NCBI GenBank assembly: GCA_030524055.1
Contig: JAUNHH010000010.1
Coordinates: 1 to 64,000, forward strand
DNA: 64,000 nt
From: Actinomycetaceae bacterium
GTDB taxonomy: Bacteria; Actinomycetota; Actinomycetes; Actinomycetales; Actinomycetaceae
Direction of reading: 5' to 3'
In this document: one piece after another, positions 1 to 64,000 of the stretch
How the letters are laid out: the number at the start of each line of letters is the position of its first letter
How positions within the stretch are numbered: the stretch's first letter is position 1
Notes under the pieces: generated by a model
Database searches by the model: none
What the model was told of the DNA's origin: nothing
Seen by the model: the letters and a program-made list of their open reading frames with translations, nothing else
Translations under genes and position numbers: made by a program

Positions 1-27
1 CCCGACATAAGAACGAAAAACAGGCCC

Positions 28-55
28 CACAACAACACCCACTGTCCTTTAACCC
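28..55. repeat. 28-bp direct repeat, copy 1
   Basis: A 28-bp segment running from CACAACAACACCC to TTTAACCC is repeated exactly at 214-241. The two copies flank a long nested inverted repeat (56-163). I see no gene in 1-275. The arrangement could be a small repeated element or the remains of one; its identity is unknown. Confidence 0.75.
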
Positions 56-163
56 AAGAGGTGCGACACCAAACGTGCAGAGGGCGACAAAAATGCTGAT
101 TTTCGGGCAAAAATGTCGCCCTTTGACCGTTTGGTGCATCCAACCCACCAGAGTGCACCTCTT
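56..163. repeat. Nested inverted repeat able to form a long hairpin
   Basis: Three pairs of complementary arms nest in order: 56-64 with 155-163 (AAGAGGTGC / GCACCTCTT), 67-75 with 128-136 (CACCAAACG / CGTTTGGTG), and 81-89 with 114-122 (AGGGCGACA / TGTCGCCCT). All three are perfect 9-bp matches separated by small internal loops. The structure lies between two direct repeats and upstream of no obvious gene. It may be a repeated extragenic palindrome, an element end or a structured RNA. Confidence 0.65.
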
Positions 164-213
164 TCAACGGGGCAGAATTCTCGCTCAGGTGCCCAACCGA
201 TCCATGACCGCAG

Positions 214-241
214 CACAACAACACCCACTGTCCTTTAACCC
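214..241. repeat. 28-bp direct repeat, copy 2
   Basis: Exact second copy of the 28-bp repeat at 28-55. It is followed by CGAGGGCGCGGC, which resembles but does not match the iterated word found elsewhere in the window. Confidence 0.75.
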
Positions 242-275
242 CGAGGGCGCGGCGGTAGGGTTATCGACCGCGAAA

Positions 276-308
276 TAAAAAACCTCCCTGGGTAATCAAC
301 CCAGGGAG
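276..308 (-). terminator. Rho-independent terminator of the tRNA-Leu gene
   Basis: On the minus strand a perfect 10-bp stem (CTCCCTGGGT with its complement, arms at 284-293 and 299-308) closes a 5-base loop. It is followed directly by a run of six T residues, starting 9 bases after the tRNA 3' end. Confidence 0.9.
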
Positions 309-316
309 ATTATCTG

Positions 317-402
317 TGCGCGGAGGGGGACTTGAACCCCCACCCTCTAATACGAGGACTAGCACCTCAAGCTAGCGCGTCTGCCTATTCCGCCACCCGC
401 GC
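317..402 (-). tRNA. tRNA-Leu (anticodon GAG)
   Basis: Reading the minus strand, the gene begins GCGCGGGTGGCGGAAT and ends TCCGCGC plus discriminator A. The seven-base acceptor stem pairs with one G-T. The anticodon stem CTAGC/GCTAG encloses loop TTGAGGT, giving anticodon GAG. The long variable arm makes it a class II tRNA, as expected for leucine, and the T arm contains GGTTCAAGTCC. The CCA end is not encoded. A terminator follows immediately. Confidence 0.95.
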
Positions 403-601
403 AGGTGACCACGTTTCCCGTTACCGGAGGAACGCGAGCGGGAAAACACTACCACGTTCACCACCGACTTCTCCAACTCGGTAGGCGGAAAATCCCTGTG
501 GGGCATCTCCCATCTGGCGCCCCCTTGCTCCCTAAGGGGCACCGCGAAGGCAATAGCGATACAGTCAAGGGCAGGTTCACCCACAAGAAAAGGAATGAAT
601 A

Positions 602-1312
602 GTGCACGTCGATATGTGGATTGATCTGGCATGCCCCTGGTCCTGGCTCGGACTGCGCCACCTTCGTAGTGCATTGACTCACCTGCGTTCCACCAACACC
701 CCTGGTGCGGAGAATGTGGAAATTCGTCTTCGTCCTCATCTTCTGGACCCCGCCCTCGTCGAAACACTCGACATTCCCTGGTCGCAATACCTCATTGAGT
801 ACGACAATCTTGAGGTCGCCGAGGCTCTGGACTTCCTTGCACGCATTGAAGCCCTTGGGGCTAGCGAAGGCATCGCCATGGATCTGAATCGCCTGGTGGT
901 TGCGCCGACTTTGCGTGCACATGCCCTCCTGGCTTTAGCGCGAGAAATCGACCTTGAAACAGATTCCACCACCGGGCCCGACATTCTTTCGATTCGCCTT
1001 GCGGAAGCACTTTTCCGGGCTCGTTTTGAAATGGGCTTGGATCTGAATGATGACAGCGTTCTTATTGGCTGTGCTCAGGATGTCGGAATAGAAGGTTCGG
1101 AAGCGCATAGCGCAATTACTGACGATATTCTTTCTACTCAAGTCCATGCTGATATTGATTGGGGACGCCATATGGGTATTGAAGGCGTTCCCATAATGAT
1201 CCTCGATGAACAATTCCTCGTTGAAGGAATGCAGCCCTTAACGGCCACGATTAATGTCCTTACCACCGCCCTTGACGCACACAAGAAAACCGCCGATCAG
1301 GAGAACTCATGA
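602..1312 (+). CDS. DsbA/FrnE-like thioredoxin-fold protein
   Basis: A 236-residue protein of the FrnE-type DsbA family (2-hydroxychromene-2-carboxylate isomerase / DsbA fold). The N-terminus DMWIDLACPWSWLG matches the family's first strand and active-site loop, and GIEGVPIMILDEQFLVEG near residue 195 is the conserved cis-proline segment. Here the usual CPWC reads CPWS (C11, S14), so a disulfide at that site is not possible; the protein may act as a monothiol reductase, isomerase or glutathione-transferase-like enzyme. The GTG at 602 is the first in-frame start that keeps the strand ahead of the CPWS loop. The 3' end overlaps the next gene by ATGA, which suggests translational coupling. No signal peptide is present, so it should be cytoplasmic. 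Confidence 0.75.
   Translation: MHVDMWIDLACPWSWLGLRHLRSALTHLRSTNTPGAENVEIRLRPHLLDPALVETLDIPWSQYLIEYDNLEVAEALDFLARIEALGASEGIAMDLNRLVVAPTLRAHALLALAREIDLETDSTTGPDILSIRLAEALFRARFEMGLDLNDDSVLIGCAQDVGIEGSEAHSAITDDILSTQVHADIDWGRHMGIEGVPIMILDEQFLVEGMQPLTATINVLTTALDAHKKTADQENS
748..759 (-). repeat. Iterated 12-mer, copy in DsbA-like gene
   Basis: Exact copy of ACGAGGGCGGGG on the minus strand. In the host gene it is read as D-P-A-L-V. Confidence 0.85.
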
Positions 1313-2391
1313 GCACATTGACGCCATATTCAGTCACTGGCGATATTGTTGATCTCGTTCCCATTAACGAGGGCGATATTGACGATATTACTGCGGCTCT
1401 TCAAAATCCCCTGATTTCGGAGCGCACCCTCGTTCCTTATCCCTATTCACGCGCCGATGCCGAGTGGTTTATCGGCGATGCTGCTCGCCAATGGGACGCT
1501 GGCAGTCCACATTGGACCATCCGGGATACTGCCACCAATGCGTTTATTGGCACTCTTGCCCTTTTCCGCAATGGCCATACTCCTGATACGTATGAAATCG
1601 GCTATTGGGTGAAGGTAGATCAGTGGGGACGCGGATTGTGCACAGCCGCCGTCAAATTAGCTGTAACCTCGGCTTTCCAGGATCTTGAAGCGACTCGAGT
1701 CGAATGGTTTACTGACGCTGACAATTGGGGCTCATGGAAACCTGTGTGGCGCTGCGGTTTCCGCCGTGAAGGGACGCAGCGGCGAGCGCGCGGCCTCATG
1801 TGGGGAGCAGGGCTATTGAAAGGCGACCCATTAGAACCAGCAACACCATGGGATGGGCCGCTTGCCCCTCGGTCAGAAAACAGTGGCCCCACCGCCAGCG
1901 ACAGCTCGTCTGCCACCCAGCATCTGCCTGTGCTGGACCCATCTCGTCCAGGGGATTTGGTGGCCCAATTCCACTCGGTGTATTCCCTGCCTAATCGTTT
2001 GGCAGAGGGTGAAAAACCAGAGGTTGATATTGATCGTCTAGCTATGCGGATTTCTCTTATCGCCGAAGAGTTCGCCGAGTTTATGGGAGCTGTCCGCGGG
2101 CAGCAGGCGCGTGCCCTCGTTGAAGAAGCAACGAAAGCAGCGGAAAAAGCTGATGACGGCACCCGCAATACCGTTGAAGCGGCAGACGCTTTAGCAGACT
2201 TGATTTACGTCATTTACGGAATGGCTCTGGAATGCGGCATGAATTTGGATGCGGTTCTTGCCGAGGTCCAAGCATCGAATCTATCCAAACTCATGCCCGA
2301 TGGCTCAGTGAAGTTACGCGAGGACGGGAAAGTCCTCAAAGGCCCCGACTTTTTCCCGCCCAATATTGCGCGGGCTTTAGGCCTTGAGTAA
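1309..2391 (+). CDS. GNAT acetyltransferase fused to a MazG-like nucleotide pyrophosphohydrolase
   Basis: A 360-residue two-domain protein. Residues about 1-185 form a RimJ/RimL-type GNAT domain, with the acetyl-CoA-binding segment IGYWVKVDQWGRGLCTAAVKLA and the later ATRVEW...DNWGSWKPVWRCGF helix-strand pattern. A polar linker (about 185-210) leads to an all-alpha MazG-like domain (about 210-360). That domain contains RISLIAEEFAEFMGAV and EAADALADLIYVIYGMALECGM, the E-x-x-E / E-x-x-D metal-binding helices of the MazG/PRA-PH superfamily. Its ending, with NLSKL followed by KGPDFFPPNI, is typical of the small MazG-like phosphatases found as stand-alone proteins. The fusion might link protein or aminoacyl acetylation with nucleotide clean-up, but the substrates are unknown. 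It overlaps the upstream DsbA-like gene. Confidence 0.75.
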   Translation: MSTLTPYSVTGDIVDLVPINEGDIDDITAALQNPLISERTLVPYPYSRADAEWFIGDAARQWDAGSPHWTIRDTATNAFIGTLALFRNGHTPDTYEIGYWVKVDQWGRGLCTAAVKLAVTSAFQDLEATRVEWFTDADNWGSWKPVWRCGFRREGTQRRARGLMWGAGLLKGDPLEPATPWDGPLAPRSENSGPTASDSSSATQHLPVLDPSRPGDLVAQFHSVYSLPNRLAEGEKPEVDIDRLAMRISLIAEEFAEFMGAVRGQQARALVEEATKAAEKADDGTRNTVEAADALADLIYVIYGMALECGMNLDAVLAEVQASNLSKLMPDGSVKLREDGKVLKGPDFFPPNIARALGLE

Positions 2392-2495
2392 CAGTGCTGA
2401 CGTGAACTTCGCCATTTCGGGCGTTCGGTCCTGTGCGTGACCTGGGCGGCAATGAGACCATTGGGGATCGCGCGAACCGATTGAGGAGGCATATC

Positions 2496-3593
2496 GTGGC
2501 ACGAGTTGTCGTTGTTGGCGGCGGATATGGCGGAGTGACCGTAGCGAAGGGGCTTGATCCCATTGCTGAGGTCACCTTGGTCGAGCAAAAAGATCAATTC
2601 GTCCACCATGCCGCAGCATTGCGAGCTGCCGTGGATGACGTGTGGGAACAGGCCATTTTTATGCCCTACTCATCGCTGCTCACCAATGGCACTTTTATTC
2701 AAGGCACCGTTTCCCGTGTAGAGGGGACCACTGTCCATATTTATGGGCGTGAATCTATTGAGGCCGATTATGTTGTTCTCGCGACCGGATCGGCCTACCC
2801 ATTCCCCGCGAAATACTCGTCATCAAAAACCGCAGTGGCGAAAGCCCGTTTAGAGCAGCTTCACCAAAATCTTGGGGAGGCAAAGTCTATTCTTTTAGTG
2901 GGCGCAGGCACCGTGGGCATTGAGTTTGCAGGGGAACTCGCTAATGCGTATCCGGATCTAGAGATCACTCTGGTTGAAAAATCGGACACGATTCTTCCCA
3001 CCCCGTCATATACACCGCAATTGCGGGAGACTATTGCGGGCCAACTGGAAGAACTGGGTATTCGCGCAATTACAGGGACAACATTGGCCTATTTGCCTCC
3101 GCACAATGTGGGCGAATTAGGGCATTTCACGGTGGAAACCACATCCGGGGAAAAGATTGAGGCGGATTTGTGGTTCCAATGCTATGGATCGAGGCCGAAT
3201 ACCGGTTTATTGGCGGGCACCTCTTATGAAAACGCATTACACCCTGATGGGAGTATCCGCGTTGAACCAACTATGCAGGTCCAGGGTGCGACCACTGTGT
3301 ATGCGGTGGGCGATATTACCGATGTGCGCGAGTCAAAACGTGCAGATGCAGCGCGCCAGCAGGCTCGAGTCGTGATGGCTAATATTTCCTCTCAGATTGA
3401 GGGGGGAGCGGCCGACACCGTGTACCAGCCAACGAAAGAATGGGTGATTTTGCCGTTGGGCCCGTCAATGGGTGCGTCCCAGTTGTTGGACGGGGAAGGG
3501 CAGGTCCGGATTCTGGGCGCGGAAGAAACCGCTGAAATTAAGGGCACCGACCTGATGGTTTCAGTTATTCGTGCTCAACTTAATCTTCCGTAG
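2496..3593 (+). CDS. FAD-dependent pyridine nucleotide oxidoreductase (NDH-2/AIF-like)
   Basis: A 365-residue single-polypeptide flavoprotein. Residues 1-30 carry the FAD-binding Rossmann motif VVVGGGYGGVTVAKGL. A second dinucleotide-binding motif, LVGAGTVGIEFAGELA, lies near residue 133 and would bind NAD(P)H. The ATG motif ADYVVLATGSAYPFP and the C-terminal FAD contact VYAVGDITD are both present. There is no CxxC redox-active disulfide and no long C-terminal membrane anchor, so it is closer to the AIF/FSP1-like and short NDH-2 group than to thioredoxin reductases. The GTG at 2496 is chosen because GAGGAGG lies 6 bases before it; an upstream in-frame ATG at 2433 has no such site. The likely role is quinone or small-molecule reduction with NAD(P)H. 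Confidence 0.75.
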   Translation: MARVVVVGGGYGGVTVAKGLDPIAEVTLVEQKDQFVHHAAALRAAVDDVWEQAIFMPYSSLLTNGTFIQGTVSRVEGTTVHIYGRESIEADYVVLATGSAYPFPAKYSSSKTAVAKARLEQLHQNLGEAKSILLVGAGTVGIEFAGELANAYPDLEITLVEKSDTILPTPSYTPQLRETIAGQLEELGIRAITGTTLAYLPPHNVGELGHFTVETTSGEKIEADLWFQCYGSRPNTGLLAGTSYENALHPDGSIRVEPTMQVQGATTVYAVGDITDVRESKRADAARQQARVVMANISSQIEGGAADTVYQPTKEWVILPLGPSMGASQLLDGEGQVRILGAEETAEIKGTDLMVSVIRAQLNLP

Positions 3594-3623
3594 GCCCACA
3601 AGTACCTGTAGCAGGGTAGAATC

Positions 3624-3896
3624 GTGACCATGACAACAGATCCCCGCGGCGCACTTGCCCGCCTCATTGCTGCCCTTGAGCACCACTTTGACGTTGCCCG
3701 CGCAGTGGGTGAAGGTGACGATCGTGCATTAATCGCTGCTGAGGAAATGTTGGCTGATGCCTTCTTTACTTACGACGATGAGCTCTTCACTACCTACGGC
3801 GTGGAACTTCCTTTTGACATTCTCGACGAGGATGATGAGGATCTCGACGACGATGAAGAAGACGATCCCGATATTTTCGATATCGATGCGGATTAA
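3624..3896 (+). CDS. Conserved small acidic actinobacterial protein of unknown function
   Basis: A 90-residue protein. The first 60 residues are predicted helical (ALARLIAALEHHFDVARAVGEGDD and EEMLADAFFTYDDELFTTYG). The last 25 are almost entirely Asp and Glu (DEDDEDLDDDEEDDPDIFD). It resembles short proteins sometimes labelled primosomal protein in actinobacterial genomes; I cannot assign a function. AGGG at 3613-3616 lies 7 bases before GTG 3624, which supports that start; ATG 3630 is an alternative. A strong terminator follows directly. The acidic tail could be a DNA mimic or a protein-interaction segment (inference). Confidence 0.6.
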   Translation: MTMTTDPRGALARLIAALEHHFDVARAVGEGDDRALIAAEEMLADAFFTYDDELFTTYGVELPFDILDEDDEDLDDDEEDDPDIFDIDAD

Positions 3897-3912
3897 TATC
3901 CGCGCATAGGGG

Positions 3913-3950
3913 CGGGTCCTTGTCATTGGTGGCAAGGACCCGTTCTTTTA
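3913..3950 (+). terminator. Rho-independent terminator
   Basis: A perfect 10-bp stem, CGGGTCCTTG / CAAGGACCCG (3913-3922 and 3933-3942), with a 10-base loop, followed by TTCTTTTA. It ends the transcript of the small acidic protein gene and lies between convergent genes. Confidence 0.85.
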
Positions 3951-3963
3951 TGCCTAAGGGGTG

Positions 3964-3975
3964 ACGAGGGCGGGG
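3964..3975 (+). repeat. Iterated 12-mer, intergenic, extended form
   Basis: Exact plus-strand copy continuing as CGCGG. Together with the inverse copy at 4032-4043 it forms an inverted pair 56 bases apart between convergent genes. Confidence 0.85.
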
Positions 3976-4031
3976 CGCGGTTTGTCAGTTGCAGGCTGCA
4001 CGCCAAAAAATCCGACCCACCCAAATAGCGG

Positions 4032-4043
4032 CCCCGCCCTCGT
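4032..4043 (-). repeat. Iterated 12-mer, intergenic, inverse partner
   Basis: Exact minus-strand copy. On that strand it is preceded by CCCATTA, matching the longer consensus CATTRACGAGGGCGGGG. Confidence 0.85.
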
Positions 4044-4069
4044 TAATGGGAAAAAGGATCCCCGCCGAC

Positions 4070-5029
4070 CTAGGCCAGGCCCGCGACCTCGTCAAGAACC
4101 GCACGAATCGGGGAGGGCAGCGTTGCTGGCGCCTCAAGATGCGGCTCTAGTTGCCGCAGTGACCTGGGCCCAATAATGGCGCTGGCCACTCCCGGCGTGC
4201 CCCGCACCCACGCTAATGCCACGGCTGCTGTCGTGCGTTCTAACCCTTCGGCGGCACGCGCCACCGCTTCAACAATGCCACGCCCATGCTGAATGTGGTG
4301 CAACACCAGGTAACGCAAATGATCAGACGCCGCCCGCGAATCGGGAGGGGTTGTATGCCGATATTTTCCGGTCAGGACCCCTCCTGCCAGCGGAGCGTGG
4401 GCAAAGAAACCCATCCCATTGTCAGCGACACGGCCACGCAATTCTTCGCTGGCAACACAGTGAAGAAGGGAAAACTCGTCCGCCACCACGCTAATGGGCA
4501 CGCCTCCGCGCGTTCCGGCCCAGTGTGCACGGGAAATATCCCACAGGTCTGTATTAGCTAACCCCACATAGCGGGTTCGCCCAGAAGAGAGCGCATACTC
4601 CAATGCGGATAGGGTTTCCTCCAGCGGAATATGCGCCGCAGGGGTAGCCATCCATACATCCACATGATCAGTGCCCAGGCGTGACAGCGAATCATCCAGG
4701 GAATCGAGGAGCGCCCCGCGTGCTGCTGACGCGGGAACGGTCCCAGCGGGGGTCCATCGGGCTCCTCCACGCCACGCGAGGGTGACGCGGTGGCGGCCCA
4801 CCGCTGACAGGCCCGCAGCTAGCACGTCAACAGCATGGCCGTCACCATCTAGGGGAGAACACTCAACAAGAGTGCCGCCAGCCCCAACAAAAGAGGTGAG
4901 CATATCAACGGCTTCGTGGGCGTCGGTATCACGTCCCCAGGTGAGTGTGCCCAACCCCAGGTCGGAGACCACCAGTCCGGTATCGCCGCAGGGGCGGTGC
5001 TGGATTGTCGTTGTTTCGCGTGGCAGCAT
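4070..5029 (-). CDS. Aldo/keto reductase family protein lacking the catalytic tetrad
   Basis: A 319-residue TIM-barrel protein of the aldo/keto reductase superfamily. Family landmarks are GDTGLVVSDLGLGTLTWG at the N-terminus, LDSLDDSLSRLGTDHVDVW, SGRTRYVGLANTD, FFAHAPLAGGVLTGKY and the NADP-binding end GTPGVASAIIGPRS. Aligned to the usual pattern, all four catalytic positions have changed. Asp in F-D-T-A is Glu (LVECS), Tyr in D-x-Y-G is Asp (PLDGDG), Lys in A-T-K-V is Arg (LAWRGG), and His in Q-L-H-x-P-D is Thr (WMATPAA). It is probably a pseudoenzyme or binds a nucleotide without reduction. Genes of this kind sit beside uppP in actinobacteria. The ATG at 5029 opens the conserved N-terminus. 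It is transcribed away from uppP. Confidence 0.75.
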   Translation of the reverse strand: MLPRETTTIQHRPCGDTGLVVSDLGLGTLTWGRDTDAHEAVDMLTSFVGAGGTLVECSPLDGDGHAVDVLAAGLSAVGRHRVTLAWRGGARWTPAGTVPASAARGALLDSLDDSLSRLGTDHVDVWMATPAAHIPLEETLSALEYALSSGRTRYVGLANTDLWDISRAHWAGTRGGVPISVVADEFSLLHCVASEELRGRVADNGMGFFAHAPLAGGVLTGKYRHTTPPDSRAASDHLRYLVLHHIQHGRGIVEAVARAAEGLERTTAAVALAWVRGTPGVASAIIGPRSLRQLEPHLEAPATLPSPIRAVLDEVAGLA

Positions 5030-5120
5030 GACCTAAGCCTATGTCCGAGTGCACTCATCCTCCTATCTAGCAAGGTGAGAAGGATCGCGAGGGGGCTGAA
5101 AATCCCTTTTTCGGTAGGTT

Positions 5121-5137
5121 GCCCCCGCCCAGGGGGC
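5121..5137 (+). promoter_or_regulatory. Small hairpin in the uppP leader
   Basis: GCCCCC (5121-5126) can pair with GGGGGC (5132-5137) across a 5-base loop, ending 15 bases before the uppP ATG. It might influence translation of uppP or lie within the divergent promoter region (5030-5152). No clear -10/-35 pair is visible. Confidence 0.3.
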
Positions 5138-5152
5138 CTAAAGTAGGTGTCC

Positions 5153-6010
5153 ATGACCTGGTTGGAAGCGATCATCCTCGGGCTTGTGCAGGGACTCACG
5201 GAGTTCTTGCCAATCTCCTCTTCAGCACACATTCGTATTGTTGGCGAACTTATTGGTTCTAAAGATCCTGGCGCTGGTTTTACTGCGATTATGCAGATTG
5301 GTACTGAGGCGGCGGTCCTTATTGTTTTCTGGAAGGATATTGTCCGTATTGTTGGGCAATGGTGGCGTTCTCTTCCTTTTATTCCCTCTGAAAGGCGAGT
5401 GCCATCATCGGATCCTGATGCCCGTATGGGGTGGATGATTATTGTTGGCTCCCTGCCTATTGGCATTATTGGCTTTATTTTAGAGGATTGGATTGATTCC
5501 ACTCTGCGTAATCTGTGGATTACGGTGGTGACACTGACAATCTTCGCTTTATTACTGTGGGCGGCGGATCATTATGCGCCAAAGGAACGCACATTAGATA
5601 AGTTAACGTGGCGTGACGCAATGCTATATGGATTGGCGCAGGCAATGGCATTAATTCCTGGGGTTTCGCGTTCAGGTGGAACGATTACGATGGGGCGGGC
5701 TTTGGGGTATACCCGTGAAGCGGCGGCTCGTTATTCTTTCCTTTTAGCGATGCCCGCGGTTTTTGCTTCTGGTGGCTATAAAGTCTTCAAGGTATTCACT
5801 GGGGCTGAGCCTATTGATGTGGGTCCGACGATTTTAGCGACTGTCATTTGTTTCTTCGTTGGGTGGGCCGTGATTATTTGGTTCCTCGATATGGTGTCCA
5901 CGAAGTCCTATGACATCTTCGTGTGGTATCGCTTAGGTATGGCCGTTATTGTCACTATTTTATTGGCCACTGGGGTTCTCCAAGCGGTCTCGTCAATGTC
6001 AGGAGCATAA
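5153..6010 (+). CDS. uppP: Undecaprenyl-diphosphatase (bacitracin resistance type)
   Basis: An integral membrane enzyme of 285 residues. It dephosphorylates undecaprenyl diphosphate on the outer face of the membrane, recycling the lipid carrier for peptidoglycan and wall polymers. The two signature regions are present: EAIILGLVQGLTEFLPISSSAH at the N-terminus, with the catalytic Glu, Ser and His residues, and GVSRSGGTITMGRALG near residue 175. Around seven hydrophobic helices follow, ending with VTILLATGVLQAV. ATG 5153 is preferred because TAGGTG lies just upstream; GTG 5147 is also possible. Its stop codon TAA overlaps the ATG of the following HAD gene (TAATG), so the two are coupled. Confidence 0.93.
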   Translation: MTWLEAIILGLVQGLTEFLPISSSAHIRIVGELIGSKDPGAGFTAIMQIGTEAAVLIVFWKDIVRIVGQWWRSLPFIPSERRVPSSDPDARMGWMIIVGSLPIGIIGFILEDWIDSTLRNLWITVVTLTIFALLLWAADHYAPKERTLDKLTWRDAMLYGLAQAMALIPGVSRSGGTITMGRALGYTREAAARYSFLLAMPAVFASGGYKVFKVFTGAEPIDVGPTILATVICFFVGWAVIIWFLDMVSTKSYDIFVWYRLGMAVIVTILLATGVLQAVSSMSGA

Positions 6011-6732
6011 TGACCTCTTTGCCTGCGGCTCTTCTTCTTGATTTAGATGGCACCTGCATTGATTCCGAAGCCATTTGGGAGCAGGTGGAACGACGCTATG
6101 TGGAGTCACACGGGGGTGTCCTTACCCCTGATATGCGTCGCATTATGGTGGGCGCCCCCATGTGGCTGACAGTGCGCACCATTGCTGAGGCTGTGGGTCA
6201 AGATATTGATGAGCAAGCAGTCGATAATGAATTGGTTACTGGCGTTGCCGGTCATATGCGTACCCAAGGGGTCCCGTGGATCCCTGGGGTGCGTGAACTT
6301 ATGGCGCGTATGCACGAGGGCGGGGTCCCCATCGGATTAGTGACAGCGTCTAATAGTCGGGTGGCCACCGTAGTCGCCAAGTCGGCAGCGGGATATGGTG
6401 TGCCTTTTACTGTGATGGTGACGGGTTCTGATCCTGTGGCCACGAAACCGGATCCGGCGCCATATGTTGAGGCTGCGCGCCGTTTAGGGGTGCCTATAGG
6501 GCAGTGCGTAGCCGTTGAGGATTCTGTAACCGGGGCAACGTCTGCCAGCGCTTCGGGTGCTCACACGGTGGTCATCCCGCGTTTTGTTGATATTGAGGCC
6601 CTCCCGGGGGTGTCCCGTTTGCGTTCAGTGGAGGATCTAACTGACGAGGTCGTGGCGCGCCTGTGTGAGGGCGAGATTATTGACCATTTCGGTGGGGAAA
6701 GGGCCCTGGCGCCTTTAGCGATTCGTAGTTAG
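6010..6732 (+). CDS. HAD-superfamily hydrolase (beta-phosphoglucomutase-like)
   Basis: A 240-residue HAD hydrolase of subfamily IA. Motif I is LLLDLDGTCIDSE, with nucleophile Asp and acid/base Asp. Motif II is VTASNSR, the motif III lysine lies in VATKPDPAPYVEAA, and motif IV is CVAVEDSVTGATSA. A helical cap lies between motifs I and II. The substrate is unknown; relatives include phosphoglucomutase-like and sugar-phosphate phosphatases. The start at 6010 overlaps the uppP stop, so it is translated from the uppP transcript. A peptide from the iterated DNA word (HEGGVP) falls in the loop before motif II. Confidence 0.85.
   Translation: MTSLPAALLLDLDGTCIDSEAIWEQVERRYVESHGGVLTPDMRRIMVGAPMWLTVRTIAEAVGQDIDEQAVDNELVTGVAGHMRTQGVPWIPGVRELMARMHEGGVPIGLVTASNSRVATVVAKSAAGYGVPFTVMVTGSDPVATKPDPAPYVEAARRLGVPIGQCVAVEDSVTGATSASASGAHTVVIPRFVDIEALPGVSRLRSVEDLTDEVVARLCEGEIIDHFGGERALAPLAIRS
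6314..6325 (+). repeat. Iterated 12-mer, copy in HAD gene
   Basis: Exact plus-strand copy, read in the gene as H-E-G-G-V. Confidence 0.85.
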
Positions 6733-6745
6733 CGCATGAGGCTGG

Positions 6746-6757
6746 CCCCGCCCTCGT
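6746..6757 (-). repeat. Iterated 12-mer between convergent genes
   Basis: Exact minus-strand copy in the 33-bp gap between the HAD gene stop and the stop codon of the RecB-like gene. Confidence 0.85.
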
Positions 6758-6765
6758 AGATTCTG

Positions 6766-7602
6766 CTAATTCTCGTGCCCTACGCGAGTTTGCAGGAGCC
6801 GTGCCCGCCCTTCTTCTGGCAGTGGGGGAGTGGTCCCACCGAAAATGGGGCAGGCAGATTGCACTCCGCACCAATTGCATAGCGGGTTACGGCGGGGCGC
6901 AAAATGCCCTGCGTGGGCATCGTTTTCAATGCGTTCCCACAGGGATTCAACCTCGTCTCCAAAACGACGAATATCAGGCTCTTCCGGGTCAAGCGTTAAA
7001 ACCTGACCCGATTTTAAATAGAGCAATTGGAGGCGTTTTGGCAGCGCCCCCGCTAAAAGAAGCAAGAGCGCATAAAAACGCATTTGATACAGAGCATCGT
7101 CAATATAGCGCTGAGCGGGCGCTTTACCCGTTTTATAATCGACGACCCGCAGATCCCCATTCGGGGCCCGATCTACCCTGTCAATAATTCCGCGCAGGCG
7201 AATACCTGCTGGGGTGGTGGCTTCCACCATGCGTTCGCGGGCAATAGGGGAGAGCCACTGCGGATTTTCCACATGGAAATACTGGCTGAGGACCCGTCGC
7301 ATTTCCTCTTCCCACTGCGCGCATTCTTCACTGGTGGAAAAAAGTTCCATAGTGGTGGGGTCTGCTTTTTTCTTTTCCCAGTGGGCGCTCAACGCCTGTT
7401 GGGCCGAGTCATTGGTACGCTCTTGGGCGGGTAAATCATAGAGGTCTTCCAATGCAGAATGGACCAAGGTTCCCAGTACTGTGGCCCGCGTTGGTGGCTC
7501 TTTCATCCCGTCAACAACGTGAAGACGGTATTGCAAAGGGCAGCGCAGATATTCTTTGGCGCGTGAAGCCGATAGGGCGGGAAGAACTCGGGACGGTGTC
7601 AT
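6766..7602 (-). CDS. RecB-family PD-(D/E)XK exonuclease with Fe-S cysteines
   Basis: A nuclease of about 278 residues, of the RecB/AddB/Cas4-like PD-(D/E)XK superfamily. The N-terminal SASRAKEYLRCPLQYRL supplies the first cysteine. VLGTLVHSALEDLYD carries the conserved His, and LRGIIDRVDRAPNGDLRVVDYKTGKA gives the active-site Asp, Asp and Lys. QMRFYALLL is the helical motif, and CNWCGVQSACP supplies three further Cys for a 4Fe-4S cluster. It corresponds to the stand-alone RecB nuclease near the Pup gene cluster in mycobacteria and relatives. The ATG at 7602 is chosen because the conserved region begins 12 residues later and GGTGG precedes it; an in-frame extension reaches 7677. It is transcribed divergently from trmI, with which it often sits. 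Confidence 0.8.
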   Translation of the reverse strand: MTPSRVLPALSASRAKEYLRCPLQYRLHVVDGMKEPPTRATVLGTLVHSALEDLYDLPAQERTNDSAQQALSAHWEKKKADPTTMELFSTSEECAQWEEEMRRVLSQYFHVENPQWLSPIARERMVEATTPAGIRLRGIIDRVDRAPNGDLRVVDYKTGKAPAQRYIDDALYQMRFYALLLLLAGALPKRLQLLYLKSGQVLTLDPEEPDIRRFGDEVESLWERIENDAHAGHFAPRRNPLCNWCGVQSACPIFGGTTPPLPEEGRARLLQTRVGHEN

Positions 7603-7772
7603 AGACACCACCGTAACCTGACCCACCCACATCTGGAGATCCCTCCCCCGGGTTGTAGCAGGTAATAGGCGTGACACTGCGACAGGGACTTACGCCAGCG
7701 TGACTTTCTTCCCGCGACCTTTTGTGGATCCTGAGCGCAGGAAGCAGTATCCAAGCGATAGGATCATCCCCG

Positions 7773-8852
7773 ATGAACACCACTGATCGGCAAGAGGCTT
7801 TACGCCCTATTGGACAGGACACTCGTCGCGGGCCGCTGAAGGAAGGGGACCGCGTTCAGATTCGAGATCCGAAAGGGCGCCTACACACCATCATGTTGGT
7901 TACTGGCGGGCGTTTTCAAACGAATCGTGGCTCGATTGCACATGATGATCTGATTGGTCGTCCCGATGGTCAGGTTATTACCACTGAAGAGGGCCGCCAA
8001 TTCCAGGTGCTGCGGCCATTGCGTTGCGACTATGTGATGTCTATGCCGCGTGGGGCCACCATTGTGTATCCCAAAGATGCGGGGACGATTATTCATTACG
8101 GGGATATTTTCCCTGGCGCCACTGTTGTTGAAGCGGGGGCGGGTTCTGGGGCTTTAAGTATTTCCTTACTTGATGCGGTGGGGCCAACGGGCCGTGTCAT
8201 TTCTGTGGAGCGCCGCGAGGATTTTGCGGCGATTGCCCGCGGGAATGTGGATTTATGGTTTGGCCGGCCACACCCGGCGTGGGATTTACGGGTTGGTGAT
8301 GTCAGCGATGTGTTGGCTGGCCTTGAGGAGGGCAGCGTTGATCGCGTGGTGTTAGACATGCTGGCGCCCTGGGAGAATCTGGAGCCTATTGCGCGGGCTT
8401 TAGCTCCCGGTGGAGTCCTGCTGTGTTATGTGGCCACGGTGACGCAAATGTCGCGTTTGGTGGAGGATCTGCGCACCTTTGGTGGGTTTACTGAGCCCGA
8501 GGCGTGGGAAACCTTGTCGCGTGGGTGGCATCTGGATGGGTTGGCTGTTCGCCCTGATCACCGGATGGTGGCCCACACTGGGTTCCTTGTGACAATGCGA
8601 CGTCTGGCTCCTGGTGTGGTTGCCCAAGAACGTACTACACGTCCTTCCCCGTCAGCTGATGGGAAAGGCGGGATGTGGGATGGTCAAGACCAGTGGAGTG
8701 ATGACGCGGTGGGGGCACGCACCTCCAGCCCGAAGAAAATCCGTAAGGTTCGCCGTGATTTAGACAGTAAAACCCGAACGTGGGTTTCCGGTGGTGAAGG
8801 CGGGGAGGGATCCCGCATTGATTCTAGTGACGAGGACGGAGCCGATAAATGA
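7773..8852 (+). CDS. trmI: tRNA (adenine58-N1)-methyltransferase
   Basis: A SAM-dependent methyltransferase that makes m1A58 in the T loop of tRNA, a tetrameric enzyme in bacteria. The N-terminal beta domain (LKEGDRVQIRDPKGR...MLVTGGRFQTNRGSIAHDDLIG) is typical of TrmI. The Rossmann domain holds the SAM motif TVVEAGAGSGALSISLLDAVG, the acidic contact VISVERRED and VDRVVLDMLAPWENL. At 359 residues it is longer than usual because of a charged C-terminal tail of about 75 residues rich in Ser, Gly, Arg and Asp. ATG 7773 begins just before the conserved domain. The stop overlaps the start of mpa (ATGA), the usual actinobacterial order trmI-mpa. Confidence 0.9.
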   Translation: MNTTDRQEALRPIGQDTRRGPLKEGDRVQIRDPKGRLHTIMLVTGGRFQTNRGSIAHDDLIGRPDGQVITTEEGRQFQVLRPLRCDYVMSMPRGATIVYPKDAGTIIHYGDIFPGATVVEAGAGSGALSISLLDAVGPTGRVISVERREDFAAIARGNVDLWFGRPHPAWDLRVGDVSDVLAGLEEGSVDRVVLDMLAPWENLEPIARALAPGGVLLCYVATVTQMSRLVEDLRTFGGFTEPEAWETLSRGWHLDGLAVRPDHRMVAHTGFLVTMRRLAPGVVAQERTTRPSPSADGKGGMWDGQDQWSDDAVGARTSSPKKIRKVRRDLDSKTRTWVSGGEGGEGSRIDSSDEDGADK

Positions 8853-10393
8853 GTGAAGATTTTGCTGCCCACCGCAGCGCCGAATTGGAACGGGTCGTTG
8901 ATTCGCTGCGGCAAAAAAATGAGCGTCTATCCACTGCCTTGTCGCAGGTCCGCGCTCAGCTCCTGGTCGTCCAAGAACAGTTACAGCAGGTCAATACGCC
9001 GCCATTGTCTTTGGCTACTGTCCTCAGTATTGATTCTGTGAACCGTCATTTAGAGGTGATGGCTGGTGGGCGGCGCCTGCGTATTGGCGCAGCCCCTGAT
9101 CTTGATATGGGCGCGCTCAGTATTGGCCAGTGGGTGCGCACTGACGAGAAGTTAGTGGCCGTGGCTTCCGATGTTTTTGCACGTACGGGTGTTTTAGCGT
9201 CGGTCCGCGAGTTGGTGGAGCCGGACCGGGTGCTGGTCACTATGGAAGCGGGAACTGAACACCTATTGGTGTTGGCTGGGCCTTTGCGTCATGGGAATTT
9301 GCGTCCTGGTGACACTGTTATGGTGGATGTGCGCTCTGGTTTGGCTTTAGAACGCCTGGTGCGTTCTGATGTGGAGCAGCTGTTGACGCCGGAAATTCCT
9401 GATGTCACCTATAGCGATATTGGTGGTTTGGATGAGCAAATCCGTCAGGTGCGTGACGCTGTGGAATTGCCTTTCCGTCATCCAGAGTTGTACCGGACTT
9501 TCGGGCTGCGGCCTCCTAAAGGCATTCTTTTATATGGCCCTCCCGGGTCAGGTAAAACGCTGATTGCTAAAGCAGTGGCAAATTCTCTTTCCTCTGATGG
9601 GGTGTCCACTCAGGCCTATTTCTTATCGATTAAAGGCCCTGAGCTGCTGAATAAATTTGTGGGCGAAACGGAACGACAAATCCGCGCGATTTTTGCTCGC
9701 GCACGGACTTTAGCCCAAGGTGGCACCCCCGTTGTGCTGTTCTTCGACGAAATGGAAGCTCTCTTCCGTGTACGCGGGTCAGGGGTTTCCTCCGATGTGG
9801 AAACGATGATCGTTCCGCAGCTACTGGCGGAAATGGACGGTGTGGAATCGCTCGATAATGTTGTCATTATTGGCGCATCCAACCGTGCAGACATGATTGA
9901 CCCAGCGGTGTTACGTCCAGGCCGCCTTGACGTGCGTATCCGTATTGAACGCCCAGATCGAGACGGCGCGCGCGATATTCTCTCCAAACATTTAGGCTCA
10001 GATATTCCCCTCGCTGCAGATACTGATGGCCACACTGTCACTATTGCGCAGATGATTGAGCGGGCCCTTGATGTGCTTTATGTGCGCAATGATTCCACTG
10101 CGTTATTTGATGCGGAACTGGCGCGTGGCGGGGTTCGCCGCATGTACCTCAGCGACGTGGTTTCTGGCGCAATGCTTGCTGGCATTGTCGAACGCGCCAA
10201 AAAACACGCCATTAAAGATTCGATCTCGTCGGGAACACCTGGCCTGACCGTGGACCACCTTCTGGCCGGCGTGGAGGAAGAAAAGCGGGAGTCCATTGAT
10301 TTAGCGGCCTCGACCTCGGCACAAGAATGGGCACGCACTATCGGTTTCGCTGACGACCTTGTCGCCGTCCGCCCTGTCAAAGCCCCAAAGTAA
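8849..10393 (+). CDS. mpa: Mpa/ARC AAA ATPase of the Pup pathway
   Basis: A hexameric AAA ATPase that recognises Pup-tagged proteins and unfolds them. Residues 1-48 form the coiled coil that binds Pup (ELERVVDSLRQKNERLSTALSQV). Two OB-fold segments follow (about 50-160). The AAA module has Walker A GPPGSGKT (about 230-237), Walker B VVLFFDEMEALF (about 295) and the sensor/arginine-finger region GASNRADMIDPAVLRPGRLD. In mycobacteria the C-terminus ends in a Gln-Tyr-Leu motif that docks to the 20S proteasome. Here the chain ends RPVKAPK with no such motif, matching the absence of prcA/prcB in this cluster. It probably acts as a proteasome-independent unfoldase, as shown for ARC in Corynebacterium (family knowledge). 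It precedes dop by 10 bases. Confidence 0.93.
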   Translation: MSEDFAAHRSAELERVVDSLRQKNERLSTALSQVRAQLLVVQEQLQQVNTPPLSLATVLSIDSVNRHLEVMAGGRRLRIGAAPDLDMGALSIGQWVRTDEKLVAVASDVFARTGVLASVRELVEPDRVLVTMEAGTEHLLVLAGPLRHGNLRPGDTVMVDVRSGLALERLVRSDVEQLLTPEIPDVTYSDIGGLDEQIRQVRDAVELPFRHPELYRTFGLRPPKGILLYGPPGSGKTLIAKAVANSLSSDGVSTQAYFLSIKGPELLNKFVGETERQIRAIFARARTLAQGGTPVVLFFDEMEALFRVRGSGVSSDVETMIVPQLLAEMDGVESLDNVVIIGASNRADMIDPAVLRPGRLDVRIRIERPDRDGARDILSKHLGSDIPLAADTDGHTVTIAQMIERALDVLYVRNDSTALFDAELARGGVRRMYLSDVVSGAMLAGIVERAKKHAIKDSISSGTPGLTVDHLLAGVEEEKRESIDLAASTSAQEWARTIGFADDLVAVRPVKAPK

Positions 10394-10403
10394 GGACATC
10401 GTG

Positions 10404-11981
10404 GTGAGCGTTCGACGCATTATGGGGACCGAAACAGAGTTCGGTATCCACCAACTAGGTAACACCTGGGCTAATCCTGTGGCTCTCTCCACCCGCGTAG
10501 TAGAAGCTCTAGCGGCCATCTCCCGCCAGGCCACCAGCGCGACTGGCAGCCCACCAGTCCGGTGGGACTATACCGGCGAAGACCCCCTCAATGACCTGCG
10601 GGGAATGCGGATGTCCCGCGCCGCAGCCGACCCGTCGCTGCTCACAGACGACCCCTACCGCCTAGCTCCCTCCGGCGGGGTAGCGCATGTGCCCAGGCCA
10701 ACAGCCGCCGAAGAAGCCCTCCCCGCGGCGAGCTCCGTCGTATGGGCCAATGGGGCACGCATCTACGTGGACCACGCCCACCCGGAATATTCCGCACCGG
10801 AAACCTCCACCCCCCGTGACGCAGTCCTCTGGGACCGGGCAGGCGACGAACTCGCACGTCAAGCCATGGAGTTTCTCGCCGACGACGAGGGCGGACCCAT
10901 TCTTCTGGTGAAGAACAATACGGATGGTAAAGGCGCCGCCTACGGGACCCACGAAAACTACCAGGTCCGTCGAGACGTCGATCTGGACGACATTATTCGC
11001 GCTCTCACCCCATTTTTCGTGACCCGACCAGTCCTGTGCGGCGCAGGCCGCGTGGGCCTTGGCCAACACAGTGAAGCCCCCGGTTTCCAAATCTCTCAAC
11101 GCGCCGACTTCGTTGAAAATGAAGTCGGTTTAGAAACCACCTTTAATCGGCCCATTATTAATACCCGCGACGAACCACACGCCAACCCCGCCCACTATCG
11201 GCGCCTCCACGTTATCGGGGGAGATGCCAATCTTTTTGACGTTTCCGCATTCCTTCGCTTTGGAACCACGTCCCTGGTGCTGTGGGCCATTGAGGCCGGG
11301 GTTGGCCTGGAATGGGACGCACTGACCCTGGATGACCCGGTACGGGAAACCTGGGTCGTCAGCCACCACCCCGACCTGGACTACCGGATGACCACTCTCG
11401 GGGGCGGCACCTACACCGCACCTGAACTTCAACTCAAAATTCACGACCTCGTCCTCGCCACCTTTGACCGCCTCGGCATTGAACCTGACGAAGACACCGC
11501 TGAAGTCCTCACCCTGTGGCACTCCGTCCTCGACACTATGCGCACTGACCTGTACGCTGTGGCACCCCACGTGGAATGGGTCGCTAAATACCAACTCCTC
11601 CAACGTCAACGCGACCGCCTGGGCGCCGACTGGTCTGATCCACGCCTGGCCGCCATGGACCTCCAATGGGCTGACCTACGCCCCGACCGCTCACTGGTCG
11701 CACGCCTGGACGCAGCCGGCCTCGTCCACCGTCTTTTCACCCCCGACCAGGTGCGCCGCGCCGCTTTTGAGCCACCGCAGGACACGCGCGCCTACTGCCG
11801 CGGCCAAGCCGTCGCCACCACACCCCACCTGGTCAAAGCCTCATGGACGCAACTCGTCATCGACCCAGGACAGGGCCCCTACCTGCGGATTCCACTGCCA
11901 GAAGCCGACAACCCGTATAGTGAAGTGCTTGACCGCATCCACACTGGCCTCACCGCGCCAGATAACACCGCAGGCGCCTAA
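10404..11981 (+). CDS. dop: Depupylase / Pup deamidase
   Basis: Dop deamidates the C-terminal Gln of Pup to Glu and removes Pup from substrates. It belongs to the glutamine-synthetase-like carboxylate-amine ligase fold. The protein starts SVRRIMGTETEFGI, has the catalytic-loop segment ARIYVDHAHPEYSAPE with the key Asp, the ATP-binding ENYQVRRDVD, PIINTRDEPHANP and RLHVIGGDANLFD. GTG 10404 is preferred because AAGGA ends 7 bases upstream; GTG 10401 is adjacent. The usual conserved Dop loop lies around WDYTGEDPLNDLRGMRMS. From about 10,440 the codons become strongly C-ending, unlike mpa before it (see findings). Pup follows 43 bases downstream. Confidence 0.93.
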   Translation: MSVRRIMGTETEFGIHQLGNTWANPVALSTRVVEALAAISRQATSATGSPPVRWDYTGEDPLNDLRGMRMSRAAADPSLLTDDPYRLAPSGGVAHVPRPTAAEEALPAASSVVWANGARIYVDHAHPEYSAPETSTPRDAVLWDRAGDELARQAMEFLADDEGGPILLVKNNTDGKGAAYGTHENYQVRRDVDLDDIIRALTPFFVTRPVLCGAGRVGLGQHSEAPGFQISQRADFVENEVGLETTFNRPIINTRDEPHANPAHYRRLHVIGGDANLFDVSAFLRFGTTSLVLWAIEAGVGLEWDALTLDDPVRETWVVSHHPDLDYRMTTLGGGTYTAPELQLKIHDLVLATFDRLGIEPDEDTAEVLTLWHSVLDTMRTDLYAVAPHVEWVAKYQLLQRQRDRLGADWSDPRLAAMDLQWADLRPDRSLVARLDAAGLVHRLFTPDQVRRAAFEPPQDTRAYCRGQAVATTPHLVKASWTQLVIDPGQGPYLRIPLPEADNPYSEVLDRIHTGLTAPDNTAGA

Positions 11982-12024
11982 ACCAGCAGATCCCACACAC
12001 TGGACACCGTGAAGGAGATAACGA

Positions 12025-12204
12025 ATGGAACGCATCCAGATCAACGCCGGAGGCTCCTCCGCCGATGATGACGAATTCGAAGCAGCAGGCCAAGTTCAAG
12101 CCCACACCCAGTCCCTTGACGCCCTCCTCGACGAAATCGACACCGTCCTCGAATCCAACGCAGAAGCCTTCGTCCAAGGCTTCGTCCAGAAAGGCGGCCA
12201 GTAA
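12025..12204 (+). CDS. pup: Prokaryotic ubiquitin-like protein Pup
   Basis: A 59-codon gene. The protein begins MERIQINAGGSSADDD, has the amphipathic helix segment SLDALLDEIDTVLESNAEAF that binds the Mpa coiled coil, and ends FVQGFVQKGGQ. The C-terminal Gly-Gly-Gln means Dop must deamidate it to Gly-Gly-Glu before PafA can ligate it to lysines. The site GAAGGAG at 12011-12017 lies 7 bases before the ATG. It sits between dop and pafA with one base to the pafA start, so all three are likely co-translated. It is slightly shorter than the usual 60-70 residues, but no conserved element is missing. Confidence 0.96.
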   Translation: MERIQINAGGSSADDDEFEAAGQVQAHTQSLDALLDEIDTVLESNAEAFVQGFVQKGGQ

Positions 12205-12205
12205 A

Positions 12206-13594
12206 GTGCGGCGCCGCGTCATCGGTATTGAAACGGAATACGGGTTAACCAGTGCCACCACCACCGGCCAGCCCTCAGCACTCGACGCTGATGGCGCTGC
12301 CCGGGAACTGTTTTTACCCTATTTACACCGAGGACGCTCCACCAATCTTTTCCTCCGCAATGGAGGCCGACTCTATCTTGACGTCGGTTCCCACCCTGAA
12401 TATGCCACCGCCGAGTGCGACCGTATTGAGGACCTCCTCGCTCAAGACCGCGCAGGCAGCGCAATCCTCGCTGACCTCGCCGCAGTCGCCAATACGCGCC
12501 TGGCCGAAGCGGGCCAACCCGAACGCCTCCACCTTTTCCGCAATAATCTCGACTCCGTTGGCAACTCCTACGGCTGCCACGAAAACTACCTCCTCCACCG
12601 GCGCCGCGACTTCCGGCAGGTCGCTGACGCTCTCGTCGCCTTTTTTGTTACCCGACAGCTTTTCGTCGGTTCCGGCTATATCCGCCCAGGCGAATCTGGC
12701 CCCACCTACGCTTTTTCCCAGCGCTCCGAACAAATGTGGGACGCGGTGTCCTCAGCGACGACGCGTTCGCGGCCCATTATTAATACTCGTGATGAGCCGT
12801 TGGCGGATTCTGGGTCGTATCGGCGGATGCATGTGATTGTGGGCGATACGAATGTGTGTGAGGCGACCACTGCGTTAAAGGTGGGTGCCGCAGAATTGCT
12901 GCTGTCCGCAGTTGAGGAGGGCTTGAGGATTGAGGATTTAGCGTTGGCTGATGCCATGCAGTCTATCCGTGACCTCAATGGGGATCTTCAGTGCCGTACC
13001 ACTGTGGAGTTGGCGGATGGCCGCCGGTGGACGGGCCCACAGATTCAGGCTGAAATCCGCGAGCGCGTGCTGTCCCGCACGGATGAGGCGAGCCTGTCGC
13101 CGCTGCACCGGTATGTGCTGGATTTGTGGGGCAGGGCAGTGGAAGCACTGTCGAGTGGTGACTGGTCGGGTGTGGCAACGGAGTTGGATGTGGCGGCGAA
13201 ACGGCAGTTATTGGAGTCGTATTGTGCGTCGCATCAGGTGTCGTTGGCGGATCCGAGGGTGGCACGTTTGGAGTTGTGTTATCACGAGATTACTGCCGAG
13301 GGGATTGCGCCTCGGATGGAAAAAGCGGGACTTTTGCGGCGCTTGACAACGCCGGATTCTGTTGAGGCGGCGCGCACGGTTGCGCCACAGTCTACGCGGG
13401 CTCATCTTCGTGGCGCGGCGATTGCTGCTGCTGAGGAGGCTCGCGTCGATATGGGTGTGGATTGGGTGCATTTGCGTGTGGAGGGATTACCGGTGGCGCC
13501 AGTGGCCTTGCAGGATCCTTTTGCGACGCGCGACGCGCGAATTGATGCGTTAATTGAGGCAATGAGGTCGTCGAGTTCGGAGTTGCCCGCATGA
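12206..13594 (+). CDS. pafA: Pup-protein ligase
   Basis: A 462-residue ATP-dependent ligase that joins the gamma-carboxylate of Pup's C-terminal Glu to substrate lysines. Conserved features are RRRVIGIETEYGL at the N-terminus with the ATP-site Glu, GGRLYLDVGSHPEYATAECD with the catalytic Asp, NSYGCHENYLL, RPIINTRDEPLAD, MHVIVGDTN and the C-terminal THLRG-like STRAHLRGAAI. GTG 12206 is the start because it directly follows the pup stop and begins the conserved first strand. Codon style changes sharply inside the gene near 12,740, from C-ending to G/T-ending codons. In mycobacteria prcB and prcA lie between pup and pafA; here nothing does. The end overlaps the next ORF (ATGATG). Confidence 0.95.
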   Translation: MRRRVIGIETEYGLTSATTTGQPSALDADGAARELFLPYLHRGRSTNLFLRNGGRLYLDVGSHPEYATAECDRIEDLLAQDRAGSAILADLAAVANTRLAEAGQPERLHLFRNNLDSVGNSYGCHENYLLHRRRDFRQVADALVAFFVTRQLFVGSGYIRPGESGPTYAFSQRSEQMWDAVSSATTRSRPIINTRDEPLADSGSYRRMHVIVGDTNVCEATTALKVGAAELLLSAVEEGLRIEDLALADAMQSIRDLNGDLQCRTTVELADGRRWTGPQIQAEIRERVLSRTDEASLSPLHRYVLDLWGRAVEALSSGDWSGVATELDVAAKRQLLESYCASHQVSLADPRVARLELCYHEITAEGIAPRMEKAGLLRRLTTPDSVEAARTVAPQSTRAHLRGAAIAAAEEARVDMGVDWVHLRVEGLPVAPVALQDPFATRDARIDALIEAMRSSSSELPA

Positions 13595-14883
13595 TGGAGT
13601 CTGTGTTGAAACGGGTGCGTGTGCCGCGGGCGGTAATCCTTGCGGGGGTTGCTGTTGTTGTGGTGGCGGTGATTGTGGTGGTGGGCCGCGCAATTTTGCC
13701 TGCGATGGGGATTGCGTTGCCGATTATGGGGCAGAGTTCTCAGTCTGCTGATGAACCGCCTAGTGGCCAGGTGGTGCCGGGGTTGACGGTGGTGGGTCGT
13801 CCTGGGGCGACTCCGGTGGTGACTGTGGCGCACCCAATTGAGGTTGATGGGGTGAAGGCGAAGGTTGTGAGTGTGGGGCAGGGCCGCACGATTACTGAGG
13901 GTGCGCCTGTGTTGTTGGCGGTGACGGCTTTTGATGGGGCGAATGGGCAGATCCTGTCTCCGGGGGGCCGCCCGCAGTTAACGGTGGGGTTGGCTGATTC
14001 CGAGCAGATCGGTGGGGATTTAACGAAGGCAGTGATTGGGCATCCTGAGGGGACTCGGATTGTTCATGTCCGCGAGGTCGTTGAGGGGGCGCGCGCTCAA
14101 GGGGCGACGTCGAGCACCGAGATTGATGTTATTGATATTTTGCCGTCGGTAGCTAACGGTGAGCCACCTCAGTCGGGGCTAATGCAGCCGCAGTCTGGGG
14201 TATCCACGCCTGCACCGGTGGAGGTTCAGTCGGGTGCCGATGTGGTTCAGTCGGGTGAGGATTTGGCTGAGATGGGCCAATCTGAAGCGGATGTGGATGG
14301 TGAGCCGCAGGCTCAGTCTGGTGGGCAGACCGCTGCGGAGGAGTTTGGGCCGCAGTCTGGGTTTTATGCGGCTCCGTCAACGGTTGGCCCGCTGCAAGTC
14401 ATGATTGGTGGCGAGGGGCCGGTGATTCGTCATGGGAAAACGGTGCCCGCTGAGGTGACTGTTCAAACCCTTTTAGAGGGCAATGGCGGTCAGGTGGGTG
14501 CCACTGATGAGTTGGTCGTTCAGTACATTGTGACGGGTTGGAAGGATGGGCGTGTCCGTAGTTCGACGTGGCGGACGGGGTTGCCGGAATTATTGTCATT
14601 GCCGGGTGCGATGCCGGGGTTGCGTACCGCATTGGTGGATCATCGGGTGGGCTCGCGTCTAGCGATTACGATTCCTCCTGATCAGGCGACGGGTGATGAC
14701 ACATTGTGCCTGGTGGTTGATATTTTAGGGACACAGCCGTCGTCTGTTGATACTGCGGTGTCAGGTGCGCAGTCAGGTCGTCCTGCAGTTCCTGCTTCTC
14801 CGGCACCTGCCCCGGCTCCAGATACCCAGTCGGGTGCTGGTGAGCAGCGCGCCCCTCTTGATGCTTCACAGTCAGCGCAGTGA
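13591..14883 (+). CDS. Membrane-anchored two-domain FKBP-like protein with QSG-rich linkers
   Basis: A 430-residue protein with one N-terminal membrane helix (residues 13-36: [18 protein letters not shown]...) and a large extracytoplasmic part. Two regions (about 65-165 and 265-385) resemble FKBP-type peptidyl-prolyl isomerase domains. The second is clearest: [35 protein letters not shown] and [11 protein letters not shown] match the FKBP core, although several aromatic pocket residues differ. The linker (about 185-265) and the tail (about 390-425) contain eight Gln-Ser-Gly tripeptides. In many actinobacteria an FKBP gene follows pafA, so this is the positional equivalent in diverged form. 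It may fold secreted proteins. The gene is very G/T-rich on the coding strand. Confidence 0.65.
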
Positions 14884-14900
14884 TCTTTAAGGAGTTCGAT

Positions 14901-15674
14901 ATGTCAGTGGCGATTCGCGTGATTCCGTGTCTGGATGTTGATGCTGGCCGGGTCGTGAAGGGCGTAAATTTTGAGAATTTGCGTGACGCGGGTGATCCGG
15001 TGGAGTTGGCAGCCCGTTATGGGCAGGAGGGGGCGGATGAGATTACTTTTCTTGATGTGTCTGCTTCTACGCAGGGTCGGGCCACGATGTTGGATATTGT
15101 TGCGGCCACAGCGGAGCAGGTGTTTGTGCCGCTTACTGTGGGCGGTGGGGTGCGTAGCGTTGAGGATGTGGCGCGCCTTTTGGCTCATGGGGCCGATAAA
15201 GTGGGGATTAATACGGCGGCCTTGGCTGATCCTGAGGTGATTGCGCGTATTGCGGATCGTTTTGGTAATCAGGTTCTGGTGTTGTCGGTGGATGCCAGGC
15301 GCTGCCCGGAAGGGGTGTTGACGGACTCTGGTTTTGAGGTGACCACTCACGGTGGGCGTCGTTCTACTGGGGTGGATGCGATTGAGTGGGCGGTACGTGG
15401 CGCCGAGTTGGGTGCGGGCGAGATTTTGCTGAATTCGATGGATGCTGATGGTGTGCGCACGGGTTTTGATGTGGAGATGTTGGGCCAGGTGCGTCGCGCT
15501 GTGGGTGTGCCGGTGATTGCTTCTGGTGGGGCCGGGGAGGTGGCGCATTTTGTGGAGGCCGCAAATGAGGGGGCGGATGCGGTGTTAGCTGCGTCAGTTT
15601 TCCATTTTGGTGCGGTGTCGATTGGCCAGGTCAAGCGGGCTTTGGCTGAGGCGGGGCATCCTATTCGTCAATAG
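14901..15674 (+). CDS. hisF: Imidazole glycerol phosphate synthase, cyclase subunit
   Basis: A TIM-barrel enzyme of 257 residues. It uses ammonia from HisH and PRFAR to make imidazole glycerol phosphate and AICAR in histidine synthesis. It shows [19 protein letters not shown] with the catalytic Asp, [58 protein letters not shown] with the second catalytic Asp, and [20 protein letters not shown] at 14888-14894 sits 6 bases before ATG 14901, which decides the start. It is separated from the other his genes (hisE-hisG at 51.5 kb) and lies last in the pup-pafA-FKBP group. Confidence 0.95.
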
Positions 15675-15686
15675 ACGAGGGCGGGG
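15675..15686 (+). repeat. Iterated 12-mer directly after hisF stop
   Basis: Exact plus-strand copy starting at the base after the hisF TAG. It continues as CGCGG, like the copy at 3964. Confidence 0.85.
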
Positions 15687-15779
15687 CGCGGAATTATTGG
15701 GATCAAAGCCACTGGATTGTGAGGGGCTTCATCACATAAGGTCATAGTGTTCGACTCTTCCTTGAGGAACGAGGACCTG

Positions 15780-18347
15780 ATGCGAGTTTTTCCCTTATCC
15801 CGTCTTCTAGCTGTTGTGGGGACTGTGGCGCTGACGGCCACAGTTTTCCCATCTGTTGCTTTCGCTGATGATGCACCGCAATCTGATGGCGCCCAGTCAT
15901 CTCAGTCAGCCCAATCCACCCAATCTGCTCCAGCGTCGCCACCTGCAGATCAGAGTGCATCAGCTGGCGTTGATGATCAGGCGGATGATGCGCCGACCTC
16001 AGCGGATGCTGCCGCTTCGGCGGATGGTGCTGCCTCGGGTGAGGTAGCGATTAATCTGCTGGGGATTACTGACCTTCATGGCTATATTGAGCCCAGCAAT
16101 GACTATCCGGGCGCAGTAAAACTGGCCTGTGAAGTTGATGCCTACCGAGGGAGTCACCCCAATACTCTTGTCCTTTCAGCGGGGGATAATATTGGCGGTT
16201 CTCCTTTTGCTTCGGCCCTGCTGGGTGATGAGCCAACTCTGGATGTCTTGAATGCGATTGGCCTGGATGCTTCAGCAGTGGGCAATCACGAATTTGATAA
16301 GGGCATTACGGATCTGACTGATCGGGTCCTGCCTAAAGCGAACTTCCCATTCCTGGGTGGCAATGTGGATGGTAGTGCTGCTCTTGATGCGGAAGGGTCC
16401 GGTAAAGGCTATTGGGTGAAAGATGTTGCTGGCGTCAAAGTTGGCGTGATTGGTGTGGTCACTGAAGACACTCCGACGCTGGTGTCGCCCTCGTCGATTG
16501 CTGGCCTCACCTTCCAGAACTCGCAGACTTGGGCTAATACCAAGGCCGCTGAGTTGAAAGATGGTCAAGCGGCTAATGGTGAAGCAGATGTAGTGGTCGC
16601 CCTCGTCCACGAAGACGCCGCCGCATTAGCCAATGGATTCACCAAGGATATTGACGCTGTTTTTGGTGGGCACACGCACGTTCCTTATGCCCAGACTCAT
16701 AAGGTTGATGGGGAAGATGTTGCTGTTGTCCAGGCCGATAACTATGGGCTTTTGCTGGGCAGGATCTCCCTGAGGTACAACCCGAATACCCGCGTCACCA
16801 CTGTGGCGAGTGCTGACAATCAGGACCTGAAGCAGTCCGCCTGTGCGACTCACCCTCAGGTGGAAAAGATTGTGGCTGATGCTCAGGCTCAAACAAAAGT
16901 GAAGGGCGCTGAACAGGTGGCCACCATCGGGTCGGATTTCTTCCGCGGCTCTAATGATGGAGCGCCCACCGGAGCTAATCGTGGCACGGAGTCCACCGCA
17001 TCCAATATGGTGGCTGATTCTTTCCATCATTGGGCGACCAAGAGCCTGCCTGATGCAGGGATGCGCACGATTGGCGTGATGAACCCTGGTGGCGTGCGTG
17101 GTGATTTCCTTTTCGCCAAGAGCGAGGGCGAAGCCGAGGACGGCATCCTGACCTACAGTGAAGCCTTCCAAATCCAGCCTTTCGGCAATGAATTGTCGTA
17201 CACGACGTTGACTGGTAAGCAATTACGTAAAGCGTTGGGTCAGCAATTCCAGCCGGGTACGCGCCGCCCTGTCCTGATGTTGGGTGTGTCCAGCAATGTC
17301 ATGGTGATTCTTGACCAGGAGGTTGCTGACCAGCTGCATGCTCTTCATGACAGTGGCGCCCCGGATGCGGCAAAGGTCGCAGAGCTGCAGGAGAAGTTGG
17401 TCTGGCAGGTCACTGTTGATGGCCAAGGGGTGTCCGATACTGACACGATCCGTGTCGCCTCGAATTCTTTCCTTCTTGACGGGGGAGATGGGTTCACTGC
17501 CTTTACGGAAGGCACTGGCTTTACGAACACTGGTGCCATTGATGTCACTGCCACTATTGACTACTTGAAGTCTTTCGGTGATCAGCCATTGAGTGCTCAC
17601 CTGGATAAGCGACAAGTAGGCGTGCATTTCAGCGATGAGGGTAATGACCTGAAAGACATTACAGCCACCTTCACCGGTGTGGTGATGTCAGTGTCGTCTG
17701 AGCAGGTTGCCGCCACAATGGTGATTTCCTCTGAAGGTAAGGAACTTAGCCGCGGCGCGGTTGACGCTGCTCCCGTTGAGAATAAGCCTGAGACGGGTAA
17801 AGCCACAGCGACCTTCACTATTCCTGAGGATGCGCCTTTCGTGACATGTGATGACGGCACCGAGCAATGCAAGAAAGTCACTATTGAATTCCGTGATGCT
17901 AACGGTGACCTGGTTTATGGGTACGAGTGGCTCTGGCAGTTAGTTGCCCCAGGAGATAACGACGATCAGAACGGCAATAGCGGGAGTGGTCAGTCAGGTA
18001 ATAACGGGTCCGGCTCTGGCGGGACCACTCCAGGTGGCACCCCGGGTACGACACCCGGCCCCAACCAGGCTGGGGGCAATCCAGGTTTGACTCCGCTTAA
18101 ACCCGCGGATCCTTCCGCGACCGGGCCGAAGAAGAACACAGGCCAGACTGACAAGAAGCCTGCTGGTGACCCGACCTCAACGGGCGCCACCGCCAAGGAT
18201 GGCACTTACAGCAAGAACGCGACACAGGGACAGGGTAAAGCCACTGCGTTGGCACGCACCGGTATTGACACTGTGCCGCTCGCTATCGGGTTCCTCCTCT
18301 TCCTTATTGGTGCCGCAGCCTTTACTCTGCGCCGCACACGCAGCTAA
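15780..18347 (+). CDS. Cell-wall-anchored 5'-nucleotidase / metallophosphatase
   Basis: A secreted 855-residue enzyme. The signal peptide runs to about residue 31 (LLAVVGTVALTATVFPSVAFA). A Ser/Gln/Asp/Ala-rich stretch (about 32-90) precedes a calcineurin-like phosphoesterase domain: LLGITDLHGYIEP, SAGDNIGGSPF, VGNHEFDKG and AVFGGHTHVPYA are the metal-binding motifs. The C-terminal 5'-nucleotidase domain has TESTASNMVADSF, MNPGGVRGDF and VASNSFLLDGGDGF. A Gly/Ser/Pro-rich wall-spanning region leads to LARTG, a hydrophobic helix and RRTRS, a sortase sorting signal of non-canonical LPXTG type. ATG 15780 with GAGGA ahead is preferred over GTG 15747. The likely role is to hydrolyse extracellular nucleotides for salvage. 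Confidence 0.9.
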   Translation: MRVFPLSRLLAVVGTVALTATVFPSVAFADDAPQSDGAQSSQSAQSTQSAPASPPADQSASAGVDDQADDAPTSADAAASADGAASGEVAINLLGITDLHGYIEPSNDYPGAVKLACEVDAYRGSHPNTLVLSAGDNIGGSPFASALLGDEPTLDVLNAIGLDASAVGNHEFDKGITDLTDRVLPKANFPFLGGNVDGSAALDAEGSGKGYWVKDVAGVKVGVIGVVTEDTPTLVSPSSIAGLTFQNSQTWANTKAAELKDGQAANGEADVVVALVHEDAAALANGFTKDIDAVFGGHTHVPYAQTHKVDGEDVAVVQADNYGLLLGRISLRYNPNTRVTTVASADNQDLKQSACATHPQVEKIVADAQAQTKVKGAEQVATIGSDFFRGSNDGAPTGANRGTESTASNMVADSFHHWATKSLPDAGMRTIGVMNPGGVRGDFLFAKSEGEAEDGILTYSEAFQIQPFGNELSYTTLTGKQLRKALGQQFQPGTRRPVLMLGVSSNVMVILDQEVADQLHALHDSGAPDAAKVAELQEKLVWQVTVDGQGVSDTDTIRVASNSFLLDGGDGFTAFTEGTGFTNTGAIDVTATIDYLKSFGDQPLSAHLDKRQVGVHFSDEGNDLKDITATFTGVVMSVSSEQVAATMVISSEGKELSRGAVDAAPVENKPETGKATATFTIPEDAPFVTCDDGTEQCKKVTIEFRDANGDLVYGYEWLWQLVAPGDNDDQNGNSGSGQSGNNGSGSGGTTPGGTPGTTPGPNQAGGNPGLTPLKPADPSATGPKKNTGQTDKKPAGDPTSTGATAKDGTYSKNATQGQGKATALARTGIDTVPLAIGFLLFLIGAAAFTLRRTRS

Positions 18348-18370
18348 AGGCCCCACCTCAACAACTGCCG

Positions 18371-18410
18371 CGCCCCGGCGGGTGAATCTACGGACTCACC
18401 CGCCGGGGCG
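18371..18410. terminator. Strong hairpin after the nucleotidase gene
   Basis: A perfect 15-bp GC-rich stem, CGCCCCGGCGGGTGA with its complement (18371-18385 and 18396-18410), around a 10-base loop. No T tract follows on either strand, so it may be a non-canonical terminator or a structured leader of aroC, whose ATG lies 27 bases downstream. Confidence 0.55.
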
Positions 18411-18436
18411 TGGCCGCATGTGACACACTTGCTCTC

Positions 18437-19645
18437 ATGCTCAGATGGCTTACCGCTGGAGAATCACACGGCCCCGCCCTCGTTGCCACACTGGAAGGCA
18501 TGCCGGCTGGAATCGCGATCACCACCGACACAATCCGCACAGCGCTGGCTCGACGCCGCCTCGGATATGGACGCGGCTCCAGACAAAAATGGGAAAAAGA
18601 TGAGGTCGAAATCCTCGCGGGAATCCGTCACGGCTACACCACCGGCGCTCCCATTACGATAAAAATCAACAATACGGAATGGCCGAAGTGGGATGTTGTC
18701 ATGTCCGCTGACCCTGTCCCACCAGAAGCGCTCCTTATTGACGCTGGGACAGGGGATGAGCGTGAGGTTGCCCGAAATAAGCGTCTAACCCGCCCTCGTC
18801 CTGGACACGCTGACCTCCCCGGAATGCTCTCCTATGGGCATGAGGATGCACGCAATATTTTAGAACGCGCTTCCGCCCGGGAAACTGCCGCGCGCGTGGC
18901 CCTCGGTGCCATCGCCGAAGCACTCCTTGACCAAGTGGCAAATATTCGTCTTGTTAGTCACGTTGTCGCCGTCGGAAATGAGCACTCAACAGGCCATACG
19001 CCCACACCAGATGACGCTGACGCCCTCGATAAATCTCCTGTCCGCACCCTCAATCCCGACGCAGAAAAACGATTCACCGACCGAATCGACGCCGCCAAAA
19101 AAGCCGGCGACACCGTCGGAGGAATCGCGGAAGTCATCGCCTACGGCGTCCCCATCGGACTCGGCAGCCACGTCAGTGCCGACCGCCGGATCGACGCCCA
19201 CATTGCCGCCGCACTCATGTCCATCCAAAGCGTTAAAGGCGTTGAAATCGGCGACGGCTTCACCCACGCCACCCTGCCCGGCTCAAAAGCCCAAGACGAA
19301 ATCACCACCACCCCAGACGGCGCCCTCACCCGTATCGCCAACCACGCTGGCGGCATTGAAGGCGGCACCACCAACGGCCAACCCATTATTGCCCGCGCCG
19401 CATTCAAACCCATCTCCACCATCCCACACGCCCTACGCACCATCGACCTTGACACTGGCGAACCCGCCACAGCACTGCACCAACGCTCCGACGCCTGCCA
19501 CATTGTCCCCGGCGCAGTCATCGCCCAAGCAGAAATCGCCCTCGTCCTAGCCCGCGCGCTCCTGGAACGCACCGGCGGCAACTCCCTGAAACAAGTCACC
19601 TCCAACCTGGCCACCTACCTCGAAGAAATCGCCACCCGACTATGA
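18437..19645 (+). CDS. aroC: Chorismate synthase
   Basis: A 402-residue FMN-dependent enzyme that converts EPSP to chorismate, the last step of the shikimate pathway. It begins MLRWLTAGESHGPALVATLEGMPAG, the actinobacterial form of the family signature. RRLGYGRGSRQKWEKDEVEILAG, the RPGHADL segment, SARETAARVA and GGIEGGTTNG near the C-terminus are conserved. The GPALV in the N-terminal signature is encoded by an exact copy of the iterated 12-mer, and RPRPGHAD by a one-mismatch copy. ATG 18437 starts the conserved first strand. The end overlaps aroKB by ATGA. From about 18,900 the coding strand is extremely C-rich. Confidence 0.95.
   Translation: MLRWLTAGESHGPALVATLEGMPAGIAITTDTIRTALARRRLGYGRGSRQKWEKDEVEILAGIRHGYTTGAPITIKINNTEWPKWDVVMSADPVPPEALLIDAGTGDEREVARNKRLTRPRPGHADLPGMLSYGHEDARNILERASARETAARVALGAIAEALLDQVANIRLVSHVVAVGNEHSTGHTPTPDDADALDKSPVRTLNPDAEKRFTDRIDAAKKAGDTVGGIAEVIAYGVPIGLGSHVSADRRIDAHIAAALMSIQSVKGVEIGDGFTHATLPGSKAQDEITTTPDGALTRIANHAGGIEGGTTNGQPIIARAAFKPISTIPHALRTIDLDTGEPATALHQRSDACHIVPGAVIAQAEIALVLARALLERTGGNSLKQVTSNLATYLEEIATRL
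18472..18483 (-). repeat. Iterated 12-mer, copy in aroC
   Basis: Exact minus-strand copy, read as G-P-A-L-V within the conserved chorismate synthase signature. Confidence 0.85.
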
Positions 19646-21252
19646 CCACCACACCCATCACCCCACCAATTATCCTCACCGGCCTACCCGGCGCCGGGAA
19701 AAGCAAAGTCGGCCGACTCCTCGCCGAACGCCTCGCCACCACCCACACCGACACTGATGCCCTCATTGAAACCACCCACGGCCGCGCCATCACCGACATT
19801 TTCGCCACCGACGGCGAAACAACATTTCGCGCCCTCGAAGCCGACGCCATCGCCCACGCCCTGAGCCTTGGCGGCATTATCTCCCTTGGCGGCGGCGCCC
19901 TCACCACCGAAAAAGTCCGCAACCTCCTCAACGGCCACACCGTCATCTACATTGACGTTGACCACGACGAACTCCTACGGCGCACCGAAGGCAAAACCCA
20001 CCGGCCACTCCTCGCAGATAACCCCGATGAGGCCCTCACACGCCTGCGCGCCGAACGCGAGCCACTGTACCGCGCAGCCGCCACACACACCGTCACCTCC
20101 ACCTCCGACCCCGTTACCACTGTCGTTGACAAAATCCTGACCCTGATCGACCCGGCGCATACGCCCACACTCATCCCCATTACCGGCGACACCCCCTACA
20201 CCGTCGCCATTGGCCGGGCCTTCACCACCACACACATCGCCGCAGCCCTACGCCCCACCTGCACCAAAATCCTCATCGTCCACGCCCCACCCACACCTAT
20301 TACCACCTACGCACACACCCTCGCAGAGGGCCTGCGCGCTCGCGGATTCGAGGTCGGCATAGCCAGCCACCCTGACGCCGAAGCCGCAAAAACCCGCGAC
20401 GTGGTCGCCCAGCTGTGGGATGTCGCCGGGAACATGCGCCTCGGCCGCCACGACGCCATTATTGCCATCGGTGGGGGAGCAACCACCGATATGGCCGGAT
20501 TCGTCGCCGCCACGTGGCTGCGCGGAATCGACGTCATCCAGGTACCAACCACAGTTCTCGCCCAAGTTGACGCAGCCGTCGGCGGAAAAACAGGAATCAA
20601 CTCCCCAGCCGGAAAAAACCTCATCGGCGCTTTCCACCCACCTGCCCGCGTCATTGTTGACCTCGACTTTTTAGCGACCCTCCCAAACGAGGACCTACGC
20701 GCCGGATGCGCAGAAATCATCAAATGCGGCTTTATCCGCGACCACGAAATCTTGCGGATTATTAAAGATGAAGGCGCCACTATCCTCGACCCCACCTCAC
20801 CCGCACTACGCGAACTCATTGAACGCGCCATCGCCGTCAAAGCCGAGGTCGTCGGCGCCGACCTCAAAGAATCAGGCCTACGAGAAATCCTCAACTACGG
20901 ACACACCCTGGCCCACGCCATCGAACGCTGCGAAAACTACCAATGGCGCCACGGCGAAGCCGTCGCCGTCGGCTGTATTTTTGCCGCGGAATTAGCCCAC
21001 TCCTTGGGGCTATTGTCAGACGACGACGTGGATCAGCACCGACAAGCTTTGTCAGGACTGGGCCTGCCTATATCTTATTCGGGTGCGCCCCTATCGGATT
21101 TACTCGCTGTTATGGCGTCGGATAAAAAGTCCCGCGCAGGACAGTTGCGTTTTGTTCTCCTTAATGGGATTGGCACGCCCGAAGTGCGCGTCGTTGAGGC
21201 GGAGGCACTGGCCAAGCCCGCCCAGAAAGTAGGGATTGACTGTGACCACTAG
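19642..21252 (+). CDS. aroKB: Bifunctional shikimate kinase / 3-dehydroquinate synthase
   Basis: A 536-residue fusion. Residues about 1-175 are shikimate kinase: Walker A GLPGAGKSKVG, DTDALIE for shikimate and Mg binding, FRALEADA, GGGALTT, and the lid region RTEGKTHRPLL. Residues about 180-536 are 3-dehydroquinate synthase, with YTVAIGRA, IGGGATTDMAGFVAATWLRG, PTTVLAQVDAAVGGKTGIN, KNLIGAFHPP, GCAEIIKCGFI and NYGHTLAHAIE carrying the Zn ligands. It joins steps 2 and 5 of the shikimate pathway. Fused AroK-AroB proteins are known in bifidobacteria and some other actinobacteria. Codon style switches from almost all C-ending to mixed near 20,985, within the AroB part. The next gene encodes a second kinase-like protein that overlaps the end. 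Confidence 0.92.
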   Translation: MTTTPITPPIILTGLPGAGKSKVGRLLAERLATTHTDTDALIETTHGRAITDIFATDGETTFRALEADAIAHALSLGGIISLGGGALTTEKVRNLLNGHTVIYIDVDHDELLRRTEGKTHRPLLADNPDEALTRLRAEREPLYRAAATHTVTSTSDPVTTVVDKILTLIDPAHTPTLIPITGDTPYTVAIGRAFTTTHIAAALRPTCTKILIVHAPPTPITTYAHTLAEGLRARGFEVGIASHPDAEAAKTRDVVAQLWDVAGNMRLGRHDAIIAIGGGATTDMAGFVAATWLRGIDVIQVPTTVLAQVDAAVGGKTGINSPAGKNLIGAFHPPARVIVDLDFLATLPNEDLRAGCAEIIKCGFIRDHEILRIIKDEGATILDPTSPALRELIERAIAVKAEVVGADLKESGLREILNYGHTLAHAIERCENYQWRHGEAVAVGCIFAAELAHSLGLLSDDDVDQHRQALSGLGLPISYSGAPLSDLLAVMASDKKSRAGQLRFVLLNGIGTPEVRVVEAEALAKPAQKVGIDCDH

Positions 21253-21850
21253 TCCAATGGGCGAGGGCGGAGCACCAGATTTCGTCTCGGACACTCCCAA
21301 TGACCCAGAGGCCACCCCCGCCCTCGTCCTCATCGGCGTCTCCGGAAGCGGAAAATCCACCATCGCCCGCCTCCTCGGCGACCGCACCAACGCCCCCATC
21401 CTCGACATTGACAACCTCGTCGCCAAACACCTCGGGGCACCAATAGGGGAGCTAGTCGTCACAAACAATCCACATCTGACCGACACCCGCCAGGCCACCG
21501 CCCACAACGCACTGACCACACCCCACGCAATCGTCGCCCTCGGCGCCTCACAGGTTTTTGACCAGGACATTGCCGCAGCCCTTGCCCAGGCCCGCGCTCG
21601 CGGCACTGTCATTGTGGAACTCACCGCGGATACGGCTGAGGTTGCCCGCCGAATGGGGCTGAATGCTCCGCGATCTGTGGGGCTGGGTGCTCCGCGGGCG
21701 GCCCTGACTCACATGATCGCGCAGCACCGCGCTGTATGCGCCACAATCACTGACCTCAGGGTGGACACGTGCGCGGTCCCACCCAAACAGGTCGCCGAAG
21801 CAGTTGTGCGGGCGTGTAAACTGGCGGGCGGTCAGCTTTTTTCTGAATAG
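21242..21850 (+). CDS. Second shikimate-kinase-like P-loop protein
   Basis: A 202-residue P-loop kinase relative of AroK. Walker A is LIGVSGSGKSTIARLLG, and LDIDNLVAKHLGAPIGELV aligns with the DTDxxIE shikimate-binding segment. The usual FRxxE is missing and the GGG motif is degraded to ALGASQV, while arginines in APRSVGLGAPR and QHRAV could form the lid. With a complete kinase already fused to AroB, this copy may have another substrate or be redundant. GTG 21242 has TAGGG 7 bases upstream; TTG 21236 is possible. The N-terminal 25 residues (SPMGEGGAPDFVSDTPNDPEA) are low-complexity and arise around a degenerate and an exact copy of the iterated word placed head to head. Confidence 0.7.
   Translation: MTTSPMGEGGAPDFVSDTPNDPEATPALVLIGVSGSGKSTIARLLGDRTNAPILDIDNLVAKHLGAPIGELVVTNNPHLTDTRQATAHNALTTPHAIVALGASQVFDQDIAAALAQARARGTVIVELTADTAEVARRMGLNAPRSVGLGAPRAALTHMIAQHRAVCATITDLRVDTCAVPPKQVAEAVVRACKLAGGQLFSE
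21316..21327 (-). repeat. Iterated 12-mer, copy in second shikimate kinase gene
   Basis: Exact minus-strand copy, read as T-P-A-L-V just before the P-loop. A two-mismatch inverse copy lies 44 bases upstream at 21261. Confidence 0.85.
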
Positions 21851-21862
21851 TGAGGCATATCC

Positions 21863-22426
21863 GTGGCAACTACTAACGATCTCAAAAACGGCATGGTGAT
21901 GGTCATTGACGGCCAGCTGTGGCAGGTTGTCGAGTTCCAGCACGTCAAGCCCGGTAAGGGCCCGGCCTTTGTGCGCACCAAGATTAAGAATGTCCTCTCC
22001 GGCAAAACCGTGGACCGCACTTTTAACGCTGGTATCAAGATCGAAACCGCCACGGTGGATCGTCGCGATATGACGTACCTGTACCAGGACGGCAATGACT
22101 ACGTCTTTATGGACACCTCCACCTACGATCAGATCACGGTGGCCGCCGACGTTGTGGGCGATGCCAAGAACTTTATGGTGGAAAACCAGGACGTCATCGT
22201 TTCGCAGCACGATGGCACTGTTCTTTTTGTGGAATTGCCAGCCACCGTTGTGCTCACTATTGCGCACACTGAGCCCGGCCTGCAGGGCGATCGTTCCAAT
22301 GCGGGCACCAAGCCAGCCACATTAGAAACTGGGTATGAAATCCAGGTGCCGCTGTTCCTTGAGGAAGGTGTGCGCGTCAAGGTCGATACTCGCGATGGCT
22401 CCTACTCGGGCCGCGTCACTGAGTGA
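21863..22426 (+). CDS. efp: Elongation factor P
   Basis: A 187-residue translation factor that relieves ribosome stalling at polyproline. The three OB-like domains are complete: [40 protein letters not shown] at the N-terminus and the C-terminal [12 protein letters not shown]. The tip loop reads KPGKGPAF, the PGKGP type typical of actinobacteria in which the tip lysine works without modification (family knowledge). GTG 21863 has GAGG 8 bases upstream. The stop overlaps the nusB start (TGATG), the usual efp-nusB pairing. Confidence 0.96.
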
Positions 22427-23433
22427 TGGCCAGTAAACGCGTTTTTACGTCACGGACGAAGGCCCGTAAACGCGCCGCTGATGTGGTTTTTGAAGCCGAT
22501 CAGCGGGGCATGGGCCGTAATCCGGATGTGCTGCGGGACCTTTTGCGTCAACGCAAGGTGATTACCGCTGCGCAGACGCCGCTGCCTGAGTATTCGGCGA
22601 CCATTATTGAAGGTGTAGCCGATAATCTTAAAGCCATTGACAAGCTGATTTCTTCTCACGCCCGCGTTCCCGGCCTGGATCGGATTAACTCTGTTGATCT
22701 GGCGGTCATGCGTGTGGCCGTGTGGGAGTTGCTGGCCAATGGCTCTGAGGTGCCGGGCGCGGTAGCGATTGATGAAGCCGTGTCGATTGTGAAGTCGATT
22801 TCGACGGATTCGTCGCCAGGTTTTGTCAATGCGGTGCTTGATGCTGTGCGGCGCCAACTGGAGGCTCCCGCGTGGAAACGTGAGCGCGTGGGCGTGCCAG
22901 ATGACGACCCAGTTGAGGATCCGGTTCAGGCTGATTCGGCTGCGGATAGCGCGGGCAGTGCTGACGTTGCAGAATCGTCGTGGGACGAGGCGGCATCTGC
23001 TGGCGAGGACGCACCCGTAAGGCCTGAGGACGAAGAACCCGATAGCGCTGAGTTTGACGTTATCGAGGGAGTCACCGGAGCATCATTAGCAGATTTTTCT
23101 GCGGGTTCTTCTGCGGGTGCCGATTCTTCTGTCATTGACGAGGGCGGGGCACCGATTGATGATGACAGCGCGATTGTGCTGGATGTGCCCGCTGACGTTG
23201 AGCAGGGAAGTGGCACTACCGAAACCCCGGATACGGAGTCACGTGCTTCGGATTGGGTAGAGGCGACTGATTCGGCCAATACAGTCGAGGGCGCCCTCGA
23301 TTCTGAGGACGAACGTCCAGAGGATTCAGAGGAACCAGACAGTCCAGGCACATCTGAGCGTCGCTATCCGACTTTGGCTGAACTTACCGCTGCTGATCTG
23401 GCTGAACTCGACGAACTTCTCGACGAATACTAG
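22426..23433 (+). CDS. nusB: NusB antitermination protein with long acidic extension
   Basis: Residues 1-145 are NusB: TSRTKARKRAADVVFEADQRG, YSATIIEGVADN, IDKLIS, LDRINSVDLAVMRVAVWELL, VAIDEAVSIVKSIS and FVNAVLDAVRRQ. NusB binds boxA RNA with NusE in rRNA antitermination. The remaining 190 residues are low-complexity and strongly acidic (Asp, Glu, Ser, Ala, Pro, Gly), so the protein is more than twice the usual 130-160 residues. The extension ends with LAELTAADLAELDELLDEY, a short predicted helix. It contains DEGGAP encoded by an exact copy of the iterated word. ATG 22426 overlaps the efp stop. A perfect terminator follows 38 bases downstream. Confidence 0.88.
   Translation: MASKRVFTSRTKARKRAADVVFEADQRGMGRNPDVLRDLLRQRKVITAAQTPLPEYSATIIEGVADNLKAIDKLISSHARVPGLDRINSVDLAVMRVAVWELLANGSEVPGAVAIDEAVSIVKSISTDSSPGFVNAVLDAVRRQLEAPAWKRERVGVPDDDPVEDPVQADSAADSAGSADVAESSWDEAASAGEDAPVRPEDEEPDSAEFDVIEGVTGASLADFSAGSSAGADSSVIDEGGAPIDDDSAIVLDVPADVEQGSGTTETPDTESRASDWVEATDSANTVEGALDSEDERPEDSEEPDSPGTSERRYPTLAELTAADLAELDELLDEY
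23138..23149 (+). repeat. Iterated 12-mer, copy in nusB extension
   Basis: Exact plus-strand copy, preceded by CATTG as in the long consensus, and read as D-E-G-G-A. Confidence 0.85.
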
Positions 23434-23470
23434 GCCACGGCGCACTTTCGAGGTGCATTAACGCCACATA

Positions 23471-23512
23471 CGTGGGCTCCACTGCTGTCATGGGTGGAGC
23501 CCACGGTGTTTT
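23471..23512 (+). terminator. Rho-independent terminator of nusB
   Basis: A perfect 12-bp stem, CGTGGGCTCCAC / GTGGAGCCCACG (23471-23482 and 23494-23505), followed by GTGTTTTT. A degenerate copy lies at 24608-24642 within the second duplication unit. Confidence 0.88.
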
Positions 23513-23527
23513 TACGCCCGCGCAGGC

Positions 23528-23878
23528 TTAGTCATCAAAATCGAACCCATCTGCATCGGCTGCTTGAATGAACTCAGTAATTGTGGAGTCATCATCCAGA
23601 TAAGGAGTGAGCACAACGGCAAGTGCTTCTAAATCTTCACGCGCGCCGCGAGCAATATATTCGCCACCTTCAGGATCAGCATCCACTTCATTCGAGATAG
23701 TGCCAAGCTCCGTTAAACGGCGCACAACTCCATCCCAAAAATAGCCGTTAGGTTCATGTCCAAGCTCCTCAACGGTGGACGTCGTCCTCGGATCACCAGC
23801 CTCAATAGCCAGATAGGTCCATGAATCAGTGTCGGTAGTAATGTCGTTGATCCGAATAGCGGAAGAATATTCAACCAT
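23528..23878 (-). CDS. Imm51-like immunity protein, copy A
   Basis: A 116-residue acidic protein. Its pattern (ATYLAIEAGDP-like strand, GHEPNGYFWDGVVRRLTELG, then DADPEGGEYIARG and a helix LEALAVVLTPYLDD, ending FIQAADADGFDFDD) recalls the Imm51 family of immunity proteins that protect against polymorphic toxins; this is by recall of the family pattern, not a search. The start at 23878 (MVEYSSAI) has AAAGGG 8 bases upstream, as do its two relatives. It is about 80% identical to copy C. No toxin gene is visible nearby. It could alternatively be an uncharacterised small acidic protein family. Confidence 0.55.
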   Translation of the reverse strand: MVEYSSAIRINDITTDTDSWTYLAIEAGDPRTTSTVEELGHEPNGYFWDGVVRRLTELGTISNEVDADPEGGEYIARGAREDLEALAVVLTPYLDDDSTITEFIQAADADGFDFDD

Positions 23879-24116
23879 GGAGGGCCCTTTCATCAGCGGT
23901 GGCTTTCTGCGTTGATCGCAGACTCAGTGTAAATAGCTCCACCCACATTTGGCTGATCGCAGCTGTCGCACAGCTGCCACCTCCCCCTGATGAAAGATGA
24001 AGGCTGACATAACAGCCGCGCCCCGCCCTCGATCCAAACAGTACGAGTGGACAGTGGAAGGCAACAAATTGCGCTGAGAACCTACTATGCTCCTGTCGCT
24101 TCCTAGTATTGAGGAC

Positions 24117-24503
24117 TCAGAATTTCCACCCATCGGCTTCGCCAGCCTGGATAAATTCGGTAATAGTGTCCTCGTCATCGAGAAAAGGCGTGAGTGCGAT
24201 AGCCAGAGTTTCTAAATCCTCGCGTTTCCCCCGAACAATATAGCGTTCATAATCAGAGTTAGCGTCGCATTCAGATTCAAGGACTAATCGTGGCGATAGA
24301 CCACCCAGTTCAGCTAAACGGCGCAAGACATTTTCCCAGAAAAGCCCCTCGAAGTCACCATAACCAAGCCTGTAAATCACAGAGCCACTAATTGGCGGGT
24401 TAGGCTGAATAGAAAGATAGGTCTCCACGCCTGTTTCGGTATGGATTTCGTAAATGAGAATGGCATCCGAATATTTCACCCTCGGGGGTTGATATTTCGC
24501 CAT
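24117..24503 (-). CDS. Imm51-like immunity protein, diverged copy B
   Basis: A 128-residue relative of copies A and C lying between them. It keeps the same architecture: YSDAILIYEIHTETGVETYLSI, LGYGDFEGLFWENVLRRLAELGG, the ANSDYERYIVRG segment, LETLAIALTPFLDDEDTITEFIQAGEADGW. The NGYFW motif has become EGLFW, and the middle loop is longer (LESECDANSDYE). The start at 24503 (MAKYQPP) follows GGAAAGG; an in-frame ATG at 24545 lacks a ribosome site. It is not part of the duplicated flank, so it represents an older divergence, perhaps with another toxin specificity. Confidence 0.5.
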   Translation of the reverse strand: MAKYQPPRVKYSDAILIYEIHTETGVETYLSIQPNPPISGSVIYRLGYGDFEGLFWENVLRRLAELGGLSPRLVLESECDANSDYERYIVRGKREDLETLAIALTPFLDDEDTITEFIQAGEADGWKF

Positions 24504-24604
24504 AAGGGCCTTTCCTGTCAATGCCGTTATCCAGCGCCTCGACAATAGGGAGCATTAAACGCCGTGGCTCTGGCTTGTCTATCCTTTCTCACATGCCGAA
24601 GAAA

Positions 24605-25166
24605 ATACGTGGGCTCCACTGCTGTCATGCGTGAAGCCCACAATGTTTATTACACGGGCGCAGGCTCACTCATCAAAATCGAACCCATCAGCATCGGCTG
24701 CCTTAATGAACTCAGTAATTGTGGCCTCATCATCCAAATACGGAGTGAGCACCACAGCGAGAGCCTCCATATCTTTCCGTGAACCACGAGCGCGATATTC
24801 GCCACCTTCAGGATCAGCATCCACCTCTTTGGAGATAATGCCAAGCTCCGTTAAACGGCGCACAACTCCATTCCAAAAGTAGCCATTGGGTTCGTATCCA
24901 AGCTCCGCAATAGTCGAACTCGTCCTTGGATCACCAGCATCAATAACCAGAAAGGTCCACGAATCAGTGTCGCTAGTAATGTCCTCGATCCGAATAACGG
25001 AAGAATATTCAGCCATGAAAGTCCCTTTCATCAATGGTGGCTTTCTGCGTTGATCGCAGACTCAGTCTAAATAGCTCCACCCACATTTAACTGATCACAG
25101 CTGTCGCAAAGCTGCCACACTCACCCTGATAGATGAAGGCTGATATAACAGCCGCGCCCCGCCCTC
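24605..25166. repeat. 562-bp segmental duplication, unit 2
   Basis: The second unit carries immunity-like copy C and a decayed copy of the nusB terminator. It ends with the same CCGCGCCCCGCCCTC boundary, here followed by AT instead of GA. Gene B and about 570 bp of unrelated sequence separate the two units. Confidence 0.85.
24666..25016 (-). CDS. Imm51-like immunity protein, copy C
   Basis: A 116-residue near-duplicate of copy A (MAEYSSVIRIEDITSDTDSW..., GYEPNGYFWNGVVRRLTELG, DADPEGGEYRARG, FIKAADADGFDFDE). Differences are scattered and mostly conservative, and the frame is intact, which suggests the copy is still under selection. The start at 25016 has AAAGGG 8 bases upstream; an alternative ATG lies at 25034. 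The upstream region is also duplicated, so A and C probably share regulation. Function is inferred only from the Imm51-like pattern. Confidence 0.55.
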   Translation of the reverse strand: MAEYSSVIRIEDITSDTDSWTFLVIDAGDPRTSSTIAELGYEPNGYFWNGVVRRLTELGIISKEVDADPEGGEYRARGSRKDMEALAVVLTPYLDDEATITEFIKAADADGFDFDE

Positions 25167-25180
25167 ATAAAAACCAATGT

Positions 25181-26161
25181 TTAGGAGCGTGAACGCAAGG
25201 AACGGGCATTGGCATAGCCCACTGCTCGGGCGGCTTCATCCCAACTCCACCCCGCATCATGAAGCTGAGTCGCACGCTCGGCTCGAATGGCGGAAAGATA
25301 GGCATTCGGCGTCATCCCCGTGGCTGCCACAAAGTGACGGGACAGGGTCCGACTACTCACCCCTAAACGCTGAGCAATCTGCCCTAATGTTCCAGGATCA
25401 TGCTCGACATCGTCCAAGATGTCCTGGGCACGATGGGCTAGATCATCCATATGATCGCGATGCATTAACATCACTGAATGTTGGGTAGCGTTGCCTGGAC
25501 GCCACGCGGGAACCACCAGGGTGCGCGCCACCTTCGCAGCAACCGCGGGCCCTAGATCATGCGCGACCAGATGCAAAGACAGGTCAATCCCACTAGCTAT
25601 CCCAGCTGAAGTGTGTAGACGCGGCGCGCAGGTAAATAACACATCGGCAGCCACCGACACTTTCGGGTAGGCGGCCAGGTAGGGGAGGAGCCCGTGGTGG
25701 GTTGTCACCGTCTGCCCGCGCAGAATCCCAATCTCTGCCAGCGCCAAGGAACCCGCGCAAATACTGGCCACATGCCCACCCGATTCCCAGTGCTTCCTAA
25801 TGTGAGCGAGTTGCTGGGCGCTAAATCCGCCCTCTGTGGGAATACGATCAGGCGGCGGTGTTCCCGGTCGCACCTGCCTGCGCAGTGCCACATCCTGCGC
25901 TACCTTCCACCCGGGCACAATCACTAGATCCTGAGGCCTTAATGTTGGCCACAAATGCGACCCCTGGACGGTTATCCCCTGATATGTCGGGGAAAGCTCG
26001 GTATCTGCGTAATAGTGCAGCCTATAGGGAAGTGATCCGCCGGAATCGTTCACGACGTCATTAGCGCTGGAAAAAACCTGCGCTGGCCCAGCAATATCGA
26101 GAATATGTGCCTGGGCAGGAAGCACAATCACAATATGTCTGGGCCAGCGCAGATGAGTCAT
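25181..26161 (-). CDS. GlxA-type transcriptional regulator (DJ-1/PfpI domain plus AraC HTH)
   Basis: A 326-residue regulator. The N-terminal half (about 1-200) is a DJ-1/PfpI-like domain: HIVIVLPAQAHILDIAGPAQVF, DLVIVPGW, and the nucleophile elbow HVASICAGSLALAEIGIL with Cys. The C-terminal half is an AraC-type double HTH: LGQIAQRLGVSSRTLSRHFVAATGMTPNAYLSAIRAERA and SWDEAARAVGYANARSLR. The chain stops soon after the second HTH (SRS), slightly shorter than usual. The ligand is unknown; relatives sense amines or small metabolites. Its ATG overlaps the stop of the upstream cysteine hydrolase gene (ATGA), so it probably regulates that pathway. Confidence 0.85.
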   Translation of the reverse strand: MTHLRWPRHIVIVLPAQAHILDIAGPAQVFSSANDVVNDSGGSLPYRLHYYADTELSPTYQGITVQGSHLWPTLRPQDLVIVPGWKVAQDVALRRQVRPGTPPPDRIPTEGGFSAQQLAHIRKHWESGGHVASICAGSLALAEIGILRGQTVTTHHGLLPYLAAYPKVSVAADVLFTCAPRLHTSAGIASGIDLSLHLVAHDLGPAVAAKVARTLVVPAWRPGNATQHSVMLMHRDHMDDLAHRAQDILDDVEHDPGTLGQIAQRLGVSSRTLSRHFVAATGMTPNAYLSAIRAERATQLHDAGWSWDEAARAVGYANARSLRSRS

Positions 26162-26703
26162 GAGCAGAATTCAGCCACAGTAGTAATCCGGGCAAAACGG
26201 CCCGAAAGTGCGGCCGCGGTGCGTTCGGTAATGTCCTTGGGGCTCAGGGTTGCCAAACCATCTGCTGTGGGCAGAGGGTGGGTAGCGCAGGCGTCAATAA
26301 CCACTTCAACGGAATAGCCCATGTCAGAGGCAATACGGGCAGTCGTTTCCACACATTGTTCCGTGCGGATCCCGGCGATGGTCAGGTGCGTAACGCCAGC
26401 GCGGCGAAGTTGTTGGTCAAGATTCGTTGTCGTGAAGGCATTGTGGCTGGTTTTTATGACGCTCAGGTCTGTGGCTTGGTTGTGCAGTTCAGGGAGGAGG
26501 ACCACATGCCCACTATCCATATCGAATGGACCTTTGCTGCCGGGAGCCGTGTGCAAAACCCACACAATCAGGTCACCGCGACTGCCCGCTGCATCAACCA
26601 GGGTATTACAGCGCTCGGCAATGTCAGGGGGAGAAATAGTCGCCCAGGATTCGTCTTTACGGAATGATTCCTGGACGTCAATAATGATCACCGCGTTCTT
26701 CAT
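26158..26703 (-). CDS. Isochorismatase-family cysteine hydrolase
   Basis: A 181-residue hydrolase of the isochorismatase/nicotinamidase superfamily. The Asp-Lys-Cys triad is visible: AVIIIDVQESF (Asp), LSVIKTSHNAF (Lys) and IRTEQCVETTARIASD (Cys), with the cis-peptide motif THLTIAGIRTEQC. The substrate is not clear; the family hydrolyses amides such as nicotinamide or N-carbamoyl compounds, or isochorismate. ATG 26703 is chosen; an upstream in-frame TTG at 26724 overlaps an intergenic copy of the iterated word. It is translationally coupled to the downstream GlxA-type regulator. Confidence 0.85.
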   Translation of the reverse strand: MKNAVIIIDVQESFRKDESWATISPPDIAERCNTLVDAAGSRGDLIVWVLHTAPGSKGPFDMDSGHVVLLPELHNQATDLSVIKTSHNAFTTTNLDQQLRRAGVTHLTIAGIRTEQCVETTARIASDMGYSVEVVIDACATHPLPTADGLATLSPKDITERTAAALSGRFARITTVAEFCS

Positions 26704-26723
26704 GGCGTCTATTTTTTCCTTCA

Positions 26724-26735
26724 ACGAGGGCGGGG
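26724..26735 (+). repeat. Iterated 12-mer, intergenic, left arm of inverted pair
   Basis: Exact plus-strand copy upstream of the cysteine hydrolase gene. With 26844-26855 it forms inverted arms of about 14 bp enclosing some 105 bp that contain no gene. Confidence 0.85.
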
Positions 26736-26843
26736 GCCAGGTATGAGACAGACTCCGAGCGGAACAATCAGGTCATAGCTAGGCAGCTCGCAGCACGCGG
26801 GTAGCTGACACTGCTCAACCGGGTTGCGCAGGTAGTGGCGAGC

Positions 26844-26855
26844 CCCCGCCCTCGT
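26844..26855 (-). repeat. Iterated 12-mer, intergenic, right arm of inverted pair
   Basis: Exact minus-strand copy just beyond the DUF2249 stop codon. On its own strand it is preceded by CCCATTG, fitting the longer consensus. Confidence 0.85.
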
Positions 26856-26866
26856 CAATGGGAAAC

Positions 26867-27154
26867 TCAGACGCTGGTACGCGTGACCTTCACATCCCAC
26901 GCTTCTGGTCCGTCAACGAGAACCTCATATTCCCATTCCCCAGGAATGGCGCTGATCTGAGCAAGCAGCGGACGGGGCAGGTGTGGCGCTCGAATAACAA
27001 AGGATTCGCCCGCCCCCATGGACATTGCCACGCCAAGGACCGCTGCGTGCCGGATTTTATGGGGAATAGCGATGGCGTCGATAACGGGAAGTTCATTGTC
27101 ATCATGACATCCGCAGGAATGGGAAACCTCGGTGATGGGAAGCTCAACAGTCAT
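26867..27154 (-). CDS. DUF2249 domain protein
   Basis: A 95-residue protein. After an N-terminal Cys/His cluster (SHSCGCHDD), residues 25-95 match the DUF2249 pattern: VIDAIAIPHKIRHAAVLGVAMSMGAGESFVI, HLPRPLLAQI and the ending EYEVLVDGPEAWDVKVTR. The family is related to TusA-like sulfur-carrier folds and is found with nitric oxide or redox stress genes in other bacteria. The CxC pair might bind a metal. GGAGGAAAA directly precedes the ATG. It is transcribed divergently from the RclC-like gene. Confidence 0.75.
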   Translation of the reverse strand: MTVELPITEVSHSCGCHDDNELPVIDAIAIPHKIRHAAVLGVAMSMGAGESFVIRAPHLPRPLLAQISAIPGEWEYEVLVDGPEAWDVKVTRTSV

Positions 27155-27214
27155 TTTTCCTCCTTAATCTCGTGGGGGAAATCCCACATTACTTCACCCT
27201 AAAGGAGTATTTAT

Positions 27215-27241
27215 ATGCGCGCTAGCGGAAGGGGAATATAG
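27215..27241 (+). CDS. Possible 8-codon leader peptide
   Basis: AAAGGAG at 27201-27207 precedes ATG 27215 by 7 bases and the frame reads M-R-A-S-G-R-G-I then TAG. It lies 94 bases upstream of the RclC-like start. The site is as strong as any in the window, so it may be a translated leader, but it could be chance. Confidence 0.25.
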   Translation: MRASGRGI

Positions 27242-27334
27242 CGACAGGACTTGTGGCCTGATGGTGCGGAAAAGTATCTACTACTGTTCGCTATGACCGA
27301 CACACAGGCCATATTGTTCAGCGAAAGGCTTACC

Positions 27335-27964
27335 ATGGCGAAAGCTTCATCTTCCGCGATTGACAAAGCGTTAGTTTCCATTGCCGGAATCGACCGTATT
27401 GCGAAACTCCTTTTACGTATTGGCGTGGCAATCGTCTTTTTGTGGATTGGCGGACTCAAGTGGATTAAATACGAGGCCGACGGCATTATTTACTTCATTG
27501 CCAACTCGCCGTTAATGCGCTGGATGATTGCCGATCCTGACAACTACAAGCCGCATATGAATGCCGAAGGCACTCTGGTGGAAGCCAATCGTGCATGGCA
27601 CACAGCAAATGGCACCTATGGAGTGTCGATCTTTATTGGCGTCGTGATTGTCACCATTGGCGTGCTGGTTCTAGCTCACTATATTCACCCGGGCATTGGT
27701 GTAGTTGGCGCAATCGGCGTGATTTTCTTCTCCGTGGTGACACTGTCTTTCCTTATTACTACTCCTGAGGTGTGGGTGGCAGCCCCTAAGGAAGGTTTAG
27801 CTGATGCGGATCTTGGATTCCCCTTCCTTAATGGACGCGGACGTCTTGTCATTAAAGACTGTATTCAGATGGGTGCTGGCTGGGTTCTTCTGGTCGATTC
27901 CGCACGCGTGTGGTTGAAACGTAAGGGAATTAGCTTCTCTGATTCTCTGGTGCGTTCCGCCTAA
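27335..27964 (+). CDS. rclC: RclC/YkgB-family membrane protein (DUF417)
   Basis: A 209-residue membrane protein closely following the YkgB/RclC pattern: LLRIGVAIVFLWIGGLKWIKYEADGI, FIANSPLMRWM, AWHTANGTYGVS, VVTLSFLITTPEVWV, the GFPFLNGRGRLVIKD segment, VLLVDSARVWLKRK. Four hydrophobic helices are visible. In Escherichia coli RclC belongs to the reactive-chlorine resistance operon under RclR; the molecular function is unknown. ATG 27335 is preferred because AAAGG lies 6 bases upstream and alignment to the family starts about ten residues later; an in-frame ATG also lies at 27293. The gene stands alone with its own terminator. Confidence 0.85.
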   Translation: MAKASSSAIDKALVSIAGIDRIAKLLLRIGVAIVFLWIGGLKWIKYEADGIIYFIANSPLMRWMIADPDNYKPHMNAEGTLVEANRAWHTANGTYGVSIFIGVVIVTIGVLVLAHYIHPGIGVVGAIGVIFFSVVTLSFLITTPEVWVAAPKEGLADADLGFPFLNGRGRLVIKDCIQMGAGWVLLVDSARVWLKRKGISFSDSLVRSA

Positions 27965-28057
27965 TATTCACGAGGCCGGGGCAGATGCATAGAGAAAACC
28001 TACTGCCTGCATTAACGGCCCAACTGGCGCGCGACCCAATGCGCATATAAATGCAGA

Positions 28058-28099
28058 ATGCGGCTCCAAGTACATGGCGACTTGGAGCCGCATTTTTAT
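28058..28099 (+). terminator. Rho-independent terminator
   Basis: A perfect 13-bp stem, ATGCGGCTCCAAG / CTTGGAGCCGCAT (28058-28070 and 28081-28093), followed by TTTTTATT. It ends the RclC-like transcript. A one-mismatch copy of the iterated word lies at 27970. Confidence 0.88.
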
Positions 28100-28173
28100 T
28101 GTGCCCATTTGAGACTAGCGGTGCGGGGCGGAGGAGAAAAGGGGATATGTGACCGCCCACCACGTTGAAGCAT

Positions 28174-28581
28174 CTAATTCCCAATGTAGCTATCGGCATA
28201 CTCTTCCGACGGGGGAATGGGCTGGATAATATCCACCAGGACAGCATCTGGGCCACTGATAATGAAATGACGTTGGCCAAAAGCTTCGTCTTTAAGGGGA
28301 GCAATTTCCTGATAATCTCCCGCGGTGATCAGACGCGAATACACTGCATCGACATTATCGACTTCGAAGTTAATGATGACTCCCTGGGGCAGCTTGCGCG
28401 ATTCTTCGGGAATCGTTTCGTGATCATAAGCGAGTAGAGCGAGTTCATGTGCCCCTTTGCGCAGACTGACATACCAGTCAGATTCAAAAACGACCTCCAT
28501 TTCTAGGGCGTCAATGTAGAAGGCGCTGGCACGGGCAACGTCTGCGGTCATTAAAACGGGGTAGAGGCTGGTCATGGACAT
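28174..28581 (-). CDS. VOC-family (glyoxalase-fold) protein
   Basis: A 135-residue protein with the betaalphabetabetabeta pattern of the vicinal oxygen chelate superfamily: LYPVLMTADVARASAFYIDALEMEVVFESDWYVSLRKG, then INFEVDNVDAVYSRLITAG, ending GPDAVLVDIIQP. Glu or His metal ligands are not fully conserved, so a binding or resistance role (bleomycin-binding style) is as likely as catalysis. AAGGAGG before ATG 28581 decides the start over a longer in-frame extension. It is divergent from the TetR gene with two palindromes between them, so that regulator probably controls it. Confidence 0.8.
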   Translation of the reverse strand: MSMTSLYPVLMTADVARASAFYIDALEMEVVFESDWYVSLRKGAHELALLAYDHETIPEESRKLPQGVIINFEVDNVDAVYSRLITAGDYQEIAPLKDEAFGQRHFIISGPDAVLVDIIQPIPPSEEYADSYIGN

Positions 28582-28600
28582 CTTTTCCTCCTTGGGTAGT

Positions 28601-28621
28601 TTACGTACACTGTGTACGTAA
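28601..28621. promoter_or_regulatory. TetR operator palindrome 1
   Basis: TTACGTACAC-T-GTGTACGTAA is a perfect 10-bp inverted repeat around one central base, in the 83-bp gap between the divergent VOC and TetR genes. It lies 20 bases upstream of the VOC start, placed to block its promoter. Confidence 0.75.
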
Positions 28622-28633
28622 GTAAGGTCAGTA

Positions 28634-28652
28634 TACATACATGGTGTATGTA
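28634..28652. promoter_or_regulatory. TetR operator palindrome 2
   Basis: TACATAC and GTATGTA form a 7-bp inverted repeat with a 5-base centre. Its centre is 32 bp, about three helical turns, from that of palindrome 1. It overlaps TATACAT, a likely -10 element for the TetR gene, which suggests autorepression. Confidence 0.65.
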
Positions 28653-28664
28653 AAGGAGCGTGTG

Positions 28665-29246
28665 ATGCCTCGAATGTCAGCTGCTGATGCGGCACGAACT
28701 GCGGAATTAATCCTGGATACTGCGACAGAACACTTCGCCTCTCAAAGTTATGCGGAGGTGTCATTGGAATCTATTGCGGCCGGCGCAGGGGTGACGCGCG
28801 GCGCGGTGTACCACCACTACTCGTCGAAGAACAAGCTTTTTGCTGCGGTGGCGGCCAGACTGCATAGCCGAATTGCCGATGCAGTGGCGAGGGCGGCGGC
28901 AGGTGCTAGGAGTGATTCTTTTGCTGCGATTAAAGCCGGGTCTCATGCTTTTCTTGATGCCATTACTGCTGGGCCTGCGGCACGGGTGTTGTTGATTGAG
29001 GCACCTGCGGTTATTGGGTGGGATGCGTGGCGCGACCTTGATGCGCAGGGCTCGCAAAAACTCCTGGAAGAGGGTCTGCGCGAAATGGGAATAGGGGAGG
29101 GGATTGTCGAGGCCCTCACTATTCAACTGTCCGGGGCAATGAATGAAGCAGCCATCTGGGTAGCACGCCAGAAAAATCGCCGAGTAGCACTAAAGAAAGC
29201 ACATGAGGCACTAGATGTGTTGCTAGCGGTACTTGAAAGGGAATAA
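28665..29246 (+). CDS. TetR-family transcriptional regulator
   Basis: A 193-residue repressor. The N-terminal HTH is typical: AELILDTATEHFASQSYAEVSLESIAAGAGVTRGAVYHHYSSKNKLFAAV. The C-terminal helical domain (about 65-193) is the ligand-binding and dimerisation part, with no recognised ligand. ATG 28665 (MPRMSAAD) has AAGGAG 7 bases upstream. It is divergent from the VOC protein gene and two palindromes lie between, the standard arrangement for local control of a resistance gene. Confidence 0.88.
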   Translation: MPRMSAADAARTAELILDTATEHFASQSYAEVSLESIAAGAGVTRGAVYHHYSSKNKLFAAVAARLHSRIADAVARAAAGARSDSFAAIKAGSHAFLDAITAGPAARVLLIEAPAVIGWDAWRDLDAQGSQKLLEEGLREMGIGEGIVEALTIQLSGAMNEAAIWVARQKNRRVALKKAHEALDVLLAVLERE

Positions 29247-29271
29247 AGGAAGCTCTGTGGAGCCTCGGCTT

Positions 29272-29490
29272 TTAGTCAAACTGCCCCGACAGGGACGTCC
29301 TTAGGGAATCCCTAGTTAGGCACAGACGGAGAATACCGACTTTGCACTGGCGATAGTCAGCAGTGAACTCATCGGCAACTTTAGCCAGGTTATATACACC
29401 AGCAACCCGCACCTGCGGTCGCCCATGACCAAGCTGCTCAATAGCAGCATTCAAACGAGCCTCAGCCTCAGTTAACACCCGGATACCCAC
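29272..29490 (-). pseudogene. Truncated relative of the pentapeptide-repeat protein
   Basis: An open frame of about 72 codons. Residues 8-57 (TEAEARLNAAIEQLGHGRPQVRVAGVYNLAKVADEF...) clearly match residues about 96-150 of the protein encoded just upstream (REAEERLAKAVEQLGSESPQVRIAAVYAATNVADTY...). The transmembrane part and the pentapeptide repeats are absent. It is probably the remnant of a tandem paralogue, although expression of a short regulatory helix domain cannot be excluded. The only apparent start is a GTG at 29490. Confidence 0.6.
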
Positions 29491-29493
29491 CCT

Positions 29494-30897
29494 TTAAGTA
29501 TCCGTGATCTCAAAGCCGAGAACTTCTCGAAGCTCCAACTTGGGATGCGGGCTCCGATCAACTACAGTCCCGTTATTGTTGAACTTTGCCCATTGCGCAC
29601 CAGAGGGAAGTTGTTTGTCTCCAACAACTTCCAACACGTCGGCAAACTTGAATGGGTCATTTTCCCCTTCGTACTGATCGGGAAAATAGGTCTCATAAAA
29701 GGAGTACTTTCCCAGGAACTTACTGTCCGCGAAATAAATACCAACTCCATACAGTATGGTACGCCCAACTTTGTACATGTTGCCAGCATCCAGAAGTCTA
29801 AACGTGTTTGAGAATTTGACCCTGATGAAATTTGCTTCCCCCCGGAAAGTGACCTTATAGAAATCCGCTACGCCCATAAAATGCGCCCGAGCAAACTTTA
29901 CATCTCCACAAAACTCGCTCCGGCGGAATATGGCATCCCCCAAAAACTTAACTTGGGCGAAACTGATACCCTTTGCAACGCACATCTCACGCATACTTAT
30001 ATGTTCGCGGAAAATCGCTTTATCGAATGATACGTGATCCTTAAATGTTGACCCGTCAAATTCCGTTCTCCCACTAATGAATTCGGCTCTCTCAAATAAG
30101 ACGTTGCCACGAAATTCACATTGTTTAGCACGCAAGGGCTCCCAAAACTTTGTTCCGCGAAAGTTGGCCTCAGAAGAAAAGGAGCTGGCGTTTAAATTTA
30201 CCTTAACGAAGACGGTATTTTCAAATGTCACCTCCGCTTGAAAAACACAGTTGCTCAAATCTAGTGTTTCGGAAAAGATGGCGCCTTCAAGTGAAAGCCC
30301 ACAATGGCTCCATGAAGGTGACCGTTGCCCGCTGTCCCCGCAGTTCTGAAGATAATGCGACCGCAATACCTTTAGAATTGTTGACTCAACCGCACCATCT
30401 TGCGATTCGTATTGTTCTTTACCATCCTCGCCCTCTACCCATTTTCCGCGTTGAGTGCGCAAATAGCCGCAAAGAATATCTACTACTCGCTGCTTGTAGT
30501 CACCCAAATATGTATCAGCTACATTCGTGGCGGCGTATACAGCAGCAATCCTTACTTGAGGAGATTCGCTTCCCAACTGCTCCACGGCCTTTGCCAGGCG
30601 TTCCTCTGCTTCTCGCCGGTCAGCACGTTCCTCTTCACGCTCTGCGCTGGAGCGTTCTCGGTACTTGATTACAAGGTATGCAACAGCACCAATCCCGCCG
30701 ATCATGGTCAGGGCAATTCGCACTCTTTCAAGAGGATCGCCTACGTTCTGCCCTATGCGCCAGATACTGACAGCACGCTCCCAACTCCAAAGTTCACCTT
30801 CTCCCCAAATCCAGCCAAGAAGGGTAAACAGCACCAGTGCAGCGATTGCCCACCCAAAGATAGTGACGAAGAGCTTCCAGTTCAGGGGGTTTTTCAT
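29494..30897 (-). CDS. Membrane protein with pentapeptide repeats
   Basis: A 467-residue protein. Two transmembrane helices lie at about 9-32 and 60-78 (LFVTIFGWAIAALVLFTLLGWIW; ALTMIGGIGAVAYLVIKY). A charged coiled-coil stretch (about 80-108: RERSSAEREEERADRREAEERLAKAVEQL) precedes an armadillo-like helical segment. From about 205 to 400 come repeats of the A(D/N)LXX type (LDLSNCVFQAEVTFENTVFVKVNLNASSF...), which stack into a right-handed beta helix. Its base composition is lower in GC than the neighbours, suggesting acquisition. Proteins of this layout occur in actinobacterial accessory regions with no known function; membrane-anchored effector or defence roles are guesses. A fragment of a second copy follows it. 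Confidence 0.8.
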   Translation of the reverse strand: MKNPLNWKLFVTIFGWAIAALVLFTLLGWIWGEGELWSWERAVSIWRIGQNVGDPLERVRIALTMIGGIGAVAYLVIKYRERSSAEREEERADRREAEERLAKAVEQLGSESPQVRIAAVYAATNVADTYLGDYKQRVVDILCGYLRTQRGKWVEGEDGKEQYESQDGAVESTILKVLRSHYLQNCGDSGQRSPSWSHCGLSLEGAIFSETLDLSNCVFQAEVTFENTVFVKVNLNASSFSSEANFRGTKFWEPLRAKQCEFRGNVLFERAEFISGRTEFDGSTFKDHVSFDKAIFREHISMREMCVAKGISFAQVKFLGDAIFRRSEFCGDVKFARAHFMGVADFYKVTFRGEANFIRVKFSNTFRLLDAGNMYKVGRTILYGVGIYFADSKFLGKYSFYETYFPDQYEGENDPFKFADVLEVVGDKQLPSGAQWAKFNNNGTVVDRSPHPKLELREVLGFEITDT

Positions 30898-31153
30898 CTA
30901 GACCAGTACCTTCGCCATCTGAACCCACCTCATCTCGTAGGCCTTTTTCTTTACGCTAGCGAGTCATCGCCCGTGGAAACTATCTTAACTGCGGTTTTGC
31001 ACTTTGTGAGCCACCCCAGTGTGAGTAGATTTCTCTGCAGTCACTAAATTTCACGCCGCGCCTTTCTAAGTAAAAAAGAAGCAGCATCTAGGTTGCCATC
31101 CGTCTAAGTCACTTCCACCATAGGAACTAGGGCAGAACCTGTGACAGTACTAG

Positions 31154-31165
31154 CCCCGCCCTCGT
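31154..31165 (-). repeat. Iterated 12-mer upstream of pyr operon
   Basis: Exact minus-strand copy. On its strand it is preceded by CCATTG, as in the longer consensus. Confidence 0.85.
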
Positions 31166-31319
31166 CAATGGAGAAGTGGGGCGGCATTCCCGCAGGGAAA
31201 CTCCCCGAGCAAGCCCACCGCGAACTCCCGCCACCCACCCAACCCACCAAATGGACACCTCCGCCGCACTCGACCTAACTCCCGCTACCATTGCCTGCGG
31301 AGATTCGATTCCTTTAAGG

Positions 31320-31338
31320 CCCGTCCAGAGAGGCGGGG
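31320..31338 (+). promoter_or_regulatory. PyrR-binding hairpin overlapping the pyrR ribosome site
   Basis: The RNA CCCG-U-CC-AGAGA-GG-CGGG forms a short stem (CCCG/CGGG, CC/GG) with a bulged U, and carries the CCAGAGAGGC loop recognised by PyrR in Bacillus attenuators. It ends 3 bases before the GGAGG site of pyrR (31341-31345). As described for mycobacteria, UMP-bound PyrR could bind here and block translation of its own operon. No terminator/antiterminator pair is visible, so translational control fits better than attenuation. Confidence 0.75.
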
Positions 31339-31350
31339 AAGGAGGTCCAT

Positions 31351-31938
31351 ATGGGCTCGTCATATCCAGATGCATCGCATTCGGCGTCACAACCGCCAGG
31401 CACTGCCGAAGACAAGGAGGTCCTCGGCCCCGAGGATATTTCCCGCTCCCTGTCACGCATTGCCTACGAAATCGTTGAACGCAACCGCGGCGGAGATATT
31501 GTCATTGCTGGCATCCCCACAGGTGGGGCCACGCTGGCACGCCGCCTCATTAACCGGCTCCGCGAAATCGCAGGCATCGACGCTGATCTGGCCATTATTG
31601 ACACCACCATGTTCCGCGACGACCTGGCCAAACAACCCCTGCGTGCACCAAAAGAAACCCTGGTTCCGCCCACCGGTATTGACGGGCGCACTATCGTCCT
31701 CGTCGATGACGTCCTCTACACCGGACGCACCATTAAAGCTGCCCTAGACGCTCTGGGCACACTTGGCCGGGCAGCAACAGTTCAACTGGCGGTCCTCGTT
31801 GATCGCGGGCACAGAGAACTACCCATCCGGCCCGACTTTGTGGGCAAAAATATCCCCACCTCACGTAATGAAACAGTGACTATCCTTTTGGCGGAACAAG
31901 ACGGACGTGACGCCGTACTCCTCGGGAAGAAGGCGTGA
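31351..31938 (+). CDS. pyrR: PyrR, pyr operon regulator / uracil phosphoribosyltransferase
   Basis: A 195-residue phosphoribosyltransferase-fold RNA-binding regulator. [16 protein letters not shown] opens the domain, the PRPP motif is [18 protein letters not shown], and [20 protein letters not shown] is the PyrR C-terminal signature. The first 25 residues ([21 protein letters not shown]) form a polar extension. ATG 31351 has GGAGG 5 bases upstream. It leads pyrR-pyrB-pyrC-carA-carB-pyrF and a PyrR-type hairpin overlaps its own ribosome site, implying autoregulation in response to UMP. Confidence 0.93.
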
Positions 31939-31939
31939 C

Positions 31940-32932
31940 ATGAGCTTGAATCACCTCATTACTATTCGCGACCTGGACTATCGCGAAGCCGTCCTTATCC
32001 TTGATACGGCCGAGCAAATGGCCGCCACCCAGTCACGCCGCGTCAAGAAACTTCCCACCTTGCACGGACGCACTGTTGTCAACCTTTTCTTTGAGGACTC
32101 CACCCGTACCCGTCTGTCTTTTGAGGCAGCTGCTAAACGCCTCAGCGCTGACGTCATTAACTTCTCCGCGAAAGGCTCATCCCTGTCAAAAGGGGAGTCC
32201 TTAAAAGACACTGCCCTCACTTTGGAGGCAATGGGCGCGGACGCCGTTATCGTGCGGCATTCATCCTCGGGTGCGGCCCACCGCCTGGCCCACGCGGGCT
32301 GGATGGATCTGCCCGTGCTGAATGCTGGCGATGGCACCCACCAGCACCCCACGCAGGCTCTTCTCGACGCGATGACCTTACGTCGCCACTTCAAGCGTGA
32401 CGCTGCCGACCCAAATGTGGATCCTGTTGCGCCGGGGACAGATCTGAAAGGCGCGAAAGTTGTGATTGTGGGCGATGTGCTGCATAGCCGTGTGGCCCGC
32501 TCGAATGTTGATCTTCTGTCGCTGTTGGGCGCTGATGTCACCCTGGTTGCTCCGCCTACGCTGTTGCCTGTGGGCGTTGAAGGTTGGTCGTGCCGGATTG
32601 AATATGACTTGGATGCGGCCATCGCTACCGAGCCTGACGCCATTATGATGCTGCGTGTTCAGCGTGAGCGGATGAGCGGCGCTGGCGGAGGCTTCTTCCC
32701 GTCCCCGGGCGAGTACCACTCTGCTTATGGCCTTGATCGTCAGCGTTTTGAAGCGCTGCCGGATACCTGCATTGTGATGCACCCTGGGCCGATGAATCGT
32801 GGTTTAGAAATCTGCGCTGAAGCAGCCGATTCGCCGCGTTCGGTCATTGTTGAACAGGTCGCCAACGGAGTGTCCGTGCGGATGGCCGCCCTCTATCTGC
32901 TGCTTGCCCCGGAAGGAACCTCCCATGACTGA
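31940..32932 (+). CDS. pyrB: Aspartate carbamoyltransferase catalytic chain
   Basis: A 330-residue enzyme that condenses carbamoyl phosphate and aspartate, the first committed step of pyrimidine synthesis. It shows [21 protein letters not shown] for carbamoyl phosphate binding, [34 protein letters not shown] and [12 protein letters not shown] near the C-terminus. The start is one base after the pyrR stop. No pyrI regulatory chain is present, as usual in actinobacteria. The gene overlaps pyrC by 8 bases. Confidence 0.96.
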
Positions 32933-34250
32933 TTCACCCACCACTTCCCGCGACATTCTCATTCGTTCCGCTGACCTCCTTGGGGGCGGCCGCGGCGACA
33001 TCCTCGTGCGTGATGGTGTCATTATTTCTTTAGGGAACGAGGCCGGGGCGCAAGCTCATGACGCGGAAATTATTGACGCTGATGGCCTGATTGCTCTGCC
33101 CGGCCTGGTCGATATGCATACTCACCTGCGTGAACCTGGTGGGGAAGATGCGGAAACAATTTTTACGGGCACCCGTGCGGCTGCTGTTGGCGGCTACACC
33201 GCTGTTCATGCCATGGCCAACACTGACCCGGTTGCTGATACTGCCTCCGTCGTGGAACAGGTATGGGATCTGGGCAATAGCGCCGGGTGGGTTGAAGTAC
33301 GCCCTGTGGGCGCTGTCACCAACGATTTAGGTGGCAAACACCTATCGTCAATGGGGGCAATGGCGAATTCTCGGGCACAGGTGCGCGTCTTTTCTGATGA
33401 CGGCAAATGCGTGTCAGATCCAGTTCTCATGCGCCGCGCCCTCGAATATGTCAAAGCCTTTGATGGGGTAGTGGCGCAGCACGCCCAGGACCCGGAACTC
33501 ACTGATGGCGCCCAAATGAATGAGTCGCCGCTGTCTGGTGAACTCGGGCTGCCCGGTTGGCCAGCTGTCGCTGAAGAAGCCATTATTGCCCGCGATATTT
33601 TATTGGCGAAACATGTGGGATCTCGCTTGCATGTCTGCCACCTGTCCACTGCGGGCTCGGTGGAACTGATTCGCTGGGGCAAGCGCATGGGCGTGGATGT
33701 CACCGCGGAAGTTACTCCCCACCACCTTCTTCTCACCGAAGACCTAGCGTGTTCCTATGACCCGCTGTATAAGGTCAATCCTCCACTGCGTACAGCTGAA
33801 GATGTCGAAGCTGTCCGTGAGGGCCTGGCCGACGGCACCATTGACTGCATTGGCACCGATCATGCACCGCATCCTTTAGAGTCCAAAGACTGCGAATGGC
33901 AGGCTGGAGCTTTTGGGATGACTGGGCTGGAAACTGCGCTGCCTGTTGTGATTTCCACAATGGTGGAAACTGGCCGCCTGACCTGGGAAGACGTTGCCCG
34001 TGTCATGTCTACGGCACCGGCGCGGATTGGCCGCGTTGTCGGTCAGGGCCAGGGGCTGGTTGTGGGGGCGCCCGCGCATATTACTTTGCTGGATCCCACG
34101 GTGAAACGGATTGTTGATCCGCACCAGCAGTGGACGCGTTCAACGAATTCGCCGTTTACCGGCCGCGAATTACTTGGCCAGGTCATGTACACCTTCTATA
34201 AGGGTGTGGCCACAGTTGCCCAGGGTGCACCGATTGGCGCAAAGGAGTAG
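32925..34250 (+). CDS. pyrC: Dihydroorotase
   Basis: A 441-residue class I amidohydrolase that closes N-carbamoyl-aspartate to dihydroorotate. Metal-binding motifs are [15 protein letters not shown] (first two His), [11 protein letters not shown] (His) and [14 protein letters not shown] (Asp). [21 protein letters not shown] is typical of the type. ATG 32925 with GGAAGGA upstream overlaps the end of pyrB. NEAGAQ near the N-terminus is encoded by a one-mismatch copy of the iterated word (33037). Confidence 0.95.
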
Positions 34251-34253
34251 TCC

Positions 34254-35459
34254 ATGAGTGACGTCGCCCTTCTTGTTCTTGAAGATGGCGCTGTTTTTCG
34301 TGGGAATGCCTGGGGAGCGCGTGGGCGCTCCCTAGGTGAGCTCGTCTTTTCTACAGGAATGACGGGCTACCAGGAAACACTGACAGACCCGTCCTATCAC
34401 CGGCAGATTATTGTTCAGACTGCGCCACATATTGGCAATACCGGAATGAATGACGAAGACCCTGAGTCCTCGCGGATTTGGGTGGCGGGCTATGTTGTGC
34501 GTGACCCTGCGCGCCGCGCCTCGAATTGGCGTTCCCAGCGGGATCTTACTGATGAACTGCGTGAGCAGGGCATTATTGGGATTTCTGGTGTTGATACGCG
34601 CGCAGTCACGCGCCATATCCGCACCAAGGGCGCTATGCGTGCGGGGATTTTCTCTGGGGATGCCCTACCTTCTGGTGCGGAGCACCTTAGCGACCAAGTG
34701 CGCGACGCCCTGGTCCGTATTGTTCTTGAACAGCCGCAAATGGCAGGCAGTGCTTTAGCCAGTGAAGTGTCAACACCCGACTTTTATACGTATGAGCCTG
34801 CTGGTGACTATGCGGGCAAAGAGCCGGTTGCCACTGTTGTTGCTGTGGATTTAGGGATTAAAACGCGTACTCCTGAGCATTTAGCGGAAAGGGGAGTGCG
34901 GGTTCATATTGTTCCTAATACGGTGTCTTTTGCCGATATTGCGGCTTTGAATCCCGATGGCGTGTTCTTTTCTAATGGCCCGGGAGATCCTTCTAGTGCT
35001 GAGCATGAAGTGGATTTATTGCGGGCTATTTTGGACGCGCGTATTCCTTTCTTTGGGATTTGTTTTGGTCACCAGCTCCTTGGGCGTGCCCTGGGGTATG
35101 GCACCTATAAATTGCCTTTTGGTCATCGCGGTGTGAATCAGCCGGTGAAGGATTTGACCACGGGGAAAGTCGAAATTACCAGTCAAAATCACGGTTTTGC
35201 TGTGGATATTCCTATTCAGGAAGCCTCTATTGCGCCCCATGATGATGGCCGGTATGGGCGCGTTGAAGTCAGCCATATTTGCTTAAATGACGGGGTTGTT
35301 GAAGGTATTCGCGCCCTTGATATTCCCGCTTTTTCTGTGCAATACCATCCTGAAGCGGCTGCTGGCCCCCATGATGGTGAGCATCTTTTTGACCGCTTTA
35401 TCGCTTTAATGCGCCACTCAGACACTAATCAACACACCTCGTCAAAGGAATCTTCCTGA
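34254..35459 (+). CDS. carA: Carbamoyl-phosphate synthase small (glutaminase) chain
   Basis: A 401-residue glutamine amidotransferase subunit that feeds ammonia to CarB. The N-terminal domain starts [20 protein letters not shown], followed by [24 protein letters not shown]. The class I glutaminase has the nucleophile Cys in [18 protein letters not shown] and the His-Glu pair in [13 protein letters not shown]. It starts 3 bases after pyrC and shares TGATG with carB. Confidence 0.96.
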
Positions 35460-38400
35460 TGCCTCGCCGTACAGACTTAAGCTCTGTTCTTGTTATTGGA
35501 TCGGGCCCTATTGTTATTGGGCAGGCTTGCGAATTTGATTATTCTGGAACTCAAGCGTGCCGTGTCCTTAAAGAAGAAGGACTGCGCGTCATTCTGGTGA
35601 ATTCCAATCCGGCCACCATTATGACCGACCCGGAAATGGCTGACGCCACCTATGTCGAGCCCATTACTCCGGAAGTCCTCACCTCCATTATTGAAAAGGA
35701 ACGCCCTGACGCAATCCTTCCGACCTTGGGCGGACAAACGGCCCTGAACGCTGCTATTTCTTTGCACGAGGGCGGGGTCCTGGATCGTTTCAATGTGCGC
35801 CTTATTGGCGCCTCTATTGACGCGATCCGTGCTGGTGAAGACCGGGAGATCTTTAAAGGGGTCGTTGAGCGTTGTGGCGCCGAAGTAGCCCGCTCTGTTA
35901 TTGCTCATTCTCTGGAAGAGTGCCACGCGGCCGCGGAAACATTAGGTTATCCCCTGGTTGTGCGTCCCTCTTTTACGATGGGCGGATTAGGGTCAGGTTT
36001 CGCCCATACGCCTGAGGAACTTGATCGTATTGCTGGCGCTGGTCTCGCGGCGTCAATTACTACCGAAGTTCTCCTTGAGGAATCGATCCTTGGGTGGAAA
36101 GAATATGAACTCGAATTAATGCGGGACACGGCAGATAATGTCGTTGTTGTCTGCTCCATTGAAAATGTCGATCCTGTTGGTGTTCACACAGGCGATTCCA
36201 TTACCGTTGCCCCAGCACTGACATTAACAGACCGCGAATTACAGCGCCTACGCGATATTGGTATTGCCGTGATTCGTGAAGTCGGTGTTGATACTGGCGG
36301 ATGTAATATCCAATTCGCTATTCACCCGGATACGGGCCGCGTCATTGTCATTGAAATGAATCCGCGGGTGTCGCGTTCCTCGGCTTTAGCTTCTAAAGCC
36401 ACCGGATTCCCCATTGCAAAAATTGCTGCGCGCCTTGCCGTGGGCTATACCTTGGATGAGATTCCGAATGATATTACGGGGTCAACTCCGGCTTCCTTTG
36501 AACCCACATTAGATTATGTGGTTGTCAAGGTCCCGCGTTTTACTTTCGAGAAATTCCCCGAAGCAGACCCGACTTTGACAACCTCAATGAAAGCCGTGGG
36601 GGAGGCCATGGCTATTGGCCGCTGCTATACGGAAGCGTTGCAGAAAGCACTGCGTTCCATCGATAAAAAAGGCGTCCAATTCCATTGGGATGGGCCAACT
36701 CCCACTCCGGAGGAAACACGCGATCTTATTGCGGCGGCCGCCACAGCTACTGAAGGCCGTCTTGTTCAGGTTCAGCAGGCTATTCGTGGCGGTGCCACAA
36801 TCGAGGATCTTTTTGCCTCCACAAGAATTGATCCGTGGTTTTTGGACCAGATGGTTCTTCTTGACGAAATTGCCACTGAGATTGCCGGTGCCCGGGCATT
36901 AACGCGCGACATTTTGCACACCGCTAAACGGCATGGTTTTTCTGATGCGCAAATTGCCTCTCTTCGGGGAATGTCAGAAACGACTGTGCGGGAAATGCGA
37001 GCAGCATTTGATGTTCTGCCGGTCTATAAAACAGTGGATACCTGCGCCGCACAATTTGCCGCCCTCACGCCTTATCACTATTCGACGTATGACGAAGAAA
37101 ATGAGGTCTCCAAGCGGACTCGCGAAGCGGTCATTATTCTCGGTGCTGGCCCCAATAGAATCGGGCAGGGCATTGAATTCGACTATTCTTGCGTGCACGC
37201 GACAATGGCCCTTCGGGAGCGCTTTGACACCGTTATGGTGAATTGCAATCCAGAAACAGTCTCAACGGATTACGACATTTCTGATCGTCTCTATTTTGAG
37301 CCTCTCACCCTTGAGGATGTTCTCGAAATCTATCGGGTGGAATGTGAAGCCGGGCCTGTACGCGGCGTCATTGTCCAATTGGGTGGGCAAACCCCACTGT
37401 CTTTGGCAGATGGGCTCCAACAGGCAGGCGTCCCGATTTTAGGGACCAGTCCGGATTCGATCGCGCTGGCCGAAGACCGCGAATTCTTCGGTAAAGTCCT
37501 TGCCGCTACCGATTGCCCGGCCCCTGGCCACGATGTGGCTCACAGTATTGATCAGGTTCTTCCGGTTGCGGAAAAGGTCGGATACCCCGTCCTCGTACGC
37601 CCAAGTTTTGTGCTGGGTGGACGCGGAATGGAAGTCGTCAATGACGCTGCTGCCCTGAAAGATTATCTGGACGCTGCTGACGTTGACACCCTTTTCGAAC
37701 GCGGCCCGCTGCTGATTGACCGTTTCCTCCACGGCGCCGTCGAAATCGACGTTGACGCCCTTTTTGACGGCGAACAACTCTTTATGGGCGCCGTGATGGA
37801 GCACATTGAAGAAGCGGGGGTCCATTCTGGGGATTCTGCGTGCGTCCTACCCCCAATGACCCTGTCCAGCCGTGAGATCGCGCGTATTACCTCCTCAACA
37901 GAGCAAATCGCTCGGGGAGTGGGAGTACGGGGCCTGCTCAATATCCAATTCGCTCTCCTGTCGGACACCCTCTATGTCATTGAGGCCAACCCCAGGGCGT
38001 CGCGTACCGTACCTTTCGCTTCAAAGGCGACGGGCGTGCCATTAGCTAAAGCCGCTGCCCTCATCCAGGTAGGGGAGACCATCGCTTCTCTTCGCGAGGC
38101 CGGGGTTCTTCCTCCTCATGATGCCCGCCATTTACCTGAGGGCGGATCAATTGCTGTCAAAGAAGCAGTCCTTCCTTTCCGGCGCTTTAGGCGACGCGAC
38201 GGTTCTGTTGTCGATACGATCCTCGGCCCAGAAATGCGTTCAACCGGTGAAGTCATGGGTATCGACCATGATTTCCCCACAGCCTTTGCCAAATCTCAAT
38301 CGGGAGCATTTGGTGAAGTCCCCACCCAGGGCACCGTTTTTATTTCCATTGCCGATCAAGATAAACGCGCCATTGTTTTCCCTGTTCGACGCCTTGTGGA

Positions 38401-38755
38401 ACTGGGATTCACTATTTTGGCCACCGCGGGAACGGCTTCTGTTTTACGCCGGAATGGAATAACGGCACAGGTGGTCCGGAAATCCTCTGAGGGGCGCGGA
38501 CCCGATGGTGAGCCCACCGTTATTGACCTGATTAATGACGGCCAGATCGACATTATTGTCAACACCCCGCAAACCAGCGAAAACCGCCACGATGGCTACC
38601 AAATCCGCACGGCAGCCACAGCAAATGACCGGACCATTGTGACAACGCTCCAAGCCTTTAATGCGGTAGTCCAAGCCATTGAAGTGCGCCGCGGAGGCAC
38701 CTACCAGGTCCGTTCCCTCCAAGAATGGGATAAAGAGAGGGCAGCACATGTCTGA
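35459..38755 (+). CDS. carB: Carbamoyl-phosphate synthase large chain
   Basis: A 1098-residue enzyme with two homologous ATP-grasp halves (about 1-400 and 555-940), an oligomerisation domain between them (about 405-550) and a C-terminal MGS-like allosteric domain (about 945-1098: [33 protein letters not shown]). Both halves begin with the same sequence type ([42 protein letters not shown]). It makes carbamoyl phosphate for pyrimidines and arginine. HEGGV in the first half is encoded by an exact copy of the iterated word. The end overlaps pyrF by 8 bases. Confidence 0.97.
35766..35777 (+). repeat. Iterated 12-mer, copy in carB
   Basis: Exact plus-strand copy, read as H-E-G-G-V after the ATP-grasp segment [14 protein letters not shown]. 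Confidence 0.85.
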
Positions 38756-39596
38756 ACAGCTCGGTTTTGGCGATCGCCTCGCAGCGGCAATGACGGCTCA
38801 TGGGCCGATCTGCGTCGGTATTGATCCCCACCCGCATTTATTGCGTTCCTGGGGCTTGCCGGTGTCTGCGCACGGCGTTCGTTCCTTTGGCTTGACCGTT
38901 GTCGAAGCTCTTGGAGGACAGGTGGCTGCGTTTAAACCTCAGTCTGCTTTCTTTGAGGAATATGGCAGCGCGGGGGTAGCCGCTTTAGAAGAGGTGATTG
39001 CGGCCTGTCGGGAGGCAGGCAGCCTGTGCATTGTGGACGCTAAACGTGGCGATATTGGCTCCACCATGGAGGGATACGCTCGGGCCTATCTGACGGAAGG
39101 TTCTCCTTTAGCGGGGGATGCGGTCACCCTGTCGCCTTATCTTGGCGTGGGCGCCCTGGAGCCTGCCTTTGAGGCGGCGCTGGAGAATCACCGGGGGGTC
39201 TTTGTTTTGGCCCTCACTTCGAACCCTCAGGGCGCATCTGTGCAGCATGCGCGGCAATCGGATGGGACTGCAGTCGCCCGCAAAGTAGTTGAAGAGTTGA
39301 CTACCTGGAATGAAAAATGTAGCGCAGAACACATTTTTCCATTTGGGCTTGTGGTCGGGGCCACAGTTGGCGATGCGCTTCGGATGTTGCAGATTGACCT
39401 CAGTGGATTCAGTGGAGCAATTCTTAGCCCTGGTGTTGGTGCACAAGGAGCAGGATCATCGCAGCTCACAGCCGTTTTCGGAAATGCGCGCTCGCGCGTT
39501 CTCGCTTCGACCTCACGAGCAATTTTGGCTTCCGGACCTGATCAAGCGGGCTTGAGAACCGCCTTGAAGGAAGCTTGGAACTCCCTGAGTGAATAA
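38748..39596 (+). CDS. pyrF: Orotidine 5'-phosphate decarboxylase (type 2)
   Basis: A 282-residue TIM-barrel enzyme making UMP. It belongs to the longer PyrF subfamily with the catalytic motif [22 protein letters not shown]. The N-terminal [20 protein letters not shown] and the substrate loop [10 protein letters not shown], then [11 protein letters not shown], are also typical. ATG 38748 overlaps the end of carB. It is the last gene of the pyr operon here; pyrD and pyrE are not in the window. Confidence 0.95.
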
Positions 39597-39620
39597 TGGC
39601 AAGTCTCATTTCTTAGACTT

Positions 39621-39651
39621 TTGACGCGACGACAGGCATCAATCCATGTCA
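39621..39651 (+). promoter_or_regulatory. Possible mihF promoter
   Basis: TTGACG at 39621-39626 is a good -35 match. A weak -10-like TGTCAT lies 19 bases on (39646-39651). It would initiate a transcript for mihF-gmk-rpoZ, whose first gene starts about 40 bases downstream after AAGGAG. Confidence 0.3.
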
Positions 39652-39689
39652 TTCTGGGGCCTCCCGGAATGTACAAGGAGTGATACTCA

Positions 39690-40001
39690 ATGGCTCTTCC
39701 AACCCTCACCCCAGAACAGCGCTCCGAAGCGCTGGCCAAGGCGACCGCAGCACGTCGTCGCCGCGCTGAAGTGAAGGCTGCCCTGAAGAATCGGGAGACA
39801 ACCCTGTCTGCCGTACTCGAGCTCGCTGACAAAGAAGAGGCAATTGCCAAGATGAAGGTTGTCTCGCTTCTTGAGTCCCTTCCGCGTGTGGGAGTCAACA
39901 CTGCGGCTCAGATTATGTCTGAGGTTCGCATTGCTCCCTCTCGCCGTGTGCGCGGTCTTGGACCGGTCCAGCGCGAGGAACTCGTCCGCCGTTTCGGCTG
40001 A
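39690..40001 (+). CDS. mihF: Actinobacterial integration host factor
   Basis: A 103-residue nucleoid protein of the mIHF/sIHF family. The N-terminal helix is rich in Arg and Lys (LAKATAARRRRAEVKAALKNRE). The helix-two-turn-helix region LLESLPRVGVNTAAQIMSEVRIAPSRRVRGLGPVQREEL binds DNA and constrains supercoils. It is essential in mycobacteria and affects development in Streptomyces (family knowledge). ATG 39690 follows AAGGAGTGATACTCA. The order mihF-gmk-rpoZ-coaBC-metK is conserved across actinobacteria. Confidence 0.95.
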   Translation: MALPTLTPEQRSEALAKATAARRRRAEVKAALKNRETTLSAVLELADKEEAIAKMKVVSLLESLPRVGVNTAAQIMSEVRIAPSRRVRGLGPVQREELVRRFG

Positions 40002-40019
40002 CCACCGATTAGTGGCACG

Positions 40020-40586
40020 ATGAGAGGTATGAAATCCCCTCGTCTCGTCGTCATTGTCGGCCCCAGCGGCGTCGGGAAGGGCACTGTCGTGCGTCGCCTC
40101 TTAGAGATGCACCCCGAGGTAGCCCTTTCTATCTCAGCCACCACTCGGTCGCCCAGACCGGGCGAAGTGGATGGCGTGAACTACCATTTCGTTACTGATG
40201 AGCAGTTTGATGATCTCATTGCCAGTGGCGGAATGCTTGAGTGGGCCCAGGTTTTTGGGACCCACAGGTACGGTACCCCCCGTCATGGCGTAGAAAGCGC
40301 TTTGGCGAGGGGTGTACCTGTACTCCTCGAAATTGATCTTGATGGAGCCCGGCAAGTTCGCCAGTCCATGCCCGAGGCCCTTTTTATTTTCCTCGCTCCG
40401 CCCTCGTGGGAAGAATTAGAACAGCGACTGATTGGGCGCGGAACGGAAACGCCCCAAGAGATTGAGCGCCGCCTGGCAACCGCGAAGCAGGAGCTCGCCG
40501 CCAAGGGCGAATTCGACCATATTGTGACCAATGACGATATTGATTCCACGGCTTCGCAACTGGCTCAGCTGATGGGCCTGGAGTAA
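40020..40586 (+). CDS. gmk: Guanylate kinase
   Basis: A 188-residue P-loop kinase phosphorylating GMP and dGMP. It shows [19 protein letters not shown] (Walker A), [22 protein letters not shown] for GMP binding, [29 protein letters not shown] and [15 protein letters not shown] with the lid segment [18 protein letters not shown] is encoded at a one-mismatch copy of the iterated word (40396). ATG 40020 is used; ATG 40029 is also possible because GAGAGG is too close to it to serve well. Confidence 0.95.
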
Positions 40587-40635
40587 ACTTCATTGCCGTG
40601 GCCAAAATGAGGGCCAATATTGAGGAGGAAAACGA

Positions 40636-40902
40636 ATGTCCGGAATCGTCGCGCAACCCGAGGGCATTACCTACCCACCTATCGACGATTTGTTGACCCG
40701 TGTGGATTCCAAGTATGCCCTGGTAATCTTTGCGGCGCGTCGTGCACGTCAAATCAACTCCTACAATCAGCAGCTTGAGCACAATATGATCCAATTCGTT
40801 GGCCCTGTTGTGGAAGCTGAACCCGATGACAAGCCTTTAGCAATTGCTCTGCGTGAAATCGACGAGGGAATGCTGACCCTCGATACTGCTCCAGGCGCCT
40901 GA
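40636..40902 (+). CDS. rpoZ: RNA polymerase omega subunit
   Basis: An 88-residue subunit that helps assemble RNA polymerase. It has the typical [37 protein letters not shown] and ends [24 protein letters not shown] lies 8 bases before the ATG. It sits between gmk and coaBC as in other actinobacteria. Confidence 0.95.
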
Positions 40903-40917
40903 GAAAGGCTTTGCGCT

Positions 40918-42162
40918 ATGCCCGCGACGATTATTCTTGGTGTCGGCGCGGGCATTGCTGCATATAAAAGCGCCCTTATTTTGCGTCAGCTCAGCAAAGC
41001 AGGGCACGATATTCATGTCATTCCCACCCCCGATTCTCAGCATTTTATTGAGCAGGCAACGTGGGCAGGTTTAAGTGGGAATCCGGTCCATACCGATGTG
41101 TTTTCCACCGGTTTAGCGGATCATATTGAATTAGCCCGCCACGCTGATCTCATTGTTATTGCCCCGGCCACAGCTGATCTTCTGGCTCGTCTGCGCGCGG
41201 GAATGGCTAATGACTTGCTCACCACTACCGTTTTAGCAGCCACCTGTCCGATTGTTCTTGCCCCGGCAATGCATTCGCAAATGTGGACTAATCCGGCCAC
41301 GGTAGACAATATTTCCCATTTACGAGGGCGGGGTTTCCACATTATTGACCCCGATACCGGGCCGCTGGGCAGCGGGGACTTTGGGGTGGGCCGGCTTCCA
41401 GAGCCGGATGTGATTTCCGCTTTCGCTTTATCTGTTCTGGAGGATTCACAAAAGGCGGCCCCCGCCGATTTAGCGGGATATCATTTCCTTATCAGTGCAG
41501 GTGGAACGCGCGAAGCTATTGATCCGGTGCGTTTTATTGGGAATGAATCCTCTGGCCGCCAAGGCACAGCATTAGCTGTTGCGGCAGCGCAGCGGGGTGC
41601 CAATGTCACCCTTGTGGCTGCGAATATTAGTCGCGATATTTTCGACGATGAGGGTGCCACTGACGCTGGTATTGAGATTGTGTCTGCGACAAGTGCCGCA
41701 GAAGTAGAAAAAGCAATTCTCTCGCGCTTGGATAGCACTGATGTATTGATTATGGCGGCCGCTATTGCTGATTTTCGCCCCGCCCTCGTCCAGCGCGAAA
41801 AAATCAAAAAAGACCCTGGCTCCACTGACGCACCCACCATTTCCTTAGAGCGCACCACCGATATTTTGGCCACTGCTGCCGCTGCCCCCAATCGCCCCTC
41901 AATTGTGGTTGGATTCGCAGCCGAAACGGGGGACCTGGCCACCGTACGGCGCCTGGGCGGTGAAAAAGCCCGCCGTAAAGGGGCCGATTTCCTTGTGATT
42001 AACCGAGTTGGGGACGGACATGGATTCGGCAATGTCCCCAATGAGGTCTTCATTGTCGATCACAACGGACGTGATATTGCTCAGGCTATCGGAACTAAAG
42101 CCGAGGTCGCCGTGAGAGTCCTTGACCAGGTTGCCGCCAAACTCGCTAGCATGGCTGGGTGA
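40918..42162 (+). CDS. coaBC: Bifunctional phosphopantothenoylcysteine decarboxylase / synthase
   Basis: A 414-residue coenzyme A biosynthesis enzyme. The CoaC flavoprotein domain (about 1-185) has [42 protein letters not shown] and [11 protein letters not shown]. The CoaB domain (about 190-414) has [41 protein letters not shown] and the dimer-active-site KIKKDPG. Two exact copies of the iterated word lie in the gene: 41322 gives LRGRGF, not the usual frame, and 41778 gives RPALV. The end overlaps metK. Confidence 0.95.
41322..41333 (+). repeat. Iterated 12-mer in coaBC, unusual frame
   Basis: Exact plus-strand copy read as L-R-G-R-G-F, unlike the EGG frame used elsewhere. This is evidence that the DNA word rather than the peptide is retained. 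Confidence 0.85.
41778..41789 (-). repeat. Iterated 12-mer, second copy in coaBC
   Basis: Exact minus-strand copy, read as R-P-A-L-V beside the CoaB motif ADFRP. Confidence 0.85.
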
Positions 42163-43355
42163 CCCACAGCCTTCAACTTTTTACTTCTGAGTCCGTCACT
42201 GAAGGACATCCAGATAAAGTCTGCGACCGGATTTCTGATTCGATTCTCGACGCGATTCTGCACGAAGACCCCGCTGCACGTGTTGCCGTTGAAACAATGG
42301 TGACTACCGGTTTAGTTCATGTGGCAGGGGAAGTGACCACCAGTGCCTATGTGGAAATCCCCCAGATTGTCCGTGAGGAAATCTGCCGTATTGGATACAC
42401 ATCCTCAGCTGTGGGTTTTGATGGCGCTTCCTGCGGTGTCTCCATTTCTATTGGCGCCCAGAGCCCCGATATTGCGGGAGGGGTGAATACTGCGTTGGAA
42501 GTACGGGCAGGTTCCGGCACGGATGCACGCGACCAGCAGGGCGCAGGCGACCAGGGCCTAATGTTTGGGTATGCCTGTAATGACACCCCTGATCTCATGC
42601 CTGCCCCTATCTGGTTGGCTCACCGTTTCGCACGCCGTCTTGCTCAGGTCAGACATGAGGGCATAACCCCAGGTCTTCGCCCCGACGGCAAAACCCAGGT
42701 GTCACTGACCCACGACGGGTTGCGTTTTATTGGCGTAGACACCATTGTCGTATCCACCCAACACGATGAAGATGTCACTCAAGATCACCTTGAAGAGGCC
42801 ATTCGCACTCAGGTTATTTCCCCAGTATTGGAGGATTCTGGCCTTGATCTTGATTGGGACTCCGCGCGGATTCTGGTGAACCCCTCGGGACGTTTTGTTA
42901 TTGGTGGGCCAGCAGGGGACGCAGGACTGACAGGCCGGAAAATTATTGTGGATACCTATGGGGGAGCTGCCCGCCATGGGGGAGGAGCCTTCTCTGGCAA
43001 AGACCCCTCGAAAGTTGATCGCTCGGCGGCCTACGCGGCACGGTGGGTAGCAAAAAATATTGTCGCCGCAGGGCTGGCTAGCCGCTGTGAGTTGCAAGTG
43101 GCCTACGCAATTGGTCGGGCCCATCCAGTGGGACTCTATGTCGATACTTTTGGCACTGGGGAAATCGCGGATGCAGAAATTGCCCGTATTATTCCTGAGG
43201 TTTTTGATTTGCGGCCGGCAGGCATGATTGAAGACCTCGATTTGCTGCGCCCAATTTACGCGGCGACGGCGGCATATGGGCATTTTGGGCGCGAAGAATT
43301 CCCCTGGGAAGCACTAAATAAGGTCGAGGATTTACGATCGGCGGCAGGCGCATGA
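42159..43355 (+). CDS. metK: S-adenosylmethionine synthase
   Basis: A 398-residue enzyme making SAM from methionine and ATP. Motifs are [99 protein letters not shown] and GAFGREEF-like [14 protein letters not shown] 42159 overlaps the coaBC stop; the family motif begins a few residues later, which supports that start. The stop overlaps the next gene by ATGA. Confidence 0.97.
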
Positions 43356-43987
43356 AAACCACTGACACCACGGATATTGATCAGGTCGAGCCAGAGCCGA
43401 CTGAGAATCTCACTGCCTGGCAGCGCCGCACTGCCTGGGAAATGGCGATCTCCGGGATTATTGGCCTTGTCGCCTCCTTTGTCCTGTCTATTGAGGCGTG
43501 GGAATTGGCGAAAAATGCGAATGCCACTTTCGGTTGCGATATTTCCTCAGTGCTGTCCTGCTCCACCGTTGCCCGCTCCTGGCAGGCCACCCTGCTGGGA
43601 TTCCCCAATGCCTTCCTCGGCATTCTTTTCGAGTCGGTTGTGCTGACAGTATCAGCGGCATTAATTGGCGGGGTACGTTTTCCACGCTGGTTTATGCTGT
43701 GCACGCAAGCGCTCTATACCATTGGCCTATTTTTCGCCCTCTGGCTATTTAGCCAATCCTATTTAGTGATTCATGTGCTGTGCCCATGGTGCCTGCTGAT
43801 TACTGTGACCACGACATTAGTTTGGGTGGGCTTAACCAGAATCAATATCCGCTATGGTCATATTCCAACGCCGGAGTTTATTCGTTCCATGGTGCGCACA
43901 GGAATGGATTGGGTAGTGACTGGCCTTTTCCTCTTTATTTTGGCTGCCTTGGTCATAGTGGGGTACGGGGCTGATCTGCTGGGGTAA
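43352..43987 (+). CDS. Vitamin K epoxide reductase (VKOR) family membrane protein
   Basis: A 211-residue protein with about five transmembrane helices. The redox centre CPWC is at residues 144-147 and the loop cysteines are C62 and C70 ([11 protein letters not shown]). In actinobacteria VKOR reoxidises a periplasmic DsbA-like protein and passes electrons to menaquinone, driving disulfide formation in secreted proteins. The charged N-terminus ([19 protein letters not shown]) is cytoplasmic. ATG 43352 overlaps the metK stop. The DsbA-like gene at 602 lacks a signal peptide and is not its obvious partner. Confidence 0.9.
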
Positions 43988-44037
43988 CGCGGCGGCACGC
44001 AAATGTGGGTGCCTCATGATCCAATAGAGGCGTGACC

Positions 44038-46068
44038 ATGATGCAACACGCTCTACCGGGCCTCGAAGAGCCACCTGCCACTCAGGTGGAGATTGCTCAT
44101 GTCCTGGTCGATACTGATATCCCGCATCTGGATCACATTTTCGATTACTCTATCCCCGCCAAGCTGCTGGATCGCGCTCAGATCGGGCATCTGGTGCAGA
44201 TTCGCTTGGCGGGGAAAAAGTATTCTGGCTGGATTATTGACCGTAGTCGCGGCGCCCCCATGCAACCTCTTCAGCCGCTGCTCTCAGTCGTCTCACGCGC
44301 CCCCGTCCTCGATACTGAACTTTTAGAGGTGGCCCGCACTATTGCGGATCGCTATGTCGCCACCGTCCCGCAGGCGTTAAGTCTGGCGATTCCGCCGCGT
44401 CATGCCTCCACAGAAAAAGACGTCCTAGGCTCCTTTGGTGGCGATGGTCCCTCTTTTCCTCCATTAACGAGGGGCGCGCCCACACCCCAAGACACTACGT
44501 CCTCCTGGAATACCCACCCTGTTGGGCGGGCCCTCTCTGAACGTATTGCCCAGGGACAGACAGTGCGGGCAGTATGGACTGCCTTAAAATCCACCCGCGA
44601 TTCCCAATTGGTTGATCTTGTTGCTTCAACAGTCAAGGCCGGGCGTGGCGCCATTATTATTCTGCCCACTCACCGTGAGGTGGGCGCAATCGCCAATCTG
44701 ATTGAGGGACATCTTGGGATTGAGGTCGCCAGGCAGGGCCACGGAGACAACCCGGCACTGCGGTATCGAATCCACTTAGAAGGTCTTTTAGGACGCACCC
44801 AAATTATTGTGGGGACACGCTCTGCCGTATGGACACCAATGGCAGATCTCGGCCTCATTATCATCTGGGATGATGCTGATGATGTCCTCCGCGAACGTCG
44901 CCACCCCCGTACCGATGCTCTAGAAGTCGCGATGGTGCGTTCTCGCCACCAGAATTCCTCGCTCATTGTGGGCAGTTGGTCGCGCTCTATCCGCGCCCAG
45001 GCTCTTTGCCATTCCGGGTGGGCCGAGGAAATCGTTGCTGACCTAGCCACTCGCCGTGCTCATACGCCTATTGTCCGGGTTTTAGATGAGGTAGACAGCG
45101 ATTGGGAAGGTCCCGGAGGGGCTATGCGTATTAATAGTGCTGGCCTCCGTCTTATTAAAGAGGGCCTCAAAAATGGCCCCGTCCTCGTTCATGTTCCCTA
45201 TGCCGGATATATTCCCGTCGTTGCCTGCGCACGCTGTTATCAACGGGCACGCTGTTTGCAGTGCACCGGGCCGATTGGCCTTGATGAAGCTGGGCAGATG
45301 ACCTGCCAGTGGTGTGGGCGTGATCAAAATGCGTGGCGCTGCCCCCACTGCCACGGCACTGTTTTGCGTGCCCGCCGTATTGGTTCGGTGCGTACCGGTG
45401 AAGAACTGGGCCGGGCCTTCCCTGGAATCCCATTAACTGTGGTTTTGAAAGGGGACCCTCCACAAGATTTATCTTCCCGCCCTCGTCTAGTGATCGCCAC
45501 CCCCGGATGTGAACCCGAAATTGAAGGCGGCTACGCTGCCTGCCTTATTCTCGATGCCTCCGCTATCGCTGGGCGCAGTGAACTTTGGGCACCTGAAGAG
45601 GCCTTACGCCGCTGGTTTGCCGCATTATCCCTGGTCAGGCCTACGGGCTCCGCCCTCGTCAGTGGGGGAGTAGACCCTGTTCTCACCTCAGCGTTAACGC
45701 GATGGGACCCAGCTGACTACGCGCAGCGTGCCTTAGATGAACGCCATGCCCTGGGATATTTCCCTGCGGCCACACTGATTGCTTTTGATGGGCAGCCTCA
45801 CGATATTGCCCAAATTCTGTCCTCCCTTGGACCGCAGGCCCGCGAATGGGAACTCGGCACCGTGCGTTTAACCTCATCTTCTCTTCACCTTGGCGGCGAT
45901 AACACCCTGGATTTTTCTGCTCAACACACTCTGGTGCGCACCATTATGCGAATCCCACGGTCACAAACCACTGACGTTTTAGCCCAATTAAAAGCCATTA
46001 TTCAGGTGCGCTCCTCAAATAAATCCCCGCGAGTGCAGATCCATATCAACCCACCAGAACTTTTCTAA
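44038..46068 (+). CDS. priA: PriA-like primosomal protein lacking helicase motifs
   Basis: A 676-residue protein. The N-terminal 3'-DNA-binding domain (ATQVEIAHVLVDTDIPHLDHIFDYSIPAKL) and the core align with PriA. The Walker A lysine motif is missing (VDLVASTVKAGRGAIIILPTHREV) and the DEEH box reads WDDADD, as is usual for actinobacterial PriA, which is not expected to be an active helicase. Eight cysteines (CARCYQRARCLQC ... CQWC ... CPHC) bind zinc and would recruit primosome partners at restarting forks. ATG 44038 has AGAGG 7 bases upstream; GTG 44032 is an alternative. Two one-mismatch copies of the iterated word lie at 45475 and 45648. Confidence 0.88.
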   Translation: MMQHALPGLEEPPATQVEIAHVLVDTDIPHLDHIFDYSIPAKLLDRAQIGHLVQIRLAGKKYSGWIIDRSRGAPMQPLQPLLSVVSRAPVLDTELLEVARTIADRYVATVPQALSLAIPPRHASTEKDVLGSFGGDGPSFPPLTRGAPTPQDTTSSWNTHPVGRALSERIAQGQTVRAVWTALKSTRDSQLVDLVASTVKAGRGAIIILPTHREVGAIANLIEGHLGIEVARQGHGDNPALRYRIHLEGLLGRTQIIVGTRSAVWTPMADLGLIIIWDDADDVLRERRHPRTDALEVAMVRSRHQNSSLIVGSWSRSIRAQALCHSGWAEEIVADLATRRAHTPIVRVLDEVDSDWEGPGGAMRINSAGLRLIKEGLKNGPVLVHVPYAGYIPVVACARCYQRARCLQCTGPIGLDEAGQMTCQWCGRDQNAWRCPHCHGTVLRARRIGSVRTGEELGRAFPGIPLTVVLKGDPPQDLSSRPRLVIATPGCEPEIEGGYAACLILDASAIAGRSELWAPEEALRRWFAALSLVRPTGSALVSGGVDPVLTSALTRWDPADYAQRALDERHALGYFPAATLIAFDGQPHDIAQILSSLGPQAREWELGTVRLTSSSLHLGGDNTLDFSAQHTLVRTIMRIPRSQTTDVLAQLKAIIQVRSSNKSPRVQIHINPPELF

Positions 46069-46139
46069 TTCCACCACCGACCGCTATTCCACTTTTGCGT
46101 GTGCCCAAAGCGTGACGCGACCCCAGATAGACTACTGGG

Positions 46140-47162
46140 GTGCGTCTGATTTTTGCCGGAACTCCCAGTCCTGCCTTGCCCACTTTTGAGACTCTTCTTG
46201 CCAGCGACCATGACATTGTTGGAGTCATAACCCGTACCCCCGCTAAGGGTGGCCGCGGCCGGAAACTCCAGCCGTCGCCTGTAGCGGCGCGTGCGCAGGA
46301 AGCTCTCGCCGATGGCGCACAATTTGACCTGATTGAAACGGACTCACTGCGTTCTGACGAGGTCCGCGCACACATTTCCTCATTGCAGGCTGACCTCGGC
46401 GTCATTGTGGCTTATGGGGCGCTGGTACCTGCTCCCGTTTTAGAGATCCCCACCCATGGCTGGGTTAATCTGCACTTTTCTGACCTGCCCCGGTGGCGTG
46501 GTGCGGCTCCTGTCCAGTGGGCCATTCGTGAAGGTGACCAGCACACGGCGTCCTGCGTTTTCCAACTCGAAGCGGGCCTGGATACGGGCCCGGTTTTCTC
46601 CCGTGAAGCATTTTCTATTGACCCGACTTCTACGGCAGGGGAGTTGCTTGACTTCTTGGCGCAGGCTGGGGCCGCCCAAGTGCTGGATGTGGTGAATCAG
46701 ATTGCTAGCGGTACTGCCACCGCCACGCCGCAGGTAGAACAGGGCCTGACCCACGCCCGGATGCTCACCCACGCAGATGGGTTCGTTGATTTTTCGGCCC
46801 CTGCCCGCCAAGTCAATCAGATTATTCGCTCAGTCACCCCAAATCCGGGGGCGTGGACGCTGTTGCCTGATGGGCGGCGAATGAAACTCGGCGCTGCAGT
46901 TGTTACTGAAACCCCATCGCCTGGTGTGGGCCGTGTGATTGTGTCAAAGAATGCTGTTGATGTGGGGTGCGCTGATGTGTGCTTGCGTTTGGGGAAGGTG
47001 GCTCCAGCGGGGAAAGGCTGGATGGATGGTGCGGCCTGGGCGCGGGGGGCGCGGCCTGGGGAAGACTTCTGCCTTGGTGGGGCTAATGAAGACGGGGATA
47101 CTGGCAATGCCAGTGCAAGAGAGGGCGCAGAGGCGGTAGCAGGGGAGGGAGCGGCCAAATGA
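46140..47162 (+). CDS. fmt: Methionyl-tRNA formyltransferase
   Basis: A 340-residue enzyme that formylates initiator Met-tRNA using 10-formyl-THF. It shows MRLIFAGTPSPALPTFE, KGGRGRKLQPSPV, the catalytic Asn/His/Asp of GWVNLHFSDLPRWRGAAPVQWAI and GLDTGPVF, and the C-terminal OB domain (VDFSAPARQVNQIIRSVTPNPGAW). The last 25 residues are a Gly/Ala/Glu-rich tail absent from most homologues. GTG 46140 starts the first strand. The end overlaps rsmB by ATGA. Confidence 0.95.
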   Translation: MRLIFAGTPSPALPTFETLLASDHDIVGVITRTPAKGGRGRKLQPSPVAARAQEALADGAQFDLIETDSLRSDEVRAHISSLQADLGVIVAYGALVPAPVLEIPTHGWVNLHFSDLPRWRGAAPVQWAIREGDQHTASCVFQLEAGLDTGPVFSREAFSIDPTSTAGELLDFLAQAGAAQVLDVVNQIASGTATATPQVEQGLTHARMLTHADGFVDFSAPARQVNQIIRSVTPNPGAWTLLPDGRRMKLGAAVVTETPSPGVGRVIVSKNAVDVGCADVCLRLGKVAPAGKGWMDGAAWARGARPGEDFCLGGANEDGDTGNASAREGAEAVAGEGAAK

Positions 47163-48613
47163 CACGAAAATATTCTGACGGGTATCGGCGCCGCACCACT
47201 ATTGACCCAGCACGGCAGATTGCCTTTGAGGTGCTCCATAAAGTCACTACAGAAGATGCTTTCGCCAATATTGCTCTGCCGAAAGCACTGCGTGAAGGCC
47301 GCCAATCAGGACGTATTGATCTGCGCGATGCAGCTTTTGCTTCTGAACTGGTATACGGCACCCTACGTTTCCGTGGTTATCTCGATTGGGTGATCGGGAG
47401 CCATATGGACCGCGCCCTATCCCTGGTTGACCCTATTGTGGTGGATTTGCTGAGGATGGGCGCCCACCAAATCCTCCATATGCGTGTGCCTGACCATGCG
47501 GCGGTGGCGACTACTGTGGATTTAGGCCGCGAGCTCCTTACTGACGGTCCGGCACGTTTTATTAATGCCGTTTTGCGTTCTCTGACGCGGCAAAGTGAAG
47601 AAGAGCGCACTGCCGCCCTTGACGCGATTTCTGATCCCACCAAACGTCTGGCTACACAGTATTCCCATCCGGAATGGATGGTGGAGGCATTTACAGACGC
47701 GCTGCGAGTCCACCGCGGGGCACCCGGAGAAATCGAGGATCTTCTTCAGGCGGATAATGTGGCGCCGATAGTCACCTTGGTGGCCAGGCCCGGTTTAATC
47801 CATCCCGCGGATTTAGCGGATGAGGCTGAGGATATTCTCGCTACGCGCGTCGCACCTGGGGATGTCAGTGAATACGCAGTTCTTTTAGAGTCGGGTGACC
47901 CAGCGGCGTTGCCGTCTATCCGTGAGGGTTTAGCTGGTGCGCAGGATGAAGGCAGTCAACTTGCTGCTCTGATTGCAGCCGAGGCGCCAGTTGAGGGGTC
48001 AGATTCCGCGTGGTTGGACTTATGTGCGGGCCCTGGTGGTAAAGCAGCACTGGTGGCCAGTGTGGGAGCTGGGCGTGGAGCGCATTTGGTGGCTAATGAA
48101 ATGCATCCGCACCGTGCCCGTCTGGTGGAACGCGCCTGCCAGGCACTGGACAATGTGGAGGTTGTTGCCGGTGATGGGCGGACTTTCGGCGGTAAAGGAA
48201 CGTCGTGGCCACTGGCTCATTTTGATCGGGTCATTATTGATGCTCCGTGTTCAGGAATGGGGTCAATGCGGCGCCGCCCAGAATCACGGTGGCGACGCAG
48301 CGTACGCGACTTTGATGATTTGCTCCCGCTGCAACGTGACCTTTTACGCCGTGGCGTGGAGTTAACGCGACCTGGGGGAGTCCTGACCTATGTCACCTGT
48401 TCACCACATGTGGCAGAAACACGCGAGCAGGTGGAGTTTCTTCTTCACGAGGGCGGGGTGGAGCTTCTCGATACGGCCAGTATTGCTGCCACCTGTGCTG
48501 TTGAGCCTTTGCGGGGTGTGGGAACGCCTTTAGGGTCAGGAACAACACTGCAATTATGGGAACATATTGACGGTACTGATCTGATGTTTATTGCTTGCCT
48601 GCGCAAACGTTAA
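47159..48613 (+). CDS. rsmB: 16S rRNA (cytosine967-C5)-methyltransferase
   Basis: A 484-residue Nol1/Nop2/Sun-family enzyme. The N-terminal NusB-like RNA-binding domain (DPARQIAFEVLHKV..., DAAFASELVYGTLRFRGYLDWVI) precedes the SAM-binding domain: WLDLCAGPGGKAALVA, the catalytic cysteines in IDAPCSGMGSMRRRPESRWRR and VTCSPHVAETREQV. HEGGV is encoded by an exact copy of the iterated word. It shares ATGA with fmt, the usual fmt-rsmB pairing. Confidence 0.93.
   Translation: MTRKYSDGYRRRTTIDPARQIAFEVLHKVTTEDAFANIALPKALREGRQSGRIDLRDAAFASELVYGTLRFRGYLDWVIGSHMDRALSLVDPIVVDLLRMGAHQILHMRVPDHAAVATTVDLGRELLTDGPARFINAVLRSLTRQSEEERTAALDAISDPTKRLATQYSHPEWMVEAFTDALRVHRGAPGEIEDLLQADNVAPIVTLVARPGLIHPADLADEAEDILATRVAPGDVSEYAVLLESGDPAALPSIREGLAGAQDEGSQLAALIAAEAPVEGSDSAWLDLCAGPGGKAALVASVGAGRGAHLVANEMHPHRARLVERACQALDNVEVVAGDGRTFGGKGTSWPLAHFDRVIIDAPCSGMGSMRRRPESRWRRSVRDFDDLLPLQRDLLRRGVELTRPGGVLTYVTCSPHVAETREQVEFLLHEGGVELLDTASIAATCAVEPLRGVGTPLGSGTTLQLWEHIDGTDLMFIACLRKR
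48447..48458 (+). repeat. Iterated 12-mer, copy in rsmB
   Basis: Exact plus-strand copy, read as H-E-G-G-V. Confidence 0.85.
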
Positions 48614-48670
48614 ACAGCCTATGACTTTAGGCGTGGCCCGCCAGGGGAGATTCTTACTACGCTTAGACCT

Positions 48671-49333
48671 ATGAAAGCGACTATCTCTCCGTCAATTCTT
48701 AACTGCGATATTGCTGATCTGCGTGGGCAATTAGAGCTGATTAAAGGCGCCGATATTGCCCATGTGGATGTGATGGACAATCACTTCGTACCGAATTTGA
48801 CGTGGGGTTTACCCGTTGTCGAAGCCGTAGTGAAGTCACAGATTCTTCCTGTCGATGCGCACCTGATGATTGAAGACCCTGATCGGTGGGCACCCGGATA
48901 TGCGGAAGTGGGATGCCATTCGGTGACTTTCCACGCTGAAGCGGCCGCTGCTCCTTTACGTCTGGCCCGTGAGCTTCACCGTCTTGGCTCCAAAGTGGGT
49001 TTGGCTTTACGTCCCGCCACCGATATTGCTCCCTTTGTGGATATCCTCAGTGAATTCGACATGATCCTGGTGATGACAGTTGAACCTGGTTTTGGGGGGC
49101 AGGCCTTTATTGAGTCAATGCTGGGCAAAATCCGCCGGACTCGCGAGGCAATTCGCAGCGCCAATCTGGAGGTGTCAATCCAGGTCGATGGGGGAATATC
49201 GCGGGAAACGATTGAGCGCGCTGCCGAAGCAGGCGCCGATAATTTTGTTGCGGGTTCTGCCGTATTCCGCGCTGAGGATGCCCACGCTGAAGTGGAAGTT
49301 TTACGTTCTCTCGCAGCCACACACTGTCACTGA
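48671..49333 (+). CDS. rpe: Ribulose-phosphate 3-epimerase
   Basis: A 220-residue TIM-barrel enzyme of the pentose phosphate pathway. Motifs are [29 protein letters not shown] with catalytic Asp and metal His, [34 protein letters not shown] and IQVDGGIS with the second catalytic Asp. It starts 58 bases after rsmB, a common neighbour. It ends about 95 bases before an FMN riboswitch. Confidence 0.96.
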
Positions 49334-49427
49334 GTGATCTGCGCCGCTGGGATTGAATCTGCGTGAGTCATATCCCAGTAGGCGGGCTGGGGCAGATCCC
49401 ACCTGATCCTCATGGCACAATGGCTGT

Positions 49428-49545
49428 GATGCTCCGGGGTCGGTGAAAGTCCGAACCGGCGGTGATAGTCCGCGACCCGTCCACCTGGACGGTTGAGCCG
49501 GTGGAACTCCGGCACCGACGGTTAAAGTCCGGATGGGAGGAGCAC
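49428..49545 (+). promoter_or_regulatory. FMN riboswitch (RFN element)
   Basis: The conserved RFN sequence is present in order: GGGGTCGGTGAAAGTCCG, AACCGGCGGTGATAGTCC, GCGACCCG, a variable stem (CGTCCACCTGGACG), TTGAGCCGGTGGAACTCCGG, CACCGACGGTTAAAGTCC, GGATGGGAGGAGCAC. The closing helix is TGCTCC with GGAGCA. It controls the following riboflavin-type ABC genes. The stretch after it (49546-49590) can form alternative GC-rich pairings near the GGAAAGGA ribosome site, so control may be translational. Confidence 0.93.
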
Positions 49546-49603
49546 AGGGTAGGCGCTGCTCTGCGCGCATACCCTTGCGCCCCGGGGACGGAAAGGATCC
49601 TCG

Positions 49604-50401
49604 GTGGCCAGGCCTAAAGAGCCTTCACGGCGCGAAGCTTTTCTTGCCCCAGCACTCTTTTTTCTTATTCTCTTCTTCCTGTGGTGGGCAGCTGCCACCT
49701 TTAGTGGAATCGAATCGTGGCGCCTACCCGGCCCAGGTGTAGTTCTTGACCGCGGTATTGCGATTTTGTCTCGGCCCAATACGTGGGCTCGCATTGGCGT
49801 TACTGCAGGGGAGGCGGTTTTAGGCAGTGCTTTAGGTAGTGCCGTTGCCCTTCCACTTGGCTGGTTGATTTACCGTTTCCGGCTAGTTCGCGCTGCCGTT
49901 GAGCCTTTTCTTGGGGCAACGCAAGCCATTCCTTCTATTGCTTTGGCGCCGCTCCTCGTTTTATGGACCGGTTATGGGACCTGGTCTATTGCCACCCTGT
50001 GTGCGCTGATTGTTTTCTTCCCGATTTTGGTGTCCACAGTTTTAGGCTTGCGCCATATTGACGCCGAAGTTCTTGAAGCAGCAGAACTTGATGGCGCTTC
50101 TGGCCTACATATGGTCTTTTTTATGGAAGCACCGCTAGCCTCCCCCTCTATTTTGGCCGGCTTACGCAATGGATTCACCCTGTCAATTACCGGAGCTATT
50201 GTCGGTGAAATGATTATGGGCGGCTCCGGCATTGGGCAATCACTAGAGCAGACTCGAACCAATGTCGATACCGGCGGCACCTTCGTTTTCATTATTATTC
50301 TCTGCCTCATGGCAATGTCGGTATACGTTCTCATTCGCGCAATGGAAAAACGTACCCGGCTCTATACCTCCACCACCCGCACATTAAGGAGTAGTTCATG
50401 A
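49604..50401 (+). CDS. ribX: ABC transporter permease, probable riboflavin uptake (RibX-like)
   Basis: A 265-residue permease with about six transmembrane helices. The binding-protein-dependent loop reads EAAELDGASGLHMVFFMEAPLASPSILAGLRNG, which docks the ATPase. It resembles permeases of the NMT1/THI5 (sulfonate/thiamin-precursor) class. Position directly behind an FMN riboswitch and before a matching binding protein points to a RibXY-type riboflavin system. No ATPase gene is adjacent, so it must share one encoded elsewhere. GTG 49604 follows GGAAAGGA. It overlaps ribY by ATGA. Confidence 0.8.
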   Translation: MARPKEPSRREAFLAPALFFLILFFLWWAAATFSGIESWRLPGPGVVLDRGIAILSRPNTWARIGVTAGEAVLGSALGSAVALPLGWLIYRFRLVRAAVEPFLGATQAIPSIALAPLLVLWTGYGTWSIATLCALIVFFPILVSTVLGLRHIDAEVLEAAELDGASGLHMVFFMEAPLASPSILAGLRNGFTLSITGAIVGEMIMGGSGIGQSLEQTRTNVDTGGTFVFIIILCLMAMSVYVLIRAMEKRTRLYTSTTRTLRSSS

Positions 50402-51456
50402 TTCCCCGCCCTCGTAGGAAGAATTTTTTCCACGCAATTAGTGCAGCCATTGCTGCCACCGCTGCCATTGCCCTCACTGCCTGCACGCCGGGAGGAAACA
50501 CCCCCGCATCAGGGGCGGCGCCCACCTCGGGCAGCACTCAAGGAGGGGCGTCTAGCGTCACTATTGGCCTGACCTATATCCCTAATGTCCAATTCTCTCC
50601 CGTATATGTGGCGAAAAAGGAAGGGATTTACCGCGCAGCTGGAATTGATGCCACTATCCGCCACCATGGCAATAAAGAAGGACTCTTTACAGCTCTTACC
50701 TCCGGCGAAGAAGATGTCGTGGTTGCCTCCGGCGACGAAATGCTTCAAGCCCGTGAAGCTGGCATGGATTTAGTTTCTATTGGCACCTACTATCACACAC
50801 ACCCAGTGGTCACTATTGTCCCCGAGGACTCCACTATCAAAACAATTGCTGACCTAAAAGGTAAGCGCATTGGTGTTCCCGGACAAAGCGGATCGAATTG
50901 GTATTCGCTACTGTCAATGCTGTCCCACGCGGGCCTGACTCAAAATGACGTCACCGTTATTCCCGTTGGCTTTAATCAGCAGGCCGCATTAGCCCAAAAA
51001 GAAGTCGATGCGGCAGTCGGCTTTGTCAATAACGACTTTGTGCAGATGAAACAAGCCGGAATGAAGGTACGGACCCTCGATATTCCTGAAGGCACTATTC
51101 CACTGGTCTCATCGTCCATTATCACCACCCGCAAATGGCTCGACGAAAACCCTGACCAAGCGAAAGCCGTCGTTGACGCAACAGTGTCGGGTATTGATCG
51201 TGTGATTGAGAATCCACAGCACGCCATTGAAGCCACGCAAGAACACGATCCCGCTCTTTCTGGTGATGCCGCAGTCAATGCCCGCGCCGTTTTAGATTCA
51301 ACAATTCCGCTCTGGAAAACCGCTGATGGGAAAACCTCAGGAAAACAGAATCGCGCACTATGGACATCGATGGGTAACTTTTATCTGACAGTTCCCGAAG
51401 TCCTCAACGAAAAACCAGATCTGGAACAGGCCGTCGTTGACGTCGCTTCGCGCTGA
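50398..51456 (+). CDS. ribY: NMT1/THI5-like substrate-binding lipoprotein, probable riboflavin binder (RibY-like)
   Basis: A 352-residue lipoprotein. The signal peptide has a positive start (MIPRPRRKNFFHA) and the lipobox LTAC, with the acylated Cys at about residue 28, followed by a Gly/Ser/Thr-rich spacer. The mature domain has the NMT1/THI5 pattern: VTIGLTYIPNVQFSPVYVAKKEGIY, ALTSGEEDVVVASGDEML, DLKGKRIGVPGQSG and AAVGFVNND. The FMN riboswitch upstream suggests riboflavin as ligand. Codons 2-5 of the gene are an exact copy of the iterated word (ATTCCCCGCCCTCGTAGG), in a frame that gives the signal peptide its arginines. Confidence 0.8.
   Translation: MIPRPRRKNFFHAISAAIAATAAIALTACTPGGNTPASGAAPTSGSTQGGASSVTIGLTYIPNVQFSPVYVAKKEGIYRAAGIDATIRHHGNKEGLFTALTSGEEDVVVASGDEMLQAREAGMDLVSIGTYYHTHPVVTIVPEDSTIKTIADLKGKRIGVPGQSGSNWYSLLSMLSHAGLTQNDVTVIPVGFNQQAALAQKEVDAAVGFVNNDFVQMKQAGMKVRTLDIPEGTIPLVSSSIITTRKWLDENPDQAKAVVDATVSGIDRVIENPQHAIEATQEHDPALSGDAAVNARAVLDSTIPLWKTADGKTSGKQNRALWTSMGNFYLTVPEVLNEKPDLEQAVVDVASR
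50404..50415 (-). repeat. Iterated 12-mer at the start of ribY, unusual frame
   Basis: Exact minus-strand copy, read as P-R-P-R instead of P-A-L-V, contributing the positive residues of the signal peptide. Confidence 0.85.
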
Positions 51457-51474
51457 GACATTCCGTCTTTCGAC

Positions 51475-51505
51475 ACTGGGCGTAGGGGAGTCCCCTGCGC
51501 CCAGT
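51475..51505. terminator. Hairpin between ribY and hisE
   Basis: A 14-bp stem with one wobble pair, ACTGGGCGTAGGGG / CCCCTGCGCCCAGT (51475-51488 and 51492-51505), closes a 3-base loop. No T tract follows, and the hisE start is only 11 bases on, so it may end the rib transcript or fold into the hisE leader. Confidence 0.55.
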
Positions 51506-51516
51506 AAACTTATGGC

Positions 51517-51780
51517 GTGAATAGATTCGAGGAGCTTTTCGCCCAGCTGCAAGACAAGGCCGTTACTCGCCCGGAAGGGTCGGGGACTGTGGCAGAGTTA
51601 GATAAGGGCATCCATTTTATTGGCAAGAAAATTGTCGAGGAAGCCGCCGAAGTATGGATGGCTGCCGAATATGAAAGTGATGAGGATTGCGCGCTGGAAA
51701 TCTCCCAGTTGCTCTACCACCTGCAGGTGCTCATGGTCGCTAAAGGCCTGACCCTGGACGATGTCTACAAGAAGCTCTAA
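51517..51780 (+). CDS. hisE: Phosphoribosyl-ATP pyrophosphohydrolase
   Basis: An 87-residue MazG-superfamily enzyme of the second histidine step. [29 protein letters not shown], then [19 protein letters not shown], then [26 protein letters not shown] hold the E-x-x-E and E-x-x-D-like metal helices. GTG 51517 begins the conserved first helix. hisG follows 10 bases later, the usual actinobacterial hisE-hisG order. Confidence 0.95.
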
Positions 51781-51790
51781 GGATTGCCCC

Positions 51791-52636
51791 GTGTTACGTC
51801 TTGCTGTGCCAAATAAAGGTTCCCTGTCTGAACCCGCCATTACTTTATTGACTGAGGCGGGGTATCGCGCCAAGCGACGGGGGAGGGAACTGGTCCTGAC
51901 CGATCACGAGGGCGGGGTAGAACTCTTTTTCCTGCGGCCCCGCGATATTGCTGTCTATGTGGGGCGCGGTTCTATTCATGCCGGGATTACTGGCCGCGAT
52001 CTTCTTCTCGATGCAGGTACCGAAGCCATTGAATACCGGGCGCTGAACTTTGCTCGTTCTACTTTCCGTTTTGCTGCCCCCGTTGGCACCCTGTCCCGTA
52101 TTGAGGATATTGCTGGCATGCGGGTGGCCGCTTCCTATGACCACCTTGTCCGCAGCTATTTAGAACAGCGTGGTATTGACGCTGAGGTTGTCCACTTAGA
52201 TGGGGCAGTAGAATCCTCGGTACGTCTGGGAGTGGCTGATCTGATTGCTGATGTGGTCGAAACTGGGTCCACACTTAAGGCCGCTGGGCTAGAAGTTTTT
52301 GGCGACCCGATTTTAGAGTCCGAAGCCGTCCTCATTACTCGTGAGGATCTTCGTGAGGACCCGCGTCTAGCTATTGTTGATCGCCGTCTGGAAGGGGTGC
52401 AGCGCGCCCGTTCCTATGTGCTCATTGACTACAACGTCCGCGAAGTGGATCTGGAAGCCACTATTGCCCTGACTCCTGGTTTTGATTCGCCAACTATTAG
52501 TCCGCTAATGGATCCGCAGTGGATGGCAGTTCGTGCCATGGTGCAGGCTGATGGGGTCAATACGGTAATGGATAAACTGCATGATGCTGGCGCACGTGGC
52601 ATTATCGTGACAAATTTGTCAGCGTGCCGTCTCTAA
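51791..52636 (+). CDS. hisG: ATP phosphoribosyltransferase (long form)
   Basis: A 281-residue first enzyme of histidine synthesis, feedback-inhibited by histidine. It shows LRLAVPNKGSLSEPAITLL, FLRPRDIAVYVGRGSIHAGITGRDLL, GMRVAASYDHLVRSYL, ADLIADVVETGSTLKAAGL with the PRPP site, and a C-terminal ACT-like regulatory domain (about 205-281). GTG 51791 has AAGGA 7 bases upstream. HEGGV at about residue 38 is encoded by an exact copy of the iterated word. Confidence 0.96.
   Translation: MLRLAVPNKGSLSEPAITLLTEAGYRAKRRGRELVLTDHEGGVELFFLRPRDIAVYVGRGSIHAGITGRDLLLDAGTEAIEYRALNFARSTFRFAAPVGTLSRIEDIAGMRVAASYDHLVRSYLEQRGIDAEVVHLDGAVESSVRLGVADLIADVVETGSTLKAAGLEVFGDPILESEAVLITREDLREDPRLAIVDRRLEGVQRARSYVLIDYNVREVDLEATIALTPGFDSPTISPLMDPQWMAVRAMVQADGVNTVMDKLHDAGARGIIVTNLSACRL
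51906..51917 (+). repeat. Iterated 12-mer, copy in hisG
   Basis: Exact plus-strand copy, read as H-E-G-G-V. Confidence 0.85.
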
Positions 52637-52693
52637 TAGGAGCATCATTAGCACTGGTGGACGGGTCAAAAATTCTGCGTCAAGGAGGTGGCG

Positions 52694-53620
52694 GTGAGCG
52701 CACAATCCTCAACTCATACCCGGGTTTTGGGCCTATTCTTTGACCTTCGGGCGTCCTCTCAGGGCAAAACGAAAGAAGAATTGCGCACTTTAGCCGGATA
52801 TTCCTCCCTTGATGACAAGACTTTCGAGGCCTATTTCCAACGCGATAAAGCGGCGCTGCGCGATATTGGGGTGACGATTCACGTCTCGCCCCACGCGCGC
52901 CGTGGTGAAGTCTATTCACTGGATCCTTCGACTTTTGCCGATGCGGAGGAGTTGACCGCCGTCGAATTGTGGCTGATTCGTATGGCGATTTCGACGTGGT
53001 CAGATGGAGAAAATCGGTCGAAGGAGTTAGCACCGAAGCTTCTTGCACGCAGTGATTCTGATGGCTGGTCACCCATCGATGCCCCTATTGTGGATTTGCG
53101 TGGGGCAGAAATGGTGGCGACTTTAGCCGGTCATATTCGTGCCCGTGAGGTGATTTCTTTTACCTATCCCTCTGGGTCTGGTCACAGTGAACGCACCGTT
53201 GAGCCGTGGAATATTATTCGACGAGGCCGGAGTTTATATTTATGGTGCCGCGATTTAGATCGCGATGAAGAACGCCTTTTCCATATTGGCCGTATTTCTT
53301 CGATGCCAGAGGTTTTAGGTGAGCCTGGTGATGCTCGGCTGACTCCTCCGGATGCGCCTGAGCCTTTTGAGGACTTCTATGTGGCTCCGCTTCTGCGTAT
53401 TCGCCCCGGTGTAGCGGGGAAGCTTCCTTTAGAGGATATGAATGACATCGATTATTCCGCTGAGTGGGTTAAGGTGCGTGGTGCCCGCCGGAGTGTAGGG
53501 GAGTGGCTGACTCTGGTTTTACGCCACGGCACGCAGGTCATTGTTGAAGAGCCCACCTCCTTACGTGACGGCGTTCTTTCTCGTCTCCATGCGGCCCTCA
53601 AGCGAGGTGGCGATGCCTGA
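52694..53620 (+). CDS. pafB: PafB, WYL-domain transcription regulator
   Basis: A 308-residue regulator. The N-terminal winged HTH (VLGLFFDLRASSQGKTKEELRTLAGYSSLDDKTFEAYFQRDKAALRDIGV) is followed by a WYL domain (about 145-215: EVISFTYPSGSGHSERTVEPWNIIRRGRSLYLWCRDLDRDEERLFHIGRI) and a C-terminal extension. With PafC it activates the SOS-independent DNA-damage response in mycobacteria (family knowledge). AAGGAGG before GTG 52694 decides the start over GTG 52688. It overlaps pafC by 8 bases. In mycobacteria it follows pafA; here it lies about 39 kb away. Confidence 0.9.
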   Translation: MSAQSSTHTRVLGLFFDLRASSQGKTKEELRTLAGYSSLDDKTFEAYFQRDKAALRDIGVTIHVSPHARRGEVYSLDPSTFADAEELTAVELWLIRMAISTWSDGENRSKELAPKLLARSDSDGWSPIDAPIVDLRGAEMVATLAGHIRAREVISFTYPSGSGHSERTVEPWNIIRRGRSLYLWCRDLDRDEERLFHIGRISSMPEVLGEPGDARLTPPDAPEPFEDFYVAPLLRIRPGVAGKLPLEDMNDIDYSAEWVKVRGARRSVGEWLTLVLRHGTQVIVEEPTSLRDGVLSRLHAALKRGGDA

Positions 53621-54533
53621 ACAAGTACAGGTGGCGATTGCCCGTCTTTTATCGCTTTTAGCGTGGCTTTATGATCACCCAGGAATTTCCTTATCCGATG
53701 CCTGCACCCATTTTGGACGTAGCCGCGTCCAAATGCGACGCGACCTGGAACATTTAGCTTCCGTTGGAGACTCACTTCCCGGATCGAGTGTAGAAATCGA
53801 TTGGGATTTATTTGAGCGCGAACAACGCATTACTATTGTCGATTCCTATGGGGTGGATTTACCTCCGCGATTAACTAGCGATGAAGCCACAGCCATTCTT
53901 ATTGGGCTGCAGGTGATTGCCCCACTATTGGATGAGGATCTTCGAGACCGGATTCCCCGTGTAGCGGTGAAAGTTGAGGCTTTAGCTCATGGGGATATTG
54001 ACGCTTCCGATCTCATTTCCCTCGACGATGACTGCCCTGTAGGGCTTGACCTCGTGCGCCGTGCAGTTGAGGATCGCCGCACCCTCACTTTTGGCTATAC
54101 GAATACTCGAGGGGAGATCACCCACCGCAACGTTGATCCGTTGTCCTTACATCGCAATCAATCCGGGTGGGTCCTTGTTGCCTATTGCCATAGCGCAGGT
54201 GAGAACCGGCATTTCCGTATTGATCGAATGAGTGCTCTCAGTGTTGGCGCACCTATTGAAATGCCCTCACATGGCGCACCGTCCCCGCATCGAATGGTGC
54301 CACTCACTGTGGGACCGGGAGCCTATTGGCTGAAAGACCTGGACGGGGCCACGCTGATCGCCGAAGACACCTCATCAATGACGGTGGAGATTCCCGTGTG
54401 GGATGAGGACTGGCTGCTTGACCTGATTATTGATGTGGCCCCCGCCCTCGTACAATGCGACCCGGCCCTATACGCTCAGGCAGCTACCCGGGCCGCCTCA
54501 ATTCTTGCCATCTGGGAAGGTTCTTCTTCTTGA
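53613..54533 (+). CDS. pafC: PafC, WYL-domain transcription regulator
   Basis: A 306-residue partner of PafB. The N-terminal HTH (QVAIARLLSLLAWLYDHPGISLSDACTHFGRSRVQMRRDLEHLASVG) precedes the WYL domain (RTLTFGYTNTRGEITHRNVDPLSLHRNQSGWVLVAYCHSAGENRHFRIDRMSAL) and a C-terminal domain. ATG 53613 overlaps pafB. APALV near the C-terminus is encoded by an exact copy of the iterated word. The stop TGA overlaps the TTG start of helY, an arrangement that ties DNA-damage control to an RNA/DNA helicase. Confidence 0.9.
   Translation: MPEQVQVAIARLLSLLAWLYDHPGISLSDACTHFGRSRVQMRRDLEHLASVGDSLPGSSVEIDWDLFEREQRITIVDSYGVDLPPRLTSDEATAILIGLQVIAPLLDEDLRDRIPRVAVKVEALAHGDIDASDLISLDDDCPVGLDLVRRAVEDRRTLTFGYTNTRGEITHRNVDPLSLHRNQSGWVLVAYCHSAGENRHFRIDRMSALSVGAPIEMPSHGAPSPHRMVPLTVGPGAYWLKDLDGATLIAEDTSSMTVEIPVWDEDWLLDLIIDVAPALVQCDPALYAQAATRAASILAIWEGSSS
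54440..54451 (-). repeat. Iterated 12-mer, copy in pafC
   Basis: Exact minus-strand copy, read as A-P-A-L-V. Confidence 0.85.
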
Positions 54534-57283
54534 CTCCACCACGACGCCGACACCGTCAACGACCCTCAGCACCCAGTCAAGACGGGCCACCAACTGCCTC
54601 CCAGCGTTACGCCGCCTTTAAAGCAGACCAGAAAGTGCGGGGATCTCACCGTTATGCGTGGGTGGAGAACCTTCCTTTTACGCCGGATGATTTCCAAATT
54701 GAGGCAATGGATGCGCTCGAAGCCGGCGATTCTGTTCTTGTGGCGGCACCGACAGGGGCCGGAAAAACTGTGGTCGGAGAATTTGCCGTTCATTTGGCTT
54801 TACTTTTAGGGCGCAGGGTTTTCTACACCACCCCTATTAAGGCCCTGTCGAATCAGAAATTTGCTGATCTTCGCCACACTCATGGGGATAATAATGTTGG
54901 CCTTTTAACGGGGGATACTTCGATTAATCCCGATGCCCCTATTGTGGTCATGACCACCGAAGTCTTACGCAATATGATTTATGCAGGACGGTCACTGACA
55001 GATTTATCCCATGTGGTTCTTGACGAGGTACATTATTTAGCTGACCGACTACGGGGGCCCGTGTGGGAAGAAGTCATTATTCACCTTCCTGCCCACGTTG
55101 ATATTGTCGCCCTGTCGGCCACAGTGTCGAATGCGGAAGAATTCGGTGCCTGGATTAAAGAAATTCGCGGGTCGTGCCGAATTATTGTGTCAGAAACACG
55201 GCCTGTGCCTCTTTATCAGCACATGATGGTAGGGGAGAGGCTTTATGATCTTTATGCGCCAACCAGCCCAGGTGGACCGCCCTCAAAACGTCTCAATCCA
55301 GAACTAATTTCGGCGGTGTCACCAGTGGGGCGTCGCGGAGCGCGCGATGAACGCCCACGGAGAAAACCAAGGGAAACACGAACAGGAACGCTTCTCACAT
55401 TGCGTTCTCTTGGTCTTTTGCCGGCTATTGTCTTTATTTTTTCGCGCGCCGGTTGTGAAGACGCGATGCGTCAAAGTCTGGCCTCAGGATTAGTTCTCAC
55501 GTCAAAAAGCGAGGCTGAAGAAATTCGCGCTCGTATTGATGAGGTAATGGCACGTATTGATCCTATTGACCACATGGCTTTAGGTATTGATCAGTGGGCT
55601 AGTGGCGTGGAACGCGGTATTGCTGCCCACCATGCGGGTCTTTTACCTGTCATGAAAGAAGCCATCGAGGACCTTTTCACCCGCGGCCTCATTAAAGTCG
55701 TTTATGCGACGGAGACTCTGGCTTTAGGCATTAATATGCCCGCCCGTACCGTGGTTATTGAATCTCTCCAGAAATGGAATGGAGTGGCGCACGCTCAGCT
55801 TTCCGCTGGAGAATATACGCAGCTTTCTGGCCGTGCAGGAAGGCGCGGTATCGATACGGAAGGGCACAGCGTTGTCCTCCACCGAGGAAATACTGCCCCT
55901 GAGGAAGTTGCTGCTTTAGCGTCTAAACGCACCTATCCTTTAATCAGCGCATTTCGTCCCACCTACAATATGGTGGTGAATTTGCTGTCCCATTCCTCCA
56001 GAGCGCGTACACGTGAGCTTTTAGAAACCTCCTTTGCCCAATTTCAAGCCGATGGTGCTGTTGTCCATTTAGCGCGCCGGGCTCGCGATGTTCAAGAGTC
56101 GCTGTCCGCCCTCGAAAAAGAAATGCATTGTGAGGATGGCGATGCAGGGGAGTACTTTTCTCTCCGCGAAAAAATCGCACGCCTCCAAAAAGATGCCGCT
56201 AAAGTACAGAACCACTATCGCCGGAAGGAAACCTCCGCAGCGTTTACTGGTGCACGCCGTGGAGACATTATTGCCCTGCGCCACAAGAGAAAAAACTCCT
56301 ATTTTCTTGTCACTGAATCTCGTTCGGGTGTTCACGGAAAAGAGGCGTTATCGACTCTCGGCACGGATGCAAAGCGTCATATGCTTTCAGCAAATGAGAC
56401 CCATCTCTTTATTGCGGGGCATATTGATCTTCCCCATACCGCAACATTGCGTCGCCGTCAGGAAAGAGAATATTTTGCCGCGCTATTGCGCGACTTTGCC
56501 CATTCAGGTAAAGCAAAGGCACCACGGGCTGCATCGCAGGCACATGCCGACACTGAGGCAAAGGTTGAGCAATTAACCCGCACATTAAAATCACACCCTG
56601 TTCACCATTGTCCTCGGCGTGAAGAACACGCCCATGCTGGGCACGAATGGGCACGGCGGCGCCGCGAATTAGAGCGCCTTTTTGACCGCATTGATGGTCG
56701 CACAAGTTCCGTGGCGCACCATTTCGATCGGGTCTGTGCTGTTCTTGACCAGGTCGGGATTTTGGACGGTGACACTGTCACCGACGCCGGCCTAGACCTC
56801 AGCCATATTTTTGGTGAACGTGATTTAGCGGTAGTTGAGGCGATTCATAGTGGCGCCTGGGAGGGTTTAGACCCCGCAGAAATTGCCGCCTTAGCCTCCT
56901 GCTTTGTCTATGAAGCCCGTGGAGATATGGATTCTGGTTCACGTATTCCACCGGGGCTTCCACGCCGATTGGTAGCGGCGCTGGAGGTAGCAAGTGCAGC
57001 CCACCAACGCATTGCTTCAGCTGAACGTCGCCATGGCGCGCGCATGACTCCCGAGTTAGAAACAGGGTTAATGACGGCCACATTGGCCTGGGCGCGTGGC
57101 GCTTCCCTTACGACAACGCTGGAGGAAGCCAACCTACAGGGCGGCGATTTTGTCCGCTGGATGCGTCAGGTAATGGATCTGCTAGATCAGATGCGTAAAG
57201 TCAGCGATCCGGAGTTTGCTCAGCAGGTGTATCGCGCCCGCCAGACGATTTATCGAGGAGTGGTGGCATGGTCCGCGCTATAA
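54530..57283 (+). CDS. helY: Ski2-like superfamily 2 helicase HelY
   Basis: A helicase of about 917 residues, related to Mtr4/Ski2. RecA1 holds the Q-like FTPDDFQIEAMDALEAGDSVLVAAPTGAGKT (Walker A), PIKALSNQK, LTGDTS, VVLDEVHYLAD and ALSATVSN. RecA2 has VFIFSRAGCEDAM, AAHHAGLLPVMKEAIEDLF, YATETLALGINMPARTVV and QLSGRAGRRGIDTEG. A DSHCT-type C-terminal domain follows (about 740-917). TTG 54530 overlaps the pafC stop and has GGAAGG 6 bases upstream; an in-frame ATG at 54455 would put 25 extra residues inside pafC and is less likely. It probably acts in RNA turnover. The actinobacterial order pafB-pafC-(tatAC)-helY is kept, without tatAC. Confidence 0.9.
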   Translation: MTPPRRRHRQRPSAPSQDGPPTASQRYAAFKADQKVRGSHRYAWVENLPFTPDDFQIEAMDALEAGDSVLVAAPTGAGKTVVGEFAVHLALLLGRRVFYTTPIKALSNQKFADLRHTHGDNNVGLLTGDTSINPDAPIVVMTTEVLRNMIYAGRSLTDLSHVVLDEVHYLADRLRGPVWEEVIIHLPAHVDIVALSATVSNAEEFGAWIKEIRGSCRIIVSETRPVPLYQHMMVGERLYDLYAPTSPGGPPSKRLNPELISAVSPVGRRGARDERPRRKPRETRTGTLLTLRSLGLLPAIVFIFSRAGCEDAMRQSLASGLVLTSKSEAEEIRARIDEVMARIDPIDHMALGIDQWASGVERGIAAHHAGLLPVMKEAIEDLFTRGLIKVVYATETLALGINMPARTVVIESLQKWNGVAHAQLSAGEYTQLSGRAGRRGIDTEGHSVVLHRGNTAPEEVAALASKRTYPLISAFRPTYNMVVNLLSHSSRARTRELLETSFAQFQADGAVVHLARRARDVQESLSALEKEMHCEDGDAGEYFSLREKIARLQKDAAKVQNHYRRKETSAAFTGARRGDIIALRHKRKNSYFLVTESRSGVHGKEALSTLGTDAKRHMLSANETHLFIAGHIDLPHTATLRRRQEREYFAALLRDFAHSGKAKAPRAASQAHADTEAKVEQLTRTLKSHPVHHCPRREEHAHAGHEWARRRRELERLFDRIDGRTSSVAHHFDRVCAVLDQVGILDGDTVTDAGLDLSHIFGERDLAVVEAIHSGAWEGLDPAEIAALASCFVYEARGDMDSGSRIPPGLPRRLVAALEVASAAHQRIASAERRHGARMTPELETGLMTATLAWARGASLTTTLEEANLQGGDFVRWMRQVMDLLDQMRKVSDPEFAQQVYRARQTIYRGVVAWSAL

Positions 57284-58866
57284 AAGATCCTTCTGCATGG
57301 TCGCGTTTGGCTCTCGATGTGGGAGCAGGTTTTATCGCAGGGTGTGGAGTTGGCGCGGCTTTTCCTAACCTGGGTTTATGGTGGCTGACAATCCCAGCAA
57401 TGGCCTTATTGCTGGCCCGTATTGATCAAGCACGGCCGCGCCGGGCGGCCCTCATCGCTGCGGTTTTTGGGGCGACATTTTGGCTGCCTCATATTCATTG
57501 GGCAACATTAGCGACAGGATCAGTGGCGCCGTGGCTGGCACTATCTACGGTACAAACCCTTTTTGTTGCTGCTTGGGGAGCGTGTGCCGCGGCCACGCGC
57601 CGCCTGCAATGGACGCGCAGTGTGGCCGGTGGAGCTGCCGCTATGGCGCTGACGTGGGTGGGTTTTGAGCAGTTACGTTCCCATACTCCGTGGTCGGGTT
57701 TTCCGTGGGGGAATCTTGCCTATCCGCAAGTGGATTCGCCGCTTGGGCATTTAGCGCCGATTGGCGGGGAAGTTTTAGTCTCTTTCGCGGTGGTGTTCAT
57801 TGCCGCATTATGCCGCCGGGCACTGGATTTCAGTGGGGGAGTGGCTGGGCTGCCTGTGCGTCGTCGGGCTTTTATTGGCCTGGCAGCAGTGGGATTATTT
57901 TTCGCCCCCGCCCTCGTTCCTCTTCCTCCTTTCGGCGATGAGGATTCTCTGCGCGTGGGTGCCATTCAGGGAAATATCGAGTTGCCTGGACCTGCGACCT
58001 ACGCCATTGAGGGGAAAGTGACAGGCAATCATGCGGCAGTTATGCGTGATCTTATTCAGGAAGAAGACAATCTCGATCTCATCGTGTGGGGTGAAGCTGC
58101 CCTGGACCGCCACCCACGACAATCTGACCGTGTTTCCTCACTGATGCATTCGGTCATTAACGAGGGCGGGGTTCCCACCATTGTTGGCTACCCAGAATAT
58201 TTCGAGGATCACCGCTTGAATTGGGTAGCTCCGTGGTATCCACACGCTGGTCTTGATGAAGGGGAGAAGTACGGAAAACAAATCCCCGTTCCTTTTGGTG
58301 AGTTTATTCCGCTCAGGAGCATTATTTCGGTTCTAGCTACTGAAGCGGCACAGATTAATCTGGATTTATGGCCGGTAGATAATGTGGCCACAATGGATCT
58401 ACGCCTTAATGACGGCCGTGATCTTCGCGTTGCTATTGGCATTTGTTTTGAGGTCGGCTATGAGGGGCTGCTTGCCCAAGGTGTGTCCGACGGCGGGCGG
58501 ATCCTGATTATTCCGACGAATAACTACCATTTCCGCGATTCAGCACAATCTACCCAGCAGGGCCAGATTCTGCGTTTCCGCTCCTTAGAGTTTGCCCGTG
58601 CTGGTGTTCAGGCTTCAACAACGGGCGTATCGATGCTGACCATGCCTAATGGCCAGATTGTGTCAATGACTGAACCGATGGCGGCAGAATATGTGGTAGG
58701 GGAGTTGCCCTTAAATTCTGATCTGACTCTGGCCGCGCGCAGCGGTGATATTCCTTGGAAGTTGGCTATTGCTGCTGCGACCGCGCTGGTGGCGTGGGCA
58801 GTGATTTCTCCGCGAATTCCGCCTCGTCGTATAGCCCGATCCGTTGGCAACAGCGCATCCGACTAA
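57268..58866 (+). CDS. lnt: Apolipoprotein N-acyltransferase
   Basis: A 532-residue membrane enzyme that N-acylates the lipoprotein cysteine. About six to seven N-terminal transmembrane helices (to about 215) precede a nitrilase-like domain. The Glu-Lys-Cys triad is visible in LIVWGEAALDR, YGKQIPVPFGEFIPLR and AIGICFEVGYEG. A last hydrophobic helix lies near residue 490. There is no fused dolichol-phosphate mannosyltransferase domain as in mycobacterial Ppm1. Two exact copies of the iterated word encode APALV (57906) and NEGGV (58160). It starts within the last codons of helY. Confidence 0.92.
   Translation: MVRAIKDPSAWSRLALDVGAGFIAGCGVGAAFPNLGLWWLTIPAMALLLARIDQARPRRAALIAAVFGATFWLPHIHWATLATGSVAPWLALSTVQTLFVAAWGACAAATRRLQWTRSVAGGAAAMALTWVGFEQLRSHTPWSGFPWGNLAYPQVDSPLGHLAPIGGEVLVSFAVVFIAALCRRALDFSGGVAGLPVRRRAFIGLAAVGLFFAPALVPLPPFGDEDSLRVGAIQGNIELPGPATYAIEGKVTGNHAAVMRDLIQEEDNLDLIVWGEAALDRHPRQSDRVSSLMHSVINEGGVPTIVGYPEYFEDHRLNWVAPWYPHAGLDEGEKYGKQIPVPFGEFIPLRSIISVLATEAAQINLDLWPVDNVATMDLRLNDGRDLRVAIGICFEVGYEGLLAQGVSDGGRILIIPTNNYHFRDSAQSTQQGQILRFRSLEFARAGVQASTTGVSMLTMPNGQIVSMTEPMAAEYVVGELPLNSDLTLAARSGDIPWKLAIAAATALVAWAVISPRIPPRRIARSVGNSASD
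57906..57917 (-). repeat. Iterated 12-mer in lnt, minus-strand copy
   Basis: Exact copy, read as A-P-A-L-V at the end of the membrane region. Confidence 0.85.
58160..58171 (+). repeat. Iterated 12-mer in lnt, plus-strand copy
   Basis: Exact copy preceded by CATTA as in the long consensus, read as N-E-G-G-V. Confidence 0.85.
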
Positions 58867-58881
58867 CCGGTCACGCTAGAA

Positions 58882-58917
58882 AAACGCCCCTGATGTGGAA
58901 AAACATCAGGGGCGTTT
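58882..58917. terminator. Bidirectional terminator between lnt and rbpA
   Basis: A perfect 15-bp stem, AAACGCCCCTGATGT / ACATCAGGGGCGTTT (58882-58896 and 58903-58917), with a 6-base loop and T/A-rich ends on both sides. It lies between convergent genes. Confidence 0.88.
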
Positions 58918-58940
58918 GAGTCGCTGGACTCCTCGGCGAA

Positions 58941-59306
58941 TCAGCCTTTACGGTAGGAACCTTCTGGGCGCAGACGGCCTGTACGCAGCAAATCGAGCTG
59001 TTCGTTGAGGACAACATCGAGCTCTTCGAGAGAACGGCGCTCACGCAACATATCCCAATGGGTACGAATCGGCTTGGCGGGTTTGGCGTCTTCTTCTTCA
59101 GGAGCTTCGCCAATGAGCTCAGCGAGTTTGCCGCAGCGGCATTCCCAGGTTGCTGGCGGTTGAGCTTCAACAGATAAGGGCACCTCAAACTCAGTGCCGT
59201 CCGGGCACATATAGCGCACGGTGTAACGGTCAGCGAAAACGACGCCTTCTTCGGACTCCATCGACTTAGCGCCGATCTGCATTCCGCGAAGTGCGCGATC
59301 TGCCAT
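58941..59306 (-). CDS. rbpA: RNA polymerase-binding protein RbpA
   Basis: A 121-residue transcription factor that binds RNA polymerase and the principal sigma factor and stabilises open complexes. ADRALRGMQIGAKSMESEEGVVFADR is the N-terminal signature. The core domain has YMCPDGTEFEVPLSVEAQPPATWECRCGK, and PIRTHWDMLRERRSLEELDVVLNEQLDLLRTGRL forms the basic linker and sigma-interaction helix. ATG 59306 with AGGAGG upstream is chosen over longer frames. It is convergent with lnt, as near the mycobacterial ppm1-rbpA locus. Confidence 0.95.
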   Translation of the reverse strand: MADRALRGMQIGAKSMESEEGVVFADRYTVRYMCPDGTEFEVPLSVEAQPPATWECRCGKLAELIGEAPEEEDAKPAKPIRTHWDMLRERRSLEELDVVLNEQLDLLRTGRLRPEGSYRKG

Positions 59307-59339
59307 GAGAAACCTCCTGAGCATGGTGGTGAACCACAA

Positions 59340-59500
59340 CAGTTTACCGCAGCGACGTCGCTGACATAAGACCTGTCAGATGGAGATCCCTCACTGAAAC
59401 CGATAATGCACATTATGTCCGATTAAATGGATCTGTACTGATCATCTCTTCCCCGCCCGTCGTCCCACATCTGTAGCAATGGCGGGCTAATCTGGGGTTT
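59340..59500. promoter_or_regulatory. Divergent promoter region for rbpA and the Hsp70-like gene
   Basis: A 194-bp gap between divergently transcribed genes, read here from 59340. No strong consensus promoter stands out; CGTCGCTGACATAAG and similar AT-rich patches near 59370-59420 are candidates. No iterated word copy is exact here. Confidence 0.3.
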
Positions 59501-61015
59501 ATGAGACTTGGCGTCGATTTCGGAACAACCCGCACTACCGTTGCTGCCGCTACACGCGGCAATTACCCCATTGTCACTTTCGAGGATGGCGTGGGCGATG
59601 TCCACGAATACATTCCTTCAGTTGCCGCCCTTGATGGCGATCATCTTGTTTTTGGCTTTGCCGCACAGCGCCTCGCCCTTGACGGCGCGCCGCATGTGCG
59701 TTCCTTTAAACGCCATTTATCTGATCCAGCAGTCACCACGGCCACCACTATTCGCCTCGCTGGCCGCGATATTGGCGTCGTTGATCTGCTGACCACGTTT
59801 CTCGCCCATGTGGCTCAGGAAGTTCGCGCCTCGTCCTCGTTATCTGAACTCGATCCCAGCGAACCGCTCGAAGCTGTTGTTGGCATTCCCGCCCACGCCC
59901 ATTCTGGTCAGCGTTTCCTTACCCTGGAAGCCTTCCGTAATGCCGGCTGGTCAGTGCTGTCAATGGTCAATGAGCCTTCCGCTGCCGGCTTTGAATACAC
60001 CCATCGGCATTCTTCTACTTTGAATTCCAAGCGCACAACCGTTCTCGTTTATGACCTTGGTGGTGGCACTTTCGATGCCTCATTAGTGTCTGCTCAAGGC
60101 CGGGCTCATGAGGTCCTTGCTTCGCGCGGACATAATATGCTCGGCGGCGACGACTTTGATCTTGTCCTGGCTCAATGTGTGGCACGTGCGGCTGGCCGAT
60201 CCCCCAAGGACTATGGCGAAGCCACCTGGGCGCGTCTCATTGAAAGTTGCCGCCCCGCAAAAGAATCCCTCAATGCAAACTCCCGCTATGTCACTGTTGA
60301 GGTGAAAGGCCAGCCAGTGACGGTTCCTGTAGCTGACTTTTATGAAGCGGCCACTCCCCTGATCCAAGCCACGATTGACACGATGGCTCCCCTATTAGCT
60401 AAAGGACCGGGTGGTTCTTTACGGCTCGGTGATGATGTGGCTGGCCTGTATGTTGTCGGTGGTGGCGCTGAGCTGCCTGCCGTGGCCCGGATGCTGCGCG
60501 CTGATCATGGCCGCAGGGTTCATCGTTCTCCTCATGCCCCTGCCTCTACTGCTATTGGTTTAGCTATTGCCGCTGACCCAAATGCGGGCTACACCATTAC
60601 TGACACTCTTTCGCGTGGAGTGGGTGTCTTCCGTGAAACCGATTCCGGTGGTCAGGTATCTTTTGACCCATTGCTCACCCCTGACCTACGCCTTGACCAC
60701 GCTAATGGAGCTAGTGTTGCCCGCAGATACCGCGCTGCACACAATATTGGGTGGTTCCGTTTCGTTGAATATTCTCATACGGACGAGGGCGGGGTCCCCC
60801 GAGGTGATGTCCTCCCCTATGGTGAAGTGATTATGCCTTTTGACCCGCACCTGCAAAACGAGACCGTGAATCTCGCTAATGTCCCAGTGATTCGCACGGA
60901 AAATGGGCCTTTAGTGGAAGAGCGGTACACCGTTGACTCCAACGGCATTGTTGAGGTGACTATTACGGATCTGGAAACCGGATACACATTGTCGGTAGGT
61001 CTGGGCGGCCGATAA
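59501..61015 (+). CDS. Short Hsp70-family protein without a lid domain
   Basis: A 504-residue DnaK relative. The nucleotide-binding domain (about 1-360) has RLGVDFGTTRTTVAAAT, VVGIPAHAHSGQR, SMVNEPSAAGFEY, VLVYDLGGGTFDASLV, GGDDFDLVLA and GLYVVGGGAELPAVARML. The C-terminal 130 residues form a partial substrate-binding beta domain (DTLSRGVGVF..., YTVDSNGIVEVTITD), and the helical lid is missing. Normal DnaK is over 600 residues and has its own grpE-dnaJ operon, none of which is here. It may be a client-specific chaperone or an actin-like regulator. DEGGVP is encoded by an exact copy of the iterated word. Confidence 0.85.
   Translation: MRLGVDFGTTRTTVAAATRGNYPIVTFEDGVGDVHEYIPSVAALDGDHLVFGFAAQRLALDGAPHVRSFKRHLSDPAVTTATTIRLAGRDIGVVDLLTTFLAHVAQEVRASSSLSELDPSEPLEAVVGIPAHAHSGQRFLTLEAFRNAGWSVLSMVNEPSAAGFEYTHRHSSTLNSKRTTVLVYDLGGGTFDASLVSAQGRAHEVLASRGHNMLGGDDFDLVLAQCVARAAGRSPKDYGEATWARLIESCRPAKESLNANSRYVTVEVKGQPVTVPVADFYEAATPLIQATIDTMAPLLAKGPGGSLRLGDDVAGLYVVGGGAELPAVARMLRADHGRRVHRSPHAPASTAIGLAIAADPNAGYTITDTLSRGVGVFRETDSGGQVSFDPLLTPDLRLDHANGASVARRYRAAHNIGWFRFVEYSHTDEGGVPRGDVLPYGEVIMPFDPHLQNETVNLANVPVIRTENGPLVEERYTVDSNGIVEVTITDLETGYTLSVGLGGR
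60783..60794 (+). repeat. Iterated 12-mer, copy in Hsp70-like gene
   Basis: Exact plus-strand copy, read as D-E-G-G-V. Confidence 0.85.
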
Positions 61016-61041
61016 CGTTTCTGGGCACAGCAACCTAAAAG

Positions 61042-61070
61042 AGTGGGGGCAGGGATTTCCTGCCCCCACT
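61042..61070. terminator. Hairpin between convergent genes
   Basis: A 12-bp stem, AGTGGGGGCAGG / CCTGCCCCCACT, with a 5-base loop. On the minus strand it is followed by CTTTTAGG, so it could end minus-strand transcription from the MerR gene. Confidence 0.6.
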
Positions 61071-61144
61071 CCCCTATGCGTTTATGCGCGCTACTGCCCC
61101 ACCGCAATCAATGAGTCTTGCCGTTTTCAATGGGGACAAACACT

Positions 61145-61179
61145 AAGGGCGACACATTCCTGTGTCGCCCTTCTCTTAT
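61145..61179 (+). terminator. Hairpin downstream of the Hsp70-like gene
   Basis: A perfect 12-bp stem, AAGGGCGACACA / TGTGTCGCCCTT (61145-61156 and 61161-61172), with a TTCC loop followed by CTCTTAT. It lies 40 bases from the convergent MerR stop and may act in both directions. Confidence 0.65.
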
Positions 61180-61218
61180 GCGCTGTCGGTACCTATCCGG
61201 GTTACCCGCGCTGCCCTT

Positions 61219-61779
61219 TTAGGAAGCAGCGGAACGCTTTTGACGGCGCCGCTCAGCTAAATCATCGACAAGAGGAGCATGCGCATGTTCAACGGGCAGA
61301 TCCGCTAGGGAGCCTTCCACTTCACGCCACACGCGCCCTACAGCAATACCGAAAACGCCTTGGCCACCTTGAAGTAGATCGATGACTTCATCTGTGGAGG
61401 TGCATTCGTACACTGACGCACCATCGCTCATCAAGGTAATGGAGGCGAGATCGTCCACTCCCCGATCTTGAAGTTGTTGGACGGCAATACGAACCTGCTG
61501 TAGGGAGACACCCGCATCAAGAAGCTTCTTGACGATCTTAAGGACGAGGATGTCTTTAAATGAGTAGAGACGTTGCGACCCTGAACCGTGGGCTGGACGC
61601 ACAGAGGGCTGAAGAAGGCCAGTGCGTGCCCAGTAGTCGAGTTGACGGTAGGTAATCCCCGCAGCACTACAGGCAATAGGTCCGCGGTAGCCGAGATCAT
61701 CTTCGAGGTCGGCCAGGGTGTCGCCGAAGAGCAGGCCTTGACGGGCCGTCGCCTGGGTTGGGGCGGGGCTGGTGCTCAC
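61219..61779 (-). CDS. MerR-family regulator downstream of ftsR
   Basis: A 186-residue MerR-type protein. The HTH region is GITYRQLDYWARTGLLQPSVRPAHGSGSQRLYSFKDILVLKIVKKLLDAGVSLQQVRIAVQQL. The C-terminal part (about 110-165) contains ECTSTDEVIDLLQGGQGVFGIAVGRVWREV, as in the mycobacterial Rv1830-type regulators. GTG 61779 has AAGGAG 5 bases upstream. In mycobacteria the order is garA-ftsR-bifunctional nuclease-MerR; here the nuclease gene is absent between the two MerR genes. It probably regulates cell-cycle or stress genes; targets are unknown. Confidence 0.85.
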   Translation of the reverse strand: MSTSPAPTQATARQGLLFGDTLADLEDDLGYRGPIACSAAGITYRQLDYWARTGLLQPSVRPAHGSGSQRLYSFKDILVLKIVKKLLDAGVSLQQVRIAVQQLQDRGVDDLASITLMSDGASVYECTSTDEVIDLLQGGQGVFGIAVGRVWREVEGSLADLPVEHAHAPLVDDLAERRRQKRSAAS

Positions 61780-61883
61780 AGCAACTCCTTGAGGTAAAAC
61801 TAATGTGACGGGCTATCCGGATTAACGCTATGTGTTTACAGGCTTCAGGTCAACGACATAGTCGGCGAGCCTTAGCCTCATGT

Positions 61884-62651
61884 TCAACTGGAAGGTTGAC
61901 TTGAGCGGCCGTTAAGTCGCGCCAAAGAAACGCGCAGCATTTCCCGATGCAGGTCAGCAAACATTTCGCCGAGTTCCAGGCTACGTGCGGCTGCTTTTTC
62001 TACATCTGAGGAGCGATTACGGGAGCGTTGGGAGGATACGGTCTGGTCAATAATGTCAGCACTGCGTTCTGCGCCGGTACGGACAGAACGCAGGGTGCGG
62101 GCATCGATTCCTGCGGCTTCTAAAGACACAAGAAGTTGGACTACCTGGACCGAGCGGGATGGGAAATATCCAGCAATGTCGGGGGTAATCAGCCCTAAAC
62201 TGGTGTAACGCTCAAGGGCAGCCAAATCAACCCCTGTGAGATCAGCTAAATCACCCGCAGGAATAGATGGACGCGACCCTAAATCAACAACATGTCCTTC
62301 TGAGGCAACAACGCGCGCTGGCCGCGACGTTTCCACGTCGTGGCCAGCATCCATTGCTTGGAGTTCTTCGCCAATCACGCGAAGCGGAGCAAAAGAGTCA
62401 CGTTGCCGTGACAGGACAAAACGGAGGCGTTCAATATCGGCGCGGGAGTATTTTCTATACCCACTGCCAGTACGCGTTGGCGTCACGAGGCCCTGGTCTT
62501 CCAGGTAACGCACCTTCGATAACGTCACCGCAGGGAATTCTCGGCGCAGTTCCTCAACGAGCTGGCCGATTGTCAAGCTGGCCTCGCGGGAAACTCCGCG
62601 GGGCCAGGGCCCAACCTCCTCTTGAGCCTGCTTACGGGCGAGTGAAGTCAT
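61884..62651 (-). CDS. ftsR: FtsR-like MerR regulator
   Basis: A 255-residue MerR protein matching the FtsR/Rv1828 group. The HTH is LTIGQLVEELRREFPAVTLSKVRYLEDQGLVTPTRTGSGYRKYSRADIERLRFVLSRQRDSFAPLRVIGEEL. The C-terminal domain includes DLADLTGVDLAALERYTSLGLITPDIAGYFPSRSVQVVQLLVSLEAAGIDARTLRSVRT, a second HTH-like fold. In Corynebacterium FtsR activates ftsZ (family knowledge). Its ATG overlaps the stop of the FHA gene, so garA-ftsR are coupled as elsewhere. Confidence 0.88.
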   Translation of the reverse strand: MTSLARKQAQEEVGPWPRGVSREASLTIGQLVEELRREFPAVTLSKVRYLEDQGLVTPTRTGSGYRKYSRADIERLRFVLSRQRDSFAPLRVIGEELQAMDAGHDVETSRPARVVASEGHVVDLGSRPSIPAGDLADLTGVDLAALERYTSLGLITPDIAGYFPSRSVQVVQLLVSLEAAGIDARTLRSVRTGAERSADIIDQTVSSQRSRNRSSDVEKAAARSLELGEMFADLHREMLRVSLARLNGRSSQPSS

Positions 62652-63079
62652 GCCTGCTGCGGGGAGGGCTGGTAGGTCAGACGGTATTTACCGATTTGCA
62701 CCTCGTCACCTGCGTGAAGAACCTGCTGTTCAACGCGCTCACGATTCACATAAGTGCCATTGAGAGACCCAGAATCACGAACAATATGTCCACCATCTTG
62801 GGCAATGAACTGGCAATGTTTCCGTGACACGGTGACATCGTCAAGGAAGATGTCAGACTTTGGTGAACGTCCCGCATTTGTCACTTCAGGGTCCAGGAGG
62901 AAACGAGCTCCGGTATTTGGACCACGTTGAACAATAAGAAGTGCCGATCCTGCTGGTAGGGCCGCAACGGCGTCGCGGTCCCTAGCTGACAGTGGAATGA
63001 CCCCTTCGGGCATGTCATCGACAACAGTGACAGGGAAGACGGAGGTTGCGGTGGGATCGAAATCCTGCTGCTGGTCCAT
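62648..63079 (-). CDS. garA: GarA/OdhI-type FHA protein
   Basis: A 143-residue protein. The FHA domain (about 48-140) has LLIVQRGPNTGARFLLDPEVTNAGRSPKSDIFLDDVTVSRKHCQFI, then GSLNGTYVNRERV and LHAGDEVQIGKYRLTY. In relatives, phosphorylation of the N-terminal ETTS motif by PknB or PknG makes the FHA domain bind itself and releases 2-oxoglutarate dehydrogenase. Here the site reads TATSVFPV, keeping Thr residues but replacing Glu by Thr and changing the spacing residue to Ala. ATG 63079 follows GGAGG. It heads the garA-ftsR pair. Confidence 0.9.
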   Translation of the reverse strand: MDQQQDFDPTATSVFPVTVVDDMPEGVIPLSARDRDAVAALPAGSALLIVQRGPNTGARFLLDPEVTNAGRSPKSDIFLDDVTVSRKHCQFIAQDGGHIVRDSGSLNGTYVNRERVEQQVLHAGDEVQIGKYRLTYQPSPQQA

Positions 63080-63171
63080 GGTGATCCTCCATCGAGTACT
63101 AAAAGCTGAGGCCCCCAGTCTAGGGGCTTAAAGGGTATTACGTGTAACAGAGCGTACCGTTTCGCGTAACT

Positions 63172-63987
63172 CTACTTCACCTTGGCCCATCGTAACTGCG
63201 GAGCAGGGGCCACCGATTCAATCGTGATTTCCTCAACCTGCTCAATAGTCACATTGGCCCCTTTAGCTCGCATTTGCGAGGCGGAACCCGCTTGAATTTC
63301 TAATGCGGTGGCAATGGTCTGGGAATGGCCAATTATTTTCCACTCATAGGGCGAAGAAATAACCTGGCCATCCACACTGATTTTTTGTCCCTCTGCAGTA
63401 AAAGATGATCGCGGGGTCAGCCTATGTCCATTGAGTTCAATGGCTTCAGCGCCAGCATTGCGGAGTTCGCCGAGAACCGTGACAAAAGAGGTGGCATTTA
63501 ACGAGCCGCGAGCATCATCCACACGCATTGTGACGCCTTGGCCTTTAACGGGTAGTAGTCCTGCATTGATTTTCGACACTTCTTCCGCGCTCCGGGCGGC
63601 TTCTTCAGCGGCTTCCTGCTGGGAGGCGGCATCTTGAAGGTCACGAAGTTGGGTCTGCAGATTTGAGCGTTCGTCACGAAGTGTGGTTTCTCGGGCCGAT
63701 AGTTCATCGAGCAACACCACGAGATCTTCCTCATTAAGGGATTCCAGAGGGTCTTCCCGTTGCGCACGGACCTGTGTCACCACAGCAAAGCCAAGAGAAA
63801 AACAAATGACGAGGAGGAGAAGGTGCATCATCCGCGGGGTAGAGACCAATGCGGCACCCATCATTTTCCATGGCGAACGTGAGGCGGTGCGTTGTTCCTC
63901 TGCCGGCGGCGTCGTGGTTTCTATTGACGAGGACGGGGCCTCATCTGCTCTTTCGCGAGGATCTGGAGGAGGAAGCTGCTCTGACAT
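63172..63987 (-). CDS. DUF881 membrane protein with coiled coil
   Basis: A 271-residue protein. A Pro/Glu/Ser-rich cytoplasmic start (about 1-40) precedes one transmembrane helix (MMHLLLLVICFSLGFAVVTQV, about 53-75), a coiled coil (about 95-140: LDELSARETTLRDERSNLQTQLRDLQDAASQQEAAEEAAR) and the extracytoplasmic DUF881 domain (GVTMRVDDARGSLN..., VLGELRNAGAEAIELNGHRL, YEWKIIGHSQTIATALEI). Such genes sit next to small-basic-protein genes and garA near the division control genes of actinobacteria. The ATG at 63987 is 13 bases from the window edge, so its upstream neighbour is cut off. A one-mismatch copy of the iterated word (63927) encodes part of the acidic start. Confidence 0.85.
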   Translation of the reverse strand: MSEQLPPPDPRERADEAPSSSIETTTPPAEEQRTASRSPWKMMGAALVSTPRMMHLLLLVICFSLGFAVVTQVRAQREDPLESLNEEDLVVLLDELSARETTLRDERSNLQTQLRDLQDAASQQEAAEEAARSAEEVSKINAGLLPVKGQGVTMRVDDARGSLNATSFVTVLGELRNAGAEAIELNGHRLTPRSSFTAEGQKISVDGQVISSPYEWKIIGHSQTIATALEIQAGSASQMRAKGANVTIEQVEEITIESVAPAPQLRWAKVK

Positions 63988-64000
63988 ATCAGGCCTTTAA

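Follow-up and report, generated by a model that had tools for sequence, protein, structure and literature searches.

An abundant word with a spaced core as a probable DNA uptake sequence in Schaalia (Actinomycetaceae)

DNA discrimination by means of uptake sequences is, according to parts of a 2025 paper, known only in Neisseriaceae and Pasteurellaceae, both Gram-negative, and the receptor of the Neisseriaceae DUS, ComP, and the proposed receptor of the Pasteurellaceae USS are type IV minor pilins. The word that we describe here, ACGAGGGCGGGG, resembles the DUS, as set out in parts of PMC3630211, in being an abundant short word within and between genes, in occurring as inverted pairs able to form stem-loops, and in having a conserved core and dialects that vary by species, and differs from it in having no CTG core, with a spaced eight-base core instead, and in having Gram-positive actinobacterial hosts, in which genes for Tad/Flp pili were found and a type IVa pilus was not. 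It resembles the USS, as portrayed in portions of PMC7811141 and PMC12616744, in a mean spacing near 1 kb, in a probable point-mutation origin, in a consensus that extends around the core, and in having two versions within one family, whereas sequence, host group and pilus type are unrelated; the two USS versions have the cores AAGTGCGGT and ACAAGCGGT (PMC3630211, in part). The word is thus neither a DUS proper, CTG being absent and the only T2SSE hits lying in Tad clusters, nor a USS proper, its core being CGAGGnCGG rather than AAGTGCGGT or ACAAGCGGT. In Micrococcus luteus, according to sections of PMC4322843, transformation depends on a Flp pilus, and both that organism and the genome considered here have two tad clusters together with orthologues of comEA, comEC and dprA; the term 'uptake sequence' occurs 0 times in the main text of that paper.

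Abundance, core and genomic context of the word

No other 12-mer occurs in the 64-kb window (the whole stretch of DNA analysed) as often as ACGAGGGCGGGG. A preliminary description had reported 22 exact copies, 11 per strand, and every coordinate and strand proved correct; the nine one-mismatch copies that it had reported are all present, but the total is 11, two copies on the minus strand (37585 and 45177) having been overlooked. The window contains 47 core sites CGAGGnCGG, 15 of them core-only, and its sites are as follows.

748..759, minus: exact copy, coding, in gene 602-1312 (plus)
3964..3975, plus: exact copy, convergent intergenic region, left arm of inverted pair with 4032
4032..4043, minus: exact copy, right arm of pair with 3964, 27 bp off the 3' end of gene 4070-5029 (minus)
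6314..6325, plus: exact copy, coding
6746..6757, minus: exact copy, intergenic
15675..15686, plus: exact copy, intergenic
18472..18483, minus: exact copy, coding
21316..21327, minus: exact copy, coding, inverted relative to core site 21262 (plus)
23138..23149, plus: exact copy, coding, CATTG upstream
26724..26735, plus: exact copy, intergenic
26844..26855, minus: exact copy, intergenic, CATTG upstream
31154..31165, minus: exact copy, CATTG upstream, within called ORF 31104-31187, which is very short and probably spurious
35766..35777, plus: exact copy, coding
41322..41333, plus: exact copy, coding
41778..41789, minus: exact copy, coding, in the same gene as 41322
48447..48458, plus: exact copy, coding
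50404..50415, minus: exact copy, at the very start of called gene 50398-51456
51906..51917, plus: exact copy, coding
54440..54451, minus: exact copy, coding
57906..57917, minus: exact copy, coding
58160..58171, plus: exact copy, coding, CATTA upstream
60783..60794, plus: exact copy, coding
18788..18799, minus: one mismatch, last base, core intact
24021..24032, minus: one mismatch, position 1, core intact
25157..25168, minus: one mismatch, position 2, core broken
27970..27981, plus: one mismatch, position 7 C
33037..33048, plus: one mismatch, position 7 C
37585..37596, minus: one mismatch, position 7 A, new here
40396..40407, minus: one mismatch, position 11 A
45177..45188, minus: one mismatch, position 7 A, new here
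45475..45486, minus: one mismatch, last base
45648..45659, minus: one mismatch, position 11 A
63927..63938, plus: one mismatch, position 7 A
2319..2327, plus: core-only CGAGGnCGG
Further core-only sites, starts, plus: 8831, 10886, 17135, 20349, 21262, 28888, 38095, 53222, 61704
Further core-only sites, starts, minus: 11524, 11716, 12143, 44303, 56106

For the window, Markov models of orders 0 through 3 put the expectation at 0.012 to 0.018 copies, in keeping with the earlier rough estimate that composition would yield fewer than one copy per 64 kb; CATTRACGAGGGCGGGG occurs five times. The repeat is larger than first claimed: across the whole genome (3.03 Mb in 47 contigs) there are 1001 copies of ACGAGGGCGGGG (500 forward and 501 reverse) vs. 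a single copy (0 + 1) of the reversed word, a count far above chance, and a 464 kb sample of the genome contains 119 copies where an order-5 Markov model predicts 1.1. In the same sample, the near-invariant core CGAGGnCGG occurs 346 times (174 plus, 172 minus) vs. 16 times for its reversed form, which places one core in every 1.3 kb or so. Against 119 intact words there are 11 copies with a single change at one of positions 2-6 and 8-10, the variable positions are 7 and 11, and every flanking position beyond −4 to +1 carries at most 0.15 bit. The functional word is probably some 17 bp long, ATTR-A-CGAGG-G-CG-GGG-C, and the eight specified bases of CGAGGnCGG hardly vary.

The two strands are mixed locally, with counts of 94/85, 56/64 and 24/23 within three contig stretches, and in a single-contig congener (G028) the 85 plus-strand copies split 37 / 48 between the contig halves, the origin not having been placed. 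The results uphold and reinforce the earlier argument that equal strand use speaks against Chi or FtsK-type sequences. An apparent strand shift among the places listed for congener G004 is most likely an artefact of that listing, because the complete counts are 101 and 89. The spacing of the word is more even than random placement (coefficient of variation of the spacing 0.737 vs. 0.927 +/- 0.05, the lowest of 300 random placements being 0.786).

Fully 50 of the 119 copies in the 464 kb sample are intergenic, though only about 9% of bases are noncoding, and of the 49 intergenic copies flanked on both sides by called genes, 23 sit between convergent ones. Called genes contain 68 of the 119 copies and 260 of the 346 cores, with all six frames occupied and the DEGG and PALV frames preferred among coding copies. 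Neighbouring cores 10-70 bp apart form 28 pairs, of which 24 are inverted; 17 of these 24 lie outside genes, 11 of them between convergent genes, 6 between tandem genes and none between divergent genes, and a gene 3' end lies within 47 bp of 16 of the 17. Clear T-runs were not seen at the inverted pairs in this sample, and a terminator function is therefore unproven.

Alignment was possible for 77 of the 260 coding sites and not for the other 183. There was no gap near the site in 65 of the 77, extra residues on the side of this genome occurred at the site in 7 of the 77, and gaps were slightly commoner near coding sites than at control places (12/77 vs. 161/1540). The alignments suggest that, at most alignable coding sites, the word arose by point substitution rather than by insertion, and the gap-free alignments disfavour an insertion element.

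Dialects in Schaalia and other Actinomycetaceae

Congeners carry the variant words ACGAGGCCGGGG and ACGAGGACGA. Of 35 genomes of the genus, 12 have 100 or more copies of the variant ACGAGGCCGGGG, its reversed form having 0-2, and in 11 sequence sets of this dialect (some sharing a genome) 60 of 91 copies lie between genes, and of 15 close pairs 14 are inverted. The form TTGNCGAGGNCG reaches 84 copies or more in 30 of these 35 genomes, and 199 or more in 9 of the 178 genomes from the rest of the family; its excess over the reversed word is 51-fold in the genome studied here and 75-fold in G160, and among 110 genomes from other families it climbs to about 12-fold in one, G252 (95 vs. 8). The reversed-word control is imperfect across the order.

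We ranked words in a congener sample (20 of 34, picked among those with long contigs) and in further sets; loci shorter than 13 kb, and the 4 of 20 stretches of one sample that are short (1.3-11 kb), were excluded from both the Markov and the codon-shuffle ranking. Against synonymous-codon shuffles, CGAGGnCG ranked first of 16384 words in 14 of 46 sets, including the genome studied here (420 observed vs. 117.5 shuffled), G025 (116 vs. 31.5), G034 (107 vs. 25.6), G160 (53 vs. 11.7), G186 (160 vs. 35.1), and L134 (34 vs. 2.1); it also ranked first in a further set, G211 (48 vs. 2.5). The core is strong in some other genera of Actinomycetaceae; outside the family its rank was never better than 47, bar L068, L070 and L078. 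It lay outside the first ten words in 7 of 20 congeners. Some congeners with ComEC and the Tad pilin lack the word, namely G029 (10 vs. 6 reversed, rank 7251) and G007 (37 vs. 16 reversed, rank 1651); in the form present in G033 the spacer base is missing; and G032, with 292 copies of TTGNCGAGGNCG, ranked 316 on the basis of only 9 kb of called genes.

The short core is enriched between genes in the genome studied here and in G160 and not in six other sets, and the longer dialect words are enriched between genes in four of five sets, the exception being G016 (0/17). The combination of intergenic location and inverted pairing that characterizes uptake sequences was found in the genome studied here and in the ACGAGGCCGGGG dialect, and was absent for the short core in those six sets, and in G016.

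A second word, CGACGnCG, is raised in many actinobacteria by plain Markov ranks; it fits common codon pairs, and we therefore retested it against synonymous-codon shuffles. It stays strong in several Actinomycetaceae and is mostly about 2-fold or less in other families, still ranking first in two Sinomonas loci (L109, 62 vs. 34.3; L135, 74 vs. 42.5). Three CGAGGnCG-carrying congeners (G004, G013 and G030) also have it among their first ten words, and the second dialect is for these reasons less sure than the first.

Competing explanations and a proposed uptake mechanism

REP/REPIN elements are short inverted pairs at gene 3' ends, and both the inverted pairs at gene 3' ends and the intergenic enrichment described above would suit a mobile repeat of this type, in which a transposase multiplies a short word, often as inverted pairs at gene ends. 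We consider such a repeat very unlikely, since almost all copies would then be intergenic and spread by insertion, whereas most copies and three-quarters of cores (260/346) lie within genes in all six frames, most cores are single, with just 28 close pairs among 346, most alignable coding sites are gap-free, the flanks are nearly uninformative outside −4 to +1, and the spacing is more even than random. Even spacing, together with a density compatible with a Chi-like site, would also suit a Chi-like, KOPS-like or other architectural site that binds a nucleoid, replication or repair protein; we regard this as improbable, because Chi and KOPS are rejected on polarity, orientation bias being absent from the genome, the contig stretches and the G028 halves, and because neither inverted close pairs at gene 3' ends nor a change of dialect between species would be expected of such a site.

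A methylation or restriction-modification site, which the shortness and partial degeneracy of the word might recall, is a highly improbable explanation: no reason is known why such a system should produce an excess of this size together with a graded flanking consensus and inverted pairs. The preferred DEGG and PALV frames could point to a protein or codon-usage motif, or the word could be the stem of many terminators, but the use of six frames and the 50 of 119 intergenic copies mean that no single protein motif explains all copies, the count exceeds that in synonymous-codon shuffles (420 vs. 117.5), and most cores are unpaired and inside genes; the protein motif is rejected, and this explanation, largely refuted, is barely credible.

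The genome encodes a ComEA-type protein (SLBB and helix-hairpin-helix) beside ComEC, and a DprA-type protein, and it has two gene clusters for Tad/Flp pili. No ATPase of a type IVa pilus was found in the genome, the two T2SSE hits above the cut-off both lying in the Tad clusters, and no receptor for the word was found there. The genome has the abundance, strand balance and competence genes expected of an uptake sequence. The preliminary description had left open an uptake sequence, a repeat spread by gene conversion, and a methylation or nucleoid-protein site; we favour the uptake sequence because of the dialects, the inverted pairs at gene 3' ends, the 65 of 77 gap-free sites, the competence genes and the Tad clusters. 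We conclude, on genome evidence, that ACGAGGGCGGGG is probably the local form of a DNA uptake sequence.

According to the uptake-sequence hypothesis, a DNA receptor of the competence apparatus would prefer the word on free double-stranded DNA, and ATTGACGAGGGCGGGGC would be the word whose presence biases uptake between otherwise identical fragments. Biased uptake followed by homologous recombination would favour alleles that match the word by chance mutation, and the word would thereby have accumulated to its present density, both within genes, wherever the encoded peptide can accommodate it, and as inverted pairs at their ends, and would label the DNA of close relatives as self. The cells would be competent, incoming DNA would first be captured on the Tad/Flp pilus, a pilin-like protein would read the word, ComEA and ComEC would import the DNA, and DprA and RecA would recombine it. 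We lean slightly towards a broader hypothesis of family-wide self-DNA recognition in Actinomycetaceae, independent of Neisseriaceae and Pasteurellaceae, in which an ancestral CGA(G/C)GnCG would have split into dialects, CGAGGnCG with a G, C or A spacer in Schaalia and several other genera and CGACGnCG in Arcanobacterium and others, and in which a competence pilus of the Tad/Flp type would read the word in these Gram-positive cells.

If confirmed, the word would be the third case of an uptake sequence and the first in Gram-positive bacteria; on the family-wide hypothesis, if true, no uptake sequence would have been known before it outside Proteobacteria, and none that is read by a Tad-type pilus. 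Another phylum would then supply a third case, unrelated in sequence and with Tad rather than type IVa genes, which would show that bacteria have repeatedly evolved watermarks of self DNA. Such a case would also be useful for comparison in the debate on whether molecular drive or selection for the DNA of relatives gives rise to these words. Because dialects exist, specificity is open to direct tests, and the word could flag foreign DNA in these genomes.

Abundance and consensus of the 12-bp word

The 22 copies of ACGAGGGCGGGG listed in the preliminary description are all exact and all at the places given for them, and ACGAGGGCGGGG is the most frequent 12-mer in the window. The accompanying estimate that base composition predicts fewer than one copy also holds: Markov models of orders 0 to 3 predict 0.012-0.018 copies in the window. 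In the source genome of the window (GCA_030524055.1; 3.03 Mb in 47 contigs), ACGAGGGCGGGG occurs 1001 times, 500 forward and 501 reverse, vs. 0 forward and 1 reverse for the word read backwards. A 464 kb sample of this genome, comprising the window and 400 kb of further stretches and slightly poor in the 12-mer (119 copies in 464 kb vs. 1001 in 3.03 Mb), contains 119 copies vs. 1.1 expected from an order-5 Markov model.

The consensus from this sample spans positions −4 to +1, reading A (64%), T (61%), T (45%), G or A, ACGAGGGCGGGG, C (65%), and every flanking position beyond carries at most 0.15 bit. Positions 2-6 and 8-10 of the word together yield just 11 single-substitution copies, whereas position 7 (A 26, C 14, T 3) and position 11 (A 25, T 5, C 4) are often substituted; the near-invariant core is therefore CGAGGnCGG. 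The core occurs 346 times in the sample (174 plus, 172 minus) vs. 16 times for the reversed core, which extrapolates to ~2,260 copies genome-wide, or one per 1.3 kb.

Other features of the window
~23963-24031 and ~25101-25167: an imperfectly duplicated ~70 bp stretch, the copies ~1.1 kb apart and each ending in a one-mismatch copy of ACGAGGGCGGGG
49426-49548: FMN riboswitch upstream of the ORF at 49604 (RF00050, 99.4 bits)

Placement, pairing, strand use and origin of copies

With genes called by a simple purpose-written gene caller, 68 of the 119 copies of ACGAGGGCGGGG in the sample are genic, 1 lies on a gene edge and 50 are intergenic, vs. a noncoding share of ~9% of bases. Convergent-gene gaps, which make up 6.5 of the 37.3 kb of intergenic DNA counted, hold 23 of the 49 intergenic copies that have a called gene on either side. 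The cores divide into 260 genic and 86 intergenic. No protein motif accounts for the coding copies of ACGAGGGCGGGG, because they use all six reading frames.

Core spacing is more even than chance (CV 0.737 vs. 0.927 ± 0.05 for random placement), lying below the minimum of 0.786 among 300 random placements. Neighbouring cores 10-70 bp apart are inverted in 24 of 28 cases, and 17 of these 24 inverted pairs are intergenic (11 convergent, 6 tandem, 0 divergent); a gene 3' end lies at most 47 bp away for 16 of the 17, a class to which the window pair at 3964/4032 belongs. T-runs 3' of the inverted pairs were looked for, and none was evident.

The results are in agreement with the earlier argument that equal strand use speaks against a Chi-like site. 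Strands are mixed within each of three contig stretches of the source genome (94/85, 56/64 and 24/23), and in the single-contig congener G028 the 85 plus-strand copies split 37/48 between first and second contig halves, which are not origin-defined; both observations argue against Chi-like polarity.

Orthologue-like alignments of a relative across the site were available for 77 of the 260 coding cores. There is no gap near the core site in 65 and a gap in 12, vs. a gap in 161 of 1540 control windows; at 7 of the 77 sites the source-genome protein carries additional residues, and in 10 of the 77 the core is also present in the relative. Since 65 of 77 alignments are gap-free, most alignable coding copies look like products of point substitution, an origin also reported for the USS, the uptake word of Pasteurellaceae (PMC7811141).

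Dialects in the genus and family

Words were counted in 213 Actinomycetaceae genomes from 36 genera: 35 from the genus of the window (probably Schaalia sensu GTDB, including the source genome) and 178 others. The genus assignment rests in part on a ComEC scan of named genomes, in which Schaalia and 'Actinomyces' records came out on top. Of the 35, 6 have more than 90 copies of ACGAGGGCGGGG, and none of the 178 has more than 19. Twelve of the 35 carry 119-426 copies of the related word ACGAGGCCGGGG (reversed, 0-2), with 167 in the source genome, and its maximum among the 178 is 18. TTGNCGAGGNCG has 460 copies vs. 9 reversed in the source genome, at least 84 in 30 of the 35 and at least 199 in 9 of the 178, with 453 vs. 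6 reversed in genome G160 and 262 vs. 0 in genome G211; throughout 110 genomes from other families of the order, its ratio to the reversed word is ~12 or less.

De novo word searches in 60 kb from each of 20 congeners indicate the same core in most, with spacer base G, C or A; the form in G033 (loci L158, L178, L198) is GCCGAGGCGG, the core minus its spacer base. No clear word emerged from the 60 kb each of G002 and G007; G002 nevertheless has 186 copies of TTGNCGAGGNCG vs. 8 reversed. For the ACGAGGCCGGGG dialect, with 16% of bases noncoding, intergenic positions account for 60 of 91 copies, and close pairs are inverted in 14 of 15. Longer words show an intergenic excess in three further sets (18/65, 5/21 and 5/13; noncoding 14, 14 and 12%), and 0 of 17 copies of the G016 longer word are intergenic. 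Among eight sets, the short core CGAGGnCG alone exceeds the noncoding share in the source genome and G160 only, with no intergenic excess in G186, L134, G006, G025, G028 and G034. Local repeats unrelated to ACGAGGGCGGGG occur in G021 (L153, L173, L193; TATCCGGATAGGTT-type) and locus L065 (CGCTCTGTTC-type).

As a control, synonymous codons were shuffled inside called genes (15 shuffles) and CGAGGnCG was ranked among all 16384 same-shape words in 46 sequence sets. It ranks first in 14: the source genome, 9 of 20 congeners, G160, G186, L134 and L061. It is in the top ten in 13 of the 20 congeners, is weaker in G002, G006, G013, G015 and G017 (ranks 24-160), and fails in G007 (rank 1651) and G033 (rank 6866). 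Of further genomes ranked, G211, from another genus, has it first (48 vs. 2.5 shuffled), and G029 gives no signal. Across 64 named loci it ranks first in six (L061, L064, L066, L078, L081, L134; L078 is titled Actinomycetales only) and third in L068 (title Sanguibacter) and eighth in L070 (title Xylanimonas); with L068, L070 and L078 set aside and family membership judged by titles, the best rank outside the family is 47 (L122). L068 (Sanguibacter keddieii 250_SKED) and L070 (Xylanimonas cellulosilytica 352_XCEL) give long alignments, at 91-93%, to S. odontolytica (L069) and, on this sequence identity, are probably misnamed Schaalia; L081 (titled Trueperella pyogenes 331_TPYO) aligns partially to A. 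marseillensis at 80-90% and is probably misnamed.

The codon-shuffle ranking brings out a second word, CGACGnCG, which takes first place in 10 of the 46 sets, including G094 (77 vs. 12.6), G103 (59 vs. 10.1) and four Arcanobacterium loci.

Sets with CGACGnCG at rank 1 and CGAGGnCG unenriched
G035 (L236, L256)
G043 (L237, L257, L275)
G086 (L238, L258)
G094 (L241, L261, L274)
G103 (L242, L262)
G113 (L243, L263)
Loci L100, L107, L116, L117

The two words seem to replace one another in most sets, and CGACGnCG is possibly another uptake-sequence dialect. In other families CGACGnCG is mostly ~2-fold or less over shuffles, yet ranks first in two Sinomonas loci, so that a codon-pair effect contributes and the dialect assignment is less sure.

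Competence genes and a candidate uptake sequence

The source genome encodes DprA and ComEC, the ComEC gene adjoining a gene for a protein of ComEA type, with SLBB and helix-hairpin-helix domains, that scores 70 bits against NCBIfam comE, under the cut-off of 152. Only two T2SSE ATPases are over cut-off, both in Tad clusters, of which there are two.

Tad cluster, contig C19
TadA-family ATPase, over NCBIfam cut-off
T2SSF protein
DUF4244 Flp-like pilin
TadE-like protein, just under cut-off
Second TadE-like protein, over cut-off

Tad cluster, contig C44
ATPase, two T2SSF proteins, TadE, TadE/G-like protein

ComEC occurs in 33 of the 35 genomes of the genus, and DUF4244 in 34 of 35; the two genomes that lack ComEC have completeness values of 70% and 88%. 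According to PMC4322843, transformation of M. luteus requires comEC and Flp pili, and its genome has two tad clusters. In G029 (L277-L278) and G007 (L145, L165, L185), ComEC and the DUF4244 pilin are present but the word is not clearly in excess; the preference may have been lost there, or an unrelated word may be in use.

Compared with uptake sequences as described in PMC3630211 and PMC7811141, ACGAGGGCGGGG is alike in the number and spacing of its copies, in their strand use, placement, pairing and origin, and in having dialects, but unlike in sequence, host and pilus. Literature searches covering a minority of subscription papers and no preprints turned up no description of an actinobacterial uptake sequence. 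We conclude that ACGAGGGCGGGG is likely an uptake sequence, and we infer that its host would be competent and would possess an uptake preference and a receptor.
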